Shown: one piece after another, positions 1 to 64,000 of the stretch | Layout: every line of letters begins with the position of its first letter | Numbering within the stretch: position 1 is the first letter of the stretch | Assembly (NCBI RefSeq): GCF_003628535.1 | Contig: NZ_RBCI01000002.1 | Location: 372,001 to 436,000, forward strand | Reading direction: 5' to 3' | DNA: 64,000 nt | Origin: Flavisolibacter nicotianae | GTDB taxonomy: Bacteria > Bacteroidota > Bacteroidia > Chitinophagales > Chitinophagaceae | Notes under the pieces: model-generated | Databases searched by the model: none | Told to the model about the DNA's origin: nothing | What the model saw: only the letters and a program-made list of their open reading frames with translations | Program-made: the position numbers and the translations under genes

Positions 1-1
1 C

Positions 2-118
2 GCAGTTTTTGGTGGAGATCAGCACCTCTTGTGGTGCTTGCTGTTTCTGCTGGCGGCTGTAAGCCCAGGTCCTTTTTCAAATAACCGGCCGGCAGGCCTG
101 ATATGTTTCTTGGTGTAA
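2..118 (+). CDS. Possible C-terminal end of a membrane protein (partial)
   Basis: The reading frame is open from the left edge to a TAA at 116-118 and gives about 38 residues with a strongly hydrophobic middle (LLWCLLFLLAAV). This could be the last membrane segment of a polysaccharide polymerase or ligase, which would suit the sugar-phosphate transferase that follows 36 bases later. Another frame is open to position 84, so the assignment is weak and rests only on hydrophobicity and context. Confidence 0.3.
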   Translation, partial: AVFGGDQHLLWCLLFLLAAVSPGPFSNNRPAGLICFLV

Positions 119-154
119 GAACAAAAAATTTGATTTCAAACCATTACTTACCGC

Positions 155-1546
155 ATGATGAACAATCGTTACTCCCGCATACTACAGTTCTACGAAATCA
201 CGATGGATTTTACCACGCTCAACATTGTGTATTTTCTGACACGCTACCTGATGCGGGACAGTATCTCCCTTGCCAGTACGGAATATTCCTATTTCTGGCT
301 ATGGCTCAATACCGCCTGGCTGCTTACCAGTTGGCTAAGCCAGTTATACGGGGAAAATTCCATGGCTTCCTTCGAAGGCTTTTCCCGCCGAAGCATGCAT
401 ACCTATTTTTACTGGGCCGTACTGGTTTTGACCTACCTGTTTTTTACCCGCCAGTTAGCGATATCCCGGTTGTTTATCCTGGTGATCATGGTGAGTTACG
501 GATGCATGCTTTTGCTGAACCGCCTGCTGTTTTTGATGGTGCGAGGCTATTTACGGGAAAAGCAGCTCTTTTGCCGAAAGGTCATTATCCTCGGCTACAA
601 CGAAACTGCCAAAAAGCTTACGACCTATCTCGAAGACGAAGACAACCTAACCGAGATCGTCGGCTATTGTGAAAAGGAAGAGAATGTGAGCGAGCTAACG
701 CATTACCCTGTGCTGTCGCGGCTGGAAAACGCGATGCAGGTTGCCATGCAATACAACGTGGAAGAAATCTATTCAACCATCGCTCCCGAACACAATTTTG
801 CTATTTACCAGTTGATGAAAGAGGCCGAGCAGGCCTGCATTCGCTTTCGTTTTATCCCGGACATGAGCTTTTTCATCAACCGGTCCTACCATGTCGAATA
901 CATGAAGGATATACCGGTGCTGACCATGCGCCGCGAACCGCTGGAGGACAGCCTCAACCGGATGAAGAAACGCATCATGGATGTGTTGGTGAGTTCCTTC
1001 GTGATTGTTTTTTTACTGTCGTGGATGATTCCCCTGCTGGGATTGCTGATCTGGCTGGAATCTCCGGGACCGATTTTTTTCCGGCAAATGCGCAGCGGCC
1101 GCAATAACAAGCCGTTTAAATGCATCAAGTTTCGCAGCATGAAGCGAAGCCAGGACGCCAATTCGAGGCAGGCAACGAAGAATGATGATCGACTTACAAA
1201 AATTGGCCGCTTCATTCGTAAAACCAGTCTCGACGAATTTCCGCAGTTCCTCAATGTGTTTGTGGGAGAAATGAGTCTCGTAGGGCCGCGGCCACACATG
1301 CTGAAGCATACCGATGATTATTCCAAACTGCTGGAGGAGTACATGGTGCGTCACTTTGCCAAACCGGGCATCACCGGCTGGGCACAGGTGAATGGTTACC
1401 GCGGCGAAACGCGAACACTCGAGCAAATGCAGGGAAGGGTTCAGTACGATATCTGGTACCTTGAAAACTGGAGCCTTTGGCAGGATGTACGGATCATGTT
1501 TCTTACCGTCATCAATATATTTCGCGGGGAGCAAAATGCCTTTTAG
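155..1546 (+). CDS. Undecaprenyl-phosphate sugar phosphotransferase (WcaJ/PssY-like)
   Basis: This 463-residue protein belongs to the exopolysaccharide polyprenyl glycosylphosphotransferases, which move a sugar-1-phosphate from a nucleotide sugar to undecaprenyl phosphate at the inner membrane as the first step of exopolysaccharide or capsule synthesis. The N-terminal half holds four hydrophobic segments (roughly residues 15-125) and a CoA-binding-like middle domain. A further membrane segment lies near 275-300. The C-terminal catalytic bacterial sugar transferase domain is complete, with PGPIFFRQMRSGRNN, KFRSM, DEFPQFLNVF, GEMSLVGPRPH and KPGITGWAQVNGY. Length is typical for the full-size family. 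The start ATG ATG follows an A-rich leader. The sugar carried cannot be read from the sequence. The gene runs convergently into the DNA glycosylase, with 27 bases between stops. Confidence 0.9.
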   Translation: MMNNRYSRILQFYEITMDFTTLNIVYFLTRYLMRDSISLASTEYSYFWLWLNTAWLLTSWLSQLYGENSMASFEGFSRRSMHTYFYWAVLVLTYLFFTRQLAISRLFILVIMVSYGCMLLLNRLLFLMVRGYLREKQLFCRKVIILGYNETAKKLTTYLEDEDNLTEIVGYCEKEENVSELTHYPVLSRLENAMQVAMQYNVEEIYSTIAPEHNFAIYQLMKEAEQACIRFRFIPDMSFFINRSYHVEYMKDIPVLTMRREPLEDSLNRMKKRIMDVLVSSFVIVFLLSWMIPLLGLLIWLESPGPIFFRQMRSGRNNKPFKCIKFRSMKRSQDANSRQATKNDDRLTKIGRFIRKTSLDEFPQFLNVFVGEMSLVGPRPHMLKHTDDYSKLLEEYMVRHFAKPGITGWAQVNGYRGETRTLEQMQGRVQYDIWYLENWSLWQDVRIMFLTVINIFRGEQNAF

Positions 1547-1573
1547 CAGGGCAAATGCCGCGTGGTGTTTTTG

Positions 1574-2203
1574 TTAGTGCAGGATCCTGATCTTCTTTTT
1601 TTGAATGTAAAAATGCCACAACATCATAGTGGCAATGGAGCGGTAGGGTTTCCAGTTTATGGCTCTTTTTTCCCACTCTTCTTTTGACCGTTTTTCACCG
1701 TTCACCATTTCCAGTGCCCTCACCAGTGCCAGGTCACCCAGGGGGAAAATATCTGTTCGTTGCAAGGCGTGCAGGAGATAGATGTCAACCGTCCAGTCGC
1801 CGATGCCCTTGAGGGCTTTCAGCTCTTTTCTCACCACCTCATCCCCCTCTTGTTCAAACCGTTTTAAACTGACTTTTTTCGACAGGAGTGCCTGCGCCAG
1901 TTCTCTTGTATACACGATTTTTTGCCGGCTGAAATAGCAGCTTCGCAACTCTTCGTCGTTAAGTCTCAGGAAGGCAGCAGGACTCGGATTCGGCAATCTT
2001 GCTTTTAATCTTTGATAGGCTGCATACGCAGAAGCCAGCGAAACCTGTTGCTCCAAAATCGTCAGCACCAGGGTTTCAAACCGGTTGGGCCGCGTCCACA
2101 TCGGTGGGTAGCCATACTCGGACAGGATCCACTGCAGGTGCGGATCGTGTGCTGCCAGTTGGTCGCAGAGAGAAGTGAAATTCTGTTCGTGAAACTGCTG
2201 CAT
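1574..2203 (-). CDS. DNA-3-methyladenine glycosylase-like HhH-GPD protein
   Basis: The 209-residue protein is a helix-hairpin-helix base-excision glycosylase of the AlkA type, removing alkylated purines from DNA. The hairpin lies at about residues 131-140 (LKGIGDWTVD), and the catalytic aspartate is probably Asp157 in FPLGDLAL. There is no C-terminal iron-sulfur cysteine cluster, so it is not an EndoIII/MutY enzyme. It is shorter than E. coli AlkA and lacks that protein's N-terminal domain, as is common for compact AlkA2-like enzymes. Its ATG lies only 3 bases beyond the paaC stop on the same strand, so it is very probably co-transcribed with paaABC. An alkyl-damage enzyme in an operon that makes a ring epoxide is noteworthy. 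The family is sure; the true substrate is inferred. Confidence 0.87.
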   Translation of the reverse strand: MQQFHEQNFTSLCDQLAAHDPHLQWILSEYGYPPMWTRPNRFETLVLTILEQQVSLASAYAAYQRLKARLPNPSPAAFLRLNDEELRSCYFSRQKIVYTRELAQALLSKKVSLKRFEQEGDEVVRKELKALKGIGDWTVDIYLLHALQRTDIFPLGDLALVRALEMVNGEKRSKEEWEKRAINWKPYRSIATMMLWHFYIQKKKIRILH

Positions 2204-2206
2204 GCC

Positions 2207-3025
2207 TTACCAGGTGGTGTTGGGATAAACTCTTTGCAGGTATTGCATTTCGGCAAGAAGGTAGCCCAGGTGCTCCGTGTGTTGGCCGCTCTTGCCACCA
2301 CTTTGCGACCAGGATTGTTTCGGCGGTTCAAGGGTCGCTTCTGCAAACACGGCCTCCACTTTTTTTAACCAAGCTTCCCGCAACAACAATACGTCTACTC
2401 CAAATCCTTCTGTGGCGGCCGCCTGCTCGTAGCCGGCCGCAGTAAAAAATTCTCCTGTAAACATCCACAGGTCGGCCAGGGCTTCCTGCATTCGCCGGTG
2501 GCTTTCTTCCGTTCCATCGCCAAGACGCACGACCCATTCGCTGCTCCAGCGCAAATGATAGGCCACTTCCTTGCTGCTTTTTTCCGCGATCGCCGCTAAC
2601 TGCGGATCGCTGCTTTGCAGCAGTTCCTGGTAGAACAAATGCTGAAATGCACTGAAAAAGAACTGTCGCAAAACGGTAAACGCCCAGTCGCCTTTTGGTA
2701 GCTCTGTGAGCAGCAGGTTACGATACTGGTGTTCATCGCGAAGAAAGGCCAGGTCGTCTTCCTGCAATTCGCGGTGAAAGCTTTTCCAGGGTCGCGGAAG
2801 GGAGCCCTCCAGCGAATTTTTATCGTGATCGGAAAGGCTGTTGTATAACGCAGCCGCATGCTGGTAATAATTGCGTGCCTGTCCCAGCAGATCCAGGGCA
2901 ATATTGGTGATCGCAATGTCCTGCTCCAGCACAGGGCCGTGGCCCGTCCATTCGCTGTTGCGTTGCGCAAGGATCAGGGCATTGTCGGCAAGATGGAGGG
3001 TATAAATAAATAGCTCTTTGTTCAT
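2207..3025 (-). CDS. paaC: Phenylacetyl-CoA 1,2-epoxidase structural subunit PaaC
   Basis: PaaC is the non-catalytic ferritin-fold partner of PaaA in the multicomponent monooxygenase that epoxidises phenylacetyl-CoA. The 272-residue product matches the family along its length (LALDLLGQARNYYQ-type segment near residue 45, LRDEHQYRNLLLTELP near 95, then SAFQHLFYQELL and EVAYHLRWSSEWVVRLGDGTEESH). I place the start at the ATG giving MNKELFIYTLHLADNAL, five codons inside the longest frame, because homology begins there. It follows paaB by 87 bases; that gap holds a long inverted repeat. The glycosylase gene follows at once. No paaD appears after it, unlike the classical paaABCDE order. Confidence 0.93.
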   Translation of the reverse strand: MNKELFIYTLHLADNALILAQRNSEWTGHGPVLEQDIAITNIALDLLGQARNYYQHAAALYNSLSDHDKNSLEGSLPRPWKSFHRELQEDDLAFLRDEHQYRNLLLTELPKGDWAFTVLRQFFFSAFQHLFYQELLQSSDPQLAAIAEKSSKEVAYHLRWSSEWVVRLGDGTEESHRRMQEALADLWMFTGEFFTAAGYEQAAATEGFGVDVLLLREAWLKKVEAVFAEATLEPPKQSWSQSGGKSGQHTEHLGYLLAEMQYLQRVYPNTTW

Positions 3026-3042
3026 GCAAGTAAAAGGCAATC

Positions 3043-3105
3043 GTCAAAAGTAAAAAGGCAAAAGAGGAAGGAAGCGTTTTTGAATTTTGCCTTTTCCCTT
3101 TTGAC
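3043..3105. repeat. Intercistronic inverted repeat between paaB and paaC (locus A1)
   Basis: The arms 3043-3063 and 3085-3105 are reverse complements at 19 of 21 positions, starting with GTCAAAAG and ending with CTTTTGAC. The arms are A/G-rich word strings with a 21-base loop containing CGTTTTTGAA. The element sits inside a same-strand operon, so it is not a simple operon terminator. It shares the CGTTT-TTGAATTTTG core with loci at 3496, 18517 and 63939. Confidence 0.75.
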
Positions 3106-3112
3106 TGGTTCG

Positions 3113-3475
3113 TTACATGTGATTTACTTCATCCGGAAGGTCGTAAAAGGTAGGATGGCGATAGACCTTGTCTTCGGCCGGTTCGTAAAAGCTTTCCGCT
3201 TCATCGGGGTTGGAGGCATGAATGTATTTGCTTTCCACCACCCAGATGCTCACGCCTTCCATGCGTCTTGTATAGACGTCCCGTGCATTTTCGACGGCCA
3301 TCTGCGCATCGGCTGCATGCAAAGAGCCGACGTGCTTGTGATCGAGACCTTGTTTGCTGCGGATAAACACTTCCCAAAGCGGCCATTCGTTTGCGGCTGC
3401 TTTTCCCGTGTCGCCGCCTGTTGGCGCTTCTTTGTCACCGTAATCGCCGTAGTAATATTTCCTGAAATAGTTCAT
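3113..3475 (-). CDS. paaB: Phenylacetyl-CoA epoxidase subunit PaaB
   Basis: PaaB is the small subunit that bridges PaaAC heterodimers in the phenylacetyl-CoA epoxidase. The 120-residue protein has the family core EWPLWEVFIRSKQGLDHKHVGSLHA followed by DAQMAVENARDVYTRR and GVSIWVVES. The N-terminal 30 residues (YYYGDYGDKEAPTGGD) are a charged, Gly-rich extension. Length is slightly above the typical 95-residue proteobacterial form. It lies between paaA and paaC on the same strand, separated from each by about 87 bases, and both gaps hold related repeat sequence. Confidence 0.93.
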   Translation of the reverse strand: MNYFRKYYYGDYGDKEAPTGGDTGKAAANEWPLWEVFIRSKQGLDHKHVGSLHAADAQMAVENARDVYTRRMEGVSIWVVESKYIHASNPDEAESFYEPAEDKVYRHPTFYDLPDEVNHM

Positions 3476-3495
3476 TGCTGATTTTATTGAAGTCG

Positions 3496-3556
3496 AAATT
3501 CAAATGTGAAAGTCAAAACAGTGGACGTTTCTTTTGAATTTTGCTTTTTTACTTTT
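3496..3556. repeat. Repeat element between paaA and paaB (locus A2)
   Basis: This gap carries GTCAAAAC, then ACGTTTCTTTTGAATTTTGC, the same word order as loci A1 (3043), A3 (18517) and A5 (63939). Only short arms pair here (AATTCAAA near 3498 with TTTGAATT near 3533), so it looks like a degraded member of the family. It sits within the paa operon. Confidence 0.55.
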
Positions 3557-3562
3557 AATAGA

Positions 3563-4510
3563 CTACGCTGCCTGTTGCTTGTTTCTTGCAGCCCTCTTCT
3601 CCGCATGTGCTTTCGCGGCTTCCCGCACCCAGGCACCATCGTCCCAGGCCTTTTTCCGGGCATCGAGCCGTTGCTTGTTGCAAGGGCCGTTGCCGCTGAC
3701 CACGTTCCAGAATTCTTCCCAGTTGATCTTTCCAAAATCGTAGTGACTGCGCTCCTCGTTCCATTTCAGATCGGGATCGGGCAGAGTCATGCCCAGCAAT
3801 TTTACCTGCTCGGCGATCATGTCCACGAAACGCTGGCGCAGTTCGTCGTTGCTAAATCGCTTGATCTTCCATTTCATGCTTTGTTCGCTGTGCAGACTTT
3901 CGCTGTCGTGCGGACCAAACATCATGAGGCTGGGCCACCACCAGCGGTCGATGGCGTCCTGCACCATGGCCCGTTGTTCCGGCGTTCCCCTGCTCAGCAC
4001 CAGCAAGGATTCGAATCCCTGGCGCTGGTGAAAGCTTTCTTCTTTGCACACCCGGATCATGGCGCGGCTGTAAGGTCCATACGAAGTCCGGCACAGCGGC
4101 ACCTGGTTCATGATGGCGGCACCATCCACCAGCCAGCCAATGGCGCCCATGTCGGCCCAGGTAAGCGTGGGATAATTAAAGATGGAAGAATATTTGGCCT
4201 TGCCGCTGTGTAACTGCCCGATCATTTCGTCGCGGCTGATGCCCAGCGTTTCGGCAGCGCTGTAGAGATAAAGACCGTGGCCGGCTTCGTCCTGCACCTT
4301 CGCAATGAGAATTTGTTTGCGTTTGAGGGAAGGCGCACGGCTGATCCAGTTGCCTTCGGGCAGCATGCCAACGATCTCGCTGTGCGCATGCTGCGAGATC
4401 TGGCGGATCAGGGTTTGCCGGTATTTCTCCGGCATCCAGTCTTTGGGTTCAATGCGCACATCGGCGTCGATCTTTTCCTGGAAGTGGGATTCGAAATTCT
4501 GTACAGGCAT
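3563..4510 (-). CDS. paaA: Phenylacetyl-CoA 1,2-epoxidase catalytic subunit PaaA
   Basis: PaaA carries the diiron centre that inserts oxygen into the ring of phenylacetyl-CoA, the step that commits phenylacetate to the aerobic-hybrid pathway. The 315-residue protein has the ferritin-like iron ligand motifs DEAGH (in [20 protein letters not shown]) and EESFH (in [15 protein letters not shown]). It matches the family through the C-terminal [15 protein letters not shown]. The start is taken at the ATG giving [14 protein letters not shown], because the 15 residues upstream in the longest frame show no family similarity. It is the first gene of the paaABC-glycosylase operon and is divergent from the small membrane protein at 4714. 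The rest of the pathway (paaG, paaZ, paaK) is not in this window. Confidence 0.95.
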
Positions 4511-4713
4511 AATGCAATCGTTCTCTGCAAATTTAATGCAACAGCAGGCAGCCACATGTTAATTGATGGTAAGTTTTGATGCCGGTTAGATTGCTGTTCA
4601 GGGGTTGGCTGCGAGTTGCCTTTTGACCGGAATAAAACGGCTGCGAACGCTCCAAATCAGTTTTGCCGCTTCCCGAAGATCTTCGTAATTTTTACCAACT
4701 AAAACCATCTAAC

Positions 4714-5235
4714 ATGAACTTTCAAACAATGAGCAAACAGCGAAAAATGATTCTGATAGCAGCGGCTGTCGGAGTGATTGCCATGTTCTTACCCTGGTGG
4801 TCCATTTCTCTGGGCATTTTTGGAGGCGGAAGCGTAAACGGCATGCACGGTGAGGGCCTTCTTGTTTTTCTCTGTTTTTTGGCAGCCGGCGCATTCGCTT
4901 ACATCGGTGATCAGACAAAAAACCTGGATCGCACCAACTGGATGCTGGCATTGATTGCCGGCGGTATTGCTTCGCTTGTGATGATCATCCGGTTTCTGAG
5001 CTGGCTTGATATTCTGAGCGCACTTAGCTTTGGTTTTTACCTTGCCATGGCTGCTTCATTTGCCATTGTTGCATTTGCCTATACACACCGTGCAGCAGGC
5101 GAAACCCTGCAAGGCGGGTTCGATACATTGAAGAACAAGTTTACCAATCAGCCTTCGTCCACACCAAGCGATGCCACACCAACCACCAAAGTGATCAACC
5201 CCACCAGCAGCGATCCATCAAAGCCGGTTGTTTGA
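4714..5235 (+). CDS. Hypothetical four-helix membrane protein
   Basis: I do not recognise a named family. The 173-residue product has four hydrophobic segments (about 12-30, 47-65, 76-95 and 100-122). A hydrophilic Ser/Thr/Pro-rich tail of about 45 residues (TNQPSSTPSDATPTTK) follows. The start is put at the ATG giving MNFQTMSKQRKM because it follows an A-rich leader (ACTAAAACCATCTAAC), while the upstream ATG would add a charged stretch before the first helix. It sits alone between paaA and paaE on the opposite strand and splits the paa genes. A rho-independent terminator follows at 5297. Confidence 0.7.
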   Translation: MNFQTMSKQRKMILIAAAVGVIAMFLPWWSISLGIFGGGSVNGMHGEGLLVFLCFLAAGAFAYIGDQTKNLDRTNWMLALIAGGIASLVMIIRFLSWLDILSALSFGFYLAMAASFAIVAFAYTHRAAGETLQGGFDTLKNKFTNQPSSTPSDATPTTKVINPTSSDPSKPVV

Positions 5236-5296
5236 TTTTTTAAACCGGATTTGTGGGGTGGGATGAGATGCGCGGGATCACCTTTACCCAATATGC

Positions 5297-5332
5297 AACG
5301 AGGCGCTCTTTCACAGAACGCCTCGTTATTTA
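5297..5332 (+). terminator. Rho-independent terminator after the 4714 membrane gene
   Basis: The 9-base arms AACGAGGCG (5297-5305) and CGCCTCGTT (5319-5327) pair perfectly around a 13-base loop and are followed by ATTTATT. The T tract is short but the stem is strong. Confidence 0.8.
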
Positions 5333-5342
5333 TTGGCCCTAT

Positions 5343-5392
5343 TATCAAATATCTTTTAATATCTAATATCTTACTATCCCAATATCTCCCTA
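5343..5392. repeat. Tandem AATATCT-word tract
   Basis: The word AATATCT, or a one-base variant, occurs about five times in 50 bases between the terminator and the paaE stop. It resembles one arm of the word-built inverted repeats seen elsewhere, but no matching opposite arm is visible nearby. Confidence 0.5.
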
Positions 5393-5393
5393 G

Positions 5394-6473
5394 CTACTTC
5401 GTATCAAAATCAATTACCACTTTTTCCGTTTGCGGATGCGACTGGCAGGTGAGTATGTAGCCCTTTTCCACTTCATCGGGTTCGAGGCCCCAGTTCACAT
5501 CCATCGACACGTTGCCTTCCACTAGTTTGGCCTTGCAGGTGGTGCATACGCCGCCTTTACAGGCGTAGGGCAGGTCGGCGCCGTGTTTCAGGGCGGCATC
5601 CAGGATGCTTTCGCTTTCATAGGCCAGGTCGAAATCGAACCAGATTCCGTCAACCTTGATGTTGATGGCGGCTTTAGGACCTTCGTCCGAAACGGTGCCC
5701 GGTTGCTGGCTGCTTGTTACCTGTTTTTGGCCTGGAACGGTAAAGAGTTCGAAATGGATTTTTTCTGCCGCAACGCCCCTGCCGGCCAGGTAGCCCTGGA
5801 TGCAGAAGATCATCTCCTCGGGTCCGCAGAGGAAAAATGCATCGCTGTTTTCCAGGTCAATGACCTTATCGAAAAGAAGCGCCAGTTTCTCCGTGTCGAT
5901 GCGGCCGGAATTGATTGGCACATCGGTTTTTTCGCGGCTCAGGATATGGTAAACCCGGAAGCGATCAATGAATTTGTCTTTCAGCGCCTCCAGTTCTTCT
6001 TTGAAAATGATGGAAGCCTTTGTTCGATTGCCGTACACCAGCGTAAAGCTGCTTTGCGGTTCCGTGAGCAGGGAGGTTTTGATGATCGAAAGAATGGGAG
6101 TGATGCCGCTGCCGGCAGCGAAGGCAACGTAGGCCTTCTTTTGTGCGGCATCGAGCGCTGTATAAAATTTCCCCGTGGGCGGCAACACCTCCAGTTGGTC
6201 GCCGGCTTTTAATTCTTCGTTGGCCCAGGTGGAGAACAGGCCGCCTTCCACTTTCTTTACCGCCACCTTCAGCCTGTTGTCGAAAGGGCTGGTGCAGATC
6301 GAATAGTTGCGGCGTAATTCCTGCCCGTTCAGTGTTTTCCGGATGGTGAGATTTTGACCCTGCACGAATTGAAACGTGTCTTTCAACCCGGCCGGTACAG
6401 CAAATTCGATGGAGACGCAATCGTCTGTTTCGCGTTCAACTTTTTTAACAGCTAAAGAATGAAAATGGATCAT
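5394..6473 (-). CDS. paaE: Phenylacetyl-CoA epoxidase reductase PaaE
   Basis: PaaE passes electrons from NADPH through FAD and a [2Fe-2S] cluster to the PaaA diiron centre. The 359-residue protein has the class IA-type order: FAD-binding domain with RRNYSICTSP, nucleotide-binding domain with GSGITPILSI and FFLCGPEEMI, then a C-terminal plant-type ferredoxin domain. The cluster cysteines are near residues 305, 310, 313 and 343 (ACKGGVCTTCKAKL and ILTCQSHP). The start is taken at the ATG giving MIHFHSLAVKKVERET; the 23 residues before it in the longest frame do not look like protein. It is separated from paaA by an opposite-strand membrane gene, so it must have its own promoter. Confidence 0.93.
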   Translation of the reverse strand: MIHFHSLAVKKVERETDDCVSIEFAVPAGLKDTFQFVQGQNLTIRKTLNGQELRRNYSICTSPFDNRLKVAVKKVEGGLFSTWANEELKAGDQLEVLPPTGKFYTALDAAQKKAYVAFAAGSGITPILSIIKTSLLTEPQSSFTLVYGNRTKASIIFKEELEALKDKFIDRFRVYHILSREKTDVPINSGRIDTEKLALLFDKVIDLENSDAFFLCGPEEMIFCIQGYLAGRGVAAEKIHFELFTVPGQKQVTSSQQPGTVSDEGPKAAINIKVDGIWFDFDLAYESESILDAALKHGADLPYACKGGVCTTCKAKLVEGNVSMDVNWGLEPDEVEKGYILTCQSHPQTEKVVIDFDTK

Positions 6474-6780
6474 AGCGCAACCGCAAAAGACCAAAGATAA
6501 AGGCTGTGCAGGATTGCGATGCAGGTTGGCGGCACGTTCCATGCGTTCCGTTCTTCCACGCTGCCAGGATTCATTTTGTTAAAAGATCAAATTGACCGTC
6601 TGTCAGTCAGGGGCATGAAGGATGACCGGGGCGGCTCATGCCGCTGCGGCTTTGGGTTTTGTGAGCAGAAAAGCCGTAGGTTTGCACGCCAATTTTTCCG
6701 TACGAAGTACAAACGGGGTGCAACGGTGCAAGCCTTTTTCCCCGCTCTGTGCTTTGTGCCGCGTACTTCAAAATCAAATT

Positions 6781-7704
6781 ATGTCGCTTATTGTTGTGGG
6801 CACCATGGCCTTCGATGCCATTGAAACGCCTTTTGGGAAAACAGATCAGATCATCGGCGGTTCGGCTACCTACGTGGCGTATTCCGCGTCCAACTTTGTC
6901 AAGCCTATTCAGCAGGTCTCCATTGTCGGCTACGATTTTCCCGGTGGGGAAATGGCCGACCTGCAGGCCCGCGGCGTGCAGCTTGACGGCGTGGAAATCG
7001 TCAAGGAAAAAAAATCGTTCTTCTGGAGCGGCCGTTATCACATGGACATGAACACCCGTGATACGCTGATTACAGACCTGAATGTGCTGGCCGACTTCAA
7101 CCCGCAAATCCCCGATGCCTACCAGGGCGCCGAATTCCTGATGCTGGGAAACCTGATGCCCAGGCTGCAGAAAAGCGTGATTGAGCAACTGGCGCAGCGT
7201 CCGCGGCTGATAGTTTTGGATACCATGAATTTCTGGATGGAAACGGCCCTCGACGACTTGAAGGAGGTGCTGACCATGGTGGATGTGCTAATGGTGAACG
7301 ACGGCGAAGCCAGGGAGTTGAGCCACGAGTTCTCGCTGGTGAAGGCCGCCAAAAAAATTCTTGCGATGGGTCCCAAATTTCTCATCATCAAAAAAGGCGA
7401 ACACGGCGCCCTGCTCTTCCATGGAGAGCAGGTGTTTTTTGCACCGGCGCTGCCGCTGGAAGATGTGTTTGACCCAACCGGTGCCGGCGACACATTTGCC
7501 GGGGGGGTTATCGGTCACATTGCCCGCACCAAGGATATTTCTTTCGAAAACATGAAGACCGCCATCATCGTGGGTTCGGCCATGGCTTCTTTCTGCGTGG
7601 AAAAGTTTGGTCCCGAACGGTTAAAGGAAATTACCAAAGAAGATATCGACAAACGCCTGGCACAGTTCCAGGAGCTGGTCAGCTTCGACATTGAACTGGT
7701 CTGA
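6781..7704 (+). CDS. PfkB-family sugar kinase
   Basis: The 307-residue protein is a ribokinase-fold (PfkB family) ATP-dependent kinase of a sugar or nucleoside. The C-terminal signature DPTGAGDTFAGGVIGH contains the catalytic aspartate and the anion hole, and the N-terminal signature GGSATYVAYSASNF aligns with the substrate-binding region. The start chosen (MSLIVVGTMAFDAIETPFG) is the first residue of the family fold; the longest frame would add 53 residues of non-protein character. The substrate cannot be told from sequence. It is a single transcription unit with a terminator directly downstream. Confidence 0.88.
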   Translation: MSLIVVGTMAFDAIETPFGKTDQIIGGSATYVAYSASNFVKPIQQVSIVGYDFPGGEMADLQARGVQLDGVEIVKEKKSFFWSGRYHMDMNTRDTLITDLNVLADFNPQIPDAYQGAEFLMLGNLMPRLQKSVIEQLAQRPRLIVLDTMNFWMETALDDLKEVLTMVDVLMVNDGEARELSHEFSLVKAAKKILAMGPKFLIIKKGEHGALLFHGEQVFFAPALPLEDVFDPTGAGDTFAGGVIGHIARTKDISFENMKTAIIVGSAMASFCVEKFGPERLKEITKEDIDKRLAQFQELVSFDIELV

Positions 7705-7750
7705 ACCAGGATGCCTGTGAAATAAATACGCTAGAATAAACTCTCGTGCA

Positions 7751-7778
7751 AAAGCCGTTCTGAAAAGAGCGGCTTTTT
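7751..7778 (+). terminator. Rho-independent terminator of the PfkB kinase gene
   Basis: AAAGCCGTTC (7751-7760) pairs with GAGCGGCTTT (7767-7776) through one G-U pair, followed by a T tract. Confidence 0.8.
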
Positions 7779-7809
7779 ATTGTACTGACGTCATCCCGCA
7801 AATCCCTGT

Positions 7810-8736
7810 TCAAAATAATTTTTCAAACTGCTTCCTGTACAGTTTTCGCTGCTTGCCGTAATAGAAATCACGGTACTTCTCCGGCCGGGCCGTTTGAAAC
7901 GACTCGAGATAAATGGTGCTCCTTTTTTTCTTTTTGTTGTTGGTGGAAATGGTGAACTCGATGTTTTTCAGGGTGTCGCCATCCAGCACATAGTAAGGAA
8001 TGACGTAAAACGGCGTTGATATCCGTCGCAGGTAAATGGCCGAGTCTTTCGAGTGCGGAACAGGCGTCCAGCTGACAGTCGAATCGTTTGGCGAGGACAG
8101 GCCGTAGTAAAGATTATCCCCGTTGCGGACAGGGTAATAACGCACCTCTTCGCGGTAGACGGCGAGGCCTTTGTCTTTGAGTCCCTGCACCAGTTCTTCT
8201 TCAGTTTTGGCTGATTGAAAATGTTCGTAAAAACCCATCTCGTTTTCGCGACGTCCATAACCCAGGCCTTCACGATAGGGAACAGAAGTGGAACACAGCG
8301 AAACAAACGTGATCACAGCCAATGCAGTTCGCAGGCCTGCCTGCAAGGTTGCCTGCAGGTTGTAGCTGACCGGTTTTATTCTGCCGGCCAACGGCAAAAT
8401 GGCCAAAGCAAAAAGGTCTGTATAATCCACCGTCCGTCCAATTGGCAGCGAGAGTTGCTCATTGAAAAAATGAATTACCGGACCAGACAAAGAACTCTTC
8501 CACCAAACAAAAAACAAGGCAGAAAACAGGAGATGAAATGTCTTGTGGGCAGGAAAAAACACGGTTAGAAAACCCGGCAGTACCACCAATCCCGCAACGT
8601 CGGAAAGCTTGCCGGTAAGCCAGTTGGGATAAGCGGACTTCCAAGAAAGGTCATTGGCCAGCAAAACAAAAAGGCTGACCAGGAAGAGAGGGTGAAGAAG
8701 TAACGAGGCAGTTCGTTTCATCTCCGAATGTATCAA
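7810..8736 (-). CDS. Hypothetical multi-pass membrane protein with C-terminal soluble domain
   Basis: The family is unknown to me. The 308-residue protein has four or five hydrophobic segments in the first 150 residues (LFLVSLFVLLANDL, VAGLVVLPGFLTVFF, LLFSALFFVWW, LFALAILPLA, ALAVITFVSLCS). About 150 polar residues follow, ending in a very basic tail (KQRKLYRKQFEKLF). Its ATG overlaps the stop of the upstream lamin-tail gene by 4 bases (ATGA), a sign of translational coupling. The partner is a secreted surface protein, so this protein may help its placement at the envelope, but that is inference. Confidence 0.75.
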   Translation of the reverse strand: MIHSEMKRTASLLLHPLFLVSLFVLLANDLSWKSAYPNWLTGKLSDVAGLVVLPGFLTVFFPAHKTFHLLFSALFFVWWKSSLSGPVIHFFNEQLSLPIGRTVDYTDLFALAILPLAGRIKPVSYNLQATLQAGLRTALAVITFVSLCSTSVPYREGLGYGRRENEMGFYEHFQSAKTEEELVQGLKDKGLAVYREEVRYYPVRNGDNLYYGLSSPNDSTVSWTPVPHSKDSAIYLRRISTPFYVIPYYVLDGDTLKNIEFTISTNNKKKKRSTIYLESFQTARPEKYRDFYYGKQRKLYRKQFEKLF

Positions 8737-10451
8737 TTCAAAGGTCTCGCCAGCACGATTGTGTTTCGGAAACTTTTCTTCCGGCCTTCAAGGGTAAAAA
8801 TCTCGGTGAAGACAATGTAAGTCCCAATTGGCAACCTGTTGCTATTTTCACCAAGACCATCCCAGGTCCAGGTTCCGCTTGTTGCCAAAAGATCATTTTT
8901 GACCAGGTGCTTCACCATGCGGCCAGCCGCGTCAAAAAGAAATACATTGGCAACGTATCCTCTTTCCGCTACCTGGTAAGAAATCTGTGCGATGTCATCG
9001 CGGCCGTCGTTGTCGGGAGAAAAAATGGCGGGGGATATGCTAACTGTTGCCTTCACTGTTTCTGCCTGCCTGTACTGCGAGTTTACATAACCCGGTGTAC
9101 CGTATCCGGCCGTGGAAGCGGCCGAGTGCCAGTTGCCGGCGCTTTGTGAGGCTGCGTCCGGATCGATGCGTTCCAGGGCCACGCCTGCGTCGTCGCTGAT
9201 AAGGGCAAAATGCCATTCTTTCGCGTAGACCACTTCATCGATCTGCGTGCCGTTATCGCCTTGCAATACGACGGTTCCCTTGTCGTTGGGATAAGAGGGA
9301 AGGCTTGCCAACTGCAGAACGGCGTCTTCGTTCCGCACGAAATATTGCAGGGCAAGAGCTGCCTTGTTTTCTGTCAGTGCGAGGTAATCGCCCGGGAAAA
9401 GATAAAATGGTGAGACGCTGATCTTTTTCAATGCCGCTACTGCGCCGCTGCTATTGCGGTTGGCAAGCGACAGGGTTGATACATCAATCACCTTGTTGCT
9501 CCTGTTGTAAAGTTCCACGTAATCCGGGCTGCCGGGCCGCGGGTGAAACAGGATTTCGTTGATCACCACATCAGCCGGCGATACCGGCTGCGGACGGCCC
9601 ACCCTTGCCCGATTATAGCTGCCAATGCTGTTGCCTGCACAGTCGCTTACGTTGCTCGTCGTTACCTCCAAAACGGCACCCGGCTGCAACGCTTCAGTTA
9701 ACCTTAGTCGCACCGATTGAAACAGTGGCGGCACCGGTGTTGCGGCAACAATAGTATGGCCGGGAAGGCGGTAGTTGGCTGTGATCGCGGCACTGGTGCT
9801 ATCCAGGGGTTCATCAAACACAAGGTTCACCGTCACACTGTCTTCCACAGAGGCATTTTTGAGCTGCGGTGGCCGGGAGTCTGCATGGCTGCCATTCACC
9901 GAATTCGGGCTGCCCGGCGTTCCGCCGCGGGCATGGGTGCTGGCCTTCCAGTTTTCCATTCCGGTGCAGGGGTTTTGTGGGTCGATTATTTCCAGGCTCC
10001 AGCCACCGGCGGCTTTTGTTTCGTCGCGGTACCAATCGGCGGCATATCCCACAGCATGGATGATCTTGTTTTGCGGCGAACGCAGTATAAGGGTGTCACC
10101 GTCGTTGTCGAGCGACGGAAAGGAGGCAATGCCAATCGTTCTCCCATATGCAGAAAGGGGGAGTGCATTGCCGGTGGAACAAAGAATGACCAGGCTGTCG
10201 GGTTGCAAAACCAACGGCGTGAGAAGGATGACAGTGGAGGTTTTGTCGCTCAGTCGCCAGCCATTCAGCGGTAGGGCAAACGACGATGTGTTTTTGATTT
10301 CGATGTATTCGGCGTTGGGCAGGCCAACAACGGGTGAGGGATCGGCCATGATCTCGGTAATGACCACGTCGAAGCGGGCAGGTTGTTGGGCAACAGCGGC
10401 CAGGCCGGTCGTGAGGGCAAATGCCGCCAGCAGTGTTTTGGCCCTTTTCAT
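8733..10451 (-). CDS. Secreted lamin-tail-domain surface protein
   Basis: The 572-residue protein starts with a signal peptide (MKRAKTLLAAFALTTGLAAVAQQ). Two lamin-tail (LTD) domains follow, recognised by VVITEIMADPSP...AEYIEIKN near residue 28 and VVINEILFHPRPGSPDYVELYN near 250. A bacterial Ig-like segment sits between them (VNLVFDEPLDSTSAAITANY). The last 85 residues form a FlgD-like/gliding-type beta domain (SPDNDGRDDIAQISY...YIVFTEIFTLEGRKKSF). Such proteins are exported and often cell-surface in Bacteroidetes. The start is set at the ATG before the signal peptide rather than 90 codons upstream. It overlaps the membrane gene that follows by 4 bases. The binding target is unknown. Confidence 0.85.
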   Translation of the reverse strand: MKRAKTLLAAFALTTGLAAVAQQPARFDVVITEIMADPSPVVGLPNAEYIEIKNTSSFALPLNGWRLSDKTSTVILLTPLVLQPDSLVILCSTGNALPLSAYGRTIGIASFPSLDNDGDTLILRSPQNKIIHAVGYAADWYRDETKAAGGWSLEIIDPQNPCTGMENWKASTHARGGTPGSPNSVNGSHADSRPPQLKNASVEDSVTVNLVFDEPLDSTSAAITANYRLPGHTIVAATPVPPLFQSVRLRLTEALQPGAVLEVTTSNVSDCAGNSIGSYNRARVGRPQPVSPADVVINEILFHPRPGSPDYVELYNRSNKVIDVSTLSLANRNSSGAVAALKKISVSPFYLFPGDYLALTENKAALALQYFVRNEDAVLQLASLPSYPNDKGTVVLQGDNGTQIDEVVYAKEWHFALISDDAGVALERIDPDAASQSAGNWHSAASTAGYGTPGYVNSQYRQAETVKATVSISPAIFSPDNDGRDDIAQISYQVAERGYVANVFLFDAAGRMVKHLVKNDLLATSGTWTWDGLGENSNRLPIGTYIVFTEIFTLEGRKKSFRNTIVLARPLN

Positions 10452-10620
10452 GTCAATCAAAATAAAAATTATTTGGATAGGGCGGAAGAGATTTGGAAGA
10501 AACCGGTTTGTGCAATACATTCGCAAGCACATGAACGGAGCAAAACATACAAAACGCACAAAGAAACAGGTTCTCGACAGGGAAGGTCTGTAACGTTTTT
10601 GTATGTCGATATAATTACAA

Positions 10621-10646
10621 GCCTTCCACAAACGGAAGGCTTTTTT
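10621..10646 (+). terminator. Terminator-like hairpin in the asd leader
   Basis: GCCTTCC (10621-10627) pairs with GGAAGGC (10634-10640) and is followed by six T residues. No gene on the plus strand lies upstream of it: the neighbouring gene is divergent, so the hairpin falls in the asd 5' leader. It may be an attenuator or the end of a short leader RNA. Confidence 0.65.
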
Positions 10647-10678
10647 ATTACGAGTTAAAACCATCAAACAAACAAAAC

Positions 10679-11698
10679 ATGAAAGTTGCAGTAGTTGGCG
10701 CCACCGGTCTTGTCGGTACAAAAATGTTGCAGGTTCTGGCAGAGCGCAATTTCCCCGTAGACGAATTGATTCCCGTGGCCTCCGAACGTTCGGTAGGAAA
10801 AGAAGTTGAATTCAAGGGAAAGAAATACAAAGTGGTAAGCATGCAGGACGGCATCGACGCCAAACCTGCCGTGGCGATTTTCTCTGCCGGCGGAAGCACG
10901 TCGCTGGAATGGGCGCCCAAATTTGCCGAAGCCGGCATTACCGTGATCGACAATTCCTCTGCCTGGCGGATGGATCCCACAAAACCCCTGGTCGTTCCGG
11001 AAGTCAATGCCACGGTACTGACGGCGAAAGACAAGATCATCGCCAACCCCAACTGCTCGACCATCCAGATGGTGGTGGCGCTGCAGCCGCTGCACAAAAA
11101 ATACCGGATCAAGCGGGTGGTTGTTTCCACTTATCAAAGCGTGACCGGTACCGGTAAAAAAGCCGTTGACCAGTTGTACAACGAACGCGATGGAAAAGAA
11201 GGCGAGATGGCCTACAAATATCCCATCGATCTGAACGTGATCCCGCAGATCGACGTTTTCCTCGACAATGGCTACACGAAAGAAGAGATGAAGATGGTGA
11301 ACGAGACAAAGAAAATCATGGGCGACGACAGCATCCGCGTTACGGCAACGACGGTACGGATCCCCGTGGTGGGTGGACACAGCGAAAGCGTCAACATCGA
11401 ATTTGAAAATGATTTCGACCTGGACGAAGTAAAGCGCCTCCTGGCTGAAGCGCCGGGTGTTATCGTACAGGACGATCCGTCGCAGCAGCTTTACCCCATG
11501 CCCCTGTGGGCCCATGAAAAAGACGAAGTGTTTGTCGGCAGGCTTCGCCGCGACGAAACGCAGCCCAACACACTGAACATGTGGATCGTCAGCGACAACC
11601 TTCGCAAAGGCGCCGCTACCAACGCTGTGCAGATTGCCGAGTATTTAATGGAAAAAGGAATTCTGCAGAAAGAAGCGCAGTTGAGCAAGGCGCTGTAA
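10679..11698 (+). CDS. asd: Aspartate-semialdehyde dehydrogenase
   Basis: This enzyme reduces aspartyl phosphate to aspartate semialdehyde, the branch point to lysine/diaminopimelate, threonine and methionine. The 339-residue protein has the N-terminal nucleotide motif VAVVGATGLVGTKML, the active-site cysteine segment IIANPNCSTIQM (Cys at about residue 126), and the substrate-binding RIPVVGGHSESVNIEF. Length is normal. The ATG follows an A-rich leader (AAACAAACAAAAC). The gene stands alone, divergent from the lamin-tail gene, and converges on an SDR gene, with an inverted repeat between the stops. Confidence 0.96.
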   Translation: MKVAVVGATGLVGTKMLQVLAERNFPVDELIPVASERSVGKEVEFKGKKYKVVSMQDGIDAKPAVAIFSAGGSTSLEWAPKFAEAGITVIDNSSAWRMDPTKPLVVPEVNATVLTAKDKIIANPNCSTIQMVVALQPLHKKYRIKRVVVSTYQSVTGTGKKAVDQLYNERDGKEGEMAYKYPIDLNVIPQIDVFLDNGYTKEEMKMVNETKKIMGDDSIRVTATTVRIPVVGGHSESVNIEFENDFDLDEVKRLLAEAPGVIVQDDPSQQLYPMPLWAHEKDEVFVGRLRRDETQPNTLNMWIVSDNLRKGAATNAVQIAEYLMEKGILQKEAQLSKAL

Positions 11699-11703
11699 GC
11701 AAA

Positions 11704-11790
11704 GTGAAACGTCAAACCTGAGTCGTGAAACCGAAGAGGATCGAGATAAAGTCCACTCCGGTTTCACGTTTGACGTCTCACGTTTGACGT
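11704..11790. repeat. Word-built inverted repeat between asd and SDR stops (locus B1)
   Basis: The left arm (11704-11732, GTGAAACGTCAAAC...GTGAAACCG) and right arm (11758-11790, CCGGTTTCACGTTTGACG...) are reverse complements once a single 7-base unit missing from the left arm is allowed for. The right arm is made of repeated ACGTTTGACGT/CTCACGT words. It covers the last codons and stop of the SDR gene. It probably acts as a two-way terminator structure. Confidence 0.75.
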
Positions 11791-12623
11791 TCTTCATACA
11801 CCGTGCTCACCGCAATGGCCTCGTTGGCTTTCAGGTCGGCTTCTACTTGTGCGATCTTCATGCGGATGGCCTGAACAGGTGCTTTGCCCAGGGGCAGCCG
11901 AAGTGCTTTGTGATCGCCATACACGTAGTCCACGATTGCCTGCGCCGCTTTCACCGGATCGCCTTCCTGTTTGCCGTTGTTGCTCTCCACATACTGGTAC
12001 ATGCCGCCAACCGGCGTGCTTTGATATGCTTCTATTTTTTGCTGTGCGGCTTTCATGGAACCGGCCAGGAACTCGGTGCGGAAAGGCCCGGGTTCTACAA
12101 TGGTAACCTTTATGCCAAACGGTGCAACCTCCTGCGCAAGCGCTTCACTAAAACCTTCCAGCGCAAATTTGCTGGCGTTGTACACGCCAAAACCGGCCGC
12201 TGCACGAAAACCGGCCTGCGAAGAAATCTGCACGATATGCCCGCTGCCTTGCTGGCGAAGGATAGGTAAGAATTGTTTTGTCACCGCGATGGCGCCAAAA
12301 AAGTTAGTTTCCATCTGTGCCCTGATTTCTTCGAGAGAAAATTCTTCAATGGCGCCGATGGTGCCGTAGCCGGCGTTGTTCACCACAACATCGATGTGGC
12401 CGAACTTCGCCAATGCGCTTTGAATACCACTTTTGATTTGTTCTTCATTTGTCACGTCCAGAAGAATGCCCAATCCGTTATCGCTGGTTTGTTGCGTGAA
12501 CGCACTGGCCTGTTCGGGCTTGCGAAAGGTGGCGGCTACTTTATCGCCTTTGCGGAGGACAGCCTGTACCAATTCTCTTCCAAAGCCGCTGGAAGCACCG
12601 GTGATAAACCATGTCTTTGCCAT
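11778..12623 (-). CDS. Short-chain dehydrogenase/reductase (SDR) oxidoreductase
   Basis: The 281-residue protein is a classical SDR using NAD(P)H. It shows the nucleotide motif TGASSGFGRELV near residue 8, NNAGYGTIGA near 85, and the catalytic Ser/Tyr/Lys set in VQISSQAGFRAAAGFGVYNASKFALEG (Tyr and Lys about residues 153 and 157). The start is set at the ATG giving MAKTWFITGASSG. The substrate is unknown; close relatives are annotated only as SDR oxidoreductases. The final residues ERQT and the stop codon are encoded within the inverted repeat shared with asd, so the C-terminus may have been reset by that repeat. Confidence 0.88.
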   Translation of the reverse strand: MAKTWFITGASSGFGRELVQAVLRKGDKVAATFRKPEQASAFTQQTSDNGLGILLDVTNEEQIKSGIQSALAKFGHIDVVVNNAGYGTIGAIEEFSLEEIRAQMETNFFGAIAVTKQFLPILRQQGSGHIVQISSQAGFRAAAGFGVYNASKFALEGFSEALAQEVAPFGIKVTIVEPGPFRTEFLAGSMKAAQQKIEAYQSTPVGGMYQYVESNNGKQEGDPVKAAQAIVDYVYGDHKALRLPLGKAPVQAIRMKIAQVEADLKANEAIAVSTVYEERQT

Positions 12624-12739
12624 AAGATTTATTTTGCTGGTTAAGATGGAACAAAGTAAGCAAGGGATTGTTCTACTGCAGGCAGCCGGGTGAATAATTT
12701 CCCCGCAAAGCGATTTAATGATTTGATAACAATGGCCCA

Positions 12740-12770
12740 TTGCAAATGATTCAGGCGGCCAATATCTTTA
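12740..12770 (+). promoter_or_regulatory. Candidate Bacteroidetes-type promoter
   Basis: TTG at 12740-12742 and TATCTTTA at 12763-12770 (one base off TAnnTTTG) are 20 bases apart. The predicted start site would fall some 13 bases before the ATG of the 51-codon frame at 12790. Confidence 0.4.
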
Positions 12771-12789
12771 CGCATTCAATTCCTCCGCA

Positions 12790-12945
12790 ATGGAATCCGA
12801 CAGTGACGACAGTAACCAGAACGCTTCTTTTTTCAACAGCTTTCCTAAATCTAAAGTCCACCAGCTATCTTTAGTCGCTAAGCGGGATATTTCTGCTTAC
12901 ATGCGCCACATCACCGATGTGTGTGACCCTCCCTTAGGCCACTAA
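12790..12945 (+). CDS. Possible 51-residue small protein
   Basis: The frame begins MESDSDDSNQNASFF and ends in CDPPLGH. It is hydrophilic with an acidic N-terminus and has no recognised motif. Support comes from a promoter-like pair 20-50 bases upstream and from being the only sizeable frame in the 441-base gap between the SDR and flotillin genes. It may equally be a non-coding leader for the flotillin gene, whose ATG is 119 bases downstream. Confidence 0.33.
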   Translation: MESDSDDSNQNASFFNSFPKSKVHQLSLVAKRDISAYMRHITDVCDPPLGH

Positions 12946-13064
12946 ATCAAACAAACATTGCTGACGTTATGCGACTGCTTTCAGAGGCCCCGGCCTGTTG
13001 CAAGTGAGTTGCGGGCAAACGTGTACACTAAATTTTTTTATAGACAACCTAAACTAAAACAAAC

Positions 13065-14984
13065 ATGAATTTCGAGTATTTATTCCTCCATTACTGGTGG
13101 GTAGCCGCCATTTTACTTGTTCTGATTTGCTACAAACTCTTCTTTCGCCTCTTTGGCGTCATCATCGTGCCCGAAGACAAGATTGGATTGGTCACTAAAA
13201 AATTTGTTCTTTTTGGCGAGAACAGAGAACTTCCGGAAGGCCGCATCATTGCGGTAAACGGTGAAGCCGGCTACCAGGCCCAAACCCTGCCGCCGGGTAT
13301 TTATTTCTGGTACTGGATCTGGCAGTACGAAATCACGCTGCAGCCTTTTACCGTCATCCCCGAAGGAAAGATTGGCCTGATCATGGCCAAGGATGGTAAC
13401 GAGCTGGAAACAGGCCGCATCCTGGCCCGCCGCGTGGCTTGTGATGCATACCAGGACGCCGAAGCCTTTATTAAAAACGGCGGACGGAAAGGCCGGCAGA
13501 CAGCGTTCATTACGGCCGGTACCTATCGTATCAATACCTTCCTGTTTGATGTGATCGTGACGGATCTGACCAAGATCGAAGACAACATGGTCGGTATCGT
13601 GACCACGTTGGATGGTTTGCCGATTGAAGAAGGCAATATTGCCGGTAAATACATTTCGTCGCACAACAACTTCCAGGACGCCGATACCTTCCTCGACAAC
13701 AACGGTAACAAGGGATTGCAACCACAGGTGATCCTGGCCGGTTCCTATTATCTCAATCCCTGGTTTACCAAAGTGGAGATGATTAAAATGACAGAGATCC
13801 CGATTGGCTATGTGGGTGTGGTGATCTCTTACATTGGCGACGAGGGAAAAGATTTGAGCGGTGAAGAGTTTCGTCATGGCAACATTGTCAGCAAGGGACA
13901 AAAAGGGGTGTGGGCCGAACCGCTGGGACCCGGTAAATATCCCATCAACTGTTACATTATGCGGGTAGAGTTGGTGCCAACCACGAACCTGGTGCTGAAC
14001 TGGGCTTCGGCACGTACCGAAGCACACCAGCTGGACAAGCATCTCTCCACCATCACCGTTCGTTCAAAAGACGGGTTCCCTTTCAATCTCGACGTGTCGC
14101 AAATTATTCACATCCCCACCACGGAAGCGCCGAAAGTGATTGCCCGTTTTGGTAACATGATGAATCTTGTGGGACAGGTGCTGGAACCAACCATCGGTAA
14201 CTACTTCCGCAACTCCGCACAGGATTCGGATGTGATCGACTTCCTGAAAAGCCGCAAGGAAAGACAGGAATCGGCAAGGGAGCATATCAGTCGTGTGCTG
14301 CAGCAATACAATGTGTATGGCGTGGACACGCTGATCGGCGACATCGTTCCACCGGAAAGCCTGATGCGAACCTTAACAGAACGGAAACTGGCCGAAGAGC
14401 AAAAGGTAACTTATGAAACGCAGATGAAGGCGCAGGAAACAAGGCAGGCACTGGAAAAGGAAACCGCCATCGCCGAAATACAAAAAGACATTGTAAAAGC
14501 CGACCAGGGGGTGCTGATTGCCCAGCGCATTGCCGATGCATCGGTAAAGAAAGCCGAAGGGGAAGCCTCCAGCGTAAAGATTGCGGCGAGCGCCGATGCC
14601 GAACGGACCAGGTTGAATGCCGGTGCGGAAGCAGAACGGACAAGATTGTTGTCAACAGCCGAAGCGCAAAAAGTAAAAGCGCTGGCCAGTGCGGAAGCCG
14701 AGCGCATTTCTCTTACCGGTACGGCCGAAGCCGAGAAAATTCTGGCAATTGGTAAGTCAACCGCCGAAAGTTACAAGCTGGCTGTCGAGAGTATGGGTGG
14801 AGACAACTTCACGCAGTTGAAGGTTGTGGAGTCCATTGCCAAAGACAAGGTGAAGATCATTCCCGATGTGTTGATTGCCGGAAACGAAGGTGGTACCAAT
14901 GGCACCATCAGCGGTTTGCTTGGCTTGAAACTGATGGAAGACTTATCGAAGAAGAACGGAAAGAATGGCAGGCAATTGGATTAG
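13065..14984 (+). CDS. Flotillin-like SPFH/band 7 membrane protein
   Basis: The 639-residue protein has one N-terminal membrane segment (about residues 10-32) and a central SPFH domain (about 290-450). A long Ala/Glu/Lys-rich coiled coil (about 450-600) follows, with repeated AEAERTRL and TAEAEKI units typical of flotillins. The C-terminus NEGGTNGTISGLLGLKLMEDL is conserved in bacterial forms and helps oligomerisation. Residues 40-280 hold several beta-rich repeats (EDKIGLVTKKF, EGKIGLIMAKDG, EDNMVGIVTTLDG, PIGYVGVVISYIG), an extended N-terminal part seen in long SPFH proteins. It probably scaffolds membrane microdomains. The gene is preceded by an A-rich leader and stands alone, converging on DUF2461. 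Confidence 0.88.
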   Translation: MNFEYLFLHYWWVAAILLVLICYKLFFRLFGVIIVPEDKIGLVTKKFVLFGENRELPEGRIIAVNGEAGYQAQTLPPGIYFWYWIWQYEITLQPFTVIPEGKIGLIMAKDGNELETGRILARRVACDAYQDAEAFIKNGGRKGRQTAFITAGTYRINTFLFDVIVTDLTKIEDNMVGIVTTLDGLPIEEGNIAGKYISSHNNFQDADTFLDNNGNKGLQPQVILAGSYYLNPWFTKVEMIKMTEIPIGYVGVVISYIGDEGKDLSGEEFRHGNIVSKGQKGVWAEPLGPGKYPINCYIMRVELVPTTNLVLNWASARTEAHQLDKHLSTITVRSKDGFPFNLDVSQIIHIPTTEAPKVIARFGNMMNLVGQVLEPTIGNYFRNSAQDSDVIDFLKSRKERQESAREHISRVLQQYNVYGVDTLIGDIVPPESLMRTLTERKLAEEQKVTYETQMKAQETRQALEKETAIAEIQKDIVKADQGVLIAQRIADASVKKAEGEASSVKIAASADAERTRLNAGAEAERTRLLSTAEAQKVKALASAEAERISLTGTAEAEKILAIGKSTAESYKLAVESMGGDNFTQLKVVESIAKDKVKIIPDVLIAGNEGGTNGTISGLLGLKLMEDLSKKNGKNGRQLD

Positions 14985-15133
14985 TAAGTTGTAAGTAGGA
15001 AGTAGCAAGTAGCAAGTAGCTCCTTTGCTCGTTCAATCATTGTAAAACAAAACCTCTTCATCTATCGAAGAGGTTTTGTTTTGTCCGCCTGTTTGCAATA
15101 AATGGCTGCTCGCTACTTCCTACTTACAACTCG
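14982..15133. repeat. Nested inverted repeat between flotillin and DUF2461 genes (locus C)
   Basis: The left arm (about 14985-15020) is built from the word AAGTAGC repeated several times. Its reverse complement occupies about 15107-15133, with roughly 25 of 27 bases matching. Inside the loop lies a separate perfect 16-base terminator stem. The outer arms begin almost at the flotillin stop and end 5 bases from the DUF2461 stop. Confidence 0.8.
15044..15082. terminator. Bidirectional terminator inside locus C
   Basis: AAAACAAAACCTCTTC (15044-15059) pairs perfectly with GAAGAGGTTTTGTTTT (15067-15082) over a 7-base loop. The arm ends are A- and T-rich, so it can end transcription from both convergent genes. 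Confidence 0.85.
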
Positions 15134-15138
15134 CCGTC

Positions 15139-15804
15139 TCACTCTATTGTTCGATTGATAAAATTTAAGAGTGGTTGTAACGTCTCAAAAGCGGCCAGCG
15201 TTTTTTTATGCAGGGATGCTTTGGTTAATTCTTCGTCAGCAATGCTGGTTTCGGCAATAAAACTTTTCAGGCGCAGGTAGTCGGCCGCCGGGTTATCCTT
15301 TTCATATCCTTTCGGCATCGTGGTTAAGCTGACTTCGCCGGCTTTATAAACATCAGCGTATGTCTTTTTAAAATTTTTCTCTTTGATGATGGCCTGGAAC
15401 TCTTCCCAGTTGTAATCAATTTCCTGCCGCATGTTTTTCAGGGCAGGAGCCTCGGGCATCCACAAGCCACCGCCGATAAAACTTGCTCCCGGCTCCAGGT
15501 GAAAATAGTAACCGGCAAAACCGGACTTCCGTCCACCGCGTTTGATGCTGGCGCCGAAGTTGGATTTGTACGGCGTTTTGTCTTTCGAAAAACGGATGTC
15601 GCGGTTGATGCGGAACAGGCAGTCCCTCGACGATAAACCCGTGATGGTGGTATCGGATTTCTGCAGGGCATCAATCACCAGTTGAATGAAATTGGAGAAA
15701 TCGATTTTCGCCGCTTCGTACTGTACCCGGTGGGCGTCAAACCAGGGTTTGTTGTTGTTCTTCTTTAGCTGCGTAAGGAATTTGAGCGTTTGCGGTTCGA
15801 GCAT
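15139..15804 (-). CDS. DUF2461 (TIGR02453) domain protein
   Basis: The 221-residue protein matches the DUF2461 family from end to end: LKFLTQLKKNNNKPWFDAHR near residue 8, FRINRDIRFSKDKTPYKSNFGASI near 65, and AGYYFHLEPGASFIGGGLW near 98. The biochemical role of this widespread family is not established. It has no signal peptide or membrane segment and is probably cytoplasmic. Length is typical. It is monocistronic. Confidence 0.88.
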   Translation of the reverse strand: MLEPQTLKFLTQLKKNNNKPWFDAHRVQYEAAKIDFSNFIQLVIDALQKSDTTITGLSSRDCLFRINRDIRFSKDKTPYKSNFGASIKRGGRKSGFAGYYFHLEPGASFIGGGLWMPEAPALKNMRQEIDYNWEEFQAIIKEKNFKKTYADVYKAGEVSLTTMPKGYEKDNPAADYLRLKSFIAETSIADEELTKASLHKKTLAAFETLQPLLNFINRTIE

Positions 15805-15880
15805 GATTTGCCGAAGTTACCGCAGGGCAAAGAAAGAGGCTATAGAAAAAAGGCGGCAAAGGAAAATGCTTGCCGTGTGT

Positions 15881-16075
15881 CTATTTGCCGTCGTCGGCAC
15901 CGGGAAGGTCGATCACAACTGCCCTGTACGTGTCAACGGCCATGTTGATGTCGTCATCCGAAAGTTCGCAGGTGAGGATCGCTCCCGACAAAATCAGCAC
16001 ATTCAGCAGGTGAACTCTGGCCCGGAACGTCCAAAGCGCAACCATCGAAGGGAATTTCAAGGTGATTTTCTTCAT
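15881..16075 (-). CDS. Small conserved hypothetical protein (64 residues)
   Basis: The frame reads MKKITLKFPSMVALWTFRAR, then LNVLILSGAILTCELSDDDI, and ends at TYRAVVIDLPGADDGK. It alternates a beta-like start with a short hydrophobic stretch and an acidic end. It looks like a genuine small soluble protein in size and composition, but I know no function for it. The start is set four codons inside the longest frame at the Met-Lys-Lys. It is divergent from the small membrane protein at 16236. Confidence 0.6.
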   Translation of the reverse strand: MKKITLKFPSMVALWTFRARVHLLNVLILSGAILTCELSDDDINMAVDTYRAVVIDLPGADDGK

Positions 16076-16235
16076 GGCAGGTGGCATTGCTTTCGTAAAA
16101 ATAAAACCGCTAAAGGCTGCCGCAGGCTATTGCATTGTTAAAATCGATAGCACTTTCTTATAGCTCTTTTTACAACGAAGAAAAATTCTAAAATGAAATC
16201 ATCGGTATCTTCACCTGTTTATCAACCGCTTTACT

Positions 16236-16499
16236 ATGGGCAGTCTTTTGATGGCCATCCTGATCCTGGTGATCGTTGTTTCGATTTTTTACCGAAACAA
16301 CGATCCCGATGAAACAGATCGAAAAGAACAGGTGGTGATTGCAAAATTGAAAGAACAATACCGGCAGGCACTGAAATCGGGTAACCGGGCCGCGGCCCTG
16401 GAGGCGGGCCGCACGTATTACCGCTACCTGCGCAACAGCCGTGAACTGTCAAGCCAGGATGAACAGGCGATCGCCAAAGACCTGGCAGCGATGGAATAA
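16236..16499 (+). CDS. Small single-pass membrane protein (87 residues)
   Basis: The product has one N-terminal membrane segment (SLLMAILILVIVVSIFY, residues 3-19). A charged helical cytoplasmic part follows, with coiled-coil character (DRKEQVVIAKLKEQYRQALK) and a helical-repeat look (RAAALEAGRTYYRYLR), which recalls SHOCT-like short C-terminal modules. No function is known to me. It is followed at 163 bases by a lipoprotein gene on the same strand. Confidence 0.65.
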   Translation: MGSLLMAILILVIVVSIFYRNNDPDETDRKEQVVIAKLKEQYRQALKSGNRAAALEAGRTYYRYLRNSRELSSQDEQAIAKDLAAME

Positions 16500-16661
16500 T
16501 TTCTTTTTGTTTGCGCACCTTCCAGTTTGATAAATTACCTGCCTGGGAGTTTTTATTCAAATGAAATTATTCAACAGCGTTGCAGTACCAGCGGAAATTG
16601 GTTCCGGAGACAAAAGCACGCAGCGAAAACAACTTTTGTCAATTCTGCTTATTTTGAGCCG

Positions 16662-17048
16662 ATGATAAAAATCCTTCTGTCCGTCCTTGTTGCTTTAACC
16701 GTGGCCGGTTGCAACGGCGGCGCCTGTACATATGAAGACATGCCTTTCAGGGCCAGGATCGTTTCCATTGAAAAACGAACCATGCAGTCGGCCTATAACC
16801 TTGACCCGGCCAATACTGATTTTGGAATGGCTGTAAAACTGGCAACCAACATTCCTTCCCAGGACACACTCTACCTGGATGAGATGGTGAAACAAAAAAC
16901 AGATGCTGCGTTTGTAGCACAGCATCACCTTTCCGAGGGTTTGGTGCTCGAAGGCATGGCCCATGTGCGCACGTCAGGAACCTGTGCACCCGGTGGTTAC
17001 CGGTTTTCTGATTCGACGCTTAATCTGTCGATGAGGGAAAGAAACTAG
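16662..17048 (+). CDS. Hypothetical lipoprotein
   Basis: The 128-residue product starts with a lipoprotein signal peptide, MIKILLSVLVALTVAGC, whose lipobox Cys is residue 17. A short Cys-containing segment (NGGACTYEDMPF) follows, then a beta-rich domain with no family I can name. The start is the ATG 45 codons inside the longest frame, because only that choice gives a signal peptide. It is the last normal gene before the RAYT/REP region; the first REP begins 65 bases after the stop. Confidence 0.7.
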   Translation: MIKILLSVLVALTVAGCNGGACTYEDMPFRARIVSIEKRTMQSAYNLDPANTDFGMAVKLATNIPSQDTLYLDEMVKQKTDAAFVAQHHLSEGLVLEGMAHVRTSGTCAPGGYRFSDSTLNLSMRERN

Positions 17049-17112
17049 ATAGCGAAAACGAAACCATGCCTTCTCTTTCCCCAGTTCATAAACTTTTCTT
17101 CTTTTCTTCTTT

Positions 17113-17174
17113 CCCGATGCGTCTCCCACCGTAGAGGATTGCACTTTCGGCAAACTTGCGTGGGGACGCATCGG
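17113..17174. repeat. REP-1 palindrome upstream of RAYT
   Basis: CCGATGCGTCTCCCA (17114-17128) and TGGGGACGCATCGG (17161-17174) form imperfect inverted arms around a 32-base spacer. The whole unit is about 90% identical to REP-4 at 18393 and in the opposite orientation to REP-2 and REP-3. Confidence 0.85.
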
Positions 17175-17226
17175 CTCCAGTTAAGTGTATTTGCAACTAC
17201 GGCAGGCATTGTGTAGTTTTCTATTC

Positions 17227-17802
17227 ATGTCTGTGCATACACCTGTCCGGAGGTCCTGTATTTATTTTCTCACCTTTACCTGCTATCGCTGGCTTTCGCT
17301 GATCGAACAAGTTAGTGCATATGATGAAGTGTATAAATTCTTCGGCATCCTAAACCAAAGTGGACACCAGGTTTTGGGCTACGTTATCATGCCGAACCAT
17401 GTGCATTTACTGCTTTATTTCAATTACAGCGGTCAATCACTGAACACCGTTGTTGGCAATGGCAAGCGATTTATCGGTTATGAAATTATCAGGCGATTGA
17501 AACAGCATGGGGCAGAAGCTTTGCTCTCGTTGTTGCGTGAAGGTGTGAGTGAAATGAAAAAAGAGCGGGCACATTTGCACGAGCTCTGGCAGGGAACATT
17601 TGAGGCAAAGCCATGTCGAACGGAAAAATTTATCTTACAAAAGCTCAATTATGCACATGCGAACCCTTGTCGTGGCAAATGGAAACTGTGCGATGATCCA
17701 AACGACTATGCGCATAGTTCAGCTGCCTTTTATGAATTGGGAAAAAGAGAGAATCCACTGGTGAAAGATTACAGGGATTATTTAGTACTTGTGACGGAAT
17801 AG
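17227..17802 (+). CDS. REP-associated tyrosine transposase (RAYT, Y1 family)
   Basis: The 191-residue protein is an IS200/IS605-like Y1 single-strand transposase of the RAYT group. The metal-binding HUH motif is seen as YVIMPNHVHLLL (His58, His60). The likely catalytic tyrosine is Tyr142 in LNYAHANPCRGKW. RAYTs cut and join the REP palindromes that flank them, and here a REP lies 52 bases before the start and another 15 bases after the stop, in opposite orientations. The start is set at the second Met (MSVHTPVRRS), since the domain begins just after; 14 more codons are possible. The protein looks intact. A duplicated piece of its 3' end lies at 17884. Confidence 0.88.
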   Translation: MSVHTPVRRSCIYFLTFTCYRWLSLIEQVSAYDEVYKFFGILNQSGHQVLGYVIMPNHVHLLLYFNYSGQSLNTVVGNGKRFIGYEIIRRLKQHGAEALLSLLREGVSEMKKERAHLHELWQGTFEAKPCRTEKFILQKLNYAHANPCRGKWKLCDDPNDYAHSSAAFYELGKRENPLVKDYRDYLVLVTE

Positions 17803-17817
17803 CGAATGCTGCTGAAA

Positions 17818-17880
17818 CCGATGCGTCCCCGCAGAAGCTTTTTTGTTCAAGATAAAGTCTGCTGCGGGAGACACATCGGG
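17818..17880. repeat. REP-2 palindrome downstream of RAYT
   Basis: CCGATGCGTCCCCGCAG (17818-17834) pairs with CTGCGGGAGACACATCGGG (17862-17880); one arm carries ACACATCGG in place of ACGCATCGG. The orientation is reversed relative to REP-1, as expected for elements bracketing a RAYT. Confidence 0.85.
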
Positions 17881-17883
17881 AAA

Positions 17884-17952
17884 GTGAAACGGAATAATCT
17901 GTCATTGCGGGATTACCGTGACTATCTGACCTTGGTGACGGAGTATGGGTAG
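17884..17952 (+). pseudogene. Duplicated RAYT C-terminal fragment
   Basis: Read in frame, this stretch gives VKRNNLSLRDYRDYLTLVTE, then Tyr-Gly and a stop. The complete RAYT ends KRENPLVKDYRDYLVLVTE, so about 20 codons are duplicated with several substitutions. It lies between REP-2 and REP-3, in the position the 3' end of a second RAYT would have. It is a remnant, not an expressed gene. Confidence 0.75.
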
Positions 17953-17961
17953 TTGCTAAAG

Positions 17962-18023
17962 CCGATGCGTCCCCACGGGAAATTCTTTATGATGGACGAT
18001 GCTGCGGTGGGAGACGCATCGGG
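17962..18023. repeat. REP-3 palindrome
   Basis: CCGATGCGTCCCCAC (17962-17976) pairs with GTGGGAGACGCATCGGG (18007-18023). The orientation is the same as REP-2. It follows the RAYT tail remnant by 9 bases, mirroring the RAYT stop to REP-2 spacing. Confidence 0.85.
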
Positions 18024-18145
18024 AAAGTGAAGTGAAAATATATTTAACGAAAAAAAACTTGCTCAGGAGAGATAATTAAACGTTTTGTTCTCAACTTTCA
18101 GTTCTACCTTGTGAGAGATTATTAGACTAGATTGGAGATTATTAT

Positions 18146-18322
18146 ATGCAATTCAATGTGCATGGTGATAATAACACAATTGTTATCTATCACATCAATC
18201 AACAACCTGTTGCAAAAGCAAAGGGAAAGTCTAAGAACGTTCAAACATTCACAAAGATTCTATTTTCATTGATAGATCTTATTGTGAAGATTGTTCCGAT
18301 CCTATTCCTGACAAGTTGTTGA
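18146..18322 (+). CDS. 58-residue small membrane peptide gene
   Basis: The frame encodes MQFNVHGDNNTIVIYHINQQ, a Lys-rich linker (VAKAKGKSKN), and a C-terminal hydrophobic helix (ILFSLIDLIVKIVPILFLTSC). The N-terminal HGDNNTIVI stretch resembles short beta-forming GDNNT motifs found in other small proteins; I know no family for the whole. Signs that it is real: a GGAG ribosome site at 18135-18138 seven bases before the ATG, unusual in this genome, and a rho-independent terminator 12 bases after the stop. The stretch is clearly AT-richer than its surroundings, which suggests transfer. The small size, charged linker and single helix would fit a toxin-like or membrane-signalling peptide, but this is inference. 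Confidence 0.62.
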   Translation: MQFNVHGDNNTIVIYHINQQPVAKAKGKSKNVQTFTKILFSLIDLIVKIVPILFLTSC

Positions 18323-18333
18323 AAGAGAAAAGA

Positions 18334-18358
18334 AGCCCTGTTTATTCAGGGCTTTCTT
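18334..18358 (+). terminator. Rho-independent terminator of the 58-codon gene
   Basis: AGCCCTG (18334-18340) pairs with CAGGGCT (18347-18353) and is followed by TTCTTTATTT. It directly follows the small peptide gene. Confidence 0.8.
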
Positions 18359-18392
18359 TATTTGGTTGGAAATTCCTTGCTTTCTTTTCTTT

Positions 18393-18454
18393 CCCGATGC
18401 GTCTCCCACCGTAGAGAATTGCACTCTCCACAAACTTGCGTGGGGACGCATCGG
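18393..18454. repeat. REP-4 palindrome
   Basis: A near-copy of REP-1 in the same orientation (arms CCGATGCGTCTCCCA and TGGGGACGCATCGG, differences only in the spacer). It also keeps about 10 bases of matching sequence before the left arm, so the repeated unit is longer than the palindrome. Confidence 0.85.
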
Positions 18455-18483
18455 TCCCAAAGAACTTCCATGCAGTTGAAAAA

Positions 18484-18510
18484 GCCCGCTGCAGGGACGC
18501 ATCGGGGAAG
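18484..18510. repeat. REP-5 half element
   Basis: A single arm, GCTGCAGGGACGCATCGGGG, without a nearby partner. It resembles the outer arm of REP-2 in reverse. Confidence 0.6.
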
Positions 18511-18516
18511 AAAAAA

Positions 18517-18553
18517 GTCAAAACCCAAAAGCGATTGCACTTTGAATTTTGAC
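18517..18553. repeat. Short inverted repeat next to tRNA-Thr (locus A3)
   Basis: GTCAAAACCCAAAAGCG ... CTTTGAATTTTGAC: the arms GTCAAAA (18517-18523) and TTTTGAC (18547-18553) pair. The word order is the same as in loci A1, A2 and A5. It lies just past the 3' end of the tRNA gene and may end its transcript. Confidence 0.55.
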
Positions 18554-18559
18554 TCTCTG

Positions 18560-18632
18560 AGCCAACTATCAGATTCGAACTGACGACCCGCACTTTACGA
18601 AAGTGCTGCTCTACCAGCTGAGCTAAGTTGGC
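18560..18632 (-). tRNA. tRNA-Thr (anticodon CGU)
   Basis: The minus strand gives a 73-base cloverleaf: acceptor arm GCCAACT/AGTTGGC with a U discriminator, D arm with AGCTCAGCTGGTAGAGCA, and anticodon arm CACTT/AAGTG with loop TTCGTAA. The loop sets the anticodon as CGU, for the threonine codon ACG. The T arm carries GTTCGAATC. The 3' CCA is not encoded. The gene borders the RAYT/REP region. Confidence 0.95.
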
Positions 18633-18720
18633 TTGCGTTACAAAAATAATCGTGCTGTTCTTTTTTACAAAGGACTGTTTCGAAACTTTCCACCCGAAAT
18701 TTGTGCGATACAAAAAATAC

Positions 18721-19887
18721 ATGGTTACCCTTCCTTCGATCCTCGACAACGATTTTTACAAGTTCACCATGCAGCAATGCGTGGTCAAGCTCTTCCCGAA
18801 AGCCAAGGCCCGTTACCGCTTTATCAATCGCGGCAGGCACCGCTTCCCGCCGGGATTCGCCGCAGCCCTGCGGGCTTCGGTGGAAACGATGGCCGGTCTG
18901 AAACTCAGTTCTGGTGAAAAGCGCTGGCTATGCCAGGTCTGTCCCTATTTTGATCCTGTTTACCTCGACTTTTTGCAGGGCTATCGCTACGATCCATCTG
19001 AAGTGCGTATCGAGCAGGAGGGAGAAGAGGTACATGTATTTATCGAAGGATATTGGTACCGCACCATTCTTTGGGAAGTGCCCCTGCTGTGCCTTATCTC
19101 CGAAAATTTTTATGCCTTGCAGAACGGGCAGCGGGAAAGCGACGAAACGGTTGTCGCAAAAACCAAGCAGAAGATCGAAGGCTATGCAAAAATGGGTGTC
19201 ACAGTTGCCGAATTCGGCACCCGCCGCAGGCACTCCTTTCACGTCCACGACCTGGTGGTGAAAACGCTGAAGGCGCACGGCAGCCCTTTTGTCGGTACCA
19301 GCAATGTGCACCTGGCGAGGGTGCACCAGACAAAGCCCATCGGCACGCATGCACATGAATGGTTCATGTTTCATGCCGCGAAATACGGTTTCAAGATGGC
19401 CAACACCATGGCCCTGGAGCACTGGATCGATGTGTACCGCGGAGACCTGGGCATTGCCTTGTCGGATACATTTACCACGGATGAATTTTTTGAAATCTTC
19501 GACAAGAAATTTGCCCGCCTCTTCGACGGCGTCCGGCACGACAGCGGCGACCCGCTGGTGTTCGCGGATAAGACCATCAACCACTACAAAAGCCTGGGCA
19601 TCGACCCGCTTTCCAAGACCATCATTTTTTCCGATTCGCTGAATTACGACCGTGTGCAAACCATCGCAGAACACTGCAACGGGCGGATCGGGATTTCCTT
19701 CGGCATCGGTACCAATTTTACCAACGATGTCGGACTGAAGCCCATGAACATCGTCATCAAAATGACGGAGGCCATGCCCGAATCGGAAGCCTGGACACCC
19801 GTTGTCAAACTATCGGATGAGCCCATGAAACACACGGGGGACGAAGCCAGTATTGCATTGGCAAAAGCGGCCCTGCAGATCAACTGA
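18721..19887 (+). CDS. pncB: Nicotinate phosphoribosyltransferase
   Basis: The enzyme joins nicotinate and PRPP to give nicotinate mononucleotide in NAD salvage. The 388-residue protein has family landmarks LDNDFYKFTMQQ at residue 8, EFGTRRRHSFHVHD near 160 (with the active-site histidine region), GTSNVHLAR near 190, GTHAHEWFMFHA near 208, and GVRHDSGDPLVFADK near 272. Length is typical of the short bacterial form. The start is the ATG beginning MVTLPSILDNDF; the longest frame runs back into the tRNA gene and is rejected. It is divergent from the tRNA gene. Confidence 0.95.
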   Translation: MVTLPSILDNDFYKFTMQQCVVKLFPKAKARYRFINRGRHRFPPGFAAALRASVETMAGLKLSSGEKRWLCQVCPYFDPVYLDFLQGYRYDPSEVRIEQEGEEVHVFIEGYWYRTILWEVPLLCLISENFYALQNGQRESDETVVAKTKQKIEGYAKMGVTVAEFGTRRRHSFHVHDLVVKTLKAHGSPFVGTSNVHLARVHQTKPIGTHAHEWFMFHAAKYGFKMANTMALEHWIDVYRGDLGIALSDTFTTDEFFEIFDKKFARLFDGVRHDSGDPLVFADKTINHYKSLGIDPLSKTIIFSDSLNYDRVQTIAEHCNGRIGISFGIGTNFTNDVGLKPMNIVIKMTEAMPESEAWTPVVKLSDEPMKHTGDEASIALAKAALQIN

Positions 19888-19958
19888 TTTCGTTCACAGA
19901 TCGTTCGGTAACATCGTTCGTAGTTTGAAAAACCTTGCCCGACACACGACTTGTTTGG

Positions 19959-20654
19959 TTACTGTACCGGGTGCCAAACGTACCCTTTCAGTTGGTAGTG
20001 GGTAAGTACCGTTTGTGCCGTTAACGACACCTTTACGTCCGGGAGCAGTTCCTCTTTTTTTACTTCGAAAAATTCCATGGCCTGGCCGCAGGCAATAAAT
20101 TTCGCACCCATCTTTTGCAGGTCGGCGATCAGCTTTAGATTGGGGTTGTCTGTTTTGTATTTTTTTTGGTAGGCTTCGTTTGTTTTCAGGGCATTCAGGG
20201 CGGCCGCATGCACCACGATCACCGGCAGGATTCGTTTGGCCGGAATACCGGAAGCCACGTGGAGGTTGATGACCCTTGCCACTTCATCCAAACTTGAGTT
20301 GATATTTTTGGCGGTGGAATCGGGGTTGTTGACTGTTACTTCAAACAGGATCTTGTAGTTGATGTTCGGATCCGGCGTTTCCGTTACCTCGCTTACCGGG
20401 ATGATGCCACTGTACTCGTCTCCTTTCAGCGCAGGAAACTGTTCCCTGGCTTCAATGTTTTTCCATTTTGTCTTCTCTGCAAATTCTTTTTCCACTTTCA
20501 GCGAATCGGCATGGAACTGTGCCCGCAGCTCCGTTTCTTTTGCCAAAAGAATACTGTCTTTTGCACGAAGCAAACTGTCACGCATGAGTTTTTGTGCTGA
20601 AGCAAACAAAAGGGAAAAGCATGGCAGTAGCAGAAAGAAGAAGCGTTTTCTCAT
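19959..20654 (-). CDS. Exported DsrE-like family protein
   Basis: The 231-residue product has a signal peptide (MRKRFFFLLLPCFSLLFASAQ), a short charged helical part, then a DsrE/DsrF-like domain in the last 125 residues. That domain shows RVINLHVASGIPAKRILPVIVVHAAAL and ADLQKMGAKFIACGQAMEFF, ending TVLTHYQLKGYVWH. The single conserved cysteine (ACGQ) matches the position used in DsrE proteins for sulfur carriage, though many exported members have no proven sulfur role. It is divergent from the gamma-glutamyltransferase gene, with overlapping leaders. Confidence 0.75.
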   Translation of the reverse strand: MRKRFFFLLLPCFSLLFASAQKLMRDSLLRAKDSILLAKETELRAQFHADSLKVEKEFAEKTKWKNIEAREQFPALKGDEYSGIIPVSEVTETPDPNINYKILFEVTVNNPDSTAKNINSSLDEVARVINLHVASGIPAKRILPVIVVHAAALNALKTNEAYQKKYKTDNPNLKLIADLQKMGAKFIACGQAMEFFEVKKEELLPDVKVSLTAQTVLTHYQLKGYVWHPVQ

Positions 20655-20863
20655 ATACAGTTTGATTTGAGTCTGAATATAGGATGAAAGGACAGAAGAA
20701 TTTTCCGTTTTCGGTCGCCGTTTCTTTTTGCCTACCAGCGCAGCGGTACGTGGATTTGGTTTTGGCTAATTCGTTTTCATCGGTGCGTATACGAATAGCC
20801 GGTCACGCAATTCAACGGTGCTGTCCTTGCTCTCGCTTATCTTTAAGAATTCAAGTTTTTTGT

Positions 20864-22744
20864 ATGAAGAAGCTCCTCCTGTCACTCGTTTTCATTTCCT
20901 GCTTTTCACCCTGTTTTTCGCAACAAACCCAAAAGCCACCTTTGCATGGCAAAAACTGGATGGCAATAACCGGTAAGCCCCTGGCCGCGGAAGCCGGTGC
21001 CATGATCTTTCAGAAAGGTGGCAACGCGGTGGATGCCGCCTGTGCGATGCTTGCCGCCACCTGCACCATGTGGGATGTGTTGAGCTGGGGCGGCGAAACG
21101 CAGGCGCTGCTCTACAATCCAAAAACCAAAAAAGTCATTGCCATCAATGCCCTGGGGGTGGCGCCAACCGGTGCCACGCCGGAATTTTTTAAGAGCAAGG
21201 GCTTCAACTTCCCACCCGAGTACGGCCCACTGGCCGCCGTGACACCGGGTACGCCGGGCGGACTTTGCTACATGCTGGCCAACTACGGAACCATGACCCT
21301 GGAACAAGTGCTGGCGCCGGCCATGCAACTGGCTGCGGGTTATCCCATCGAAGCGCAAACGGCCAACAGTTTTGAAAAGGAAAAAGAGCGGATCAAGCAG
21401 TGGCCGTACAGCAAAAAAGTATTTTTCCCGCACCTGGGCGAAAAGCGGGAAGCGCCGGAGGCAGGAGAGATTTTCGTACAGAAAGAACTGCTGCAAACAT
21501 TGACGAAAATGGTCGAAGCCGAACGGGCGGCCCGAAAAAAAGGACATAGCCGGAAAGAGGCCATCATGGCGGCCAACGACCGTTTTTACAAAGGCGACAT
21601 CGCCAGGGAATTTGCCCGCGGCAGCCAGGAACAGGGGGGCCTAATTACGACGCAGGATTTGGCCAACTGGAAACCAGTGGAGGAAGAGCCGATGAAGACA
21701 AGCTACAAAGGAATTGATGTGTACAAGCTGCAGCAATGGACACAGGGACCAATGCTCCTGCAGGCCCTGAATATTCTTGAAAACTTCGACCTGAAGAGCA
21801 TGGGCTACAACAGTATCCAATACATTCACACCCTGTACCAGGCCATGAGCCTTGCCTTTGCCGACAGGGACTTTTATTACGGCGATCCGTCTTTCACGCC
21901 GGAAGAGCCAATGAAAGGGTTACTGAGCAAGGACTACGCAAAGCAACGGGCTGCGCTGATCCGTTTCGATAAAAACAACCCGGCCATCGGTCCCGGCGAT
22001 CCTTACCCATTCGAGGGAAAGAAAAATCCCTACGTGGAGCTGCTGAAAAACAGGGGATACGAGATGGATACCAGCGGCAGAAATTTTGCGCCGGCGCACG
22101 ATGTGCGGAACAGCCTGGGCCTAAATGATTACCAGCACAGTCTCTGGCTGGGCACCACCAGCGTGGAAGCGGCCGACAAGGAAGGCTGGGTGGTTTCCAT
22201 CACACCCAGCGGCGGCTGGAACCCGGCTTGTATTGCCGGCAATACAGGCGTGGGCATGAGCCAGCGCATGCAAAGTTTTGTGCTCGACTCGACACTCAAT
22301 CCTTTCAACGTGGTGCATCCGGGCAAACGTCCGCGGGTGACGCTGACACCATCGCTGGCAATGAAAGACGGCAAGCCTTTTCTTGCCTTTGCCGTGCAGG
22401 GCGGCGATACGCAGGATCAAAACCTGCTGCAGTTCTTCTTAAACATCGTCGAATTTGGCATGACGGTGCAACAGGCCACCGAAGCAGCCAATATCAATAC
22501 CAACCAGCTCTGGCTTTCGCTGGGTGGTGAAAAAACAAGCGACCGCACGCCGCGTCCGGGCAGCATTTTGCTCAACAGCAAAACACCAGAACCTGTTCGC
22601 GAGGCGCTGAAAAAAATGGGTTATACCCTGAGTTTTACCGATCGAAGCAGCGGTCCAATCAATGCTATTTATTTCGACTGGAAGCACGGCAGCTTCTGGG
22701 GCGGCTCCAGCAATCACGGGGAAGATTATGGAATTGGATGGTGA
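20864..22744 (+). CDS. Gamma-glutamyltransferase family protein (secreted)
   Basis: The 626-residue protein has a signal peptide (MKKLLLSLVFISCFSPCFSQQ) and the gamma-glutamyltransferase fold, an Ntn-hydrolase that cleaves itself into two subunits. The early motif GGNAVDAACAMLAAT, GTPGGLCYML and the segment HSLWLGTTSVEAADKEGWVVSIT are present. Thr431 in LGTTS is the expected self-cleavage and catalytic residue. The late part PRVTLTPSLAMKDGKPFLAFAVQGGDTQDQ fits the small subunit. Members of this branch may prefer acyl amides other than glutathione, so the substrate is open. The start is set at the signal peptide, 60 codons inside the longest frame. Confidence 0.88.
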   Translation: MKKLLLSLVFISCFSPCFSQQTQKPPLHGKNWMAITGKPLAAEAGAMIFQKGGNAVDAACAMLAATCTMWDVLSWGGETQALLYNPKTKKVIAINALGVAPTGATPEFFKSKGFNFPPEYGPLAAVTPGTPGGLCYMLANYGTMTLEQVLAPAMQLAAGYPIEAQTANSFEKEKERIKQWPYSKKVFFPHLGEKREAPEAGEIFVQKELLQTLTKMVEAERAARKKGHSRKEAIMAANDRFYKGDIAREFARGSQEQGGLITTQDLANWKPVEEEPMKTSYKGIDVYKLQQWTQGPMLLQALNILENFDLKSMGYNSIQYIHTLYQAMSLAFADRDFYYGDPSFTPEEPMKGLLSKDYAKQRAALIRFDKNNPAIGPGDPYPFEGKKNPYVELLKNRGYEMDTSGRNFAPAHDVRNSLGLNDYQHSLWLGTTSVEAADKEGWVVSITPSGGWNPACIAGNTGVGMSQRMQSFVLDSTLNPFNVVHPGKRPRVTLTPSLAMKDGKPFLAFAVQGGDTQDQNLLQFFLNIVEFGMTVQQATEAANINTNQLWLSLGGEKTSDRTPRPGSILLNSKTPEPVREALKKMGYTLSFTDRSSGPINAIYFDWKHGSFWGGSSNHGEDYGIGW

Positions 22745-22749
22745 TTAGC

Positions 22750-22895
22750 TGAGACGGCAAACGGGAGACGTGAAACAGGAAAAACATGCGACAACAAGCT
22801 CTCCGAAGGATAGCTTTTGCCCAGGTACTCTTAGGCAAACGTGTCAACACGTAAACCTGTGAACTGTTTTTGTTTCATGTTTGCGGTCACTTGCC
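22750..22895. repeat. Inverted repeat between GGT and DUF1345 stops (locus B2)
   Basis: The left arm (about 22754-22785, GGCAAACGGGAGACGTGAAAC...) and right arm (about 22865-22892, TGTTTTTGTTTCATGTTTGCGG) are reverse complements if one 8-base unit is skipped in the right arm. The words GTGAAAC and GCAAAC are shared with locus B1. The right arm covers the DUF1345 stop codon. Confidence 0.6.
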
Positions 22896-23573
22896 AATTA
22901 GCCCTGAAACGATGTTGATGATCAGCGCAATGATGGTGGTATTGTAAACAAACGAAAGCAAGCCATGCGCCAGGGCCAGCCGGCGGATAGGCCGCCTGGT
23001 AATATTGACATCGGCCGTTTGAAAGGTCATGGCGAGAATAAAAGAAAAATAGGCGAAGTCTAAAAAGTCCGGCTGTTCGTTACCCGGGAACTGCAGGCCG
23101 CCTGCATAACCAAATTCTCCTTCTTCCGCTTTTTGCGGTTTGTCGTAAAAAAGGTGCGCATAGCGAATGGTAAATACCGAGTGGATGAGGAGCCACGAAA
23201 GAGTGATGGCGACGAGCGATAAAACGATGTGCAGGCTTAAGCCAATTTTGTTCCCTGTCGGTTGGTCCTTGAGTAAAAGGATGACGGCAAAAAGAGAGAT
23301 AAACGCCGCGCCAACGACAATCAGGAAAACTACCAGCCAACTGGCGTCTTGCTCCTGGGCAATCTTCGCTGTCTTTTTCGGATGTTGAAGAAGGATGGTG
23401 ACCCACGAGAAGAAAAGTGAGGTGGCGGCGAAACAGATCCAGCCATACAAAAACGCAGTGCCGTTTGCCTGCGATTTTTCTACAAGAAAGAAAACAAGCA
23501 CGCCCATGGCCAGCGATATGAGCAAGCGATAGGTCCGGTCCAGTTTGTCAACAGTGAGTAAAAATGTTTTCAT
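22887..23573 (-). CDS. DUF1345 membrane protein
   Basis: The 228-residue protein has five to six hydrophobic segments, with the DUF1345 pattern FLYGWICFAATSLFFSWVTI, LSWLLIHSVFTIRYAHLFY near residue 130, and DFLDFAYFSFILAMTFQTADVNIT near 170. The family is widespread and its role is not known. It is monocistronic, converging on the gamma-glutamyltransferase gene. Confidence 0.86.
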   Translation of the reverse strand: MKTFLLTVDKLDRTYRLLISLAMGVLVFFLVEKSQANGTAFLYGWICFAATSLFFSWVTILLQHPKKTAKIAQEQDASWLVVFLIVVGAAFISLFAVILLLKDQPTGNKIGLSLHIVLSLVAITLSWLLIHSVFTIRYAHLFYDKPQKAEEGEFGYAGGLQFPGNEQPDFLDFAYFSFILAMTFQTADVNITRRPIRRLALAHGLLSFVYNTTIIALIINIVSGLIGK

Positions 23574-23646
23574 GATGGCGATGCGCTAGTGTTTGCCCAC
23601 ACAATTTAAACACTTGTCGTCAGCAACCGGCCGAATGCGAAACGGT

Positions 23647-24942
23647 TCAGGAAACAGTTTTTCGTTCTTTTGCGCTTTGCATGTACAGCCAGTGGGCCAC
23701 CACGGGTGCGGCGTTGGTAACAAGGCCGTCGAAATTTCCTTCGTTGAGATACAGGTCGATCAGTAATTTATTGTCCAGTGACCACACGTAGGCTTTTTTC
23801 CCGGCGGCGTGCACCTGGGCTACATCCGCAGCCCGGTAACCACCGGTGTATTGCGGCGCCCATACCTGTGCGTTGATCTCGCGTACATCATTCCAGTCCA
23901 GTTCTGTCAACGAAGGGGTGTTCTGATGATCCGGAAGTTGTTTAAAACAATCCCGCAGGTAGGTATCTGGGATGCCGATGTAGATACGCAGCTCGCGGCC
24001 CATAGCGGCAGCCCGTTCGTGATAGTCGCGCTGCAGGTTCCGGATCATTTCCAGGTCGCATTCTTTTTTGATGTCGAGCCAAACTACTTCGAGTGGTGTC
24101 TGGTACAGGACGGTGTCCAACATTTCCTGCAGCGTCGGGACTTGGCCACCTTTTCGCAATTCCAGGGCTTTTACTTCGGCCAGTGTGTGGTTGTGCAGCA
24201 GGCCGCCATAGATCTTGTGGCGGATGGTGTGGATCGAAAAAAAACTGTCGTGAAAAATGACCGGCACCTTGTCCTTTGTCATGCGCACATCGATCTCGAT
24301 CCCGGTGGCTCCAATCCGGGCTGCCAGCCTTGTCATCTCCAGGGTATTTTCCGAGACATGCAAAAAATCCACGTTGCGGGCACCACCGCGGTGCGCAATG
24401 ATGTCAAGCGGCGGCACGGCCGGCAAGGGTTGTTCAAAGTGAAACGAAAGTTCCTTAACTGGCGTCCTGTTGCCGTAGCCAAAGAAGCCGTGAAATGCAA
24501 ACTGCCCGTTCGGATTTTGCAGGGCGTTGACGCCATTTTTTAGTACCAGTCGTACCAAGCCGGTACCATTCGCCGCCGCCCTTCGCCAGTAGCCGTTCAG
24601 CAGGATATCGTCGCCCTGGCGTTTGCCTGTGGTAACGATATAGGTGCCGTTCTTTTCGCAGAAGAAGGAGAGGTGGTATTTTGTTTTCCTTCCATCGACC
24701 GTATAGCTCCATTTCAGCACGGCGTCGTTGCCAAAAAATGTATTGCCGTAGCCGATGTTATAGATGCCCTGCAGGTCGTTGCACGAAGAGGCGTCCAGCG
24801 GAACGGTGTCGGGCTCGAAAAATTGCTTCCACCGGCTGCGGGGCTTGGGAACCAGGCGTGTGTGGTACGCAACATAGGCGATTGCACCCGCCAGCAAAAC
24901 CACCGTGATCAGTATCGATCGAATTTGCTTTGCGCCCTTCAT
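23647..24942 (-). CDS. Glycerophosphodiester phosphodiesterase with N-terminal extra domain
   Basis: The 431-residue protein is membrane-anchored or exported by one N-terminal helix (ILITVVLLAGAIAYVAY). Residues 50-165 form a beta-rich domain I cannot name. The GDPD TIM barrel follows (about 178-425), with IIAHRGGARN, ENTLEMTRLAARIGATGIEIDVRMTKD and VIFHDSFF providing the two catalytic histidines and metal-binding acids. It should cleave glycerophosphodiesters to glycerol-3-phosphate at the envelope. It is divergent from the HD hydrolase gene, with 127 bases between starts. Confidence 0.87.
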   Translation of the reverse strand: MKGAKQIRSILITVVLLAGAIAYVAYHTRLVPKPRSRWKQFFEPDTVPLDASSCNDLQGIYNIGYGNTFFGNDAVLKWSYTVDGRKTKYHLSFFCEKNGTYIVTTGKRQGDDILLNGYWRRAAANGTGLVRLVLKNGVNALQNPNGQFAFHGFFGYGNRTPVKELSFHFEQPLPAVPPLDIIAHRGGARNVDFLHVSENTLEMTRLAARIGATGIEIDVRMTKDKVPVIFHDSFFSIHTIRHKIYGGLLHNHTLAEVKALELRKGGQVPTLQEMLDTVLYQTPLEVVWLDIKKECDLEMIRNLQRDYHERAAAMGRELRIYIGIPDTYLRDCFKQLPDHQNTPSLTELDWNDVREINAQVWAPQYTGGYRAADVAQVHAAGKKAYVWSLDNKLLIDLYLNEGNFDGLVTNAAPVVAHWLYMQSAKERKTVS

Positions 24943-25069
24943 AACACAGCCTTTTTTTCAATTGCTTGCAAGAAACAGGCCGCCGCGCCAGCTGGCGGTC
25001 CTGTTGTTTTCAGTTGCAAGGTCTGCCAAATTCAATCGCCTGTGGCTTGTTGTTTGCACAGCGAAATGG

Positions 25070-25642
25070 ATGGACAGCGTGCTTGAAATTGTAAAAGCGT
25101 ATGCGGACAAAGCGCACGGGAACCAGCAGCGCAAATATTCGCCGGAGCGGTTTATTGAGCATCCTGTGCGTGTTATGGAAATCTGCCGGTGCCATACCGG
25201 CAAACAGACCTTGCTGGCGGCAGCCTTACTGCACGATGTGCTGGAAGATACGCCGGTGACAGAGCAGGACCTTTACCGTTTTTTGCTGGGTGTGATGGCG
25301 GAAGAAGAGGCCAGCGAAACCACGCTACTGGTGGTCGAACTGACCGATGTGTTTACCAAGGCGGCGCACCCGCAATGGAACCGCAAAAAGCGGAAGAAAA
25401 AAGAAGCGGAACGTATCCGGACAACCAGCGGCGATTCGCAAACGGTGAAGTATGCCGACATCATCGACAACTGCCGCGGAATTGCAAACCAGGATCCCGA
25501 TTTTGCCGGCGTCTTTCTGCGGGAATGCCGGGACCTTTTGCGGGTGATTCAAAAAGGCGAGCAGGCACTTTATCGCGAAGCCATTGAAACGGTGCATGCA
25601 GGTTTGCAACAGCTTCGCCTGCACGGACCATCGAGGGGATGA
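25070..25642 (+). CDS. HD-domain phosphohydrolase
   Basis: The 190-residue protein has the SpoT/RelA hydrolase-like HD pattern: YADKAHGNQQRKYSPERFIEHPVRVMEI, then LLAAALLHDVLEDTPVTEQ and VKYADIIDNCRGIA. These give the H...HD...D metal ligands. It has no synthetase domain and resembles stand-alone small (p)ppGpp hydrolases (Mesh1/SAH type), though general HD hydrolases look similar. A very basic insert (RKKRKKKEAERIR) lies near residue 105. The start is set at MDSVLEIVKAYADKA, where the family begins. Confidence 0.82.
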   Translation: MDSVLEIVKAYADKAHGNQQRKYSPERFIEHPVRVMEICRCHTGKQTLLAAALLHDVLEDTPVTEQDLYRFLLGVMAEEEASETTLLVVELTDVFTKAAHPQWNRKKRKKKEAERIRTTSGDSQTVKYADIIDNCRGIANQDPDFAGVFLRECRDLLRVIQKGEQALYREAIETVHAGLQQLRLHGPSRG

Positions 25643-25664
25643 AAGCCTAAGTCACCACAGGAAA

Positions 25665-25952
25665 TCATACCTGGCGTGAGTGACTGGCGCCGGTCAGCGC
25701 TCTTTCCAATTCCGTTACAAATTTTTCAAATTCGGGCCAGGCCGTGCCGCTGGTTTCCCTTGCTTTTTCGTAGGCAGCAGCATACTTTTCCCGGGTCTCG
25801 TTCAGCGCTGCCGACAGCGCGGTGTTGCCGCTTGCTTCGGCTGCTTTAGTTGCCGATGTAAGGAGCTGACATATCGCTTCAAAGTTTCCTTCGCTGCTTC
25901 GCAGTTCGCGAATCTGTTCTAAAAAATCATCGGGAGATTGGTTATCAGGCAT
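25665..25952 (-). CDS. Small helical hypothetical protein (95 residues)
   Basis: The sequence is mostly helical and acidic (DDFLEQIRELRSSEGNFEAI, KAAEASGNTALSAALNETRE) and probably a small cytoplasmic protein. No family is recognised. It lies 29 bases before the MsrB-like gene's stop on the same strand and may be co-transcribed with it. Confidence 0.55.
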   Translation of the reverse strand: MPDNQSPDDFLEQIRELRSSEGNFEAICQLLTSATKAAEASGNTALSAALNETREKYAAAYEKARETSGTAWPEFEKFVTELERALTGASHSRQV

Positions 25953-25981
25953 AGACTGTCAATAAAAGACTTGGTAAAAAA

Positions 25982-26290
25982 TCACGCACCGGTTTTCCGT
26001 ATAGACTCTCCGTTGATACAGTAGCGAACACCGGTCGGCGTGTGTTTGTGTTGGAACAGGTGCCCCAGGTGCAGCCCGCAAGTGCGACAAAGAAGTTGAA
26101 TTCGACATCTCCCGTATGTGTGCAGCGGGTTTTGCTTTACACCGCTTTCCAGTGCCTGCCAGAACGAAGGAAAGCCACAGCCGGCATCGAACTGTTTGTC
26201 TGCATCAAACAAAGGCGAGCCACAGGCTGCACAGACATATGGGCCTGTGGCCTCTTCGTTTGAATTATGATCGGTGAAATGGTTTTTCAA
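25982..26290 (-). CDS. MsrB-like (SelR domain) methionine sulfoxide reductase
   Basis: The 102-residue protein keeps the SelR layout: two zinc CxxC pairs (VCAACGSPLF and LCRTCGLHLGHLF), FDAGCGFPSFW in place of the usual SGTGWPSF, and PTGVRYCINGESI with the catalytic cysteine. It is shorter than usual, the conserved tryptophan of GWPSF is replaced by phenylalanine, and the segment before PTG reads QHKH rather than DGP. It is therefore either a divergent MsrB, reducing methionine-R-sulfoxide with thioredoxin, or a family member with altered substrate. Confidence 0.78.
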   Translation of the reverse strand: MKNHFTDHNSNEEATGPYVCAACGSPLFDADKQFDAGCGFPSFWQALESGVKQNPLHTYGRCRIQLLCRTCGLHLGHLFQHKHTPTGVRYCINGESIRKTGA

Positions 26291-26329
26291 TGACGGGGAA
26301 CTTTGGCAGAAAAGCCGGGTGAAACAGAC

Positions 26330-26434
26330 TTACGCTTCTTTCCAGATAGAAGCGGCGTGACGGCGGGAGTCATAGTTGGCGCTGGCTGCAACCTGGCCGG
26401 GTTTTTCGGAACGCACCAAAACAGGACGACTCAT
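26330..26434 (-). CDS. Possible 34-residue small protein
   Basis: The frame reads MSRPVLVRSEKPGQVAASAN, continues YDSRRHAASIWKEA and stops. A textbook ribosome site (AAGGAG, seven bases before the ATG) precedes it, and an AT-rich, promoter-like stretch lies near 26500. The GQVAASANYDSRR part faintly recalls the VVASASYEAR segment of Y-family DNA polymerases, but the match is short and may be chance. It fills most of the 326-base gap between the MsrB-like gene and the M28 peptidase gene. Confidence 0.38.
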   Translation of the reverse strand: MSRPVLVRSEKPGQVAASANYDSRRHAASIWKEA

Positions 26435-26616
26435 GATCTTTCTCCTTCTTCTCTCTGCACTGTTTTCTTTTCTGTTTTCCATATACTGTTTTGTTTAAGA
26501 AAGAAGAAAACAAAATAGTGCCAAAAATTTCGCAATGTGCCAGCCCGCAGGTAATCTGTTCGCTTTGTTGTATTTGTTTTTACATTCGTTCGTATATCCC
26601 TTAACAAATTTTTGTC

Positions 26617-28110
26617 ATGAAGAAAACTGTTTGTGCTGCCGGGTTGCTTCTCCTGTTGTTGCAGGTGCAGGCGCAGAAAAAAAACCGTGTGCCTGTTGCC
26701 GGTACCAATCCGCCGGCACTGGCGTCGATTAAAGAAGCCGACCTGCAACGTGATTTGTATGCAATGGCCGCCGATCATTTCCGCGGTCGTGAAGCCGGTA
26801 CGCTCGACGAGCTAAGGGCATCCATGTGGTGGGCCGAAGAGCTGCGCAAAGAAGGACTGCAACCTGCCGGTGACGATGGTACGTATTTCCAATATTTCAA
26901 CCTGTACCGCAACCGCATTTCTCCTGCCAGCACGGTTGCCATCAACCGCACCGTGCTGGGTTTGTGGAGCGATGTGTTGATTGCACAAACCGCACCGGCC
27001 ACGCTGTCTGTTCCTGTTGTTTATGTTGGCAAAGGAGCAAAAGAAGACCTGGATAAAGCCGACATCAGGGGAAAGGCGGTTGCCATACAGGCATCCACCG
27101 AAGGACTCAATTTGCAGGTGTCGCTGCCGGAGCGGCGCTACATGGGCTATGTGTTGAACAAGTACCGCACAGAGTTAACCAACAGGGGGGCGGCCGCCAT
27201 TATTTTTCTTGCCGATGCCATGGGCGAAAAAAGCTGGAGCCAGGTGGTGCCCGCCATGAGCCGCGGGCTTTATGATGTGGAAGGCGGTGCCAATGCGACC
27301 GTCAGCGCAAAACCGCCGGTGCTATGGCTGCACGGCAATGCCGTAAACAGGCTGCAGAACGGGGCCACGCTAACGGTCAACATCACCGTTGAAAGTTTTC
27401 TTTATCCATCCGTCAATATTGTTGCCAAGGCAGAAGGAACGGACAAGGCCTTGAAGAACGAATACGTGTTGTTCAGCGGGCACCAGGATCACGACGGGGT
27501 GCGGCAGCCCTATGGAACCGACAGTATTTACAACGGCGCCGACGACAACGCAACCGTGAGTGTGGCGCTGATGGCCATTGCCAGGGCTTTTAAAAAAGCA
27601 CCGGGCAAACGCTCCGCTCTATTTGTCTGGCATGGGGCCGAAGAACGGGGCTTGCTGGGGTCGCGGTGGTACAGTGCGCATCCAACGGTTCCTGCAACCT
27701 CCATCGTGGCCGTATTGAACGGCGACATGATGGGACGAAACTCGCCGGACAGTGCCGCCTTGCTTGGCGCCCAGCCGCCGCACCGCAATTCACCCGACCT
27801 GGTGGCGATGGCGATGGAAGCCAATAACGAAGGACCGAAATTCAAGCTGGATACTTTGTGGGATAAACCCACACATGTGGAGGGCTGGTATTTTCGCAGC
27901 GATCACCTGCCCTATGCCCGCGCCGGTTTCCCCGCGGTTTTTTACACCTCGCTTTTACACCCCAATTATCACACACCGATGGATGAAGCCGACCGCATCG
28001 ATTATGGCAAACTCAAACGCATGACCGAGTGGATGTACCGCACCGGTTGGAAAGTGGCCAATGCCGCCAGCCGCCCAAAAGTGGACGAAGGATTTAAACT
28101 GGAACGATAG
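26617..28110 (+). CDS. Secreted M28-family metallopeptidase
   Basis: The 497-residue protein has a signal peptide (MKKTVCAAGLLLLLLQVQAQ), a PA-type insert domain (about residues 130-260), and the M28 zinc aminopeptidase fold. The five expected metal ligands are visible in order: His in FSGHQDHDG, Asp in NGADDNATVS, Glu-Glu in GAEERGLLGSR, Asp in LNGDMMGR, and His in LLHPNYHTPMDEAD. It should release N-terminal residues from peptides in the periplasm or outside. It is monocistronic, ended by a strong two-way terminator shared with the lipoprotein gene. Confidence 0.92.
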   Translation: MKKTVCAAGLLLLLLQVQAQKKNRVPVAGTNPPALASIKEADLQRDLYAMAADHFRGREAGTLDELRASMWWAEELRKEGLQPAGDDGTYFQYFNLYRNRISPASTVAINRTVLGLWSDVLIAQTAPATLSVPVVYVGKGAKEDLDKADIRGKAVAIQASTEGLNLQVSLPERRYMGYVLNKYRTELTNRGAAAIIFLADAMGEKSWSQVVPAMSRGLYDVEGGANATVSAKPPVLWLHGNAVNRLQNGATLTVNITVESFLYPSVNIVAKAEGTDKALKNEYVLFSGHQDHDGVRQPYGTDSIYNGADDNATVSVALMAIARAFKKAPGKRSALFVWHGAEERGLLGSRWYSAHPTVPATSIVAVLNGDMMGRNSPDSAALLGAQPPHRNSPDLVAMAMEANNEGPKFKLDTLWDKPTHVEGWYFRSDHLPYARAGFPAVFYTSLLHPNYHTPMDEADRIDYGKLKRMTEWMYRTGWKVANAASRPKVDEGFKLER

Positions 28111-28309
28111 GTTGCCGTACATCATTTTGAAAAATGCACGGACGGTATTGAGTTGGCACTCGGGCAGAGGGCAATTGCAGATGTATGTTGGCTGATGGCT
28201 GAATGCGGATTACCAACTCTTCCTGCTATCCAGGCCATTCAATTGAAAAGGGTATTACACCAGGATGTGTGCGACGTATGGGATGGATGCGATAGAAATT
28301 GGTTCAGAA

Positions 28310-28347
28310 ACAAAAAGAAGCGTTTCCTTGTGAACGCTTCTTTTTGT
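28310..28347. terminator. Bidirectional terminator between M28 peptidase and lipoprotein genes
   Basis: ACAAAAAGAAGCGTT (28310-28324) pairs perfectly with AACGCTTCTTTTTGT (28333-28347), with A and T tracts at the ends for both directions. Confidence 0.88.
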
Positions 28348-28394
28348 TCAATCCTGTCCATCTTATGCATCCCAATACTCCGGTTCAGAGACAG

Positions 28395-28724
28395 CTATTT
28401 ACAATTTCGCGCCATTTGGGCAACTTCCGTTGTATCGGATAAATGCGAAAGCAGGGTGGCGCTGTCGGCGTTGGGATATTTTTGCTGCACCTGGCCATAA
28501 ATGCATTTGCAAAGAACGTACGCCTGCTGCTCGCCGAGACGTACTTTGGCATTGTCGACGCAGGGCGCCAGGAATTCAAGCGCATTGCGATCCATGCCTG
28601 TCTGGCTTGTGTCGCCTGCAGCAGTGAGGGCTGCCGCTGAATCTTTTTTGCTTTCTGTCGTTGCAGACTGGTTGTTGCAAGCCAACAGGAACAGGCCGCT
28701 CAAAAGAAAAATCAGTTTATACAT
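28395..28724 (-). CDS. Small hypothetical lipoprotein
   Basis: The 109-residue product begins MYKLIFLLSGLFLLAC with the lipobox cysteine at residue 16. A Ser/Thr/Asp linker follows, then a helical domain with three cysteines (APCVDNAKVRL, YVLCKCIYGQVQQKYP). No family is named. The start is the ATG that gives the signal peptide. It lies 72 bases downstream of the 541-residue protein gene and on the same strand. Confidence 0.7.
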   Translation of the reverse strand: MYKLIFLLSGLFLLACNNQSATTESKKDSAAALTAAGDTSQTGMDRNALEFLAPCVDNAKVRLGEQQAYVLCKCIYGQVQQKYPNADSATLLSHLSDTTEVAQMARNCK

Positions 28725-28796
28725 AATTGCTTTTTTAGTGAAAGGGTTCTTCTGGTTGCTGCAAATAAAATACCACGGGGCAGCTGGCGGCATGCG

Positions 28797-30422
28797 CTAC
28801 TGAAAGTCTTTTGGATCGAACGTTGGCGGACTTTGGTACACGTAGAGCGAAGATTTGGCCCTGACAGTGATCTCTCCGTCCTTTTCCTGCAGGTTTATTT
28901 CCACATTTGCCGCATCGCTGTAGCGCTTGTTGCCTTCTTTTTCGTTAAGCGGTATGTAAACCGGTGCGCCGGATGTGGATTTTGTTGTCTGCGCAATGTT
29001 GGTGATGGTAAGATCATGACGAAGCAGGGGTTGCGAAGGCAGCACACGCCGGAAAAAATCCTTGATCACCCAGGCGTTGGCGAGAATCTTTTTGTTGTCC
29101 TGCTGCAGGAGGCTGTTGTTTTCTTCGGTAAACGGGAAAAAGGCGGGGTTGTCCAGGTGCACCCATTCGCGACCAAAAACAAAATTAAAACGGCCAAAGT
29201 CCGGCTGAAAGCGGAACCTGAACACGTCACCACTTTTAATGGCAACCGCTATCAGGCGGGAATTTTTGTTGATCAGGGGGTTGTCAACCCCGAAATAAAA
29301 TAGGAGCACATCGTAGGTGGTTTCGTTCCGGATGGTCATGGTGCTGTTTCCATCGTTGGCCGGCATCTTTGTGACATCCGGTATAGGCGTGACGCCTGTT
29401 TGTAAGGATGCTCTTTTGCCTTTATTTTCCTGCAGGGTTGCAAGGTAGAAAAATCCCTTCAGGTTCTTTTCATTGACGCTGCTTCTCAACTGGTCTTTGG
29501 CCGATGTGGTTTCTACGGCATCCATGTATTTGTCCTCGGTTTGCAGTGGCCGTTTGTTCCCCGGGTTGAATTGCAAAACAAGAAAGACCACCGCAACAAT
29601 GACGAAAAGACCCCCACCGGCGTAATACATCCAAGTACGGTTAGCCGGCTTTTGCCTGCCTTTTTCCGGAACGATTGCCTGGACAGAGAAACCATCTTCG
29701 TACTGCTGCAATTCCACTTGCAAGTCCGGTTCCGTTTTAAGCTGGCGAAGACTGGCGCAAAGGGCTTTCAAATAGGCAGGAGAGGCATCGAGCCGGAAGC
29801 GCTTCAGTACCTGCACCAGAGCGGTGAGTACAGCAGTGCGCTGCACATCGCAGGCCGCAGGCAAGTGATTGATGCAGTGTATCCAATTCGGCGAAAAAGC
29901 AAAATCCAGAACGGTTTCATTCCGCACAAACTGCTCCCAGCTTAAAAGCGCCACTGTTTGTTCAAGGTGATGCAGGTAGTCGTTGATGGCCTCACATGCA
30001 ATGGCCTGGTGCGGTGGCAAAACAAACGAACGGTAATCCAGCAGCTTTTGCAGGGTTTGGTAATCATCGTTTTTTTGCAGGGCCTCTTTCGATGCAATTC
30101 GAAATGCCTGTGCAAAGGAGCTTGAAATAAACTGTACAAAGGCAGGATTATAGCTCAGGAAAGCCGCTTTGCTCATCTTTTCCGCATCAAACACGCCTTC
30201 TTCCAAAAACTGCAGCAAACCTTCCTGCTCGTAAATGGTGCGGTGAAACGCCCACGTGGCCGGTGTAGTATGCTGGAGCAACTTTGTTGCTTCATCCCTT
30301 TCCGCAGAAGTGCCGAGGCGGTTCAGCGCCATCTCGATCGTGTCGGGAGAAAACCTGGTGCTTTCTGCCGGTGTAAGTGAAAGTAAGTTGATGGGGGAGC
30401 TGTATGTCGTTTGAGCAGGCAA
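28797..30422 (-). CDS. Large hypothetical single-pass membrane protein (541 residues)
   Basis: I do not recognise this protein. Residues 1-255 are helical and soluble (LTPAESTRFSPDTIEMALNR at the start). One membrane helix lies at about 268-288 (YYAGGGLFVIVAVVFLVLQF). A periplasmic half of about 250 residues follows, with beta-like stretches (NETTYDVLLFYFGVDNPLIN, FRFRFQPDFGRFNFVFGREW). The layout, a cytoplasmic helical domain, a helix and a beta-rich outer domain, would suit an envelope sensor or anchor, but this is inference. A small lipoprotein gene follows on the same strand. Confidence 0.7.
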   Translation of the reverse strand: MPAQTTYSSPINLLSLTPAESTRFSPDTIEMALNRLGTSAERDEATKLLQHTTPATWAFHRTIYEQEGLLQFLEEGVFDAEKMSKAAFLSYNPAFVQFISSSFAQAFRIASKEALQKNDDYQTLQKLLDYRSFVLPPHQAIACEAINDYLHHLEQTVALLSWEQFVRNETVLDFAFSPNWIHCINHLPAACDVQRTAVLTALVQVLKRFRLDASPAYLKALCASLRQLKTEPDLQVELQQYEDGFSVQAIVPEKGRQKPANRTWMYYAGGGLFVIVAVVFLVLQFNPGNKRPLQTEDKYMDAVETTSAKDQLRSSVNEKNLKGFFYLATLQENKGKRASLQTGVTPIPDVTKMPANDGNSTMTIRNETTYDVLLFYFGVDNPLINKNSRLIAVAIKSGDVFRFRFQPDFGRFNFVFGREWVHLDNPAFFPFTEENNSLLQQDNKKILANAWVIKDFFRRVLPSQPLLRHDLTITNIAQTTKSTSGAPVYIPLNEKEGNKRYSDAANVEINLQEKDGEITVRAKSSLYVYQSPPTFDPKDFQ

Positions 30423-30815
30423 AGCAGTGTGTTTGGTTTGGTAATAAAACAGCCCTGAAAATAAAATCTATTTCACTGAATTGAAAATTGCAGCGGTTCT
30501 TTTTCTGCCGAATGGGATTTCGACCCGTACAAGTGTGCCCTTTCTTCGTCAAGGTAAACTGTGAAAGAGAAACACAATCGTTGTTCTATTGCTGATAATG
30601 TAAGAAAATAGTACGCTCTTACTGAGCTAGGTTCTCTCTTCTAATTCTTTTTCTATTAACACAATGCCCTGACGGGGCAAAAAGAAAAGCCGTTGGTAAA
30701 GACGCCAACCAGTAGCAAAAAGCCTCCATCAGAATGACTGATGAAGGCTTTGAAGTATTGTGCTTAAGCAAGGGTCTGTGTAAATGCCACTTCCCCCTTG
30801 GGGGACAGAGGGGGC
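30423..30815. other. 393-base gap between the 541-residue gene and pdxA
   Basis: No convincing gene is seen. The gap holds the pdxA terminator (30717-30749), a small GCCC/GGGC hairpin near 30666, and a palindromic CCCCCTTGGGGG stretch at 30790-30815 of the type found scattered between Bacteroidetes genes. The promoter of the 541-residue gene must lie near 30430-30560. Confidence 0.6.
30717..30749 (-). terminator. Rho-independent terminator of pdxA
   Basis: AGCCTCCATCAG (30721-30732) pairs with CTGATGAAGGCT (30738-30749), and on the minus strand the stem is followed by five T residues. It lies 67 bases past the pdxA stop. Confidence 0.85.
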
Positions 30816-31889
30816 TTACTCTTCTATCTTTTCGTCTTCCACATTCTTCAGTACTTCGGCCGTGATCTTGCGCAAGGGGTTTTTGTTGCGTTCGTCGTAT
30901 TCGCCTCGGCGTTTGATGATGTCGATGCATTCAAAAACAGCCGTCATAAAAGACGTGTGGTCGGCGATGTTCTTGCCCGCAATATCAAAGGCTGTTCCGT
31001 GGTCGGGAGAGGTGCGGACAAACTGCAAACCGGCCGTATAGTTCACGCCTTCACCGGCTGCAATGGTTTTGAACGGAATGAGTCCCTGGTCGTGGTACAT
31101 GGCCAGCACCGCATCGAACTGCAGGTAGCTGCGGCGGGCAAAAAAAGCATCGGCACTGTAAGGGCCAAAGGCGTTCATCCGGTGCTTGGCTTCTTTCACA
31201 GCCGGTAAAATGATCCTTTGTTCCTCGTCGCCAATCAATCCTTCGTCGCCGGCATGCGGGTTCAGTCCCAGCACAGCGATCTTGGGTTTGTCGATGCCAA
31301 AGTCGCGGCGCAGGCTGTTGTTGAGCAACTGCAGTTTGGAAAGAATTGCTTCACGGGTAATGTTTGCTGCCACGTCTTTCAGTGCCAGGTGTTCGGTCAC
31401 CAAGGCCACCCGCAGGTTGTCGGCATACAGGAGCATCAGCACATCCCTGGCATTGCCAACGGCTTTCAAAAAAGGCGTATGGCCGGTATAGGCAAAAGCT
31501 TCGCTTTGTACATTTTTTTTATGGATAGGGGCGGTTACAATTCCCTGGATATGTCCTGCCTTTAGCGCATCGGCGGCAGCCAGCAGGGACTTTACGGCGT
31601 ACATGCCACCGGCATCGGTCAGTTGTCCCGGTGTGATGGTCATTTCTTCTTCCCAGCAATTGAAAATATTGATCTGCTTTGGACTGAGTTTGGAAAAATC
31701 CTTGATGATCTGGTAATTGAAATGGGCCTCGGGCACAGCCTTGCGGTAAAAATTCAGCAGCTTGTTGGAGCCGAAGATCACCGGCGTGCAGTATTCGAGA
31801 AGACGGAGGTCCGAAAAGGTTTTGATGATCACTTCCGGGCCAATGCCGTTGATGTCGCCAATACTAATTCCTATGACGGGTTTGTTCAT
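30816..31889 (-). CDS. pdxA: 4-hydroxythreonine-4-phosphate dehydrogenase
   Basis: PdxA oxidises 4-phosphohydroxy-L-threonine in the DXP-dependent pathway to pyridoxal phosphate. The 357-residue protein starts MNKPVIGISIGDINGIGPEV, the family's N-terminal substrate loop. It carries the metal-binding histidine stretches VTAPIHKKNVQ, GLNPHAGDEGLIGDEE and MYHDQGLIPFKTI, plus FVRTSPDHGTAFDIAGK near the end. Length is normal. The start is set at Met-Asn-Lys, nine codons inside the longest frame. It is divergent from rsmA with about 60 bases between starts, an arrangement where the two genes probably share a control region. Confidence 0.95.
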   Translation of the reverse strand: MNKPVIGISIGDINGIGPEVIIKTFSDLRLLEYCTPVIFGSNKLLNFYRKAVPEAHFNYQIIKDFSKLSPKQINIFNCWEEEMTITPGQLTDAGGMYAVKSLLAAADALKAGHIQGIVTAPIHKKNVQSEAFAYTGHTPFLKAVGNARDVLMLLYADNLRVALVTEHLALKDVAANITREAILSKLQLLNNSLRRDFGIDKPKIAVLGLNPHAGDEGLIGDEEQRIILPAVKEAKHRMNAFGPYSADAFFARRSYLQFDAVLAMYHDQGLIPFKTIAAGEGVNYTAGLQFVRTSPDHGTAFDIAGKNIADHTSFMTAVFECIDIIKRRGEYDERNKNPLRKITAEVLKNVEDEKIEE

Positions 31890-31951
31890 AATGAAAATAA
31901 GGACAAAGAAAAGCAATCGGGCTTAAACTTGCGAGGGCTAATTTTGCGCCG

Positions 31952-32704
31952 ATGTACACGCTGAAAAAATCGCTGGGACAGCATTTCCTGAAAGATGAGA
32001 ACATCTGCCGCCGGATTGTGGACGAACTGACCAAACACCCTTTTCGCAACCTGCTGGAAGTAGGGCCGGGCGGAGGTGCGCTGACCAAATACCTTATCCA
32101 GTTGCCCGGCGTAAACTTCAAAGCCGTAGAGCTCGACGAAGAAAAGGTTGTGTATTTAAAAGCCACGTATCCCGTCTTGCAGGACAAAATCATTCACCAG
32201 AGCTTTCTCGATATCGAAAAGCCGTTTGATGAATCGTTTACCGTTGTGGGCAACTTCCCCTATAATATTTCGACCCAGATCCTTTTCAAGATCCTGGAAT
32301 GGGAGACCGGCGTGGATTGCGTGATCGGCATGTTCCAGAAGGAAGTGGCGCAGCGGGTGGCGGCCAGGGAAGGCAGCAAAGTATATGGCGTGACCTCGGT
32401 GCTGGTGCAGGCATTTTACGACGTGGAATACCTGTTTGACGTCAGTGAAAACTCCTTTAACCCGCCGCCGAAAGTGAAAAGCGGCGTGATCCGCCTGCTG
32501 CCGCGAAAAGCACCGCTCGAAATAAAGAGCCGCAAGGCATTCTTCAACCTGGTGAAAACAGCCTTCAACCAGCGGCGCAAGACACTGCGCAATGCCTGCA
32601 AGGGTTTGTTCGACAGCGCAGTTCTGCAGGATCCCATTTTTGACAAACGTGCAGAGCAGTTGAGCATCGAAGCATTTGCACAATTGAGTTTTCAAATGAA
32701 GTGA
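31952..32704 (+). CDS. rsmA: 16S rRNA (adenine1518/1519-N6) dimethyltransferase RsmA
   Basis: RsmA (KsgA) dimethylates two adenines in helix 45 of 16S rRNA late in small-subunit assembly. The 250-residue protein opens with KKSLGQHFLKDENICRRIV. The SAM motif is LLEVGPGGGALTKYL, and the catalytic NFPYNISTQI (NxPY) follows near residue 105. FNPPPKVKSGVIRL lies in the C-terminal part. The length is typical. A TAATTTTG box sits at 31939-31946, so close to the ATG that the transcript may be nearly leaderless. Confidence 0.96.
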   Translation: MYTLKKSLGQHFLKDENICRRIVDELTKHPFRNLLEVGPGGGALTKYLIQLPGVNFKAVELDEEKVVYLKATYPVLQDKIIHQSFLDIEKPFDESFTVVGNFPYNISTQILFKILEWETGVDCVIGMFQKEVAQRVAAREGSKVYGVTSVLVQAFYDVEYLFDVSENSFNPPPKVKSGVIRLLPRKAPLEIKSRKAFFNLVKTAFNQRRKTLRNACKGLFDSAVLQDPIFDKRAEQLSIEAFAQLSFQMK

Positions 32705-32792
32705 AATGGCAAATGACAGAGGTGCGACAGGAGATCACAAAGAAGTCATTGTTTGTCTTGTCTCACCGCTGCCGTCTCCCATTCACCTTCTT
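32702..32792. repeat. Inverted repeat downstream of rsmA (locus B3)
   Basis: GTGAAATGGCAAATGACAGA... (from 32702) and its imperfect reverse complement near 32757-32790 (GTCTTGTCTCACCGCTG...CCCATTCAC) face each other across about 20 bases. The arms share GTGAA, CAG, GGTG and GACA blocks in order. It lies between two same-strand genes. Confidence 0.5.
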
Positions 32793-32805
32793 AATACAAC
32801 CTTGA

Positions 32806-33735
32806 ATGAAAGTCATTATCACCGCACCTGTACACGATTACCTGCTTCGAACCTTGCAGCAGAACGGATACGAAACGATCTACCTTCCCGCTGTCAGCTA
32901 TGCCGAATTGAGTGAACTGGTTGGTGAGGCCGACGCCCTGGTGGTGACGACGCGGATCAAAATCGATCCGGCCCTTCTGGACAAAGCCGGCAGGCTGAAA
33001 TGGATCGGCCGCCTGGGCAGCGGCATGGAACTGATCGACGAAGACTACGCCGCACAAAAAAACATTCGCCTGATCAGCACCCCCGAAGGCAACCGCAATG
33101 CCGTGGCCGAACAGGCGCTGGGGATGTTGCTCTGCCTGATGGCCAACATCTGCCGTTCGTTTAGCGAAGTGAAAGACGGCAAATGGCTGCGGGCCGAAAA
33201 CCGTGCCGTGGAGTTGCGGGGAAAAACCGTTGGCATCATTGGCTATGGCAACACGGGCTCGCAGTTTGCCAGGCTGCTGGCACCCTTCCATGTAACGGTG
33301 CTGGCACACGACAAGTACAAGCACGATTATACCGACGGCTATATCAAAGAGGCCACGCTGCAGGAGGTGTACGAGAAGGCAGACGTGGTCAGCATGCACA
33401 TCCCGCTAACGGAAGAAACCTATCACTATGCCAACGAGACGTTTTTCAACAGCTTCCGCAAAGCGCCGTATTTCCTCACCACCTGTCGCGGGCCGGTAAC
33501 GGATACGGAAGCACTGATCAAAGCCATCCGGGAAAACAAGCTGGCCGGTGCCGCCCTCGATGTGCTGGAAAACGAAAAGCTGGCGACCTATACCGAAAAG
33601 GAAAAAGAGCAGTTTGCCTTTCTCAGCGCGCAGCCGAATGTGATTGTCACACCGCACATCGGCGGGTACAGCCACGAAGCTTTTTTGCGCATGGCCGAAG
33701 TGTTGGTGGAGAAACTGGGCCTGGCCGGGAAGTGA
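32806..33735 (+). CDS. D-isomer-specific 2-hydroxyacid dehydrogenase
   Basis: The 309-residue protein has the two-domain 2-hydroxyacid dehydrogenase fold with the NAD site [17 protein letters not shown] near residue 145. The substrate arginine is in [13 protein letters not shown] near 228, and the catalytic histidine is in [14 protein letters not shown] near 284. It resembles phosphoglycerate dehydrogenase catalytic cores without the ACT domain. The true substrate (3-phosphoglycerate, glyoxylate or another 2-hydroxy acid) is not decidable. It lies between rsmA and a small hypothetical gene on the same strand. Confidence 0.87.
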
Positions 33736-33777
33736 TTTGGCCAGTGGCCCTCTTTTGAACCTTCTTATTTTTGTTTC

Positions 33778-34059
33778 ATGCCTGCTTTTGCCCCTGCCTA
33801 TATCGAAGAAATGAAAGTGGTGTACCATGCCGATGTAAGGCCGTACAAAAGCCAGTTGCACAAGTATATGCAGGCCGTGCCGGAGCGGCTGGTGATCGTT
33901 TACCAGAAAGAAGAGGACAACTATTGCATCCTGGGAACCGATGCAGCCTACGAAAACTGGGACCACTATACCAACTATGTTTTTCCCAAACTGGAAACGG
34001 CACTTGAATTTCCCGGCACCATCTTCCGGATCGACGACATTACCTGGCAAAAGGTCTGA
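33778..34059 (+). CDS. Small conserved hypothetical protein (93 residues)
   Basis: The product reads MPAFAPAYIEEMKVVYHADV, RPYKSQLHKYMQAVPERLVI, and ends FRIDDITWQKV. It looks like a compact alpha/beta soluble protein of unknown function. A TATTTTTG box (33766-33773) lies just before the ATG. Its own promoter is possible, but the -33 element is not in the right place, so it may also be read from the dehydrogenase gene. Confidence 0.6.
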   Translation: MPAFAPAYIEEMKVVYHADVRPYKSQLHKYMQAVPERLVIVYQKEEDNYCILGTDAAYENWDHYTNYVFPKLETALEFPGTIFRIDDITWQKV

Positions 34060-34132
34060 ACCGCCCCTGCCGCTGCCTTTGCCCGGGAGCGGTGGTTTTT
34101 TGGGCAGGATAGAGGTAAATAAAATTTTCTTT

Positions 34133-34140
34133 TATATTTG
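34133..34140 (+). promoter_or_regulatory. greA promoter -7 box
   Basis: TATATTTG matches the Bacteroidetes -7 consensus TAnnTTTG exactly. The start of transcription would fall near 34147, directly ahead of a terminator hairpin. No clear -33 element is seen. Confidence 0.6.
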
Positions 34141-34151
34141 TGACATGTGAG

Positions 34152-34186
34152 GCAACGCTCCCCAGCAGGAGCGTTGCTATTTTTTT
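34152..34186 (+). terminator. Terminator hairpin in the greA leader
   Basis: GCAACGCTCC (34152-34161) pairs perfectly with GGAGCGTTGC (34168-34177) over a 6-base loop and is followed by a run of T residues. It lies between the TATATTTG box and the greA ATG, so it would end most greA transcripts early. It could also close the transcript of the 93-residue gene upstream. Confidence 0.85.
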
Positions 34187-34210
34187 CATTTCTATCTAAA
34201 CCTGTTTGAT

Positions 34211-34684
34211 ATGAGCGGAGTACATTACGTAACGAAGGACACGTTGGAGCAGATGAAAGCCGACCTGCAGCGCATGAAGGCCGTTGACCGTCCCGCGGCG
34301 GCAAGAGCCATTGCCGAAGCCAGGGAAAAAGGCGATCTCCGCGAGAATGCCGAGTACGATGCCGCCAAAGAAGCGCAAGGCTTACTGGAAGCCAAGATCG
34401 CGGCCATGGAAGGGCAGATTGCACAAACCCGCATCCTCGATGAAGCCAATGTGGACACGAGCAAAGTGTCGATCCTGACCCGGGTGAAACTGACCAACCT
34501 GAACACGAAAAAACAGGTAACCTACCAAATCGTCAGTGAAACGGAAGCCGACCTGAAGGCCGGTAAAATTTCCGTGACTTCCCCCATCGGCAAGGGCTTG
34601 CTGGGTAAAACCGTTGGCGAAGTAGCAGAAGTGTCTGTGCCGGCTGGTGTAATGAAGTTTAAGGTTGAGGATATTACTGTGTAA
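34211..34684 (+). CDS. greA: Transcription elongation factor GreA
   Basis: GreA enters the RNA polymerase secondary channel and triggers cleavage of backtracked transcripts. The 157-residue protein has the N-terminal coiled coil (YVTKDTLEQMKADLQRMKAV, then REKGDLRENAEYDAAKEAQG) with the acidic tip DLRENAEYDAA. The C-terminal FKBP-like domain follows (SPIGKGLLGKTVGEVAEVSVPAG). Length is standard. The leader contains a strong terminator hairpin downstream of a TAnnTTTG box, which suggests control by premature termination. Confidence 0.96.
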   Translation: MSGVHYVTKDTLEQMKADLQRMKAVDRPAAARAIAEAREKGDLRENAEYDAAKEAQGLLEAKIAAMEGQIAQTRILDEANVDTSKVSILTRVKLTNLNTKKQVTYQIVSETEADLKAGKISVTSPIGKGLLGKTVGEVAEVSVPAGVMKFKVEDITV

Positions 34685-34687
34685 GGC

Positions 34688-34904
34688 GATAATGGGATAA
34701 TTCGATAATGTGCAAATGTGCAAATGTGCAAATGAGTTGGTATTTGCACGAGTGATTTCAACCGGTTCTTTGCAGGAAGATGATTTTTTGGAGATCAGCA
34801 ACCCCTCTCAATTGGGCTTCCGTTGCGTCGCACTCTTCAGCGTCCGGTAAATCTCCCGCACAAAAACACATCCCATTATCCCATTATCGAATTATCCCAT
34901 TATC
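34688..34904. repeat. 217-base element with 23-base perfect inverted ends (locus D)
   Basis: 34688-34710 and 34882-34904 are exact 23-base reverse complements built from the word GATAATGG. The left arm is extended inward by three copies of TGCAAATG. The 170-base core carries a 37-codon frame on the minus strand at 34758. It resembles a miniature transposon in layout but has no target-site duplication I can see. Confidence 0.75.
34758..34871 (-). CDS. Possible 37-residue cysteine-containing micro-ORF
   Basis: The frame reads MCFCAGDLPDAEECDATEAQ, then LRGVADLQKIIFLQRTG, and stops. It lies wholly inside the loop of locus D. It has three cysteines, no signal peptide and no recognised motif, and there is no ribosome site. 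It may be chance, but it is an unusually protein-like frame. Confidence 0.25.
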   Translation of the reverse strand: MCFCAGDLPDAEECDATEAQLRGVADLQKIIFLQRTG

Positions 34905-34933
34905 CCATTTGCTAATTTTCACATTTCCCTCCC

Positions 34934-35335
34934 ATGACCATCTTTTCCAAAATCATCCGCGGCGACATTCCCTCGTACAAAATTGCCGAAGACGAAAGGT
35001 TCTTTGCTTTTCTCGACATCTTTCCCCTGCGGGAAGGACACGTGCTGGTGGTTCCCAAAACAGAAGTGGACAACCTGTTTGACCTGCCGGAAGCGTATCT
35101 TTCGCAACTCCTCCTGTTTGCGCAGCCCATTGCCAGGGCCATCGAAAAAGCCTTTCCCTGCAACCGTTGCGGCATCTCGGTCATCGGCCTGGAAGTGCCG
35201 CACGCCCATGTGCATCTTATTCCGATCAACTCATCCAACGACCTGAATTTTACGCAACCCAAACCCAAGGCTGCCGACAAGGACCTGCAGGCAGCACAGG
35301 AAAAAATCTTATCATTTCTAAACCCGACAAAATGA
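34934..35335 (+). CDS. HIT family hydrolase
   Basis: The 133-residue protein belongs to the histidine-triad nucleotide hydrolases (Hint/HinT branch). It starts IFSKIIRGDIPSYKIAEDE and has the triad in VPHAHVHLIPI near residue 100. These enzymes cleave adenosine phosphoramidates and related adenylated products. The stop overlaps the next ATG by 4 bases (ATGA), so it is translationally coupled to the secreted protein gene that follows. Confidence 0.92.
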   Translation: MTIFSKIIRGDIPSYKIAEDERFFAFLDIFPLREGHVLVVPKTEVDNLFDLPEAYLSQLLLFAQPIARAIEKAFPCNRCGISVIGLEVPHAHVHLIPINSSNDLNFTQPKPKAADKDLQAAQEKILSFLNPTK

Positions 35336-36078
35336 GAAACACCGCTCGTATTTTTTTGATGGCCGCATTGTTTTTTGCTGCCAAGGGCCTCCATGCACAG
35401 TCCACCAGTCCCGATACCATGGTGCACCGGATTTTTGCTTCACTGAAAGCAAAGGACGAAAAAGCGTTTGTGGCGCTGTATCCCAATCCGCAGCAGTTTG
35501 GCCGCTTTATCCGCAACCTGATGACGCAGACCTTCAAGTCGGAGCAGATGCAGCAAATGCTGGCCAATGACGAAAAAGCCAAAAACCTGAACGTCGACAG
35601 CCTGATCGAAGCACAGGTGGCAACCGTGACCTCGCCGGCCATGTTTGCACAGATGGAAAAACAATTCGGCCAGATGTTCCAAAAAATCATTGAAAAAGGA
35701 GAGAAGAAAGGCGTGAACTGGAGCGATGCCACCATGACCGGTTACACGGTCGATTCGTCTTCGGCAATGGAGCAAACCTCGCCCATGCAACCGGCAGGCA
35801 TGAAAACCATCAAAGGCATTATTGATTTTACCGCCGGCGGCCGGCCCTACCAGGTTGCCTACGACAAAGTGATTTTTCTTCCAACTGAAGGCGCCTGGTT
35901 TGGTGCCGATTTTACACAACTGGCCCGCAAAGGCGAGAGTCTTGCACCCGATAAAGAAGAGGAAGCAAAGGACGAAGCGGCGACACCAGCGCCCAAACAA
36001 AAAACAACAACGGCAAAAGGAAAAGCGCCGGCAGCGAAAGCCAAAACCGGCAAAGCACCTGTTCGCAAAAAATCTTAA
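35332..36078 (+). CDS. Secreted hypothetical protein with Lys/Ala/Pro tail
   Basis: The 248-residue product has a signal peptide (MRNTARIFLMAALFFAAKGLHAQ), a domain of about 180 residues, and a highly basic Ala/Pro/Lys tail (TPAPKQKTTTAKGKAPAAKA...). The domain begins VHRIFASLKAKDEKAFVALYP, which resembles small secreted Bacteroidetes proteins with a cystatin/NTF2-like look. No function is known. It is coupled to the HIT gene and its end overlaps the ruvC end by 4 bases. Confidence 0.72.
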   Translation: MRNTARIFLMAALFFAAKGLHAQSTSPDTMVHRIFASLKAKDEKAFVALYPNPQQFGRFIRNLMTQTFKSEQMQQMLANDEKAKNLNVDSLIEAQVATVTSPAMFAQMEKQFGQMFQKIIEKGEKKGVNWSDATMTGYTVDSSSAMEQTSPMQPAGMKTIKGIIDFTAGGRPYQVAYDKVIFLPTEGAWFGADFTQLARKGESLAPDKEEEAKDEAATPAPKQKTTTAKGKAPAAKAKTGKAPVRKKS

Positions 36079-36656
36079 GTGGTGATCCGGTGCCCGTTGG
36101 CCGAAACAAATTGCTCCCAACTGGCCTTTGATTTTTTCCGGGCCAGTGGTTTCGACACCATCTTCAGTCCGGGGATTTTGCTGCTGTAGTGATGGCAGAT
36201 GGCCACCGCCAGTGCATCGGTGGCATCAAACTGCGCCGGTTTTTCCGGCAGGCCCGTGATCTGCTGCAGCATCTTCCACACCTGTTCTTTATCCGCGTTC
36301 CCGTTGCCGGTAATGGATTGCTTGACTTTTTTGGGCGAATATTCGGTGATGGGAACGCTTTTTTCCATAGCTGCCGCAATGGCCACACCCTGGGCCCTTC
36401 CCAGTTTCAACATGCTCTGCACGTTTTTGCCGTAGAACGGTGCTTCAATGGCAAATTCATCCGGGTTGAAGGCGTTCATCAGTTGCGTTACCTTCTGGTG
36501 AATTTTCTGCAGGCGGTAGTAATTGTCTTTGCTGCTGGTCAGTTTGAGGACATCCATTTCACGAATGGTGATGCGGTCGGCAACGACCTCAATTACACTA
36601 TATCCCATGAAGAGGGTTCCCGGATCGATACCTAATATTGTCAAAGGCTTTTGCAA
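36075..36656 (-). CDS. ruvC: Crossover junction endodeoxyribonuclease RuvC
   Basis: RuvC resolves Holliday junctions with the RuvAB motor. The 193-residue protein has the RNase H-like acidic residues Asp11 (GIDPGTLFMGYSV), Glu71 (FAIEAPFYGKNVQS), and Asp144/Asp147 (FDATDALAVAICHH). The C-terminal 30 residues are an additional basic tail. ruvB is also in this window at 61.8 kb but is not linked to ruvC; no ruvA is seen. Confidence 0.94.
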   Translation of the reverse strand: MQKPLTILGIDPGTLFMGYSVIEVVADRITIREMDVLKLTSSKDNYYRLQKIHQKVTQLMNAFNPDEFAIEAPFYGKNVQSMLKLGRAQGVAIAAAMEKSVPITEYSPKKVKQSITGNGNADKEQVWKMLQQITGLPEKPAQFDATDALAVAICHHYSSKIPGLKMVSKPLARKKSKASWEQFVSANGHRITT

Positions 36657-36680
36657 GGAGTGGTTATTTTTACCGCAAGG

Positions 36681-37673
36681 ATGCGAAACAAAACTATCAA
36701 AATTTTCCTCAAATACTTTTTTGGCCCTCTCTTATTCGTTGGATTGTCGTTTTCCATCTTTCAGCAAATTCGCCATCAGCCGCACCTGGCGCAGTCGTGG
36801 GAGCAAATCAAGGCATCATTTGCTTCTGTTAAAATCGTTTACCTGTTCCTTGCCTGCTCACTGATTTTTGTGAACTGGGGACTGGAGTCGTGGAAGTGGA
36901 AGCTGCTCGTGTCTACCGTGCGGCCCATCGGTTTTTGGCCGGCTTACAAAGCGGTGCTCTCGGGTGTTTCGTTTTCGGTGAGCCTGCCCAACCGCGTCGG
37001 CGAATACATCGGCCGTATGATGTACCAGCCGGAAGGTGGACGGCTGAAGACGATTTCGCTGGCCATCGTGGGCAGCGTGGCGCAACTGTTGGTTACACTC
37101 TTTTGTGGTCTGATAAGCCTTGTTGTGCTGAAAAAAGAACTGCTGCAGTTGTACCCGGAGGCCGTGATCGGCTACCAGTTCCTTGTGTATGGATTGCTGG
37201 GTGCAACAGGGCTGCTGGCCTTTGCTTACTTCAATGTAAGTGCGGTGGTAGCCTTTTTCAGTCGCTGGCTCAGCCTCCATCACTTGCTCTACCTGGTCGA
37301 GTCGCTGCAAAAGTTTAACGCTTCTTTTCTGGCACGAATACTTTTGATTTCGTCTCTTCGTTACGTTGTATTCTTGCTGCAATACCTGGCGATGTTTTCG
37401 CTTTTCGGCGTGGCCATCGCCCCGGGAATTGCCGTTTCGGTGATGAGCGTTGTATTTTTAGCCCTTGCCGTCATTCCGTCCATTGCCTTGGTGGAAGTGG
37501 GTCTGCGGGGCGAAGTGAGCCTGCGGCTGCTGGGCATTTTCAGCGCCAACAGCCTGGGGATTGGTCTGACGTCGGTAACCATCTGGTTCATCAACCTGAT
37601 TGTGCCGGCGCTGCTGGGTACCCTGTTTTTGTTGAATGTAAAACTGCTGTCAAAGAATGAAGAGACTTCGTAA
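36681..37673 (+). CDS. Lysylphosphatidylglycerol synthase TM-region family protein (UPF0104)
   Basis: The 330-residue protein has about eight hydrophobic segments of the UPF0104/MprF membrane domain, with GLESWKWKLLV near residue 70 and the conserved FSVSLPNRVGEYIGRMMY near 100. Such domains are thought to move lipids across the membrane; there is no C-terminal aminoacyl transferase domain. The start is set at MRNKTIKIF. Divergent from ruvC, it overlaps the DUF3108 gene by 17 bases and so forms a two-gene operon with it. Confidence 0.85.
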   Translation: MRNKTIKIFLKYFFGPLLFVGLSFSIFQQIRHQPHLAQSWEQIKASFASVKIVYLFLACSLIFVNWGLESWKWKLLVSTVRPIGFWPAYKAVLSGVSFSVSLPNRVGEYIGRMMYQPEGGRLKTISLAIVGSVAQLLVTLFCGLISLVVLKKELLQLYPEAVIGYQFLVYGLLGATGLLAFAYFNVSAVVAFFSRWLSLHHLLYLVESLQKFNASFLARILLISSLRYVVFLLQYLAMFSLFGVAIAPGIAVSVMSVVFLALAVIPSIALVEVGLRGEVSLRLLGIFSANSLGIGLTSVTIWFINLIVPALLGTLFLLNVKLLSKNEETS

Positions 37674-38487
37674 ACTTTTTTTCGTAGCCCTGTGCCTGTT
37701 AGGCGTCGGTGCCGGAACAAAAATATCCGTGCCTTCTCCGGAACTTTGTGGTGCCCGCAACAATACCACGCAAAACGGCGAGCAGATCTCGTACATCGTG
37801 TACTACACGGTAGCCGGCATTTATGTCAACGCCGGCAATGCCACGTTTACCAATGCAGTGGAGCGACTGAACGGTAAACCTGTTTTCCACATCACGGCAA
37901 CCGGCGTAACCAACACATCGTACGACTGGATCTTCAAGGTTCGCGACAAATACGAATCGTACATCGATACGGCAAGCATGCAGCCCCTGAAATTTGTTCG
38001 CGATGTCAACGAAGGCAAGCACAAACACTACGAGAATATCACCTTCAATCATACGGCCAATACCGCGGTGACGCAGCAGGGCGTGTTCAAGGTGCCGGAT
38101 TGTGTACAGGATGTGATCAGTGCCGTATACAGTGCCCGCAACATCAACTTCGATCAATACAAAAAGGACGACCGCATTCCGTTCAAGTTGTTTCTCGACA
38201 ATGAAGTGTACGACATGTACATCCGTTATCTCGGGAAAGAGGAAGTGAAGACGAAATACGGTAAGTTCAAAGCCATCAAGTTCAAACCCCTGCTCATCAA
38301 AGGAACCATTTTTGAAGGCGGTGAAAAAATGACCGTTTGGGTCAGCGACGATGCCAACCGCATTCCTCTTCGCATTGAAAGCCCCATCGTTGTGGGAAGT
38401 GTCAAAATGGACATGATGAGTTACCGCAACCTGCGGTATCCCTTGTCCAGTTTGAAGAGTTTCAGCGGGCAGAATGTCACACGGTGA
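37657..38487 (+). CDS. DUF3108 domain secreted protein
   Basis: The 276-residue protein has a signal peptide (MKRLRKLFFVALCLLGVGAG). The DUF3108 domain follows: GEQISYIVYYTVAGIYVNAGNATF, then YNWIFKVRDKYESYID-like residues 88-105, and KFKAIKFKPLLIKGTIFEGGEKMTVWVSDD near 205. DUF3108 proteins resemble lipid-handling periplasmic proteins of the LolA/LolB beta-barrel type, but the function is unproven. It is coupled to the flippase-like gene upstream. Confidence 0.87.
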   Translation: MKRLRKLFFVALCLLGVGAGTKISVPSPELCGARNNTTQNGEQISYIVYYTVAGIYVNAGNATFTNAVERLNGKPVFHITATGVTNTSYDWIFKVRDKYESYIDTASMQPLKFVRDVNEGKHKHYENITFNHTANTAVTQQGVFKVPDCVQDVISAVYSARNINFDQYKKDDRIPFKLFLDNEVYDMYIRYLGKEEVKTKYGKFKAIKFKPLLIKGTIFEGGEKMTVWVSDDANRIPLRIESPIVVGSVKMDMMSYRNLRYPLSSLKSFSGQNVTR

Positions 38488-38507
38488 GGCTTGTAAAATG
38501 GTGAACG

Positions 38508-38551
38508 TAAAAGCCGTTTCAAAATCGATCAGGAAGATGGCGGGCTTTTTA
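38508..38551 (+). terminator. Probable terminator after DUF3108
   Basis: AAAAGCCG (38508-38515) pairs with CGGGCTTTT (38541-38549) through one bulge, followed by T residues. The loop is long, so the call is moderate. Confidence 0.5.
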
Positions 38552-38733
38552 TCAGAAAATAATTCTGTCTTTTTTCTCGTAGAAGAAGCCTGAACCCATT
38601 GTCACTTCTCTATAAACACAGCGCTCCTTCGGAGCGGGAAGCTAGGCTTCTTTAGTTTGTAAAAAATGCATGCTTCTTCAGTGAAGAAAATGAACTGCAC
38701 CAAAGCTGTTGACTGTACAAAACAATATCGCAT

Positions 38734-39606
38734 TTATCCCAGCTCCGACAACGGAAAGAATTCCTTCGGCCGGATGCCTTTCTCCGTTTGCTGCAGGTTG
38801 CAACACTCGTGCTGCGCATCGTGCTCAAAAAACAACAGGTAATCCTTCTCTACCGCTTCGGTCAAAAAGCTTTTCTTCTCGTGCAGCGTCGTCAGCGGGA
38901 ACATGTCGTAGGCCATCACGTAAGGAAGAGGGATGTGTCCTGCGCTCGGCAGCAGGTCGGCCATGTACACGATCGTTTGATCCTTGTAAGTGATTTGCGG
39001 CAGCATCATGCCGGCCGTGTGGCCTTCGACAAAGCGCACCGAAAAACTGTTGGCGAACGGCTGTTGGGGCAGGGGCCTGGATGCATCCCAGTCAACGTTC
39101 GGCAGCTCCATAAATTTCAGTTGCCCGCTTTCCTGGATGGGTAAAATGTTTTCCTTCAGGAACGAAGCTTTCTCCCGGTCGTTTGGCTGCGTGGCCCATG
39201 CCCAGTGTTCTTCATTGCTCCAGTACGTGGCATTTTTAAATGCAGGCACCAATTTGTCGCCTTCGCGAATGATGGAGCCGCCGCAATGATCGAAATGCAG
39301 GTGCGTTAAAAAAACATCGGTGATGTCGTCGCGGTGAAAACCGTGTTTTGCCAGGGAGCCATCCAGCGTATCGTTGCCGTGTAAAAAATAATGGCTGAAG
39401 AACTTTGCGTCCTGCTTGTTGCCGATGCCGTTGTCCACCAAAATGAGCCGGCCTTCGTCTTCGATCAGCAGGCAGCGCATGGCCCAGGAACAAAGATTGT
39501 TTTCATCGGCGGGATTGATCTTGTTCCAGAGCGATTTGGGCACAACGCCAAACATGGCCCCGCCATCCAGTTTAAAATTGCCTGTGGGAATGGAATAAAG
39601 TTTCAT
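38734..39606 (-). CDS. MBL-fold metallo-hydrolase
   Basis: The 290-residue protein has the metallo-beta-lactamase metal motif HLHFDHCGGSI (HxHxDH) near residue 105, with DNGIGN near 60 and the later FVEGHTAGMMLPQI histidine near 216. It resembles the N-acyl homoserine lactonase/AttM-like branch in layout, but a signal-quenching role should not be assumed. Its ATG region overlaps the stop of the MFS gene upstream by 4 bases, so the two are coupled. Confidence 0.88.
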   Translation of the reverse strand: MKLYSIPTGNFKLDGGAMFGVVPKSLWNKINPADENNLCSWAMRCLLIEDEGRLILVDNGIGNKQDAKFFSHYFLHGNDTLDGSLAKHGFHRDDITDVFLTHLHFDHCGGSIIREGDKLVPAFKNATYWSNEEHWAWATQPNDREKASFLKENILPIQESGQLKFMELPNVDWDASRPLPQQPFANSFSVRFVEGHTAGMMLPQITYKDQTIVYMADLLPSAGHIPLPYVMAYDMFPLTTLHEKKSFLTEAVEKDYLLFFEHDAQHECCNLQQTEKGIRPKEFFPLSELG

Positions 39607-40886
39607 GCTGCAACAACAGTTTTTTGTTTCATGTCGACAAAGAGCAACAGGATGCCGCCAACAATAAAAAAGATCATCAGCGCCAGCACCGAATTGCGCA
39701 GACCGCCAAACACCTCGCCAATAAAGCCAAACGACAGGGTGCCGATCACTGTTCCGATTTTATCGCAAACGTCGTAAAAGCTAAAATAGGAAGCTGTGTC
39801 TTTAGTGGGCGGAATCAATTTGGAATACGTGGAACGCGACATCGATTGAATCCCGCCCATGACCAGGCCAACGATGGTAGCCAGCACATAAAACTGCATG
39901 GGGGTTTGCACAAAATAGGCAAACACGCAAATGCCGATCCAGATCAGGATGATGACACCCAGCGTCAGGATGTTGTTGGTGCGGACCGACAGGCGGGCAA
40001 ACAACATGGCTCCCGCAATTGCCACCAACTGGATCAGCAGCACCGTGATGATCAGTTCCGACGACTGCAGGTGCAGTTCGGCAGAAGCAAAATAGGTGGC
40101 GAGGTACATCACCGTTTGCACGCCCATGTTGTAAAAGAAAAAGCTGCGTAAAAAGCGTTTGGTAACGGGATAATCCTGCAACTGGTTCCATACTTTTTTC
40201 AATTCGTGAAAGCCGTTGGTGAAAATGCTGTGCTCGGGGTGCTGGTTCGAAGCCACAGAACGCGGCAGGTGACGAAAGGTGATCTGCGCAAAACCGGTCC
40301 ACCACAAACCCACGGCAAGAAACGAAAGCCGTGCGGGCCAGGCGCCCCAGCCCAGGTTTTTTGCGTCGTTGAGCATGATGAAAACAAGACAAACGACCAT
40401 CAGCAGCACACTGCCGATATAGCCCATGGCAAAGCCTTTGGCGCTGACACGGTCCTGGTCTTCTTCGGCAGCAATTTCCGGCAGGTACGAATTGTAGAAC
40501 ACGATACTGCCGCAAAAGCCGATGGAGCCGAGAATGGAACAAACAATGCCAAAGGGAACGTTGTCTTTCGTGAGGAAGGTGAGTGCGATACAGGCAGCCG
40601 ATCCCAGGTAACAAAAAAATTGCATGAAGCCTTTTTTAGTGCCTTTGTAATCGGCGATCGATGAAAGCACAGGCGAAAGAAAGGCAATGACCAGGAAAGA
40701 AAAAGAAATGGCGTACGAAGCCAGTGCTGTTTTATCATAGGTGCGGCCAATAAAATGCACCTGGTCAGGTGCAATGGCCGTGTAATAGGCCGGAAAGATG
40801 GCAGACGTAATAATCAGCGAATACGCACTGTTGGCCCAGTCGTACATGGCCCAGGCATTGATCACTTTCTTGGGAGCTGTTTGCAT
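39603..40886 (-). CDS. MFS transporter of the UMF1/Atg22-like type
   Basis: The 427-residue protein has twelve membrane segments and the N-terminal INAWAMYDWANSAYSLIITSAIFPAYY seen in UMF1 (unknown major facilitator) permeases. The yeast relative Atg22 exports amino acids from the vacuole; the bacterial substrate is unknown. It is translationally coupled with the MBL hydrolase gene that follows. Confidence 0.88.
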   Translation of the reverse strand: MQTAPKKVINAWAMYDWANSAYSLIITSAIFPAYYTAIAPDQVHFIGRTYDKTALASYAISFSFLVIAFLSPVLSSIADYKGTKKGFMQFFCYLGSAACIALTFLTKDNVPFGIVCSILGSIGFCGSIVFYNSYLPEIAAEEDQDRVSAKGFAMGYIGSVLLMVVCLVFIMLNDAKNLGWGAWPARLSFLAVGLWWTGFAQITFRHLPRSVASNQHPEHSIFTNGFHELKKVWNQLQDYPVTKRFLRSFFFYNMGVQTVMYLATYFASAELHLQSSELIITVLLIQLVAIAGAMLFARLSVRTNNILTLGVIILIWIGICVFAYFVQTPMQFYVLATIVGLVMGGIQSMSRSTYSKLIPPTKDTASYFSFYDVCDKIGTVIGTLSFGFIGEVFGGLRNSVLALMIFFIVGGILLLFVDMKQKTVVAA

Positions 40887-40978
40887 AAGGTCATAAAAAT
40901 AAAAAAGACATCGCAGCCGGATGTCTTTTTCCTTGCAGGGCCAATCGAGACGGTTTGCCCATGCGATAAAAACTTTGT

Positions 40979-41812
40979 TTACTGGTTTTGTGATGGCGCC
41001 GCAGTGCCGGCATCTGTTTCTGCCGATACAGGAGCGGTTTCGGTGCCCGTATTGCTGGTTTCTGCCTGGCTGTTTTCAAAACGGGCCACGTCTTCATCCG
41101 TTAGTTTGGGAACTTTTTTGTAGTCGGCATATTCGGTTGTGGTCAGCCAGAGTGTTGCTTTTTTCAATTCCGGGAGATTGTGCTGGATGAGGTACTGCCA
41201 GTAACCAAACACCGGCAACACGGTTTCTTCGTTCTCTTTGATAAAGTCTTTGTTGACGATGATGCGGACAACGGGAGTCTCTTCGTCTTTCCTTACCAGG
41301 ATATCCGCCTCTTTGTCGGCCGTCAGCAACCCTTTTTCCAGCAGGAAGGCGGCCAGGTTTTGCATGGGCTTTTTGGTGAAGTCGCCGCTGTCGTAAGTGA
41401 TCGATGTTTTGCCGGATTTGGCCACAGCCACAGGGCCAAGGGTTTCCTGGTCTTTCAGCCTGTCGTCGGTAAAGGCAAAACGGGCATCGGCTCCATTAAA
41501 TACCTCATTCGACAGGTTGGCCTGCAGCTTCCACATGTTCAGCTTCAGGCCTGGATCCATTGTTTTGGAATCCATCACCAGGTGCACAATGTAGGTGTCG
41601 CCGTTTTTGGTCACCTGTGCGGAGCTTTTTTGTTTTTTGTCGAACAATTTGTTTTCCACAAGAAAGTCGCCCACTTTTTCAGCGTCTTTTTGGGTCACGC
41701 CTTCGCCTTTGTAAAAGACCTCGCTTTTACCGACGGCGACTTTTTTGCCGTAATCATCACAGGACGAAAGCAGGAGTACGACGGGAACTAGAAGAAACAG
41801 TATTTTTCTCAT
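40979..41812 (-). CDS. Hypothetical lipoprotein (277 residues)
   Basis: The product begins MRKILFLLVPVVLLLSSCDD, with lipobox cysteine at residue 18. Two similar alpha/beta units follow (VFYKGEGVTQKDAEKVGDFLVE near 30 and TKKPMQNLAAFLLEKGLL near 140), and the tail is Thr/Ala/Glu-rich (NTGTETAPVSAETDAGTA). No family is known. It lies between uppP and the MFS gene on the same strand. Confidence 0.7.
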   Translation of the reverse strand: MRKILFLLVPVVLLLSSCDDYGKKVAVGKSEVFYKGEGVTQKDAEKVGDFLVENKLFDKKQKSSAQVTKNGDTYIVHLVMDSKTMDPGLKLNMWKLQANLSNEVFNGADARFAFTDDRLKDQETLGPVAVAKSGKTSITYDSGDFTKKPMQNLAAFLLEKGLLTADKEADILVRKDEETPVVRIIVNKDFIKENEETVLPVFGYWQYLIQHNLPELKKATLWLTTTEYADYKKVPKLTDEDVARFENSQAETSNTGTETAPVSAETDAGTAAPSQNQ

Positions 41813-41900
41813 AAGGTGGCAAATTGAAAATGTTGCATAAGCGGTTAAAAGCGCCAAAATAGCGCCGCCAGTCAGCATGTGCAATTACCAATATTGAGTA

Positions 41901-42692
41901 TCAGGAAAGACGACCCGCGAAAATCAGCGCCAGCAACAGGACTCCGGCCACAATACGATACCAGCCGAATAATTTAAAACCGTGTTTTTGCAGGTAGGAA
42001 ATAAAAAATTTAATGGCCAGCAAAGCTACCACGAAGGCCACAACATTTCCGACCGCCAGCAGCTTGATCTCTTCGGACGAAAAACTGCCTTTGTCCTTGT
42101 ACCAGTCGTAAAGGTCTTTGGCTGTTGCGGCAAACATGGTTGGCACGGCCAGGAAAAAAGAAAATTCCGCCGCCAGTTTCCGTGTCAGTCCCTGCTGCAT
42201 GCCGCCGATGATGGAAGCGGCACTGCGGCTGACGCCGGGGACCATGGCCAGCACCTGCCAGAGACCAATGGTAAAGGCCCGGGGATAGGTGATGTCGGAA
42301 TCTTTTTCGTATTTGGGATTGCGGAATACATTGTCGATAAACAAAAGCACTACGCCGCCCACCAGCAAACTGATGGCAACGGTCAGGTTGCTTTCCATCA
42401 GGGCCTTGATCTTTTTGGAGAACAGCGCTCCAAAAACGAGGGCGGGGATCACGGCGACGATCAGTTTGATATAAAACTGCCAGCGGGAAAAATCAAAAAA
42501 TTTCTTGTAGTACAGCACGACCACTGAAAGGATGGCGCCTAATTGGATCACCACCTCGAACATCTTGGTGAACGCTTCTTTTTCGATGCCCATCAGCGAG
42601 CTCGTAATGATCATGTGGCCCGTGGATGAAATGGGCAAAAATTCGGTGATGCCCTCGACGATGGCAATCACGATCGCTTGAAAAAGGTTCAT
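41901..42692 (-). CDS. uppP: Undecaprenyl-diphosphatase UppP
   Basis: UppP (BacA) dephosphorylates undecaprenyl diphosphate so the lipid carrier can be reused for peptidoglycan and other envelope polymers. The 263-residue protein has the two family motifs [17 protein letters not shown] at residue 13 and [14 protein letters not shown] near 165, and about seven membrane segments. Its ATG overlaps the stop of the DUF3098 gene by one base (TGATG). Confidence 0.95.
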
Positions 42693-43003
42693 CAGTCGGC
42701 GGTTCCGGTGTTTTTGGGTTGACGGAAAATGGCATAGATCTCAACGGCGAGGCCCAACAAAATAATGATAGGGGCAATGGTAATGCGCCGGCTGCTGTAC
42801 ACCTCAGAGGGATTAAACACAGTGGGGTCTTCGCTGCCGCCACCGGCCATCAGTACAAAACCGAGGATCAGGATGGCAACGCCAATCAGCATCCAGGTGA
42901 AATTTTCCTTGCCAAACAACTGGCCGGCTTTGGGTTTCGCCACCGGCGATTTGGCTGGTATGGCTGGGGGTTTTGCCGATGCGGAAGGTCTTGTTGCTTT
43001 CAT
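42692..43003 (-). CDS. DUF3098 small membrane protein
   Basis: The 103-residue protein has a Pro/Ala/Lys-rich head ([20 protein letters not shown]) and two membrane segments ([20 protein letters not shown] and [19 protein letters not shown]). The segment [20 protein letters not shown] lies between them. This is the DUF3098 layout, a Bacteroidetes family found next to ftsX. It is coupled to uppP, which points to a role in cell-envelope growth or division, but none is proven. Confidence 0.87.
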
Positions 43004-43037
43004 TGATTCTTTTGTTGAAGGGAGCAAAGTAAGGAAA

Positions 43038-43151
43038 GTTTGGAGTTTGGGGTCTGGAGTTTATCGTTGGTTGAGAATTTTTAAGTTTTCTCATTTGATG
43101 CTTACTGCGATCACAGAGCCTGGTGCGCCTGAAAAACCCCAAACTCCAAAC
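43038..43151. repeat. Inverted repeat between ftsX and DUF3098 genes (locus L)
   Basis: GTTTGGAGTTTGGGGT (43038-43053) and its exact reverse complement (43136-43151) face each other across 82 bases. The outer flanks hold further related words (CTGGAGTTT, GTCTGGCG). A small hairpin TGAGAA/TTCTCA lies in the loop. The element sits within a same-strand operon. Confidence 0.75.
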
Positions 43152-43166
43152 GCCAGACGCCTAACC

Positions 43167-44048
43167 CTAATACAGTTCATCCAGCTTCATGCGCAGGTAC
43201 TTCGATACGCTGCGCCAGGTGCTGAGAAAGGTAATGGTAATGCCGATGATCATCAGGGCCAGGAACAACAGAAACAGCGTGGAACTGGAACGAACGCCGC
43301 TCAGCCAGGGAATAAAGTTCTCGGCAACCAGGATCAGCACATAGATCAGCACAATGGCAATGCCGGCGCTGATGGCACCGTTCACAATGGCCCGGATCGT
43401 CAGCGGGCGGGCAATGAATTGCCGTGTGGCACCCACCATTTGCATGGTCTTGATGAGGAAACGGTTGCTGAACATGGCCAGGCGGATCGTATTGTCGATC
43501 AGGAAAATCACCACAATGGATAGAATGATGGCAATGCCCAGGATGATCAGGCTGATGTTGCGGAAGTTCTGGTTCATGTTCGATACCAGCTCTTTGGGAT
43601 AAGAGACGTCCGACACCAGTCCGGTGGATTGGCCTTCTTTGATCTCTTTGCTGATCTTCTCCAGCGAGTCGGACTGCACGTATTCGTTCTTCGGCTTGAA
43701 ATAAATGCCGTCGGGGAGGGGATTGTAGTCGAGAATGGTGCTGAAGTCTTCGTTGCCGTCCTGCAGGTATTTTTTCTTGGCCACGTCCTTGTTCACGTAT
43801 TCGTAACTGCGTACATAGGGACGGGAAGCAATGAACTGCAGGAGCGCCGCGCTGTCTTTGGGCGAAACTTTGTTGGCCAGGTACACCTTTACTTCCACGT
43901 TTTCCTTGAAATATTCACTCAGCTTGTTGGTGTTGATGATCATCCAGCCAACGATCCCCAGGAGAAATAACACAAGGGTGACGCCAATGATGCTCATGAC
44001 ATAGGACGGTTTTCCTCTCTTAGACGACGCTTTGCCGATTTGTGACAT
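43167..44048 (-). CDS. ftsX: Cell-division permease-like protein FtsX
   Basis: FtsX pairs with FtsE in an ABC-like complex that activates cell-wall hydrolases at the septum. The 293-residue protein has four membrane segments, the large outer loop after the first (about residues 45-165), and the FtsX/MacB permease core (TIRLAMFSNRFLIKTMQMVGATRQFIARP near 205). ftsE is not next to it, as is common in Bacteroidetes. It heads the ftsX / DUF3098 / uppP run. Confidence 0.92.
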   Translation of the reverse strand: MSQIGKASSKRGKPSYVMSIIGVTLVLFLLGIVGWMIINTNKLSEYFKENVEVKVYLANKVSPKDSAALLQFIASRPYVRSYEYVNKDVAKKKYLQDGNEDFSTILDYNPLPDGIYFKPKNEYVQSDSLEKISKEIKEGQSTGLVSDVSYPKELVSNMNQNFRNISLIILGIAIILSIVVIFLIDNTIRLAMFSNRFLIKTMQMVGATRQFIARPLTIRAIVNGAISAGIAIVLIYVLILVAENFIPWLSGVRSSSTLFLLFLALMIIGITITFLSTWRSVSKYLRMKLDELY

Positions 44049-44342
44049 GCTGTACTCTTTTTGAAGTGGGCAAAAATAAAGGATTGCGCCGTGCCTCCGG
44101 TCTGGTCCCCGGCATTTGGGCCGAATAAAAGGCCGAAACAGTTATTTTTGCCTTTCCCTAACGATTGCCTGCTTGAAATATTGTCATCTGAACCGGTATT
44201 TGTGGGATGATTGGGATTGCCAGGATGAAAAGAGCCGTTCCTCGCCGAACGACTTTTCTTTTATAGAAAGGTTCTTCTTTTTTCTGGTCCTTTATCGGCC
44301 GCCTGCCGGTTCGGGCAGCTTCATTACTAAATTGAACGTTGA
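44049..44342. other. 294-base ftsX/leuS divergent region
   Basis: The region holds promoters for both genes. Near 44174-44229 is a degenerate word string (GGGATGATTGGGATTGCCAGG) of the kind scattered between Bacteroidetes genes. At 44226-44262 an AAAAGAGCCGTTC/GAACGACTTTTC hairpin followed by T residues lies in the leuS leader. No gene is seen. Confidence 0.55.
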
Positions 44343-47150
44343 ATGAGCGAAAGTGTAAACAAAGGAACAACAAACGCCGTGGAATACAATTTCAGGGAAA
44401 TTGAGCAAAAGTGGCAGCAGGAATGGATCAACAGCGGTGCGTACCGGGTGCCCAACCGGTCGGACAAGCCCAAATACTATGTGCTGGACATGTTCCCTTA
44501 CCCGAGTGGCGCCGGCCTGCACGTGGGCCATCCGCTGGGCTATATCGCCTCTGATATTTTTGCCCGGTACAAGCGGCTGAAAGGCTTCAACGTTCTGCAC
44601 CCGATGGGCTACGACGCCTTTGGGCTGCCGGCAGAGCAATACGCCATCGAACACGGGGTGCACCCGGCCGTGAGTACGGCAAAGAATATTGCTACCTTCC
44701 GCGGCCAGCTGGACAAGATCGGCTTTAGCTTCGACTGGAGCCGCGAAGTCAACACCTCCAATCCCGGTTACTACAAGTGGACACAATGGATTTTTTTGCA
44801 GTTGTTCAAAAGCTGGTACAACCGCAAGACGAACAAAACAGAATCCATCGACGGCCTGGTAAAAATTTTTGAAGCGGAAGGAAACTTCAACCACCCGATC
44901 CCCAATTCCCAGTTCCAGATCCCCGACTACCCGCACGTCACCTTTACTTCCGATGCCTGGTACAGCTTTACCGAAAAACAAAAGCAGGCCATCCTGATGG
45001 AGTACCGCGTGGCCTATTGCGGCTACGGCGAAGTGAACTGGTGCGAAGTACTGGGCACCGTGCTGGCCAATGACGAAGTGGTGAACGGCGTGAGTGAACG
45101 CGGCGGCTATCCCGTGGTGAAGAAAAAGCTCCGCCAGTGGTACCTGCGCATCACCGAATACGCCGACCGTTTGCTGGAAGGCCTGCAGCGGGTGGATTTC
45201 AGCGATGCCATGAAGGAAATGCAAACCAACTGGATCGGCAAAAGCAGCGGTGCGGAAATTGACTTTGCCATTGCCGGTCACGATGAAACGCTGCGGGTGT
45301 ACACCACCCGCCCCGATACCATTTTTGGTGTGGACTTTATGGTGGTGGCTCCTGAGCATGAACTGGTGGAGCGAATCACCACACCCGATCACAAGCAGGC
45401 GGTGGAAGACTACATAGCGTATGTAAAAAGCCGCAGCGAACGGGAACGCATGGCCGAGAAAAAGATCAGCGGCGTGTTCACCGGTGCCTATGCCGTGAAC
45501 CCGTTCGACGAAAGAAAAATTCCTATCTGGATCTCCGAATATGTATTGGCCGGCTATGGCACCGGCGCCATCATGGCGGTGCCCAGCGGCGACGAACGCG
45601 ACCACAAGTTTGCCAACCATTTCAACCTGCCCATCACGAACATCCTGGGCGATGCCTACAACGGGCAAGAAGCCAATCCTACCAAGGATGCGGTGCTGAG
45701 CAACAGCGGCTTTTTGAACGGCATGGTAATGCGTGACGCCATCGATGTCGTCATCAACAAACTGGAGGAAATGGGCATCGGCAAGCGCAAGGTGAATTTT
45801 AAAATGCGTGATGCGGCTTTCAGCCGCCAGCGCTACTGGGGCGAGCCCTTTCCCATCAAATGGAAAAACGGCATTGCCTACCCGCTGGATGAAAGCGAGC
45901 TGCCGCTGGAATTGCCTTACGTGGAAAGCTACGGTCCCGGTCCCGAAGGCGAAGGCCCGCTGGCCAATATTCCCGAGTGGACGGCGCAGGACCTCGAGAC
46001 GAACACCATGCCCGGGTATGCCGGTTCCTCGTGGTACTTCCTGCGCTACATGGATCCGCACAACGACGAAACGTTTTGCGATAAAAATATTAGCAGCTAC
46101 TGGAACCAGGTGGACCTGTACGTCGGCGGAACGGAGCATGCGGTTGGCCACCTCCTGTACAGCCGCATGTGGACGAAATGTTTGTTTGACCTGGATTTGA
46201 TCACATTCGACGAGCCGTACAAGAAGTTGCTGAACCAGGGGATGATCCAGGGGAGTTCACGGTTTGTATACAGAGTAAGAGGAACGAATCAATATGTTTC
46301 TGCTGGCTTGAAAGAGCAATATGAAGTCGACAGCATTCATGTGGATGTGAACATTGTGGACGGCGTGGAACTGGACACGGAAGCATTCAAAAACTGGAAG
46401 CCCGATTTTGCCGACGCAGAATTTATCCTGGAAGACGGCAAGTACATCTGCGGTGTGGAGACGGAAAAAATGAGCAAAAGCAAAGTGAACACCGTCAACC
46501 CCGATCACATTGTAGAGCGCTTTGGCGCCGATACCTTCCGCATGTACGAAATGTTCCTCGGTCCCGTGGAGATGAGCAAGCCCTGGGATACCAAGGGCAT
46601 TGAAGGCGTGCACCGCTTTTTGAAAAAACTCTGGCGCCTGTTTTTTGATGAGATGAAAGGCAGCGTGGTGACAAACGACAACGCCACACCTGAAGAACTG
46701 AAAGTGCTTCACCGCACCATCAAAAAGATCGCGGAAGACACGGAGCGTTTTTCCTTCAACACCTGCGTGAGTGCCTTTATGGTTTGTGTCAACGAACTGA
46801 CGGATCTGAAATGCCATAAACGCGACGTGCTGGAGCAATTACTGATCCTGTTGACGCCGTATGCGCCCCACATCAGTGAAGAGCTGTGGCACCAACTGGG
46901 ACATACAACCTCCATCCTGGATGCTTCCTACCCGGCGTTTGAAAGCAAGTACCTTGTGGAAACGACCAAGGAATATCCTGTTTCCATCAACGGGAAGATG
47001 CGCACCACGATGGTGCTGGACCTGGCGGCCACGCAGGAGCAGGTGCAGGATAGCGTGCTGCAAAATCCCGTCGTGCAAAAATGGATGGAAGGCAAGCCGC
47101 TGAAGAAACTCATTTTTGTGAAAGGGAAAATGATCAACGTGGTGATCTAA
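44343..47150 (+). CDS. leuS: Leucyl-tRNA synthetase
   Basis: LeuS charges tRNA-Leu with leucine. The 935-residue protein has the class I HIGH motif as PYPSGAGLHVGHPLGY near residue 52, an editing domain from about 240 to 430 (VYTTRPDTIFGVDFMV), the catalytic WYFLRYMDPHN region near 560, and KMSKS in EKMSKSKVN near 709. An anticodon-binding domain and C-terminal segment ending LIFVKGKMINVVI follow. A Bacteroidetes-type insert of about 30 residues lies near 190 (NHPIPNSQFQIPDYPHVTF). The length is normal. The leader has a terminator-like hairpin. Confidence 0.97.
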   Translation: MSESVNKGTTNAVEYNFREIEQKWQQEWINSGAYRVPNRSDKPKYYVLDMFPYPSGAGLHVGHPLGYIASDIFARYKRLKGFNVLHPMGYDAFGLPAEQYAIEHGVHPAVSTAKNIATFRGQLDKIGFSFDWSREVNTSNPGYYKWTQWIFLQLFKSWYNRKTNKTESIDGLVKIFEAEGNFNHPIPNSQFQIPDYPHVTFTSDAWYSFTEKQKQAILMEYRVAYCGYGEVNWCEVLGTVLANDEVVNGVSERGGYPVVKKKLRQWYLRITEYADRLLEGLQRVDFSDAMKEMQTNWIGKSSGAEIDFAIAGHDETLRVYTTRPDTIFGVDFMVVAPEHELVERITTPDHKQAVEDYIAYVKSRSERERMAEKKISGVFTGAYAVNPFDERKIPIWISEYVLAGYGTGAIMAVPSGDERDHKFANHFNLPITNILGDAYNGQEANPTKDAVLSNSGFLNGMVMRDAIDVVINKLEEMGIGKRKVNFKMRDAAFSRQRYWGEPFPIKWKNGIAYPLDESELPLELPYVESYGPGPEGEGPLANIPEWTAQDLETNTMPGYAGSSWYFLRYMDPHNDETFCDKNISSYWNQVDLYVGGTEHAVGHLLYSRMWTKCLFDLDLITFDEPYKKLLNQGMIQGSSRFVYRVRGTNQYVSAGLKEQYEVDSIHVDVNIVDGVELDTEAFKNWKPDFADAEFILEDGKYICGVETEKMSKSKVNTVNPDHIVERFGADTFRMYEMFLGPVEMSKPWDTKGIEGVHRFLKKLWRLFFDEMKGSVVTNDNATPEELKVLHRTIKKIAEDTERFSFNTCVSAFMVCVNELTDLKCHKRDVLEQLLILLTPYAPHISEELWHQLGHTTSILDASYPAFESKYLVETTKEYPVSINGKMRTTMVLDLAATQEQVQDSVLQNPVVQKWMEGKPLKKLIFVKGKMINVVI

Positions 47151-47180
47151 AGTAGAAATGACCTGTTTCATTTTTTTGAT

Positions 47181-47207
47181 AAAGCACTTCCGCAAGTGCT
47201 TTTTTTA
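47181..47207 (+). terminator. Rho-independent terminator of leuS
   Basis: AAAGCACTT (47181-47189) pairs with AAGTGCTTT (47194-47202) over a 4-base loop and is followed by T residues. It lies 30 bases after the stop. Confidence 0.9.
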
Positions 47208-47237
47208 TGCAGTTGTTTTTATGCTGATGCTTATGTA

Positions 47238-47325
47238 AGACGTGAAAAGTGAAACGGGAGACCGCAGTGAACGTCAATCGAAAAGCCTCTATAGTTTGAC
47301 GTTTGACGTTTCTCGTTTCACTACA
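47238..47325. repeat. Word-built inverted repeat before the EEP gene (locus B4)
   Basis: GTGAAACGGGAGAC...GAACGTCAATC (left) and GTTTGACGTTTGACGTTTCTCGTTTCAC (right) are imperfect reverse complements. The right arm repeats the word GTTTGAC. It uses the same words as loci B1 and B2 and lies between leuS and the EEP gene. Confidence 0.7.
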
Positions 47326-47382
47326 ACTAGAGCAGGCTGGTATCATACCAGGATTTATAGTTCCTTTGGAGAAATTTTTCCC

Positions 47383-48225
47383 TTGAAAAAAGCTCTCTTT
47401 CTTTTTGTCGCGATGGCGTCTGTCCTTGCTGGTCTTGCGCAGGACCTGCGGGTAATGACCTACAATATCCGGCTCAACACGGCTTCGGACAGCCTCAACG
47501 CATGGCCCCACCGGAAAGACAACCTGGCTTCGCAGGTCCTTTTTCACGATGTGCAATTGCTCGGCGTTCAGGAAGCCCTGCACAACCAGATGGTGGACCT
47601 GAAGGAGCGTTTACCACAGTATAAATTGGTTGGCGTGGGTCGCGACGATGGCAAAGAAAAAGGTGAGTACTCGGCGATCTTCTACGATACATCGCGGTTA
47701 CAGGTTCTGCAGTCCAGCACCTTCTGGCTGTCGCTGACGCCGGAGGTACCGGGCAGCAAAAGCTGGGATGCCGCCATCACCCGCATCGTCACCTGGGCAA
47801 GGTTCAAAGACAAAAAAAGCAACAAGATTTTCTATGCGTTCAATACGCATTTTGACCACCTCGGAAAAGAAGCAAGGCGGGAAAGCGCCAGGCTATTGCT
47901 CCGAAAAGTAGCGGACATTGCCGGAAAGACCCGCGCCGTGGTGACCGGCGATTTCAACGCCACGCCAAATGACGAACCGATTCAGGTGGTGACGGAAGAA
48001 AGCAACGTCCTGCACCTGACCGATTCAAAAGCGCTTTCTATCACGCCGCATTACGGGCCGGAGGGCACCTTCAACGGCTTTGCTGCAAAAGAAAGAGACA
48101 ACCTGCCCATCGATTACATCTTTCTGAAAGGACCGTGGAAGGTGAAGAAACATGCCACGCTTTCGCAAACCTGGAACGGCCGTTTTGCTTCCGATCATTT
48201 TGCCGTGTTTGCCGTGATTGAATAA
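47383..48225 (+). CDS. Secreted endonuclease/exonuclease/phosphatase (EEP) family protein
   Basis: The 280-residue protein has the EEP fold: VMTYNIRLNTASDSLNAWPHR near residue 24, VQLLGVQEALHNQM near 60, the His in FNTHFDHLGKEARRESA, GDFNATPNDEPIQ near 188, and the final SDHFAV. It could act on nucleic acids, sugars or phosphoinositide-like lipids. The start is taken as the TTG at 47383, because it gives a standard signal peptide (MKKALFLFVAMASVLAGLAQ). The next ATG (47413) would cut this peptide short, and the far upstream ATG reads through repeat DNA. Confidence 0.85.
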   Translation: MKKALFLFVAMASVLAGLAQDLRVMTYNIRLNTASDSLNAWPHRKDNLASQVLFHDVQLLGVQEALHNQMVDLKERLPQYKLVGVGRDDGKEKGEYSAIFYDTSRLQVLQSSTFWLSLTPEVPGSKSWDAAITRIVTWARFKDKKSNKIFYAFNTHFDHLGKEARRESARLLLRKVADIAGKTRAVVTGDFNATPNDEPIQVVTEESNVLHLTDSKALSITPHYGPEGTFNGFAAKERDNLPIDYIFLKGPWKVKKHATLSQTWNGRFASDHFAVFAVIE

Positions 48226-48270
48226 ACGAAACAGCGGTGCTCATGTGTTGCGGAATAAACAAACCGAGTC

Positions 48271-49308
48271 TTACCGCCTGAAGCGAATCACGGCACTGCT
48301 TTCCTCCGTGCTTGCCAGGTTGGCCGCATAGCGCTTGTCACCCACCATCGCGACCATGTAGGAGGTGTTGGGTGGAATGGCGCCCAAATTCTCCGCAACC
48401 ATCGTCATTTCGCTTTCGGGCTGCAGGTCCGTGACGGCCAGTTTCAGCGTGTAGGGTTTGTCGGAAAGTTTGATGTGGGAAAACAGCATGCGGCCATCGA
48501 GGAAGAGTGAGATGCTGTCGCCGTCCACGATGGCGTTGTCGTAAAACTGCAGCGTAATGCTGTCGCCTTCGGCTTTGATTGTTGTGAAGATTTTTTTCTT
48601 GCGGGTGGTGAATTTTTCCTCGATGGTTTTGGGTGTCGTCGCAGCGATCGCGGGCTGTTCCGGTGCAGGCCTGGTGTCCACTTTCTTTTCCTCGGGAACA
48701 ATCACCCTACCCGGCTTTGACGCTCTGGCCACAGGCGGTTCCCGGAAAACCGGTTCCTGTTTTGTGCGAAAGGCAACCAGCGACACGCTGTCGATCACAT
48801 CGGGATCGTTGGTGCCGGCGGTAAAGTTTTCGATCACCCAGTCCCATTCGTCATGAAAACGCGGATCCCTGTCGGTTTTCTGCAGATGAACGGTGCCGTC
48901 CTTGATTTCTTCATTCTTTTCATTCGATGAGCCGTCCAGCAGCATCACGCCGCTGCCGGGACAGTTGAAATCGGCGCGGGAAAGCAGGGGCGTTTTGCCG
49001 GGAGTGCTCAACAGCCCGCCTTCTTTTTCTTCGATCAGGCGGTCGTCCCACCACACGACCTGGTTGGCGGCTTCGTCAAAATAGCCGCGGATGCTGTAAC
49101 GGCGGTAGTTGCCCGGCGAAGAATAGTAATACGATGTGCCGGTAATGCTGTCGCCGCTTTTGATGATCTTTACTTCGGTTTTTTGTCCGTTGATTTTTCC
49201 CTGCCATACGCCGGTGACCATTTGGGCTTTGGTAGACAGCATAAGTAGCAGCAGGCTAAAAAACAAGAAGGCTTTTAAGCAGGATTTGGAGTGTTGTCGG
49301 AACGTCAT
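48271..49308 (-). CDS. Secreted hypothetical protein (345 residues)
   Basis: The product has a signal peptide (SCLKAFLFFSLLLLMLSTKAQ). An N-terminal beta domain follows (VTGVWQGKINGQKTEVKIIKSGDSITGTSYYY), of the type seen in secreted Bacteroidetes proteins. The middle is Pro-rich and charged. The C-terminal domain of about 110 residues (FTTIKAEGDSITLQFYDNAIVDGDSISLFLDGRMLF) resembles bacterial beta-sandwich adhesion or sensing modules. The function is unknown. It is convergent with the EEP gene. Confidence 0.75.
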   Translation of the reverse strand: MTFRQHSKSCLKAFLFFSLLLLMLSTKAQMVTGVWQGKINGQKTEVKIIKSGDSITGTSYYYSSPGNYRRYSIRGYFDEAANQVVWWDDRLIEEKEGGLLSTPGKTPLLSRADFNCPGSGVMLLDGSSNEKNEEIKDGTVHLQKTDRDPRFHDEWDWVIENFTAGTNDPDVIDSVSLVAFRTKQEPVFREPPVARASKPGRVIVPEEKKVDTRPAPEQPAIAATTPKTIEEKFTTRKKKIFTTIKAEGDSITLQFYDNAIVDGDSISLFLDGRMLFSHIKLSDKPYTLKLAVTDLQPESEMTMVAENLGAIPPNTSYMVAMVGDKRYAANLASTEESSAVIRFRR

Positions 49309-49352
49309 GTCTGGCTAAAACGACAAAAAGCCAAAAATATTTTAGGCAACGT

Positions 49353-49386
49353 AAAGGACGCCATCCCTTCGAGGGACGGCGTCCTT
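49353..49386. other. Long hairpin in a divergent gene gap
   Basis: AAGGACGCCATCCCT (49353-49367) pairs with AGGGACGGCGTCCTT over a 3-base TCG loop, giving a 15-base stem with one G-U pair. There is no T tract after it, so it is not a standard terminator. It lies between the starts of the 345-residue gene and the interrupted gene. Confidence 0.6.
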
Positions 49387-49430
49387 CAAGGCCTATTCTT
49401 CCTACCTTTAGAGACATTAAAGAAAGCCTC

Positions 49431-49898
49431 ATGCCCACACCCACGATACCCCTCATCGCCGCCCTTCGCGAAGCCGCACAAAACCTGCGCAACGGTGCCC
49501 ACTATGCCTGGGGAAGCCACGGCTCCTGCAACTGCGGTCACCTGCTGCAGGTGGTCACCCATCTAAGCAAAGAAGAAATTATCCGCCACGCCCAAACGGT
49601 TTACGGCGAGTGGACGTAAATCGCCGAAGACTACTGCGGCGTGACCAATGCGCCAGCCTACCTGCTTGTTTCCAAACTGGAAGGCCTGGGTCTTACACCC
49701 ACCGATATTCACAACCTGGAATACCTGGAAGACAAAACCGTTTTGCAAAAACTGCCCGGCGGCTTCCGCTGGCTGAAGAAAAATCTGCGGGAAGATGTGA
49801 TCCTGTATTTCGAAACCTTTGCCGGCCTGCTGGAAGAGCAATTGATCAATGCCGTACCGCTGCCCGAAGTGGCGGAGTGGCAACTGGCAGCCGTATAG
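49431..49898 (+). pseudogene. Conserved hypothetical gene interrupted by an in-frame TAA
   Basis: Two same-frame halves are separated only by a TAA at 49617-49619. The first ends THLSKEEIIRHAQTVYGEWT and the second goes on at once as IAEDYCGVTNAPAYLLVSKL, so translation would be continuous if the stop were a sense codon (GAA or another). The whole is 155 codons. It has a cysteine/histidine cluster early on (WGSHGSCNCGHLLQ) and a helical second half. The function is unknown. The gap before it carries a TACCTTTA box (49403-49410). The interruption may be a real nonsense mutation, a sequencing error or a read-through site. Confidence 0.72.
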
Positions 49899-49958
49899 TT
49901 TTACAGGCGGTTTTTTCGGCGCAGCATTCGGTTGTATTTTGGCGGCAAAAGCAACCAA

Positions 49959-52900
49959 ATGAAAATTTTCTCCGGCTGCCTGCTTTCACTTCTTTTGACA
50001 ACGGCAGCTTTCTCGCAGAACAACGAATCATATTTTCTTTCACAACCTGCTCTCACTCCTGATGGGCAAACCGTCGTTTTTAGTTTTGAAGGCGATATCT
50101 GGAAGGCCAGCCTGTCCGACCGGCAGGCCTACCGGCTCACCGCCATGCAGGGCTACGAAACCGGCGCCAAAGTTTCTCCCGACGGCAAGTGGATTGCCTT
50201 CACGGGCCGGCAATACGGCAACGCCGACATCTACTTGATGCCTATCGGCGGTGGTGATATCCGCCAGTTGACCTACCACAGCGGCACCGATGAAATGAGC
50301 AGTTGGGGCTGGGATTCCAAAACCATTTATTTCACCAGCAACCGCGCCGGCCAGCAATCGGGTTTCAAAGTCCCGCTCAGCGGCGGCACACCGCAACGGG
50401 TGTTTGGCAATTATTTTTTCCAGTTCGATCACAGCCTCGTGGAAAACCCGGTGAGCGGCGAGATCTTTTTCAACGACACCTGGGAAAGTAGCAACCAGGC
50501 CCACCGCAAGCGCTACAAGGGTCCGTTCAATCCCGACATTCAATCGTACAATCCCAAAACAAAAAAGCTCACCAAATACACTACGTGGGAGGGAAAGGAT
50601 TTTGGTGCCACCATCGACAAAAAAGGCAATGTGTATTTCATCTCCGATGAGGCCAACGGCGAGTACAATCTCTACACGCTGGACAAGGGCAAAAAGGTGG
50701 CCCTGACGAAGTTTCCCACCTCCATTAAAACACCGTTTGTGGATGCGGCCGGCGACAAGGTGGTGTTTGAAAAAGACTACCAGTTGTGGCTCTACGACGT
50801 GCCGTCGAAAAAAGCGGAGAAGATTGACCTCTCGCTTTTCCGCAACAACGTTCTCACCAAGGAAAAAGATTTTGATGTGGTGGGGGCCATCACCTCGTTT
50901 GATGTATCGCCGGATGGTAAAAAGATGGCCTTTACGGCGAGAGGCGAGATCTTCGTCAGCGATATCGAGGGAAAATTTATCCAGCAAGTCAGCAAGGGTT
51001 CGGCCGAGCGGGCCGTAGAGATCAAATGGCTTAGCGACAACAAGACCCTGCTGTACAACCAAACCACCAACGGCTACCGCAACTGGTACACCATTGCAGC
51101 CGATGGCAGTGGAGCGCCGAAGCAACTGACGGCCGACAAAAAGAACAACCGCAGCATCGTGTTCAATAAAAAGCGCACCATGGCCGTCTATCTCAGTGGC
51201 CGCGACGAAGTCAAGTTCCTCGACCTGAAAACCCTGCAGTCAAAAACGCTGGCGAAAGACGAGATCTGGGGCTTTCAGAACAGCGACCCCGGTTTTTCCC
51301 CGAAGGATGATTACGTGGTGTTCACGGCCCGCCGCAATTTTGAGCAGGACATTTTCCTGCACGACCTGAAAAAGAACAAAACCTTTAACCTGACCAATAC
51401 TGCCATCACCGAAGCCAGCCCGCTGTGGTCGCAGGATGGCAAGTACATTTATTTTACTTCTTCGCGGTTGAAGCCTTCGTACCCGCTCGGCCTGCAAAGC
51501 CCGAAGATCTACCGCGTGGCGCTGGAAAAACTCGACGATCCGTACCGCATCGACAAGTTCAACGAATTGTTCAAAGAAGAGAAGAAAGATTCGGCTACCA
51601 AAAAAGACACGGCCGCTAAACTGGCGCCGCAGGTTCCCGACAATTCACCGCTCGTGATCGACATGGACAACATCATGGAGCGAATCGAATTGGTCTCGAC
51701 GCCCTTTGGCGATCAGTACCTGCAGGCGCTTTACCAGAAAGGCGACAAAACAACGGTGCTCTATACCAGCAACCAGGGCGAAGGAAAAAATGCCTTGTGG
51801 AAAACCGTGCTGGCGCCGTTTGAAACCATCAAAACCGAAAAGATCGCCGGCACCGACAACACCAATGTCAATGAAATCGTGGACGTATCTGACAAGCTGT
51901 TTGCACTCCTGAACGGTACCATTCACAAACTGAACCTGGAGACGAACAAGGCCGAGCCGATCGCCACAACCTATGCCTTCCGACGCAATTTGCAGGAAGA
52001 GTTTGCGCAAATCTTTGAAGAGATGTGGGCCGATGTACAGGAGAATTTTTACGACGAGAATTTTCACGGCATCGACTGGGTGAAAATGAAAGAAAAATAC
52101 CAGCGCTATGTGCCCTACCTGAACACCCGTGCCGACCTGCGCACAATGATGAACGACCTGCTGGGCGAACTGAATTCTTCGCACCAGGGCTTCAATACGT
52201 TTGGCACCGACGAAACCGTGAGTTTGCAAAACACCACGATGGAAACGGGGATCGTGTTTGACAACGATTCGCCCTACAGCGTCGATCACGTGGTGAAGCG
52301 CAGCGCGGCCGACCGGAAAGGCATCGACATCAAACCCGGTGATGTATTGGTAAAGGTCGCTGACCGGCCGGTGGATCCGTCGGTGGATCGCAACCTGTAT
52401 TTCACCCGCCCGTCGCTGGACAAAGAGATCAAGCTGACCTTTGCCCGCAACGGGAAAAACATCGATGTCAAACTGCACCCGCAGGCTTCCTTGTTCGGCA
52501 ATTTGTACGACGAATGGATCGACAACAACCAGAAGCGGGTCGACGAAAAAAGCAACAGCCGCATTGCCTATGCCTGCATGAAAAACATGGGACAGGGCGA
52601 GCTGGAAAATTTCCTGGTGGACATGACCAAAGAGTTGGTGGACCGCGATGGACTGATTTTGGACCTGCGCTACAACACCGGCGGCAATGTGCACGACGAA
52701 GTGTTGAATTTCCTCAGCCGCAAATCCTACCTGCAATGGAAGTACCGTGAAGGCCAGTTGACAAGACAAAGCAATTTTGCCCCCAGCGATAAACCTATTG
52801 TTTTACTGACCAACGAACAATCGCTGAGCGATGCGGAGATGACCGCACAGGGTTTCAAAGCTCTGAAGTTGGGAAAGATCGTGGGCAACGAAACCTATCA

Positions 52901-53135
52901 TTGGATCATCTTCACCAGCGGGATGGGGCTGGTGGATGGCTCTTTTGTGCGCATGCCGTCGTGGGGTTGTTATTCACTGGAAGGAAGCGACCTCGAAAAA
53001 AGCGGCGTGAAGCCCGATGTGCTCGTGGTCAATTCCTTTGAGGACAAGATCAGCGGCCGCGATCCGCAGCTGGACAGGGCTATCGAGGAAATTATGAAGC
53101 AGTGGAACAAGCCTGCAGCAGGTGTTGTAAAGTAA
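49959..53135 (+). CDS. Tricorn-like S41 family protease, copy 1
   Basis: The 1058-residue secreted protein has a signal peptide (MKIFSGCLLSLLLTTAAFSQ), then TolB/tricorn beta-propeller repeats (about 25-640; ALTPDGQTVVFSFEGDIWKA, KVSPDGKWIAFTGR). A linker and core C1 domain follow (FHGIDWVKMKEKYQRYVPYL), then a PDZ-like domain (about 770-860, SAADRKGIDIKPGDVLVKV), and the S41 catalytic domain. The nucleophile is probably Ser957 in NEQSLSDAEM, and LILDLRYNTGGNVHDE precedes it. It should degrade peptides in the periplasm. The start is set at the signal peptide. A paralogue of similar size follows after a terminator. Confidence 0.93.
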   Translation: MKIFSGCLLSLLLTTAAFSQNNESYFLSQPALTPDGQTVVFSFEGDIWKASLSDRQAYRLTAMQGYETGAKVSPDGKWIAFTGRQYGNADIYLMPIGGGDIRQLTYHSGTDEMSSWGWDSKTIYFTSNRAGQQSGFKVPLSGGTPQRVFGNYFFQFDHSLVENPVSGEIFFNDTWESSNQAHRKRYKGPFNPDIQSYNPKTKKLTKYTTWEGKDFGATIDKKGNVYFISDEANGEYNLYTLDKGKKVALTKFPTSIKTPFVDAAGDKVVFEKDYQLWLYDVPSKKAEKIDLSLFRNNVLTKEKDFDVVGAITSFDVSPDGKKMAFTARGEIFVSDIEGKFIQQVSKGSAERAVEIKWLSDNKTLLYNQTTNGYRNWYTIAADGSGAPKQLTADKKNNRSIVFNKKRTMAVYLSGRDEVKFLDLKTLQSKTLAKDEIWGFQNSDPGFSPKDDYVVFTARRNFEQDIFLHDLKKNKTFNLTNTAITEASPLWSQDGKYIYFTSSRLKPSYPLGLQSPKIYRVALEKLDDPYRIDKFNELFKEEKKDSATKKDTAAKLAPQVPDNSPLVIDMDNIMERIELVSTPFGDQYLQALYQKGDKTTVLYTSNQGEGKNALWKTVLAPFETIKTEKIAGTDNTNVNEIVDVSDKLFALLNGTIHKLNLETNKAEPIATTYAFRRNLQEEFAQIFEEMWADVQENFYDENFHGIDWVKMKEKYQRYVPYLNTRADLRTMMNDLLGELNSSHQGFNTFGTDETVSLQNTTMETGIVFDNDSPYSVDHVVKRSAADRKGIDIKPGDVLVKVADRPVDPSVDRNLYFTRPSLDKEIKLTFARNGKNIDVKLHPQASLFGNLYDEWIDNNQKRVDEKSNSRIAYACMKNMGQGELENFLVDMTKELVDRDGLILDLRYNTGGNVHDEVLNFLSRKSYLQWKYREGQLTRQSNFAPSDKPIVLLTNEQSLSDAEMTAQGFKALKLGKIVGNETYHWIIFTSGMGLVDGSFVRMPSWGCYSLEGSDLEKSGVKPDVLVVNSFEDKISGRDPQLDRAIEEIMKQWNKPAAGVVK

Positions 53136-53157
53136 AAACGATTGCAAAAAAAGCAAA

Positions 53158-53186
53158 AGCCCGGTCGATGTGACCGGGCTTTTTTA
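53158..53186 (+). terminator. Terminator between the two S41 protease genes
   Basis: AGCCCGGTC (about 53158-53166) pairs with GACCGGGCT (53172-53180) and is followed by T residues. It separates the tandem paralogues, so the second has its own promoter. Confidence 0.88.
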
Positions 53187-53266
53187 TGGGCTGTTGGCTG
53201 CGAACGAAGGAGTTTTTTCGCTTGCCTATTTTGCGTAAGTTCACAAGAAGAAAATTTGCGTCTTGT

Positions 53267-56200
53267 ATGAGAAAATTGTTTGCCCTTCCGCTGCTCCTGC
53301 TGGCGGCGGTCGACCTCCCTGCACAGGAAACACTGCTACTGCGGCACCCCTCCGTTAACAGCGACAAGATCGCTTTTGCCTATGGCTCCGACATTTGGGT
53401 GGCGGGCCGCGACGGCAGCAACCCGCAGCGCCTCACCATCAATCCCGACGTGGAATACAATCCCGCCATTTCTCCCGATGGCAAATGGGTGGCCTTCAGC
53501 GGCAATTACGATGGCAACATCGACGTGTATGTCGTATCCATCAACGGTGGCAGTCCCAGGCGGCTGACCTATCATCCCGGCACCGACGTGGTGCGTGGAT
53601 GGAGCGGATCGAAGGTGATGTATGCCTCCGGAAAAGCTTCGGCCACACCCCGCTACTCGCGGTTGTTTCTGGTGGATGCACAAACCGGCGAAGAAGACGT
53701 GATGCCCATGCCCGAAGCCACGGAAGCCAGCGTTTCTCCCGATGGAAAATACACGGCCTACATCAAGGTCAATGATCCGTCGGATGGCAACCGCAACTAC
53801 CGGCCGTTCAAGCTTTATCGCGGCGGCCTGATGCCAAGGGTTTGGCTCTTCAATAACAGCACTTACGACGTGGAAGAGATCCCCGGTTCGAAAGGCGCCA
53901 ACAACATGCGTCCGGTGTGGGTGGGAGACGTGGTGTATTTCCTTTCGGACAGGGACAACCGTAACGTGAATGTCTACAGCTTCAACACCAAAACCAAAGA
54001 AGTCAAAAAGCTCACCGACTACAAAGACTATGACGTGAAAACCCTGCAGAGCGATGGCCGGGACCTGGCCTTTGAGCAGGGCGGAAGGCTGCACCTGCTC
54101 AACATTGCGTCCGGTAAAACCACCGACCTTAAACTGTCGCTGAATGCCGACATGATCACCAAGCGGCCGCATTACGAAGACGGAGAAAAATTCATCCGCA
54201 GCTGGGATATTTCGCCAACCGGTGTGCGGGGACTGTTTGAAGCCAGGGGCGAAATCTTTTCGGTGCCGTTGGAGAAAGGCGATGTCCGCAATATCAGCCG
54301 GTCGCCGGCCAGCAATGAGCGTTCGCCGGCCTGGAGTCCCGACGGCCGCTGGGTAGCCTATTTCACCGACGAAGGCGGCGAGTACAGCCTCAAAATCAGG
54401 GACCAGAAAGGCGGCAAGGACGATATCCTCATTCCACTGGGTGAGGGCAATTTTTATTACAACCCGCAGTGGAGCCCCGACAGCAAAAAGATCCTGTACA
54501 GCGACAAGCACATGAAGCTGTATTACGTGGACATCAACGACAAGAAACCCGTTTTCATTGATGAAGATATTTACGACCGCCCCGATGCCTTTTTCTACTC
54601 GTCGTGGAGTGGCGACAACAACTGGATCACCTACAACCGCAAATTGAAAAACAACCTGCGGTCCATTTTTGTGTACGACGTGGTCAACAGGAAAACGCAC
54701 CAGCTCACCGATGGCACCAGCGAAGCCGGTTATCCCACGTTCAGCAAGGACGGCAAATACATTTTCTTCACGGCCAGCACCAACTACGGCCGCAGCATCG
54801 GCTGGCTCGACATGAGCTCGTACGAAAACCCTGTTCGCAACAGCATTTACGCCATTCATCTTGCGAAAAATACGCCGTCGATCCTGACACCTGAAAGCGA
54901 TGAAGAACCCATCCGGAAGAGCGGCGATACAGCCGCCAAAAAAGAAGCGGCGCCCAAAACCGTCCGCATCGATTTCGACGACATCGACCAGCGCATCGTA
55001 GCGCTGCCGCTGCCGGAGAAGAATTACACCAACCTGCAAGGCCTGGCCGACGGCAAGTTGTTCTTCGTGCAACGGGAGCCCGGCGCACAGGCCGCCAGTG
55101 TTGCGGTGTACGACATCGCCAAACGCAAAGCGGAACCGTTTATTACCGGCGCCGGCAATTTTGCGCTTTCGGCCGACGGCAAAAAGATCATGTACAATGT
55201 GGGCAACGCCTACTACATCGTTTCCTCGGCCACCAAGCCAAACGGCACGGATGGAAAGCTGTCCCTGGCGGATATGAAAGTCTGGAGCGAGCCGGAGAAA
55301 GAATGGGCGCAAATGTTCAACGAAGTCTGGCGCATCGAACGTGATTTTTTCTATGTGGAAAACATGCACGGCGCCGACTGGAAAGCGATCAAAACGAAGT
55401 ACGAAAAATTCCTGCCCTACGTGGCGCACCGCGAAGACTTGAGCTACCTGTTCAACGACATGATGGCCGAGCTGGTGATCGGGCACAACTATGTACAGCA
55501 GGGCGATTACCCCGATCCTATCAACGTGAACACGGGCATGCTCGGTGCCGATTATGAACTGGCGAATGGTAAATACCGCATCAAGAAAATCTACAGTGGC
55601 CTGAATTGGAATCCCAGCTTCACCTCGCCACTGACCCAACCCGGCGTGAACGTGAATGAAGGGGACTATATCCTGGCGGTGAACGGTGTGCCGGTGGACG
55701 GGAAATCAGACATCTACAGTGCGTTTCAAAACACGGCCGGCAAGCAGATCTCCATTTTGGTGAATGCGAAGCCAACAACCGAGGGGGCCAAAGAATACAC
55801 GGTTGTTCCCGTGGCCAATGAAAATAACCTTCGCCTGATGAACTGGGTGGAAGAGAACAAGCGCAAGGTGGCAAAGCTGAGCAACGGGCGGCTGGCCTAT
55901 GTGTACCTGCCCAACACAGGCGGTGACGGCTACACGTTTTTCAACCGGTATTATTTCTCACAACTGGATAAAGACGGCGTCATCGTGGATGAGCGCTTCA
56001 ACGGCGGTGGCAGCGCAGCCGACTACATCATCGATATGCTGAATCGCAAGGTGACCAATTACTGGAAGAACCGCGATGGCGATATCATGAAAACCCCGGA
56101 AGCCGTGATCGACGGACCGATGGCGATGGTGATCAACGGCTATGCCGGCAGCGGCGGCGACCTGATGCCTTTTTTGTTTAGGGAAAAGAAACTTGGGCCA

Positions 56201-56500
56201 TTGGTCGGCACCACCACGCATGGCATCCTGGTGGGCATCTACAACTATCCCGTATTGATGGACGGCGGAACGGTGACGGCGCCCCGTCTTGGTATCTTCA
56301 GCAAGGACGGGAAATGGATCATCGAAAACGAAGGCGTGGCACCCGATGTGGAAGTAGAGCAACTGCCCAAAGACGTGATCGCGGGGCGTGATCCGCAGTT
56401 GGAAAAAGCGGTGGAACTGGTGATGAAGCAACTGGGTCCGAAAAAAGAAATCAAAGCCCCGCCACCACCGGTGCGGGCCATCAAATACGACAGTCATTAA
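53267..56500 (+). CDS. Tricorn-like S41 family protease, copy 2
   Basis: The 1077-residue paralogue of the preceding gene has a signal peptide (MRKLFALPLLLLAAVDLPAQ) and the same order of modules: N-terminal propeller (VNSDKIAFAYGSDIWVA, ISPDGKWVAFSGNYDGNIDVYV), second propeller, C1 domain (MHGADWKAIKTKYEKFLPYV), PDZ-like domain (LTQPGVNVNEGDYILAVNGV) and S41 core. The nucleophile is expected at Ser962 in INGYAGSGGDLMPF, closer to the tricorn GxSDG pattern than copy 1. It is probably periplasmic. Confidence 0.93.
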   Translation: MRKLFALPLLLLAAVDLPAQETLLLRHPSVNSDKIAFAYGSDIWVAGRDGSNPQRLTINPDVEYNPAISPDGKWVAFSGNYDGNIDVYVVSINGGSPRRLTYHPGTDVVRGWSGSKVMYASGKASATPRYSRLFLVDAQTGEEDVMPMPEATEASVSPDGKYTAYIKVNDPSDGNRNYRPFKLYRGGLMPRVWLFNNSTYDVEEIPGSKGANNMRPVWVGDVVYFLSDRDNRNVNVYSFNTKTKEVKKLTDYKDYDVKTLQSDGRDLAFEQGGRLHLLNIASGKTTDLKLSLNADMITKRPHYEDGEKFIRSWDISPTGVRGLFEARGEIFSVPLEKGDVRNISRSPASNERSPAWSPDGRWVAYFTDEGGEYSLKIRDQKGGKDDILIPLGEGNFYYNPQWSPDSKKILYSDKHMKLYYVDINDKKPVFIDEDIYDRPDAFFYSSWSGDNNWITYNRKLKNNLRSIFVYDVVNRKTHQLTDGTSEAGYPTFSKDGKYIFFTASTNYGRSIGWLDMSSYENPVRNSIYAIHLAKNTPSILTPESDEEPIRKSGDTAAKKEAAPKTVRIDFDDIDQRIVALPLPEKNYTNLQGLADGKLFFVQREPGAQAASVAVYDIAKRKAEPFITGAGNFALSADGKKIMYNVGNAYYIVSSATKPNGTDGKLSLADMKVWSEPEKEWAQMFNEVWRIERDFFYVENMHGADWKAIKTKYEKFLPYVAHREDLSYLFNDMMAELVIGHNYVQQGDYPDPINVNTGMLGADYELANGKYRIKKIYSGLNWNPSFTSPLTQPGVNVNEGDYILAVNGVPVDGKSDIYSAFQNTAGKQISILVNAKPTTEGAKEYTVVPVANENNLRLMNWVEENKRKVAKLSNGRLAYVYLPNTGGDGYTFFNRYYFSQLDKDGVIVDERFNGGGSAADYIIDMLNRKVTNYWKNRDGDIMKTPEAVIDGPMAMVINGYAGSGGDLMPFLFREKKLGPLVGTTTHGILVGIYNYPVLMDGGTVTAPRLGIFSKDGKWIIENEGVAPDVEVEQLPKDVIAGRDPQLEKAVELVMKQLGPKKEIKAPPPPVRAIKYDSH

Positions 56501-56506
56501 GGAAAA

Positions 56507-56529
56507 GGGCAGGTATCCTGCCCTTTTTT
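56507..56529 (+). terminator. Rho-independent terminator after protease copy 2
   Basis: GGGCAGG (56507-56513) pairs with CCTGCCC (56517-56523) over a 3-base loop and is followed by six T residues. Confidence 0.9.
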
Positions 56530-56623
56530 CTTGAAGGTTGAGACGTGTGATCTCTGTCAGGCGATGCAACCACTTTTTTTGTGAATTTTGTAGCGCATTC
56601 CGTTCGCCGGATGCAGAAAAGCT

Positions 56624-57331
56624 ATGCCGGAAAAAAATCTTGAAAAGTTACTCCTTGCTCACGCCGGAGAATTTCACCCCGTGGTGCCTTTGAAAGAAGG
56701 CGATAGGGTAGTGCACCTTGATTTCACAGAAAACAACAAAGAGCTGACGGATGAAGTTTCGGCCAATACAAACCGGTTCATTCAATACATCAACAATAAA
56801 CTGGCAGCGGTCGATGCCCTTTACGGCATCGGTGGCTACAACGAGAACCGTACGGTTTACCGCCACAGCGAGATCTTTGATGGAAAGGAAGGAGAGGAGC
56901 CGCGTCGGCTGCACCTCGGCACCGACATCTGGGGCAAACCCTATACGAAAGTCATGGCGCCACTCAACGGCATTGTACACTCCTTTGCCTTCAACAATGC
57001 ATTTGGTGATTACGGTGCCACCATCATTCTGACACACAACCTGGACGGCGAGACGTTTCATACGCTTTATGGACACCTCAGTTTGAACTCACTGAAAAAC
57101 TTACAGGAGGGTGACCTCGTTAAAAAAGGCGATGTGTTTGCCGAATTCGGGATACCATTTGAAAACGGCCAGTGGCCGCCGCACCTGCATTTTCAATTGA
57201 TCATCGATATGCAGGGAAAGAAAGGCGATTATCCCGGCGTGTGCGCACTGTCGGAACGGGAAACCTTTATGGCCAATTGTCCCGACCCGGATTTGATTCT
57301 GGGCATGATGGAATCTGCAAAACCTGCCTGA
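56624..57331 (+). CDS. M23-family peptidoglycan metallopeptidase-like protein
   Basis: The 235-residue protein has the LytM/M23 fold with His97 and Asp101 in HLGTDIWGKPYTKV, TLYGHLSLNSL near 149 and His187/His189 in PHLHFQLI. No signal peptide is visible, so export is unsure and a cytoplasmic role is possible. The N-terminal 80 residues are an added domain (HAGEFHPVVPLKEGDRVVHL). Some unsecreted Bacteroidetes members are annotated only as peptidase M23. It is a monocistronic gene. Confidence 0.85.
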   Translation: MPEKNLEKLLLAHAGEFHPVVPLKEGDRVVHLDFTENNKELTDEVSANTNRFIQYINNKLAAVDALYGIGGYNENRTVYRHSEIFDGKEGEEPRRLHLGTDIWGKPYTKVMAPLNGIVHSFAFNNAFGDYGATIILTHNLDGETFHTLYGHLSLNSLKNLQEGDLVKKGDVFAEFGIPFENGQWPPHLHFQLIIDMQGKKGDYPGVCALSERETFMANCPDPDLILGMMESAKPA

Positions 57332-57346
57332 TCACCGTTCTGTTGT

Positions 57347-57607
57347 TTACAAATATGAACACACGGAAAACCCAATCAGCAGCAATACGCCTGAAATCAA
57401 AAAATAATAGTGACCATCCCCTTTGCGGTTTCTATTCCTGATCATGCCGAACAGGAAATTACCTGCCGTAAGCAAAACCATGAACATGCCCGTGAAGGTA
57501 TATCGCGGAAAGAAGTAAGTCGGCGATTGCGAAGCCAGGTCAACGAGGAAAATGACGGCCACCAACACAGCGTTGACTAGAATTGGTCGCCAGAGTTTGG
57601 GGTTCAT
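57347..57607 (-). CDS. Small membrane protein A (86 residues)
   Basis: The product has three hydrophobic segments (PILVNAVLVAVIFLVDLA, FTGMFMVLLTAGNFLFGMI, FLISGVLLLIGFSVCSYL). It ends LLLIGFSVCSYL, nearly the same as the end of the neighbouring 81-residue protein (LLVGFSVCSSL), so the two appear to be diverged duplicates. The function is unknown. It is the last gene of the run following the radical SAM cluster, 20 bases after its sister. Confidence 0.65.
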   Translation of the reverse strand: MNPKLWRPILVNAVLVAVIFLVDLASQSPTYFFPRYTFTGMFMVLLTAGNFLFGMIRNRNRKGDGHYYFLISGVLLLIGFSVCSYL

Positions 57608-57627
57608 AGAAAGGATGTATTTGCGGG

Positions 57628-57873
57628 TTAAATGTTCCGGTTTAGCGATGAACAGACCGAAAAGCCCACAAGCAGGGAAATCCCCACGGCCGTAATGAGT
57701 CCCAGTCCCCGTTGCTTAGATGAATTGGTGAACAGCATCACCAAGCCAACAAAAAGCTCCCCAATCAATGAACCCCAAAATACAAGGAACAACATGGGGT
57801 CCAAAAATCCCGTGCAAAACAAAAGTGTGTTTACCCCGAATACGACGAAAAGATATTTTTTGTACTGATTCAT
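57628..57873 (-). CDS. Small membrane protein B (81 residues)
   Basis: The product has three hydrophobic segments (YLFVVFGVNTLLFCTGFL, MLFLVFWGSLIGELFVGLVMLF, GLITAVGISLLVGFSVCSSL). It shares the C-terminal GFSVCS signature and the three-segment layout with protein A. It starts 11 bases after the radical SAM stop on the same strand, so it is probably co-transcribed with that cluster. Confidence 0.65.
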   Translation of the reverse strand: MNQYKKYLFVVFGVNTLLFCTGFLDPMLFLVFWGSLIGELFVGLVMLFTNSSKQRGLGLITAVGISLLVGFSVCSSLNRNI

Positions 57874-57884
57874 TGATTGGCTGT

Positions 57885-59294
57885 TTAGAGCGGAGAGGCA
57901 GGCGTTTTTTCGTTGATCAACTGCCGTAGGTACGTTTCTTTTTCATCGCGGTAAAACAGGTTCATGGTTTCAAACGGAATGAGACGTCCGTCTTTGTGAA
58001 CAATGTGCACACAACTTTTTTTGATTGCCCGAACGTCAAAATCCCAGGCGTCGATAAAGCGCATGATGATAACGCGGAAAAGATTGTTGTATGTCAATCC
58101 CGGCGCATGTACTTCGGGCAGGCAGCAAAGCAACTGCTTGAACTTTTCTTCCGTTTTTTCCACCGAGATACCCGTGCTGAAAATGTCGAGCATTTGCTGG
58201 TGCAGGGCTGCATCCTGCTCGTACACGATAGTGTTCTTGCTGTTGTTCAGCAAAGCTTCCGGATCGATATATCGTGTCATTGGAAATACCTGGCCGTTCA
58301 GCTTTAAGGCATAGCCCATCGCCAGTGCATCGGGATTACAGGGTACAGGCAGCAGGTCGTTGGGCTGAAAGACAGTCGTTTGATCCAGTATTTTCTGCCG
58401 CACATCCGTCAAGGTAAGACGGTCTGTTGCGGGATCAAAATGGTCCAGTCGTCCGGCCTGTTGGGTGGGCTGAAAAGTGACACCCCTGACACAGGGCTGC
58501 TTCAACGCGAAGTCAATAATCTCCCCGATCTCATCATCGTTCACGCCTTTTTGAAGCGTGACAACAAGCGTGGTGGAAAGATTGAGTTTGTTCAAATGCT
58601 CCAGTGCCTTCTGCCTGACGTCCGTCAGGTCTTTGCCGCGTAATTGCTGCAGGGCTGCCGGTTTAAACGAGTCAAATTGCAGGTAGATTTCAAAATCAGG
58701 CTGATACTCCGCCAGGCGCATTGCAAAGTCAAAATCCTTTGCAATGCGGATACCGTTGGTATTTACCATCAGGTGCTTGATGGGTTTTGTTTTGGCGATG
58801 TCGAGGATCGCAAAAAAATCAGGGTGAATGGTTGGCTCGCCCCCACTGATTTGTACCACATCGGGCTCACCCTCATTGGCCACGACCGCGTCAAGCATGC
58901 GTTCGACTTCTTCCACTGTCCGGTGACGGCCGTAGTGCGGTGAGCTCATGGCATAACAGGTCGGACAGGTGAGGTTGCACCGGTCGGTGATTTCTACTAT
59001 CGTCAGGCAGCCGTGTTGCTCATGGTCGACGCACAGGCCGCAGTCGTATGGACAGCCGTAATGCGTTGACGTGTTAAACTTCAACGGCATTTCGGAAGGC
59101 TTGTTGTAGTTCCGGATGTTCTTGTAATAGTCGCTGTCGGTTGCAATCAGTACCTTTTGAAAGCCATGTTCGGTACAGTTCTTCAGCATGAACACGTTCT
59201 TGCCTTCGAATACAATCTTGGCGTCAACACGTTTCAGGCAAACAGGGCATAGGCTGATGGTAAAGTCATAATATGTGTAGGGACGTTCAGGCAT
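57885..59294 (-). CDS. Radical SAM protein of the MJ0619/tetraether-synthase type
   Basis: The 469-residue protein has an N-terminal metal-binding part (ISLCPVCLKRVDAKIV), then HYGCPYDCGLCVDHEQHGCL, then the radical SAM cluster motif ITDRCNLTCPTCYA (CxxxCxxC). The SAM-binding segments QISGGEPTIHPDFF and NTNGIRIA follow. Extra cysteines in the C-terminal half (CNPDALAMGY, LLCCLPEVHA) suggest further iron-sulfur sites. This set of cysteines matches the MJ0619 family, whose archaeal member joins lipid chains to make tetraether lipids. The bacterial function is not known to me. It overlaps the Lgt-like gene by 8 bases, so the two are tightly coupled. Confidence 0.83.
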   Translation of the reverse strand: MPERPYTYYDFTISLCPVCLKRVDAKIVFEGKNVFMLKNCTEHGFQKVLIATDSDYYKNIRNYNKPSEMPLKFNTSTHYGCPYDCGLCVDHEQHGCLTIVEITDRCNLTCPTCYAMSSPHYGRHRTVEEVERMLDAVVANEGEPDVVQISGGEPTIHPDFFAILDIAKTKPIKHLMVNTNGIRIAKDFDFAMRLAEYQPDFEIYLQFDSFKPAALQQLRGKDLTDVRQKALEHLNKLNLSTTLVVTLQKGVNDDEIGEIIDFALKQPCVRGVTFQPTQQAGRLDHFDPATDRLTLTDVRQKILDQTTVFQPNDLLPVPCNPDALAMGYALKLNGQVFPMTRYIDPEALLNNSKNTIVYEQDAALHQQMLDIFSTGISVEKTEEKFKQLLCCLPEVHAPGLTYNNLFRVIIMRFIDAWDFDVRAIKKSCVHIVHKDGRLIPFETMNLFYRDEKETYLRQLINEKTPASPL

Positions 59295-60042
59295 AGGAAG
59301 CAAAAAGTTTTTTGGGTTGTAGGAGAACAGGAAGATAATAAGCCAAGCCAGCAATGCAAGTCAGTTGTATCGTGGAAATGCCGGATAGTACCGTGTAATG
59401 CGGCTTGACATAATCCAGTAGAAAGCGGAAGGCAAGGTAGCTGATCATAAAAAGCTTGAAGAGGGCACCGCTTTCAAGCTGTTGTTTTTGCTGCAGTATT
59501 TTCAGTGCGATCCATAACAAGAGTAAAAAGCAGATTTCATAAAGCGTTACGGGATGCCTCGGCACATTGTCGCCAAGCTTCATGGCCCAGGGAAGTGAGC
59601 TTTCATTGCCATATGTTTCTTCATATACGCCCATGCTAAAGCAGCCGATACGCCCAATGATCAGGGCAAGAATCATCGGGTACACAAACAGGTCGCCGGA
59701 AGAGCGTTTTTCGCCAATGAGCTTTTTCACGATTTCCACGCCGAACAGGCCGCCCAGAAAGCCGCCCACGACTGTCTTATTGTTGTAGAGATAGTCAAAA
59801 AGATGCGGGGTGAGCGCTAACTCGTACGGCCGTTCAAGTGAACCGACCAACCGGGAACCAACCAGTGCGCCGAAGATGGCACCGGTGATCACCCAAATGC
59901 GGGAAGAAGCGGGGAATGCATCACCGTGTTTGTTTCGTAAAAAAAGAAAATAACGGAACCCGGTAAAGAAAGCCATCGTTTCCATGATAGCATGCATGGA
60001 AAGGGTCGCGGAGCCGATTTGAACTGTAAAGGGGAATGTCAC
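59287..60042 (-). CDS. Lgt-like prolipoprotein diacylglyceryl transferase family protein
   Basis: The 251-residue integral membrane protein has about seven hydrophobic segments and an Lgt signature near residue 125 (LALIIGRIGCFSMGVYEETYG), preceded by GFLGGLFGVEIVKK. Lgt moves diacylglycerol from phosphatidylglycerol to the lipobox cysteine. The usual asparagine of GRxGNF is replaced by cysteine, and the protein is paired with a radical SAM enzyme, so it may act on another lipid acceptor. The start is set at a GTG (60042), placed 3 bases downstream of the upstream lipoprotein stop. No longer homologous start exists. The gene overlaps the radical SAM gene by 8 bases. Confidence 0.8.
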   Translation of the reverse strand: MTFPFTVQIGSATLSMHAIMETMAFFTGFRYFLFLRNKHGDAFPASSRIWVITGAIFGALVGSRLVGSLERPYELALTPHLFDYLYNNKTVVGGFLGGLFGVEIVKKLIGEKRSSGDLFVYPMILALIIGRIGCFSMGVYEETYGNESSLPWAMKLGDNVPRHPVTLYEICFLLLLWIALKILQQKQQLESGALFKLFMISYLAFRFLLDYVKPHYTVLSGISTIQLTCIAGLAYYLPVLLQPKKLFASYA

Positions 60043-60046
60043 GCAA

Positions 60047-60658
60047 TTACTCTTTGGTCCAGGTTTGCAATGTAGGGAAAACACTGAATTGCAAAAGACC
60101 CTCGCCTTTTGCATAATACAATTTGTAGATCCCCGGGGGCTTGCCAATGGTTGTATCACACAATACTTCTACAACATTCGCATAGGTTCGACTGCCAATT
60201 GCAAAGGAGGGGAGCAACCGGCTTGCGGTATTCCCGTTCAACGAAGCACTGGCCAGGCCATTCGCTTGCAGGTTATAAAGTGACAGCGTCGCGTTGTTCA
60301 ACCGGAAGGAAATGGAACGAATATGACCCGTCGTGCTGAAACGGATCGAACCTTTCGGCCGTTTCAGCGTGTCGAGCTCGCGGGTCTCGAACACCTTGTT
60401 TGCTTCACAGGAAGGCGAAGGGCCAAACGCGCCGCCCCTTGCCTGGTAGGGCGCTGTCTCCTCAATGTTGTTCAACGTGAATGTATCTGCCTGGTTAGTG
60501 GTACGAAATATCAATTGCTGATTGTGGCGGTATGGAAACCAGCTGTCGAGTGTATCGTCTTTGTAGCCGGGACAGTCAATTCGTTTGCTGCAATCTCCGC
60601 ACGACAAAAACAAAACTGTGCAGCAAACAACAAGCAGGCCGGTTGCAAATGTTTTCAT
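60047..60658 (-). CDS. Hypothetical lipoprotein of the Lgt/radical SAM cluster
   Basis: The 203-residue protein begins MKTFATGLLVVCCTVLFLSC, with the lipobox LSCGDC; the lipid-carrying cysteine is residue 20. The mature part has paired cysteines (CSKRIDCPGY) and a beta-rich fold (RYNQQLIFRTTNQADTFTL-type repeats, LPSFAIGSRTYANVVEV), but no named family. It is the first gene of the cluster, and its stop is 5 bases from the Lgt-like start, so a substrate or partner role for the Lgt-like enzyme is a reasonable guess. Confidence 0.72.
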   Translation of the reverse strand: MKTFATGLLVVCCTVLFLSCGDCSKRIDCPGYKDDTLDSWFPYRHNQQLIFRTTNQADTFTLNNIEETAPYQARGGAFGPSPSCEANKVFETRELDTLKRPKGSIRFSTTGHIRSISFRLNNATLSLYNLQANGLASASLNGNTASRLLPSFAIGSRTYANVVEVLCDTTIGKPPGIYKLYYAKGEGLLQFSVFPTLQTWTKE

Positions 60659-60963
60659 GACCGGTAATTTATTACTTATCCGTCAGAAGAAAGAAGCTTG
60701 CAAAAACTTACGTCACGATTTTTAGGTTGAACATTGGCGTTCCAACCGCTTGCATAATGCTACCAAAAGTGGCACATAGGCTTCCACCACCCGTGATTTT
60801 TCAATGCCACCGCGATCAGGAAAGCTGTCGGCGTCCCGGTTCAAATTACCTGGCAGAAAATGCGTCGCTTTATTCTTTGTATCCTGGCTGTTGCTGCAAA
60901 ATGAGCAGGACGTGGTTGCTTTTGTTCGGCAGCGTTGTTTTGGATGTCAAATGATTTCAACTG
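60659..60963. other. 305-base gap without a gene
   Basis: I see no convincing coding frame or RNA gene. It must contain the promoter of the lipoprotein/Lgt-like/radical SAM operon near 60660-60740. A 75-codon plus-strand frame here is rich in Cys and Pro and has no features of a protein. Confidence 0.5.
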
Positions 60964-61611
60964 TTAAGACTTCAGCAGTTTGAACGCATGTGTCCACCGG
61001 TTATACAAAAAGCCGGGAATGCACCACAGGATGCACAAGGGCTCAATGGCTCGTGCCGCTTCGGCCTTGCCCATGTCTTCGGTATCCCAGCCGAATGCTG
61101 TCAGGATTTCGGTGACCGTTTTCCTGGCGCCATCGTCGTTGCCGCAAATAAACATCGTGGGCCTGCCTTCGGTGTACTGCGGTTTGTACATCTGCGCATT
61201 GCCAACGCTGTTGAAGGCTTTTACCAGGTGTGCGTCGGGTAAAAGCGCTTGCAGTTTTTCCATAAGCGAAGTATGGCCGTCGGTAAAAAAGGAGAGCACC
61301 CCGTTGACGGGCGGCTCCTTGGCAATGGGATTGGTGACATCAATGACCGTTTTACCCCTGAAGTTTTCAAGGCCGCTTTCCTGTACGGCCTGTTCGGCCG
61401 CAATACCTGCAACAGCCAGCACCAGCAGGTCACCGAAAGCAGCCGCTTCGGCAAACAAACCGGCCTTGCCTGACGGATTTTTTTTCGCCCATTTCACCAC
61501 GTCCTCTTTCTGTGGATCCCTTGTGCCGATCATTACCTGGTGGCCTTCGGTTAAAAAGGCGGTGGCCAGTACCCGGCCCACGATTCCCGACCCGATAATC
61601 CCGATTTTCAT
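60964..61611 (-). CDS. F420-dependent NADP reductase-like oxidoreductase
   Basis: The 215-residue protein has a Rossmann NADP site MKIGIIGSGIVGRVLATAF with the NADP-type R in GTRDPQKEDVV, and VIDVTNPIAKEPPVNGVL near residue 98. The later VKAFNSVGNAQMYKP and MFICGNDDGARKTVTEIL are typical of the F420:NADP oxidoreductase-like (YCSI) family. Bacteroidetes generally lack F420, so the cofactor partner may be different. It is monocistronic and divergent from ruvB. Confidence 0.85.
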   Translation of the reverse strand: MKIGIIGSGIVGRVLATAFLTEGHQVMIGTRDPQKEDVVKWAKKNPSGKAGLFAEAAAFGDLLVLAVAGIAAEQAVQESGLENFRGKTVIDVTNPIAKEPPVNGVLSFFTDGHTSLMEKLQALLPDAHLVKAFNSVGNAQMYKPQYTEGRPTMFICGNDDGARKTVTEILTAFGWDTEDMGKAEAARAIEPLCILWCIPGFLYNRWTHAFKLLKS

Positions 61612-61680
61612 ATGCGTGTTTTAGGCCGAAATTACGCTTTGATTTAAGCATTCCTTGGCGAAAATCGTTGCTAAATTCCT

Positions 61681-61688
61681 TAGCTTTA
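61681..61688 (+). promoter_or_regulatory. ruvB promoter candidate
   Basis: TAGCTTTA (one base off TAnnTTTG), with a TTG at 61655-61657, 23 bases upstream. The predicted start site falls before the inverted repeat at 61702 and 85-90 bases before the ruvB ATG. Confidence 0.4.
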
Positions 61689-61701
61689 CGTCCATAAAAT
61701 C

Positions 61702-61773
61702 AGCTTCAGGTTGCAGGCTTTTCGCGGCAGGCATGTGAAATATCCTGTAGCTTGCGGCTCGCAGCTTGAAGCT
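61702..61773. repeat. Inverted repeat in the ruvB leader (locus F)
   Basis: AGCTTCAGGTTGCAGG (61702-61717) and CTCGCAGCTTGAAGCT (61758-61773) are imperfect reverse complements. The right side repeats GCTTG/GCAG words. It lies in the leader just before the ruvB ATG. Confidence 0.5.
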
Positions 61774-61782
61774 TTCCCTACT

Positions 61783-62826
61783 ATGGCAAATCCTAATTTA
61801 ACGTCCGGAAAAGAAGGACTCTCGGCAACGGAAAAAGAATTCGAAAACGGTATCCGGCCGCAGCAGATCGAAGAGTTCTCCGGTCAGCCGCAGATTATTG
61901 AAAACCTCCGCATCTTCATCAAAGCGGCCAAGATCCGCGGTGAGGCGCTGGACCATGTGTTGTTTCATGGTCCTCCGGGTCTGGGTAAAACCACCTTGTC
62001 ACGCATTGTCGCAAACGAGATGGGCGTCAGCATCAAAGAAACCTCCGGGCCGGTGATCGAAAAACCCGGCGACCTGGCCGGTTTGCTTACAGGCCTTCAG
62101 CCCAATGATGTGTTGTTTATCGATGAAATCCACCGCCTGAGCACCGTGGTGGAAGAATACCTGTATTCGGCCATGGAAGATTACAAGATCGACATCATGA
62201 TCGACAGCGGTCCCAATGCCCGCAGCATCCAGATCAACCTCTCGCCGTTTACGCTGATTGGTGCCACCACGCGGAGCGGTTTGCTCACGGCCCCGCTGCT
62301 TTCGCGGTTTGCCATCAAGTCGCGACTGGAATACTATGATGCCGAAACGCTGAAAAAGATCATCCTGCGTTCGGCAAGCATTTTAAATGCCGACATCTCT
62401 ACCGAAGCGGCCGGCGAAATTGCCCGTCGCAGCCGCGGCACGCCGCGTATCGCCAATGGCCTGCTGCGCCGCGTACGCGATTTTGCCCAGGTGCTGAACG
62501 ACAGCACCATCGACCTTGGCATTACACAACACGGGTTGCGAGCCCTGAACGTGGATGAACACGGCCTGGATGAAATGGACAACCGTATCCTGGCGGCTAT
62601 CATCGAAAAGTTCAAGGGAGGGCCGGTGGGCATCACCACCATCGCCACGGCCGTAGGCGAAGAAGCGGGAACACTGGAAGAAGTGTACGAGCCGTTTTTG
62701 ATCCAGGAAGGGTTCATTATGCGTACGCCGAGAGGCAGGGAGGTGACGGCAAAAGCGTATGCGCATCTGGGTAAAACGCCGCCGTTGCGTGGCGCATCCG
62801 GCAACTTGTTTGGTGGTTTAGCCTGA
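61783..62826 (+). CDS. ruvB: Holliday junction branch-migration helicase RuvB
   Basis: RuvB is the hexameric AAA+ motor that moves Holliday junctions with RuvA. The 347-residue protein has Walker [14 protein letters not shown] near residue 63, Walker [11 protein letters not shown] near 110, [21 protein letters not shown] (sensor), [22 protein letters not shown], and the winged-helix end [22 protein letters not shown]. The start is set at [10 protein letters not shown]. It is a single gene. Confidence 0.97.
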
Positions 62827-62850
62827 GCGTGAAGGCAAAGTAAAAAAATA

Positions 62851-62882
62851 AAAAAAGTGTCCTGAACGTAAGACACCTTTTG
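62851..62882 (+). terminator. Rho-independent terminator of ruvB
   Basis: AAAAAGTGTC (up to 62861) pairs with GACACCTTTT (62872-62881) over a 10-base loop. Just after it comes TTTTGAATTTTGAC, the word set of the A-type repeats, reaching the stop of the acetyltransferase gene. Confidence 0.75.
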
Positions 62883-62908
62883 AATTTTGACCCTTTATTT
62901 TTGACTCA

Positions 62909-63337
62909 TCAAAGTTCCTTTTCCATCACAAAGTGCGGGATGGTGATTTCCTGGAACTCGTCGCCTTTGCGTTTGTAGCCCATCTTTTCGTAAAACCCCG
63001 AAGCGTCTTTGCGGGCATGCATCGTAATTTTTTTGTAGCCCCTGTCCCTGGCCAGGTTTTCGGCAAACTGCATCAGGGCACGGCCGATGCCTTTTCCCTG
63101 TACGTCATTGACCACGGCCATCTGGCGAAGGCGTACGGTTTCGGGATCTTCCTCCACCAGCATGCAGCAACCCAACATCCGGTCTTCTTCGTAAGCTGCC
63201 ATGTGCATGTTTTGCTTTTCCTTTTCCAGTTCGTCTTTTGAAAAATGAAGTCCCAGCGGTTTGCGCAAAATCTCGTCACGCAACTTCAGCATCTGCTTGT
63301 ATTCCTCCGTGCCGTAATCGATAATTTTTAATGCCAT
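62909..63337 (-). CDS. GNAT-family N-acetyltransferase
   Basis: The 142-residue protein has the acetyl-CoA-binding core with QMAVVNDVQGKGIGRALMQFAE near residue 72 (the RxxGxG/A-like loop reads GKGIGRA) and the later YKKITMHARKDASGFYEKMGYK. The family members are mostly known as small-molecule or protein acetyltransferases. The length is normal. It is convergent with ruvB. Confidence 0.9.
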   Translation of the reverse strand: MALKIIDYGTEEYKQMLKLRDEILRKPLGLHFSKDELEKEKQNMHMAAYEEDRMLGCCMLVEEDPETVRLRQMAVVNDVQGKGIGRALMQFAENLARDRGYKKITMHARKDASGFYEKMGYKRKGDEFQEITIPHFVMEKEL

Positions 63338-63565
63338 GTATGAGCGGGTTGACGTTGTGCAATACTACAAATATCCGTTTACTCGGCCAATTCACTGCCG
63401 GTCGCCGGCATTTTTTGCAGAAAAGGAAGAAGGCAGAACGCGGCAATGTTTGGTGCAAGGGCCATTGGATAAAAGAGCGGGCGGCGAAGATGGTTTTGCC
63501 GCCGGCCTTCAAGGAAGGAAGCCTGCAGCATCGCCAACTGTTTTACAGATGTTTTTGATCGGCAG

Positions 63566-63594
63566 TTGTTTTTTTCCAAAAACCTATATTTTTG
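63566..63594 (+). promoter_or_regulatory. acpP promoter
   Basis: TTG at 63566-63568 and TATTTTTG at 63587-63594 (exact TAnnTTTG) are 18 bases apart, the expected spacing. The transcript would start near 63601, about 20 bases before the acpP ATG. This is the clearest promoter in the window. Confidence 0.75.
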
Positions 63595-63620
63595 CACCAC
63601 TATAACCAAATTTTTACAAT

Positions 63621-63857
63621 ATGTCAGACATTGCAGCAAGAGTAAAAAAAATCATCGTAGATAAGCTGGGCGTTGATGAAGCAGAAGTTACGAATGAAGC
63701 TTCTTTTACCAACGATTTGGGTGCCGACTCGCTGGATACAGTTGAATTGATCATGGAATTCGAAAAAGAATTCAATATTTCAATCCCCGACGAGCAAGCC
63801 GAAACCATTACCACTGTTGGTCAAGCTGTTTCTTACCTTGAAGAACACGCAAAGTAA
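63621..63857 (+). CDS. acpP: Acyl carrier protein
   Basis: AcpP carries growing acyl chains in fatty acid synthesis on a phosphopantetheine arm attached to Ser37 in [16 protein letters not shown]. The 78-residue acidic protein has the usual four-helix layout and normal length. A good promoter precedes it and a terminator follows. fabF usually follows acpP in related genomes, but a terminator and repeat come first here, so the operon link, if any, lies outside the window. Confidence 0.97.
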
Positions 63858-63890
63858 TTGCCGTTCTACTATAGAACTTCATACCAATTC

Positions 63891-63926
63891 CGCCTTCATG
63901 TTCCCGTAACAGAAGGCGGTTTTATC
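63891..63926 (+). terminator. Rho-independent terminator of acpP
   Basis: CCGCCTTC (63891-63898) pairs with GAAGGCGG (63913-63920) and is followed by TTTTATCTTT. Confidence 0.88.
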
Positions 63927-63938
63927 TTTACAGGGAAG

Positions 63939-64000
63939 TCAAAACTCAAAAGAGAAAAGTCTTAAAACAGGCGTTTCGTTCGAAATATCTTTTGAATTTT
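63939..64000. repeat. Word-type inverted repeat at the right edge (locus A5, partial)
   Basis: GTCAAAACTCAAAAG (63939-63953) faces CTTTTGAATTTT at the end of the window (11 of 12 bases pair), with GGCGTTTCG in the loop. It matches the GTCAAAA...CGTTT...TTTTGAATTTTG order of loci A1-A3. The far arm continues past the edge. Confidence 0.65.

Follow-up and report, generated by a model that had tools for sequence, protein, structure and literature searches.

We propose, as the probable reading, that the word-built inverted repeats (IRs) in this window, the whole 64-kb stretch of DNA analysed, form the termini of small selfish elements that all belong to a single superfamily, the IVP elements. IVP denotes the PF05635/TIGR02436 four-helix 'S23' protein, known from the intervening sequences (IVS) of 23S rRNA. 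A complete element would carry a 5′ arm in which ~4.5 words of 7 or 8 nt stand in tandem, then the coding sequence of an IVP of ~120 aa and an inverted arm, within ~0.4–0.5 kb. The IRs in the window would be ORF-less, non-autonomous IVP elements with the plan arm-loop-arm.

The best IR of each site was scored against 40 dinucleotide shuffles. The window has seven word-built loci, six above all shuffles and one recognised by its membership of a dispersed family, all of them ORF-less and situated in gaps between ORFs. The initial annotation had counted about ten such gaps. The repeats are real, but three weaker candidates fall within chance, namely 3476–3562 (6/40), 22745–22900 (3/40) and 62827–62912 (4/40). 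For the IRs at 3043–3105, 11708–11791, 14987–15131, 34688–34904, 43038–43151 and 63941–64000 (truncated by the window edge), 0/40 shuffles scored as high. None of the features is assigned to a strand. The locus at 3038..3105 consists of 7-nt TCAAAAG/GGCAAAA words, with arms at 3043–3063 and 3085–3105 and a loop of 21 nt; it is without an identified parent because the closest arm of the genome's own IVP elements has a similarity of only 0.40. The IR at 11701..11791 uses the CGTGAAA/CGTCAAA family (best arms 11708–11731 and 11768–11791) and starts no more than 10 nt past the stop codon of the gene ending at 11698; its right array resembles an arm of the own IVP element G000:C1:846289 (similarity 0.69). 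At 14984..15131, AGTAGCA words form arms (14987–15013 and 15105–15131) that are 93% complementary, with an ordinary terminator-like hairpin, a perfect 16-bp IR at 15044..15082, inside the loop; here the closest own IVP arm (G000:C1:754432, GAGTAGC words) reaches only 0.46. The locus at 34682..34926 is built of 8-nt GATAATNN and GCAAATNN words, its 5′ array (34682–34734) overlapping the stop codon of the upstream gene and its 3′ array lying at 34870–34926. It resembles the arms of the own element G000:C1:858830 (0.67 and 0.60); no full-length homologue was found in the genome, only arm and loop pieces. Immediately 3′ of the ftsX stop codon, GTTTGGN words make up the IR at 43037..43161, the arms of which are similar to those of the own elements G000:C2:652872 (0.88) and G000:C1:763840 (0.82). 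The element at 47235..47321 (~87–90 bp; each arm has four CGTGAAA-type words of 7 nt, and the centre is partly conserved) is weak by the shuffle test (1/40 for the IR at 47248–47322), yet belongs to a dispersed family; its RNA fold has a z of −3.4, and its right array resembles an own IVP arm at 0.54. The IR at 63936..64000 has GTCAAAA-type words. Loops in the window span 18–155 nt, and the words are often A/T-rich.

The scan was extended by 800 kb of the same genome, giving 864 kb in which 577 gaps measured 40 bp or more. These gaps hold 60 tandem arrays of period 7 and 30 of period 8, as opposed to at most 4 at every other period from 5 to 12; the shuffled gaps had 0 at periods 7 and 8. At a lower threshold, period-7/8 arrays were present in 102 gaps compared with 3 shuffled gaps, an excess that the initial annotation had predicted. 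The length of 116 of the 187 arrays is 4.0–5.5 words, and a minority are long, such as a GTTTGGA array with >15 copies. Arms have a modal word number of 4 to 5, with a median of 4.57 for IVP arms (n = 85). Polarity is largely fixed, the 5′ arm being G-rich and the 3′ arm C-rich: among gaps with at least two arrays (n = 54), the order is G then C in 38, C then G in 5 and otherwise in 11. Ordinary IRs from the same genomes have no such polarity (left arms 530 G vs 534 C). This, along with the loop lengths and A/T-rich words, separates the repeats from intrinsic terminators, as had been claimed at the outset, though some word IRs surround a terminator-like hairpin. A 'telomere-fusion' reading of the polarity was dropped since there was no supporting evidence.

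Within the genus, 243 pairs of 7-nt words were identical in cyclic form, compared with 15 for letter-shuffled words. The ftsX locus is whole in 17 genus genomes; in 11 of these the gap 3′ of ftsX contains an IR above all 50 shuffles, and several different words occupy this one conserved position, so that the expectation of different words at the same locus in sister species was confirmed. Some gaps contain arms from two different word families, which is contrary to expectation for a simple two-ended element. In 42 IRs, own arms paired better than cross-arms of the same family (0.63 vs 0.55, p 0.007); the advantage is modest and, therefore, pairing is not a tight constraint. Shared loops between loci of the own genome amounted to 12 weak or partial pairs over 89 gaps, one being a whole element and several a different dispersed repeat. 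Given how few they are, the centres have therefore diverged in most ORF-less copies.

The connection with the IVP lies in the flanks of its genes. The left flank was compared with the reverse complement of the right flank, and arms were called at a score of at least 28. Word arms flank 40 of 53 IVP genes of the genus, a non-random set (the 30 best-scoring loci, the rest picked by genome: own, G005 and G017), compared with 7 of the 221 short genes used as controls (Fisher 1.8e-29). The 53 are what remained of 55 loci when L249 (a contig-end palindrome) and L253 (at a contig edge) were left out, and the controls were reduced from 226 to 221 by removing five IVP homologues, some of which were still among the 227 genes of a first control. 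Two of the seven control matches (G008 slice 37697 and 64702) coincide with Y1 genes (C11:327791 and C11:354652). Polarity was again seen, as the 5′ arm had G>C in 38 and C>G in 5 of the 53 genus genes. For the wider phylum, another 30 Bacteroidota genomes each contributed their best IVP match, likewise a non-random set. Of these 30 loci, 18 scored at least 28, and 17 of the 18 beat their own 30 shuffles; 13/53 genus and 12/30 phylum IVPs lack arms at this score. On plasmids, the first IVPs examined (Nostoc, Calothrix, Riemerella) all reached the threshold (5/5), and a further nine comprised five strong cases, including Azospirillum and Gemmatirosa, and four marginal ones. Among 118 Bacteroidota genomes, 90 contain an S23/IVP match, which exceeds the cut-off in 87. 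Matches per genus genome range from 0 to 18, with many different words, and the own genome, a draft of 100% estimated completeness, has 17; two of these, C1:763840 and C1:201117, go with GTTTGGN and GTTCACNN words, respectively. The protein has invariant Q and E residues. Family searches recognised no nuclease, recombinase or reverse transcriptase motif in the IVP, and one query of phage records gave no match.

The intergenic arrays share their words with these genes. With 14 of the 17 own IVP matches covered, 46 of the 102 own arrays resemble an own IVP arm at 0.6 or above, compared with a mean of 3.1 and a maximum of 10 for permuted words (30 permutations). Orientation is as in the IVP elements for 41 of them and opposite for 5. 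The other 56, including the window loci 3038 and 14984, lack an own-arm match at this level. Furthermore, the word follows the protein. Word similarity rises with IVP identity among the 43 elements passing filters (Mantel r 0.259, 0/2000 permutations), and on a tree of 42 IVPs, 6 changes account for word length (7 or 8) compared with a shuffled mean of 11.4 (0/500 as low), a clustering that is in part shared descent. The pairs L250/L279 and L271/L281 have kept their words while synonymous sites are saturated (pS 0.84 and 0.86, respectively). With dN/dS of 0.09–0.18 in 5/11 pairs allowing an estimate, the IVP is, as judged from sequence, under purifying selection.

Dispersal is seen in the 47235 family, of which 20 copies (7 own, 12 in G005, 1 in G015) align with sharp ends in unrelated contexts. 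On Nostoc and Calothrix plasmids, IVP elements are insertions of 0.4–0.6 kb at gene junctions, and the sites are empty in relatives; the presence/absence evidence comes from cyanobacterial plasmids only, with the ancestral state deduced from the empty relatives, and no movement was seen in the genome to which the window belongs. The pNsp_c insert has 41 nt extra past the right arm, and the ends of the Calothrix NIES-22 insert are ambiguous, at 463 or 426 bp depending on the alignment. Target duplications of 3 to 5 nt occur at some Nostoc sites, and none is consistent among the 20 aligned copies. The suggestion of the initial annotation that the repeats could be a family of mini-elements is thus supported by arms built, and often worded, like those of IVP elements, by the aligned copies and by the plasmid presence/absence.

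Its other suggestion, slippage plus palindrome formation, did not hold up. Here, local slippage and template switching would make the words and their mirror images, with no element involved. This was the explanation first favoured. It draws on the existence of perfect, long arrays, on one G008 locus where variants common to both arms are absent in G010 (by eye), and on the finding of Mrazek 2007, as related in PMC4679880, that in most of the bacterial genomes surveyed no long simple repeat is commoner than the heptamer, for whose 7 nt an idea of polymerase contact is offered. Slippage does act on some copies, e.g., the long GTTTGGA array. As the origin of the repeats, however, it is unsupported because of the modal arm length of 4–5 words, the word families that recur across the genus, and the match between words and IVP phylogeny. 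The free copy number and lack of a fixed arm length typical of simple repeats are not seen, and whole elements are dispersed with their loops. It was dropped after a shared-loop copy of a whole element and the IVP link had come to light, and we now consider it very unlikely. A regulatory role is unlikely too, in which the IVP, host-serving or selfish, would bind word arrays at mRNA ends or across a regulon, the IRs being selected sites or terminators and mobility secondary or absent. Arrays are indeed over-represented after stop codons and between convergent genes (40/180) and rarer in divergent gaps (22/232), their presence is conserved in orthologous gaps of G008 and G010 (both 14, one 8, none 65; p 1.2e-9), and one element has the RNA fold mentioned above. 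Such a role is difficult to reconcile with the exchange of words at the conserved ftsX position, with the 0–18 IVP matches of the genus genomes and their many different words, and with the clean insertions in cyanobacterial plasmids.

Two further candidates would supply the mobility from another enzyme. One is a Y1 (IS200/RAYT-type) transposase that would mobilise the hairpins in trans, in the manner of REPs, with the IVP as a passenger. Y1_Tnp is present in 14/18 genus genomes (12/13 good ones), and the sole genome without IVP (G002) also lacks Y1. Nevertheless, four of the five Y1 matches checked are flanked by GC-rich, non-word palindromes of their own, and no palindrome flanks the fifth, which is a weak partial match, so that none of the five lay between word palindromes. 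In addition, the IVP shows purifying selection and co-varies with the words, and the incomplete genomes G012–G014 have IVP without a Y1 match. We rejected this option on account of the other palindromes of the Y1 genes and think it quite unlikely. The other is a retro-element using reverse transcriptase in trans, with the IVP in the role that Avd has in diversity-generating retroelements. Of two IVPs scanned, one does resemble the Avd model weakly (E 5e-4, far below the cut-off), but RVT_1 has no match in 12 of 18 genus genomes, including the own genome with its 17 IVP matches. The lack of a match in the own genome led us to reject it, and it seems most improbable.

Returning to the IVP elements, each IVP would recognise its own word and might act on ORF-less copies in trans. 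Loci could swap words when an element is lost and another inserts, the sites immediately 3′ of stop codons being permissive. More speculatively, an IVP pentamer might bind single-stranded RNA or DNA of the G-word strand, with each protomer taking one word. The IVP in PDB 2gsc is encoded by X. campestris, and the X. campestris IVP homologue is a toroidal homopentamer. Such a ring would explain why the period is 7–8 nt, why an arm has approximately five word starts, why there is a polarity and why variable spacer letters are tolerated. We put forward tentatively, and with somewhat less than even confidence, a superfamily of 'word-reading rings' in which a pentameric four-helix protein would read one tandem 7- or 8-nt word per subunit, the word drifting in each clade yet staying matched. 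The elements would insert behind stop codons and be present in at least four phyla, and ORF-less copies would seed some genomes. Under this proposal, rRNA IVS would belong to one system with the STRRs of cyanobacteria and the heptamer repeats of Xanthomonas, and the elements would be among the smallest protein-coding mobile elements (417–506 bp insertions, one ~120-aa gene).

Intergenic word repeats of several phyla, which have been read as slippage or G-quadruplexes, gain a concrete identity, and S23/IVP, widespread in Bacteroidota, gains a lead on its function. The origin of 23S rRNA IVS becomes testable through the expectation that every IVP binds the word it is found with. Should the ring model be true, it would be a new mode of nucleic-acid reading by a small protein, and the dozens of protein–word pairs would form a natural series for learning the code. 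Three old puzzles may thereby be joined: heptamer repeats, rRNA inserts and the role of an abundant protein. Among open-licence papers, searched by titles and abstract openings, none was found to link word-built IRs outside rRNA to S23/IVP.

Several known systems share part of this design. MITEs are short, dispersed and ORF-less and end in IRs, and the 20 aligned copies have the same features; unlike MITEs, the arms here are tandem words and the likely parent encodes no known transposase. REPs and REPINs are short intergenic palindromes with a cognate RAYT gene, encoding an HUH transposase, flanked by the same ends. The common ground is a short intergenic palindromic element and a cognate protein gene between the same ends, with tandem words and a four-helix protein here in place of the HUH transposase and ends without tandem words. 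Cyanobacterial STRRs are intergenic heptamer tandem repeats. The TAACTGA repeats of cyanobacteria and some Bacteroidetes, as described in PMC4679880, are likewise 7-nt intergenic tandem words, but differ in being almost only direct repeats. The G4-forming heptamer repeats of Xanthomonas and Nostoc, as described in PMC4692102, are mostly of 4 units, near or overlapping stop codons and under-represented between divergent ORFs; two Xanthomonas genomes contain 70 and 75 inverted pairs of them in convergent orientation. Unit length, copy number of ~4, inverted pairs and stop-codon proximity are thus in common. Those repeats were interpreted as G-quadruplexes, whereas G tracts are missing from most words here, e.g., GATAATNN, GTTCACNN and GTCAAAA. 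The main text of that paper does not mention S23, four helix or xcc0516, though X. campestris encodes an IVP.

In the plan of the whole element, the counterpart is the 23S rRNA IVS. According to PMC4990558, IVS with S23p/IVP occur in Coxiella, Leptospira and others and have been termed a selfish element, with S23/IVP having 'no known function'; the Coxiella IVS has an S23p ORF, a 28-bp terminal stem and tandem GACAGAT heptamers before the start codon. On that description, the common plan is a terminal IR stem, G-start heptamers on the 5′ side and an S23p ORF in the loop. The terminal IRs of the window elements form one such stem, and an IVP ORF occupies the loop at the 40 arm-flanked genus genes; the window copies have no ORF and lie between ORFs rather than inside a 23S rRNA gene. 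Unlike 23S rRNA IVS, the elements described here are free-standing between protein genes, with no rRNA host gene, and a single genome holds many families with different words and many ORF-less derivatives.

Base-by-base reading of the gaps named beforehand, with an inverted-repeat search in them, shows seven loci in the window (G000:C2:372001-436000, from a 6.09-Mb draft genome) that have arms of tandem 7- or 8-nt words. In sets of 40 shuffles, none was as good as the word-built inverted repeats (IRs) at 3038-3105, 11701-11791, 14984-15131, 34682-34926, 43037-43161 and 63936-64000 (cut by the window edge), and one was as good as that at 47235-47321; three further IR candidates in the window, with 40 shuffles each, did not score above chance. 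The window holds none of the 14 listed F. nicotianae matches to PF05635, the family of the S23-type four-helix protein (IVP). The loci at 34682 and 43037 match arms of IVP elements of the same genome well; similarities are 0.69 for the array at 11761 and 0.54 for the right array of the 47235 locus. The best similarities for 14984 and 3038 were only 0.46 and 0.40, and therefore no parent was found for either. Positions 34795-34850 belong to a different dispersed repeat, about 60-80 bp long and ACGTACAAGTGTGCGACGCAACG-like, which also occurs near C13:475957 and C2:505929 and in several gaps here and in related genomes.

The link to IVP comes from two large IR "loops" containing an open frame that encodes the four-helix-bundle protein known from intervening sequences (IVSs) of 23S rRNA. 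PF05635 has 17 matches in the F. nicotianae genome and is present in 17/18 genus genomes, 0/14 control genomes and 90/118 Bacteroidota genomes, some matches of the genus and Bacteroidota searches being interrupted by stop codons. F. nicotianae copies matched TIGR02436 with E values of 5e-24 and 2e-23, and for one of them the structural match was PDB 2gsc (XCC0516 of Xanthomonas campestris, five chains), a homologue described as a toroidal homopentamer in a Coxiella paper (PMC4990558). The polar residues Q41, E55 and E78 are invariant in nine divergent sequences, and Q43, S50, N54, E57 and E80 are 92-98% conserved in 50 (numbering shifted by +2 at the start relative to the nine-sequence set). 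Inverted flanks scoring at least 28 surround 40 of the 53 genus IVP genes; among 221 short genes that are not IVP homologues, only 7 have them, including two Y1 (IS200/RAYT-type) transposase genes with palindromes of their own. The IVP arms are word-built, many gap families recur in them, and their polarity is that of the gaps.

Words and protein are correlated. In a set of 43 IVP elements, the more alike two proteins are, the more alike are their arms (Mantel 0.259, 0/2000 permutations), mean word similarity being 0.67 in the 20 pairs with at least 60% identity and 0.25 below it, and word length requires 6 changes on the IVP tree versus 11.4 for shuffled labels. The locus pairs L250/L279 and L271/L281 have kept their words with synonymous sites saturated (pS 0.84 and 0.86), and dN/dS of IVP is 0.09-0.18 in the five pairs, out of 11 tried, with estimable dS. 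Thus, word and protein seem to be under joint constraint, with inheritance as a unit contributing. In addition, 46 of 102 intergenic arrays of F. nicotianae reach a similarity of at least 0.6 to its own IVP arms, compared with a mean of 3.1 when letters were permuted within words.

Presence/absence pairs are direct evidence that arms and IVP move or get lost as one unit. One plasmid of Nostoc ATCC 53789 has a 506-bp insert at the junction of genes 2 and 3, its empty counterpart being the gene 2/gene 3 overlap in GAGGTAATGGGA on two Nostoc C052 plasmids. One junction upstream, at TTCTAGATTATG, a different IVP element of 417 bp (599 bp in strain N6) is found on a second ATCC 53789 plasmid and on one each of C052 and N6. 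A 494-bp IVP element separates nrdB from nrdA in N. edaphicum and is lacking in Calothrix NIES-4105, where the flanks are 85% identical; another, at the stop codon of an integrase in Calothrix NIES-22, is lacking in N. carneum, Tolypothrix and Aulosira. Clear word-built IRs accompany all five plasmid IVPs of Nostoc, Calothrix and Riemerella (in pNsp_b the left arm is 219 nt away) and five of nine further ones (Anabaena 90, Geminocystis, Pseudanabaena, Azospirillum and Gemmatirosa), the other four being marginal. Of the best IVP hits of 30 other Bacteroidota genomes, one per genome, 18 score at least 28, and 17 of these 18 lie above their own shuffles. IVP genes were also seen inside CRISPR operons of Picosynechococcus (L339), Anabaena 90 (L341) and Pseudanabaena (L346), where their neighbours are cas10 and a cmr3-family gene or cas6 and cas4.

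Tandem arrays in gaps are almost all of period 7 or 8. A crude gene caller left 577 gaps with a length of 40 bp or more in 864 kb of F. nicotianae, and these contain 60 arrays of period 7, 30 of period 8 and at most 4 of any other period; shuffled gaps gave none at periods 7 and 8. Scores of at least 36 against the gap's own reverse complement were reached by 101 real and 6 shuffled gaps, the 101 being word IRs and ordinary terminators together. Lone-array gaps had an inverted match within the same gap in 53/106 cases, in another gap in 5/106 and in shuffles in 2/106, and words per arm are alike (median 4.57 for IVP arms, about 4.5-4.7 for gap arrays). Long GTTTGGA arrays lie at G000:C1:993541, C12:23799, C13:327427, C13:703310 and C64:123; those at C1:993541 and C13:327427 are followed by similar flanks (81% over 75 bp), and their repeat seems truly enlarged by slippage. 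A 20-kb sample of another genus genome (L087, G016:C1:4820001-4840000) has an array density of 85 per 100 kb, compared with 57 in Niastella caeni (L125) and 4-13 in F. nicotianae stretches.

The arrays are also polar. In a set of 49 word IRs taken from this genome and its relatives, 5' arms hold 457 G versus 145 C, and same-family pairs agree in polarity 70 times and disagree twice; ordinary IRs in array-free gaps (530 G, 534 C) have no polarity. Gaps with at least two arrays read G then C in 38/54 cases, C then G in 5/54 and in other orders in 11/54. Over 1082 gaps, G-type arrays start a median of 5 nt past the upstream stop codon (++ and +- gaps), distances to the start codon have medians of 23-56 nt, and arrays occur in 40/180 convergent versus 22/232 divergent gaps.

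One gap may carry different words in different genomes. Of the 17 genus genomes that have the whole ftsX locus, 11 carry an IR in the gap 3' of the gene that outscores all 50 shuffles, built of GTTTGGN in F. nicotianae and G015 and of GTTTGTN, GTTTATT, GATGACA, GTGAGTG, GCTAATTA, GAATATC, GTTCGAG and others elsewhere in the genus. By eye, a TAnnTTTG-like sequence, the Bacteroidetes -7 element, often comes within a few nt after the 3' arm; the IR thus fills the space from stop codon to next promoter. Twenty of 80 named FtsX loci, mostly Chitinophagaceae, have an array or strong IR there with various words, although some are single arrays and one (L153, Flavisolibacter sp. BIN11) repeats genus locus L065 of G011 at 100% identity over 3876 bp. 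At least one array occurs anywhere in 41 of the 80 (1.37 Mb; period 7, 107; period 8, 31; mean of six other periods, 8.3), and 39, many from Chitinophaga, are array-free. For 87 orthologous gaps of the genus genomes G008 and G010, arrays are present in both genomes at 14, in one at 8 and in neither at 65 (p 1.2e-9), the 14 being of the same family in 9, different in 3 and intermediate in 2. For four array-bearing gaps of N. caeni, the counterparts in N. vici and N. soli have no array and are mostly shorter.

The 47235 element has its arms and loop in common with another locus. A genome search (E <= 0.01) gave 12 matches in F. nicotianae and 18 in G005, many to arms only; 20 copies covering most of the element (7 F. 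nicotianae, 12 G005, 1 G015) align with both ends sharp, flanks unrelated, the centre partly conserved and an arm of about four 7-nt words. By raw count, 12/20 have an end no more than 6 nt from where an open frame of 300 nt or longer stops. With the 34681 element as query, the same kind of search gave no copy of full length.

As to mechanism, no reverse transcriptase match was found in the F. nicotianae genome. Y1 transposases occur widely in the genus, and 4/5 genes examined lie between their own GC-rich palindromes. Such RAYT-like genes with REP-like palindromes (G008:C11:327791 and 354652, G010:C56:49454 and F. nicotianae C2:517702) represent a second, different palindrome system within these genomes. 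An IVP pentamer might bind the G-strand, each subunit taking one word of 7 or 8 nt; such binding would explain the period, the copy number and the polarity.

Among known systems, the Coxiella rRNA IVS, with tandem GACAGAT heptamers and with a 28-bp stem around S23p, has the same plan as the IVP elements here, its origin being called unclear (PMC4990558). Heptamer repeats of Xanthomonas and Nostoc have the repeat statistics seen here, the main text of their paper (PMC4692102) not naming the protein, and TAACTGA repeats have been described almost only as direct repeats (PMC4679880). The titles and abstract openings listed from open-licence literature included no report of a cognate word-protein system. 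From these comparisons the window loci are, with good probability and with the polarity exceptions counted in, ORF-less relatives of IVS-type IVP elements; they would represent a new, free-standing form of such elements with a cognate word-protein system.
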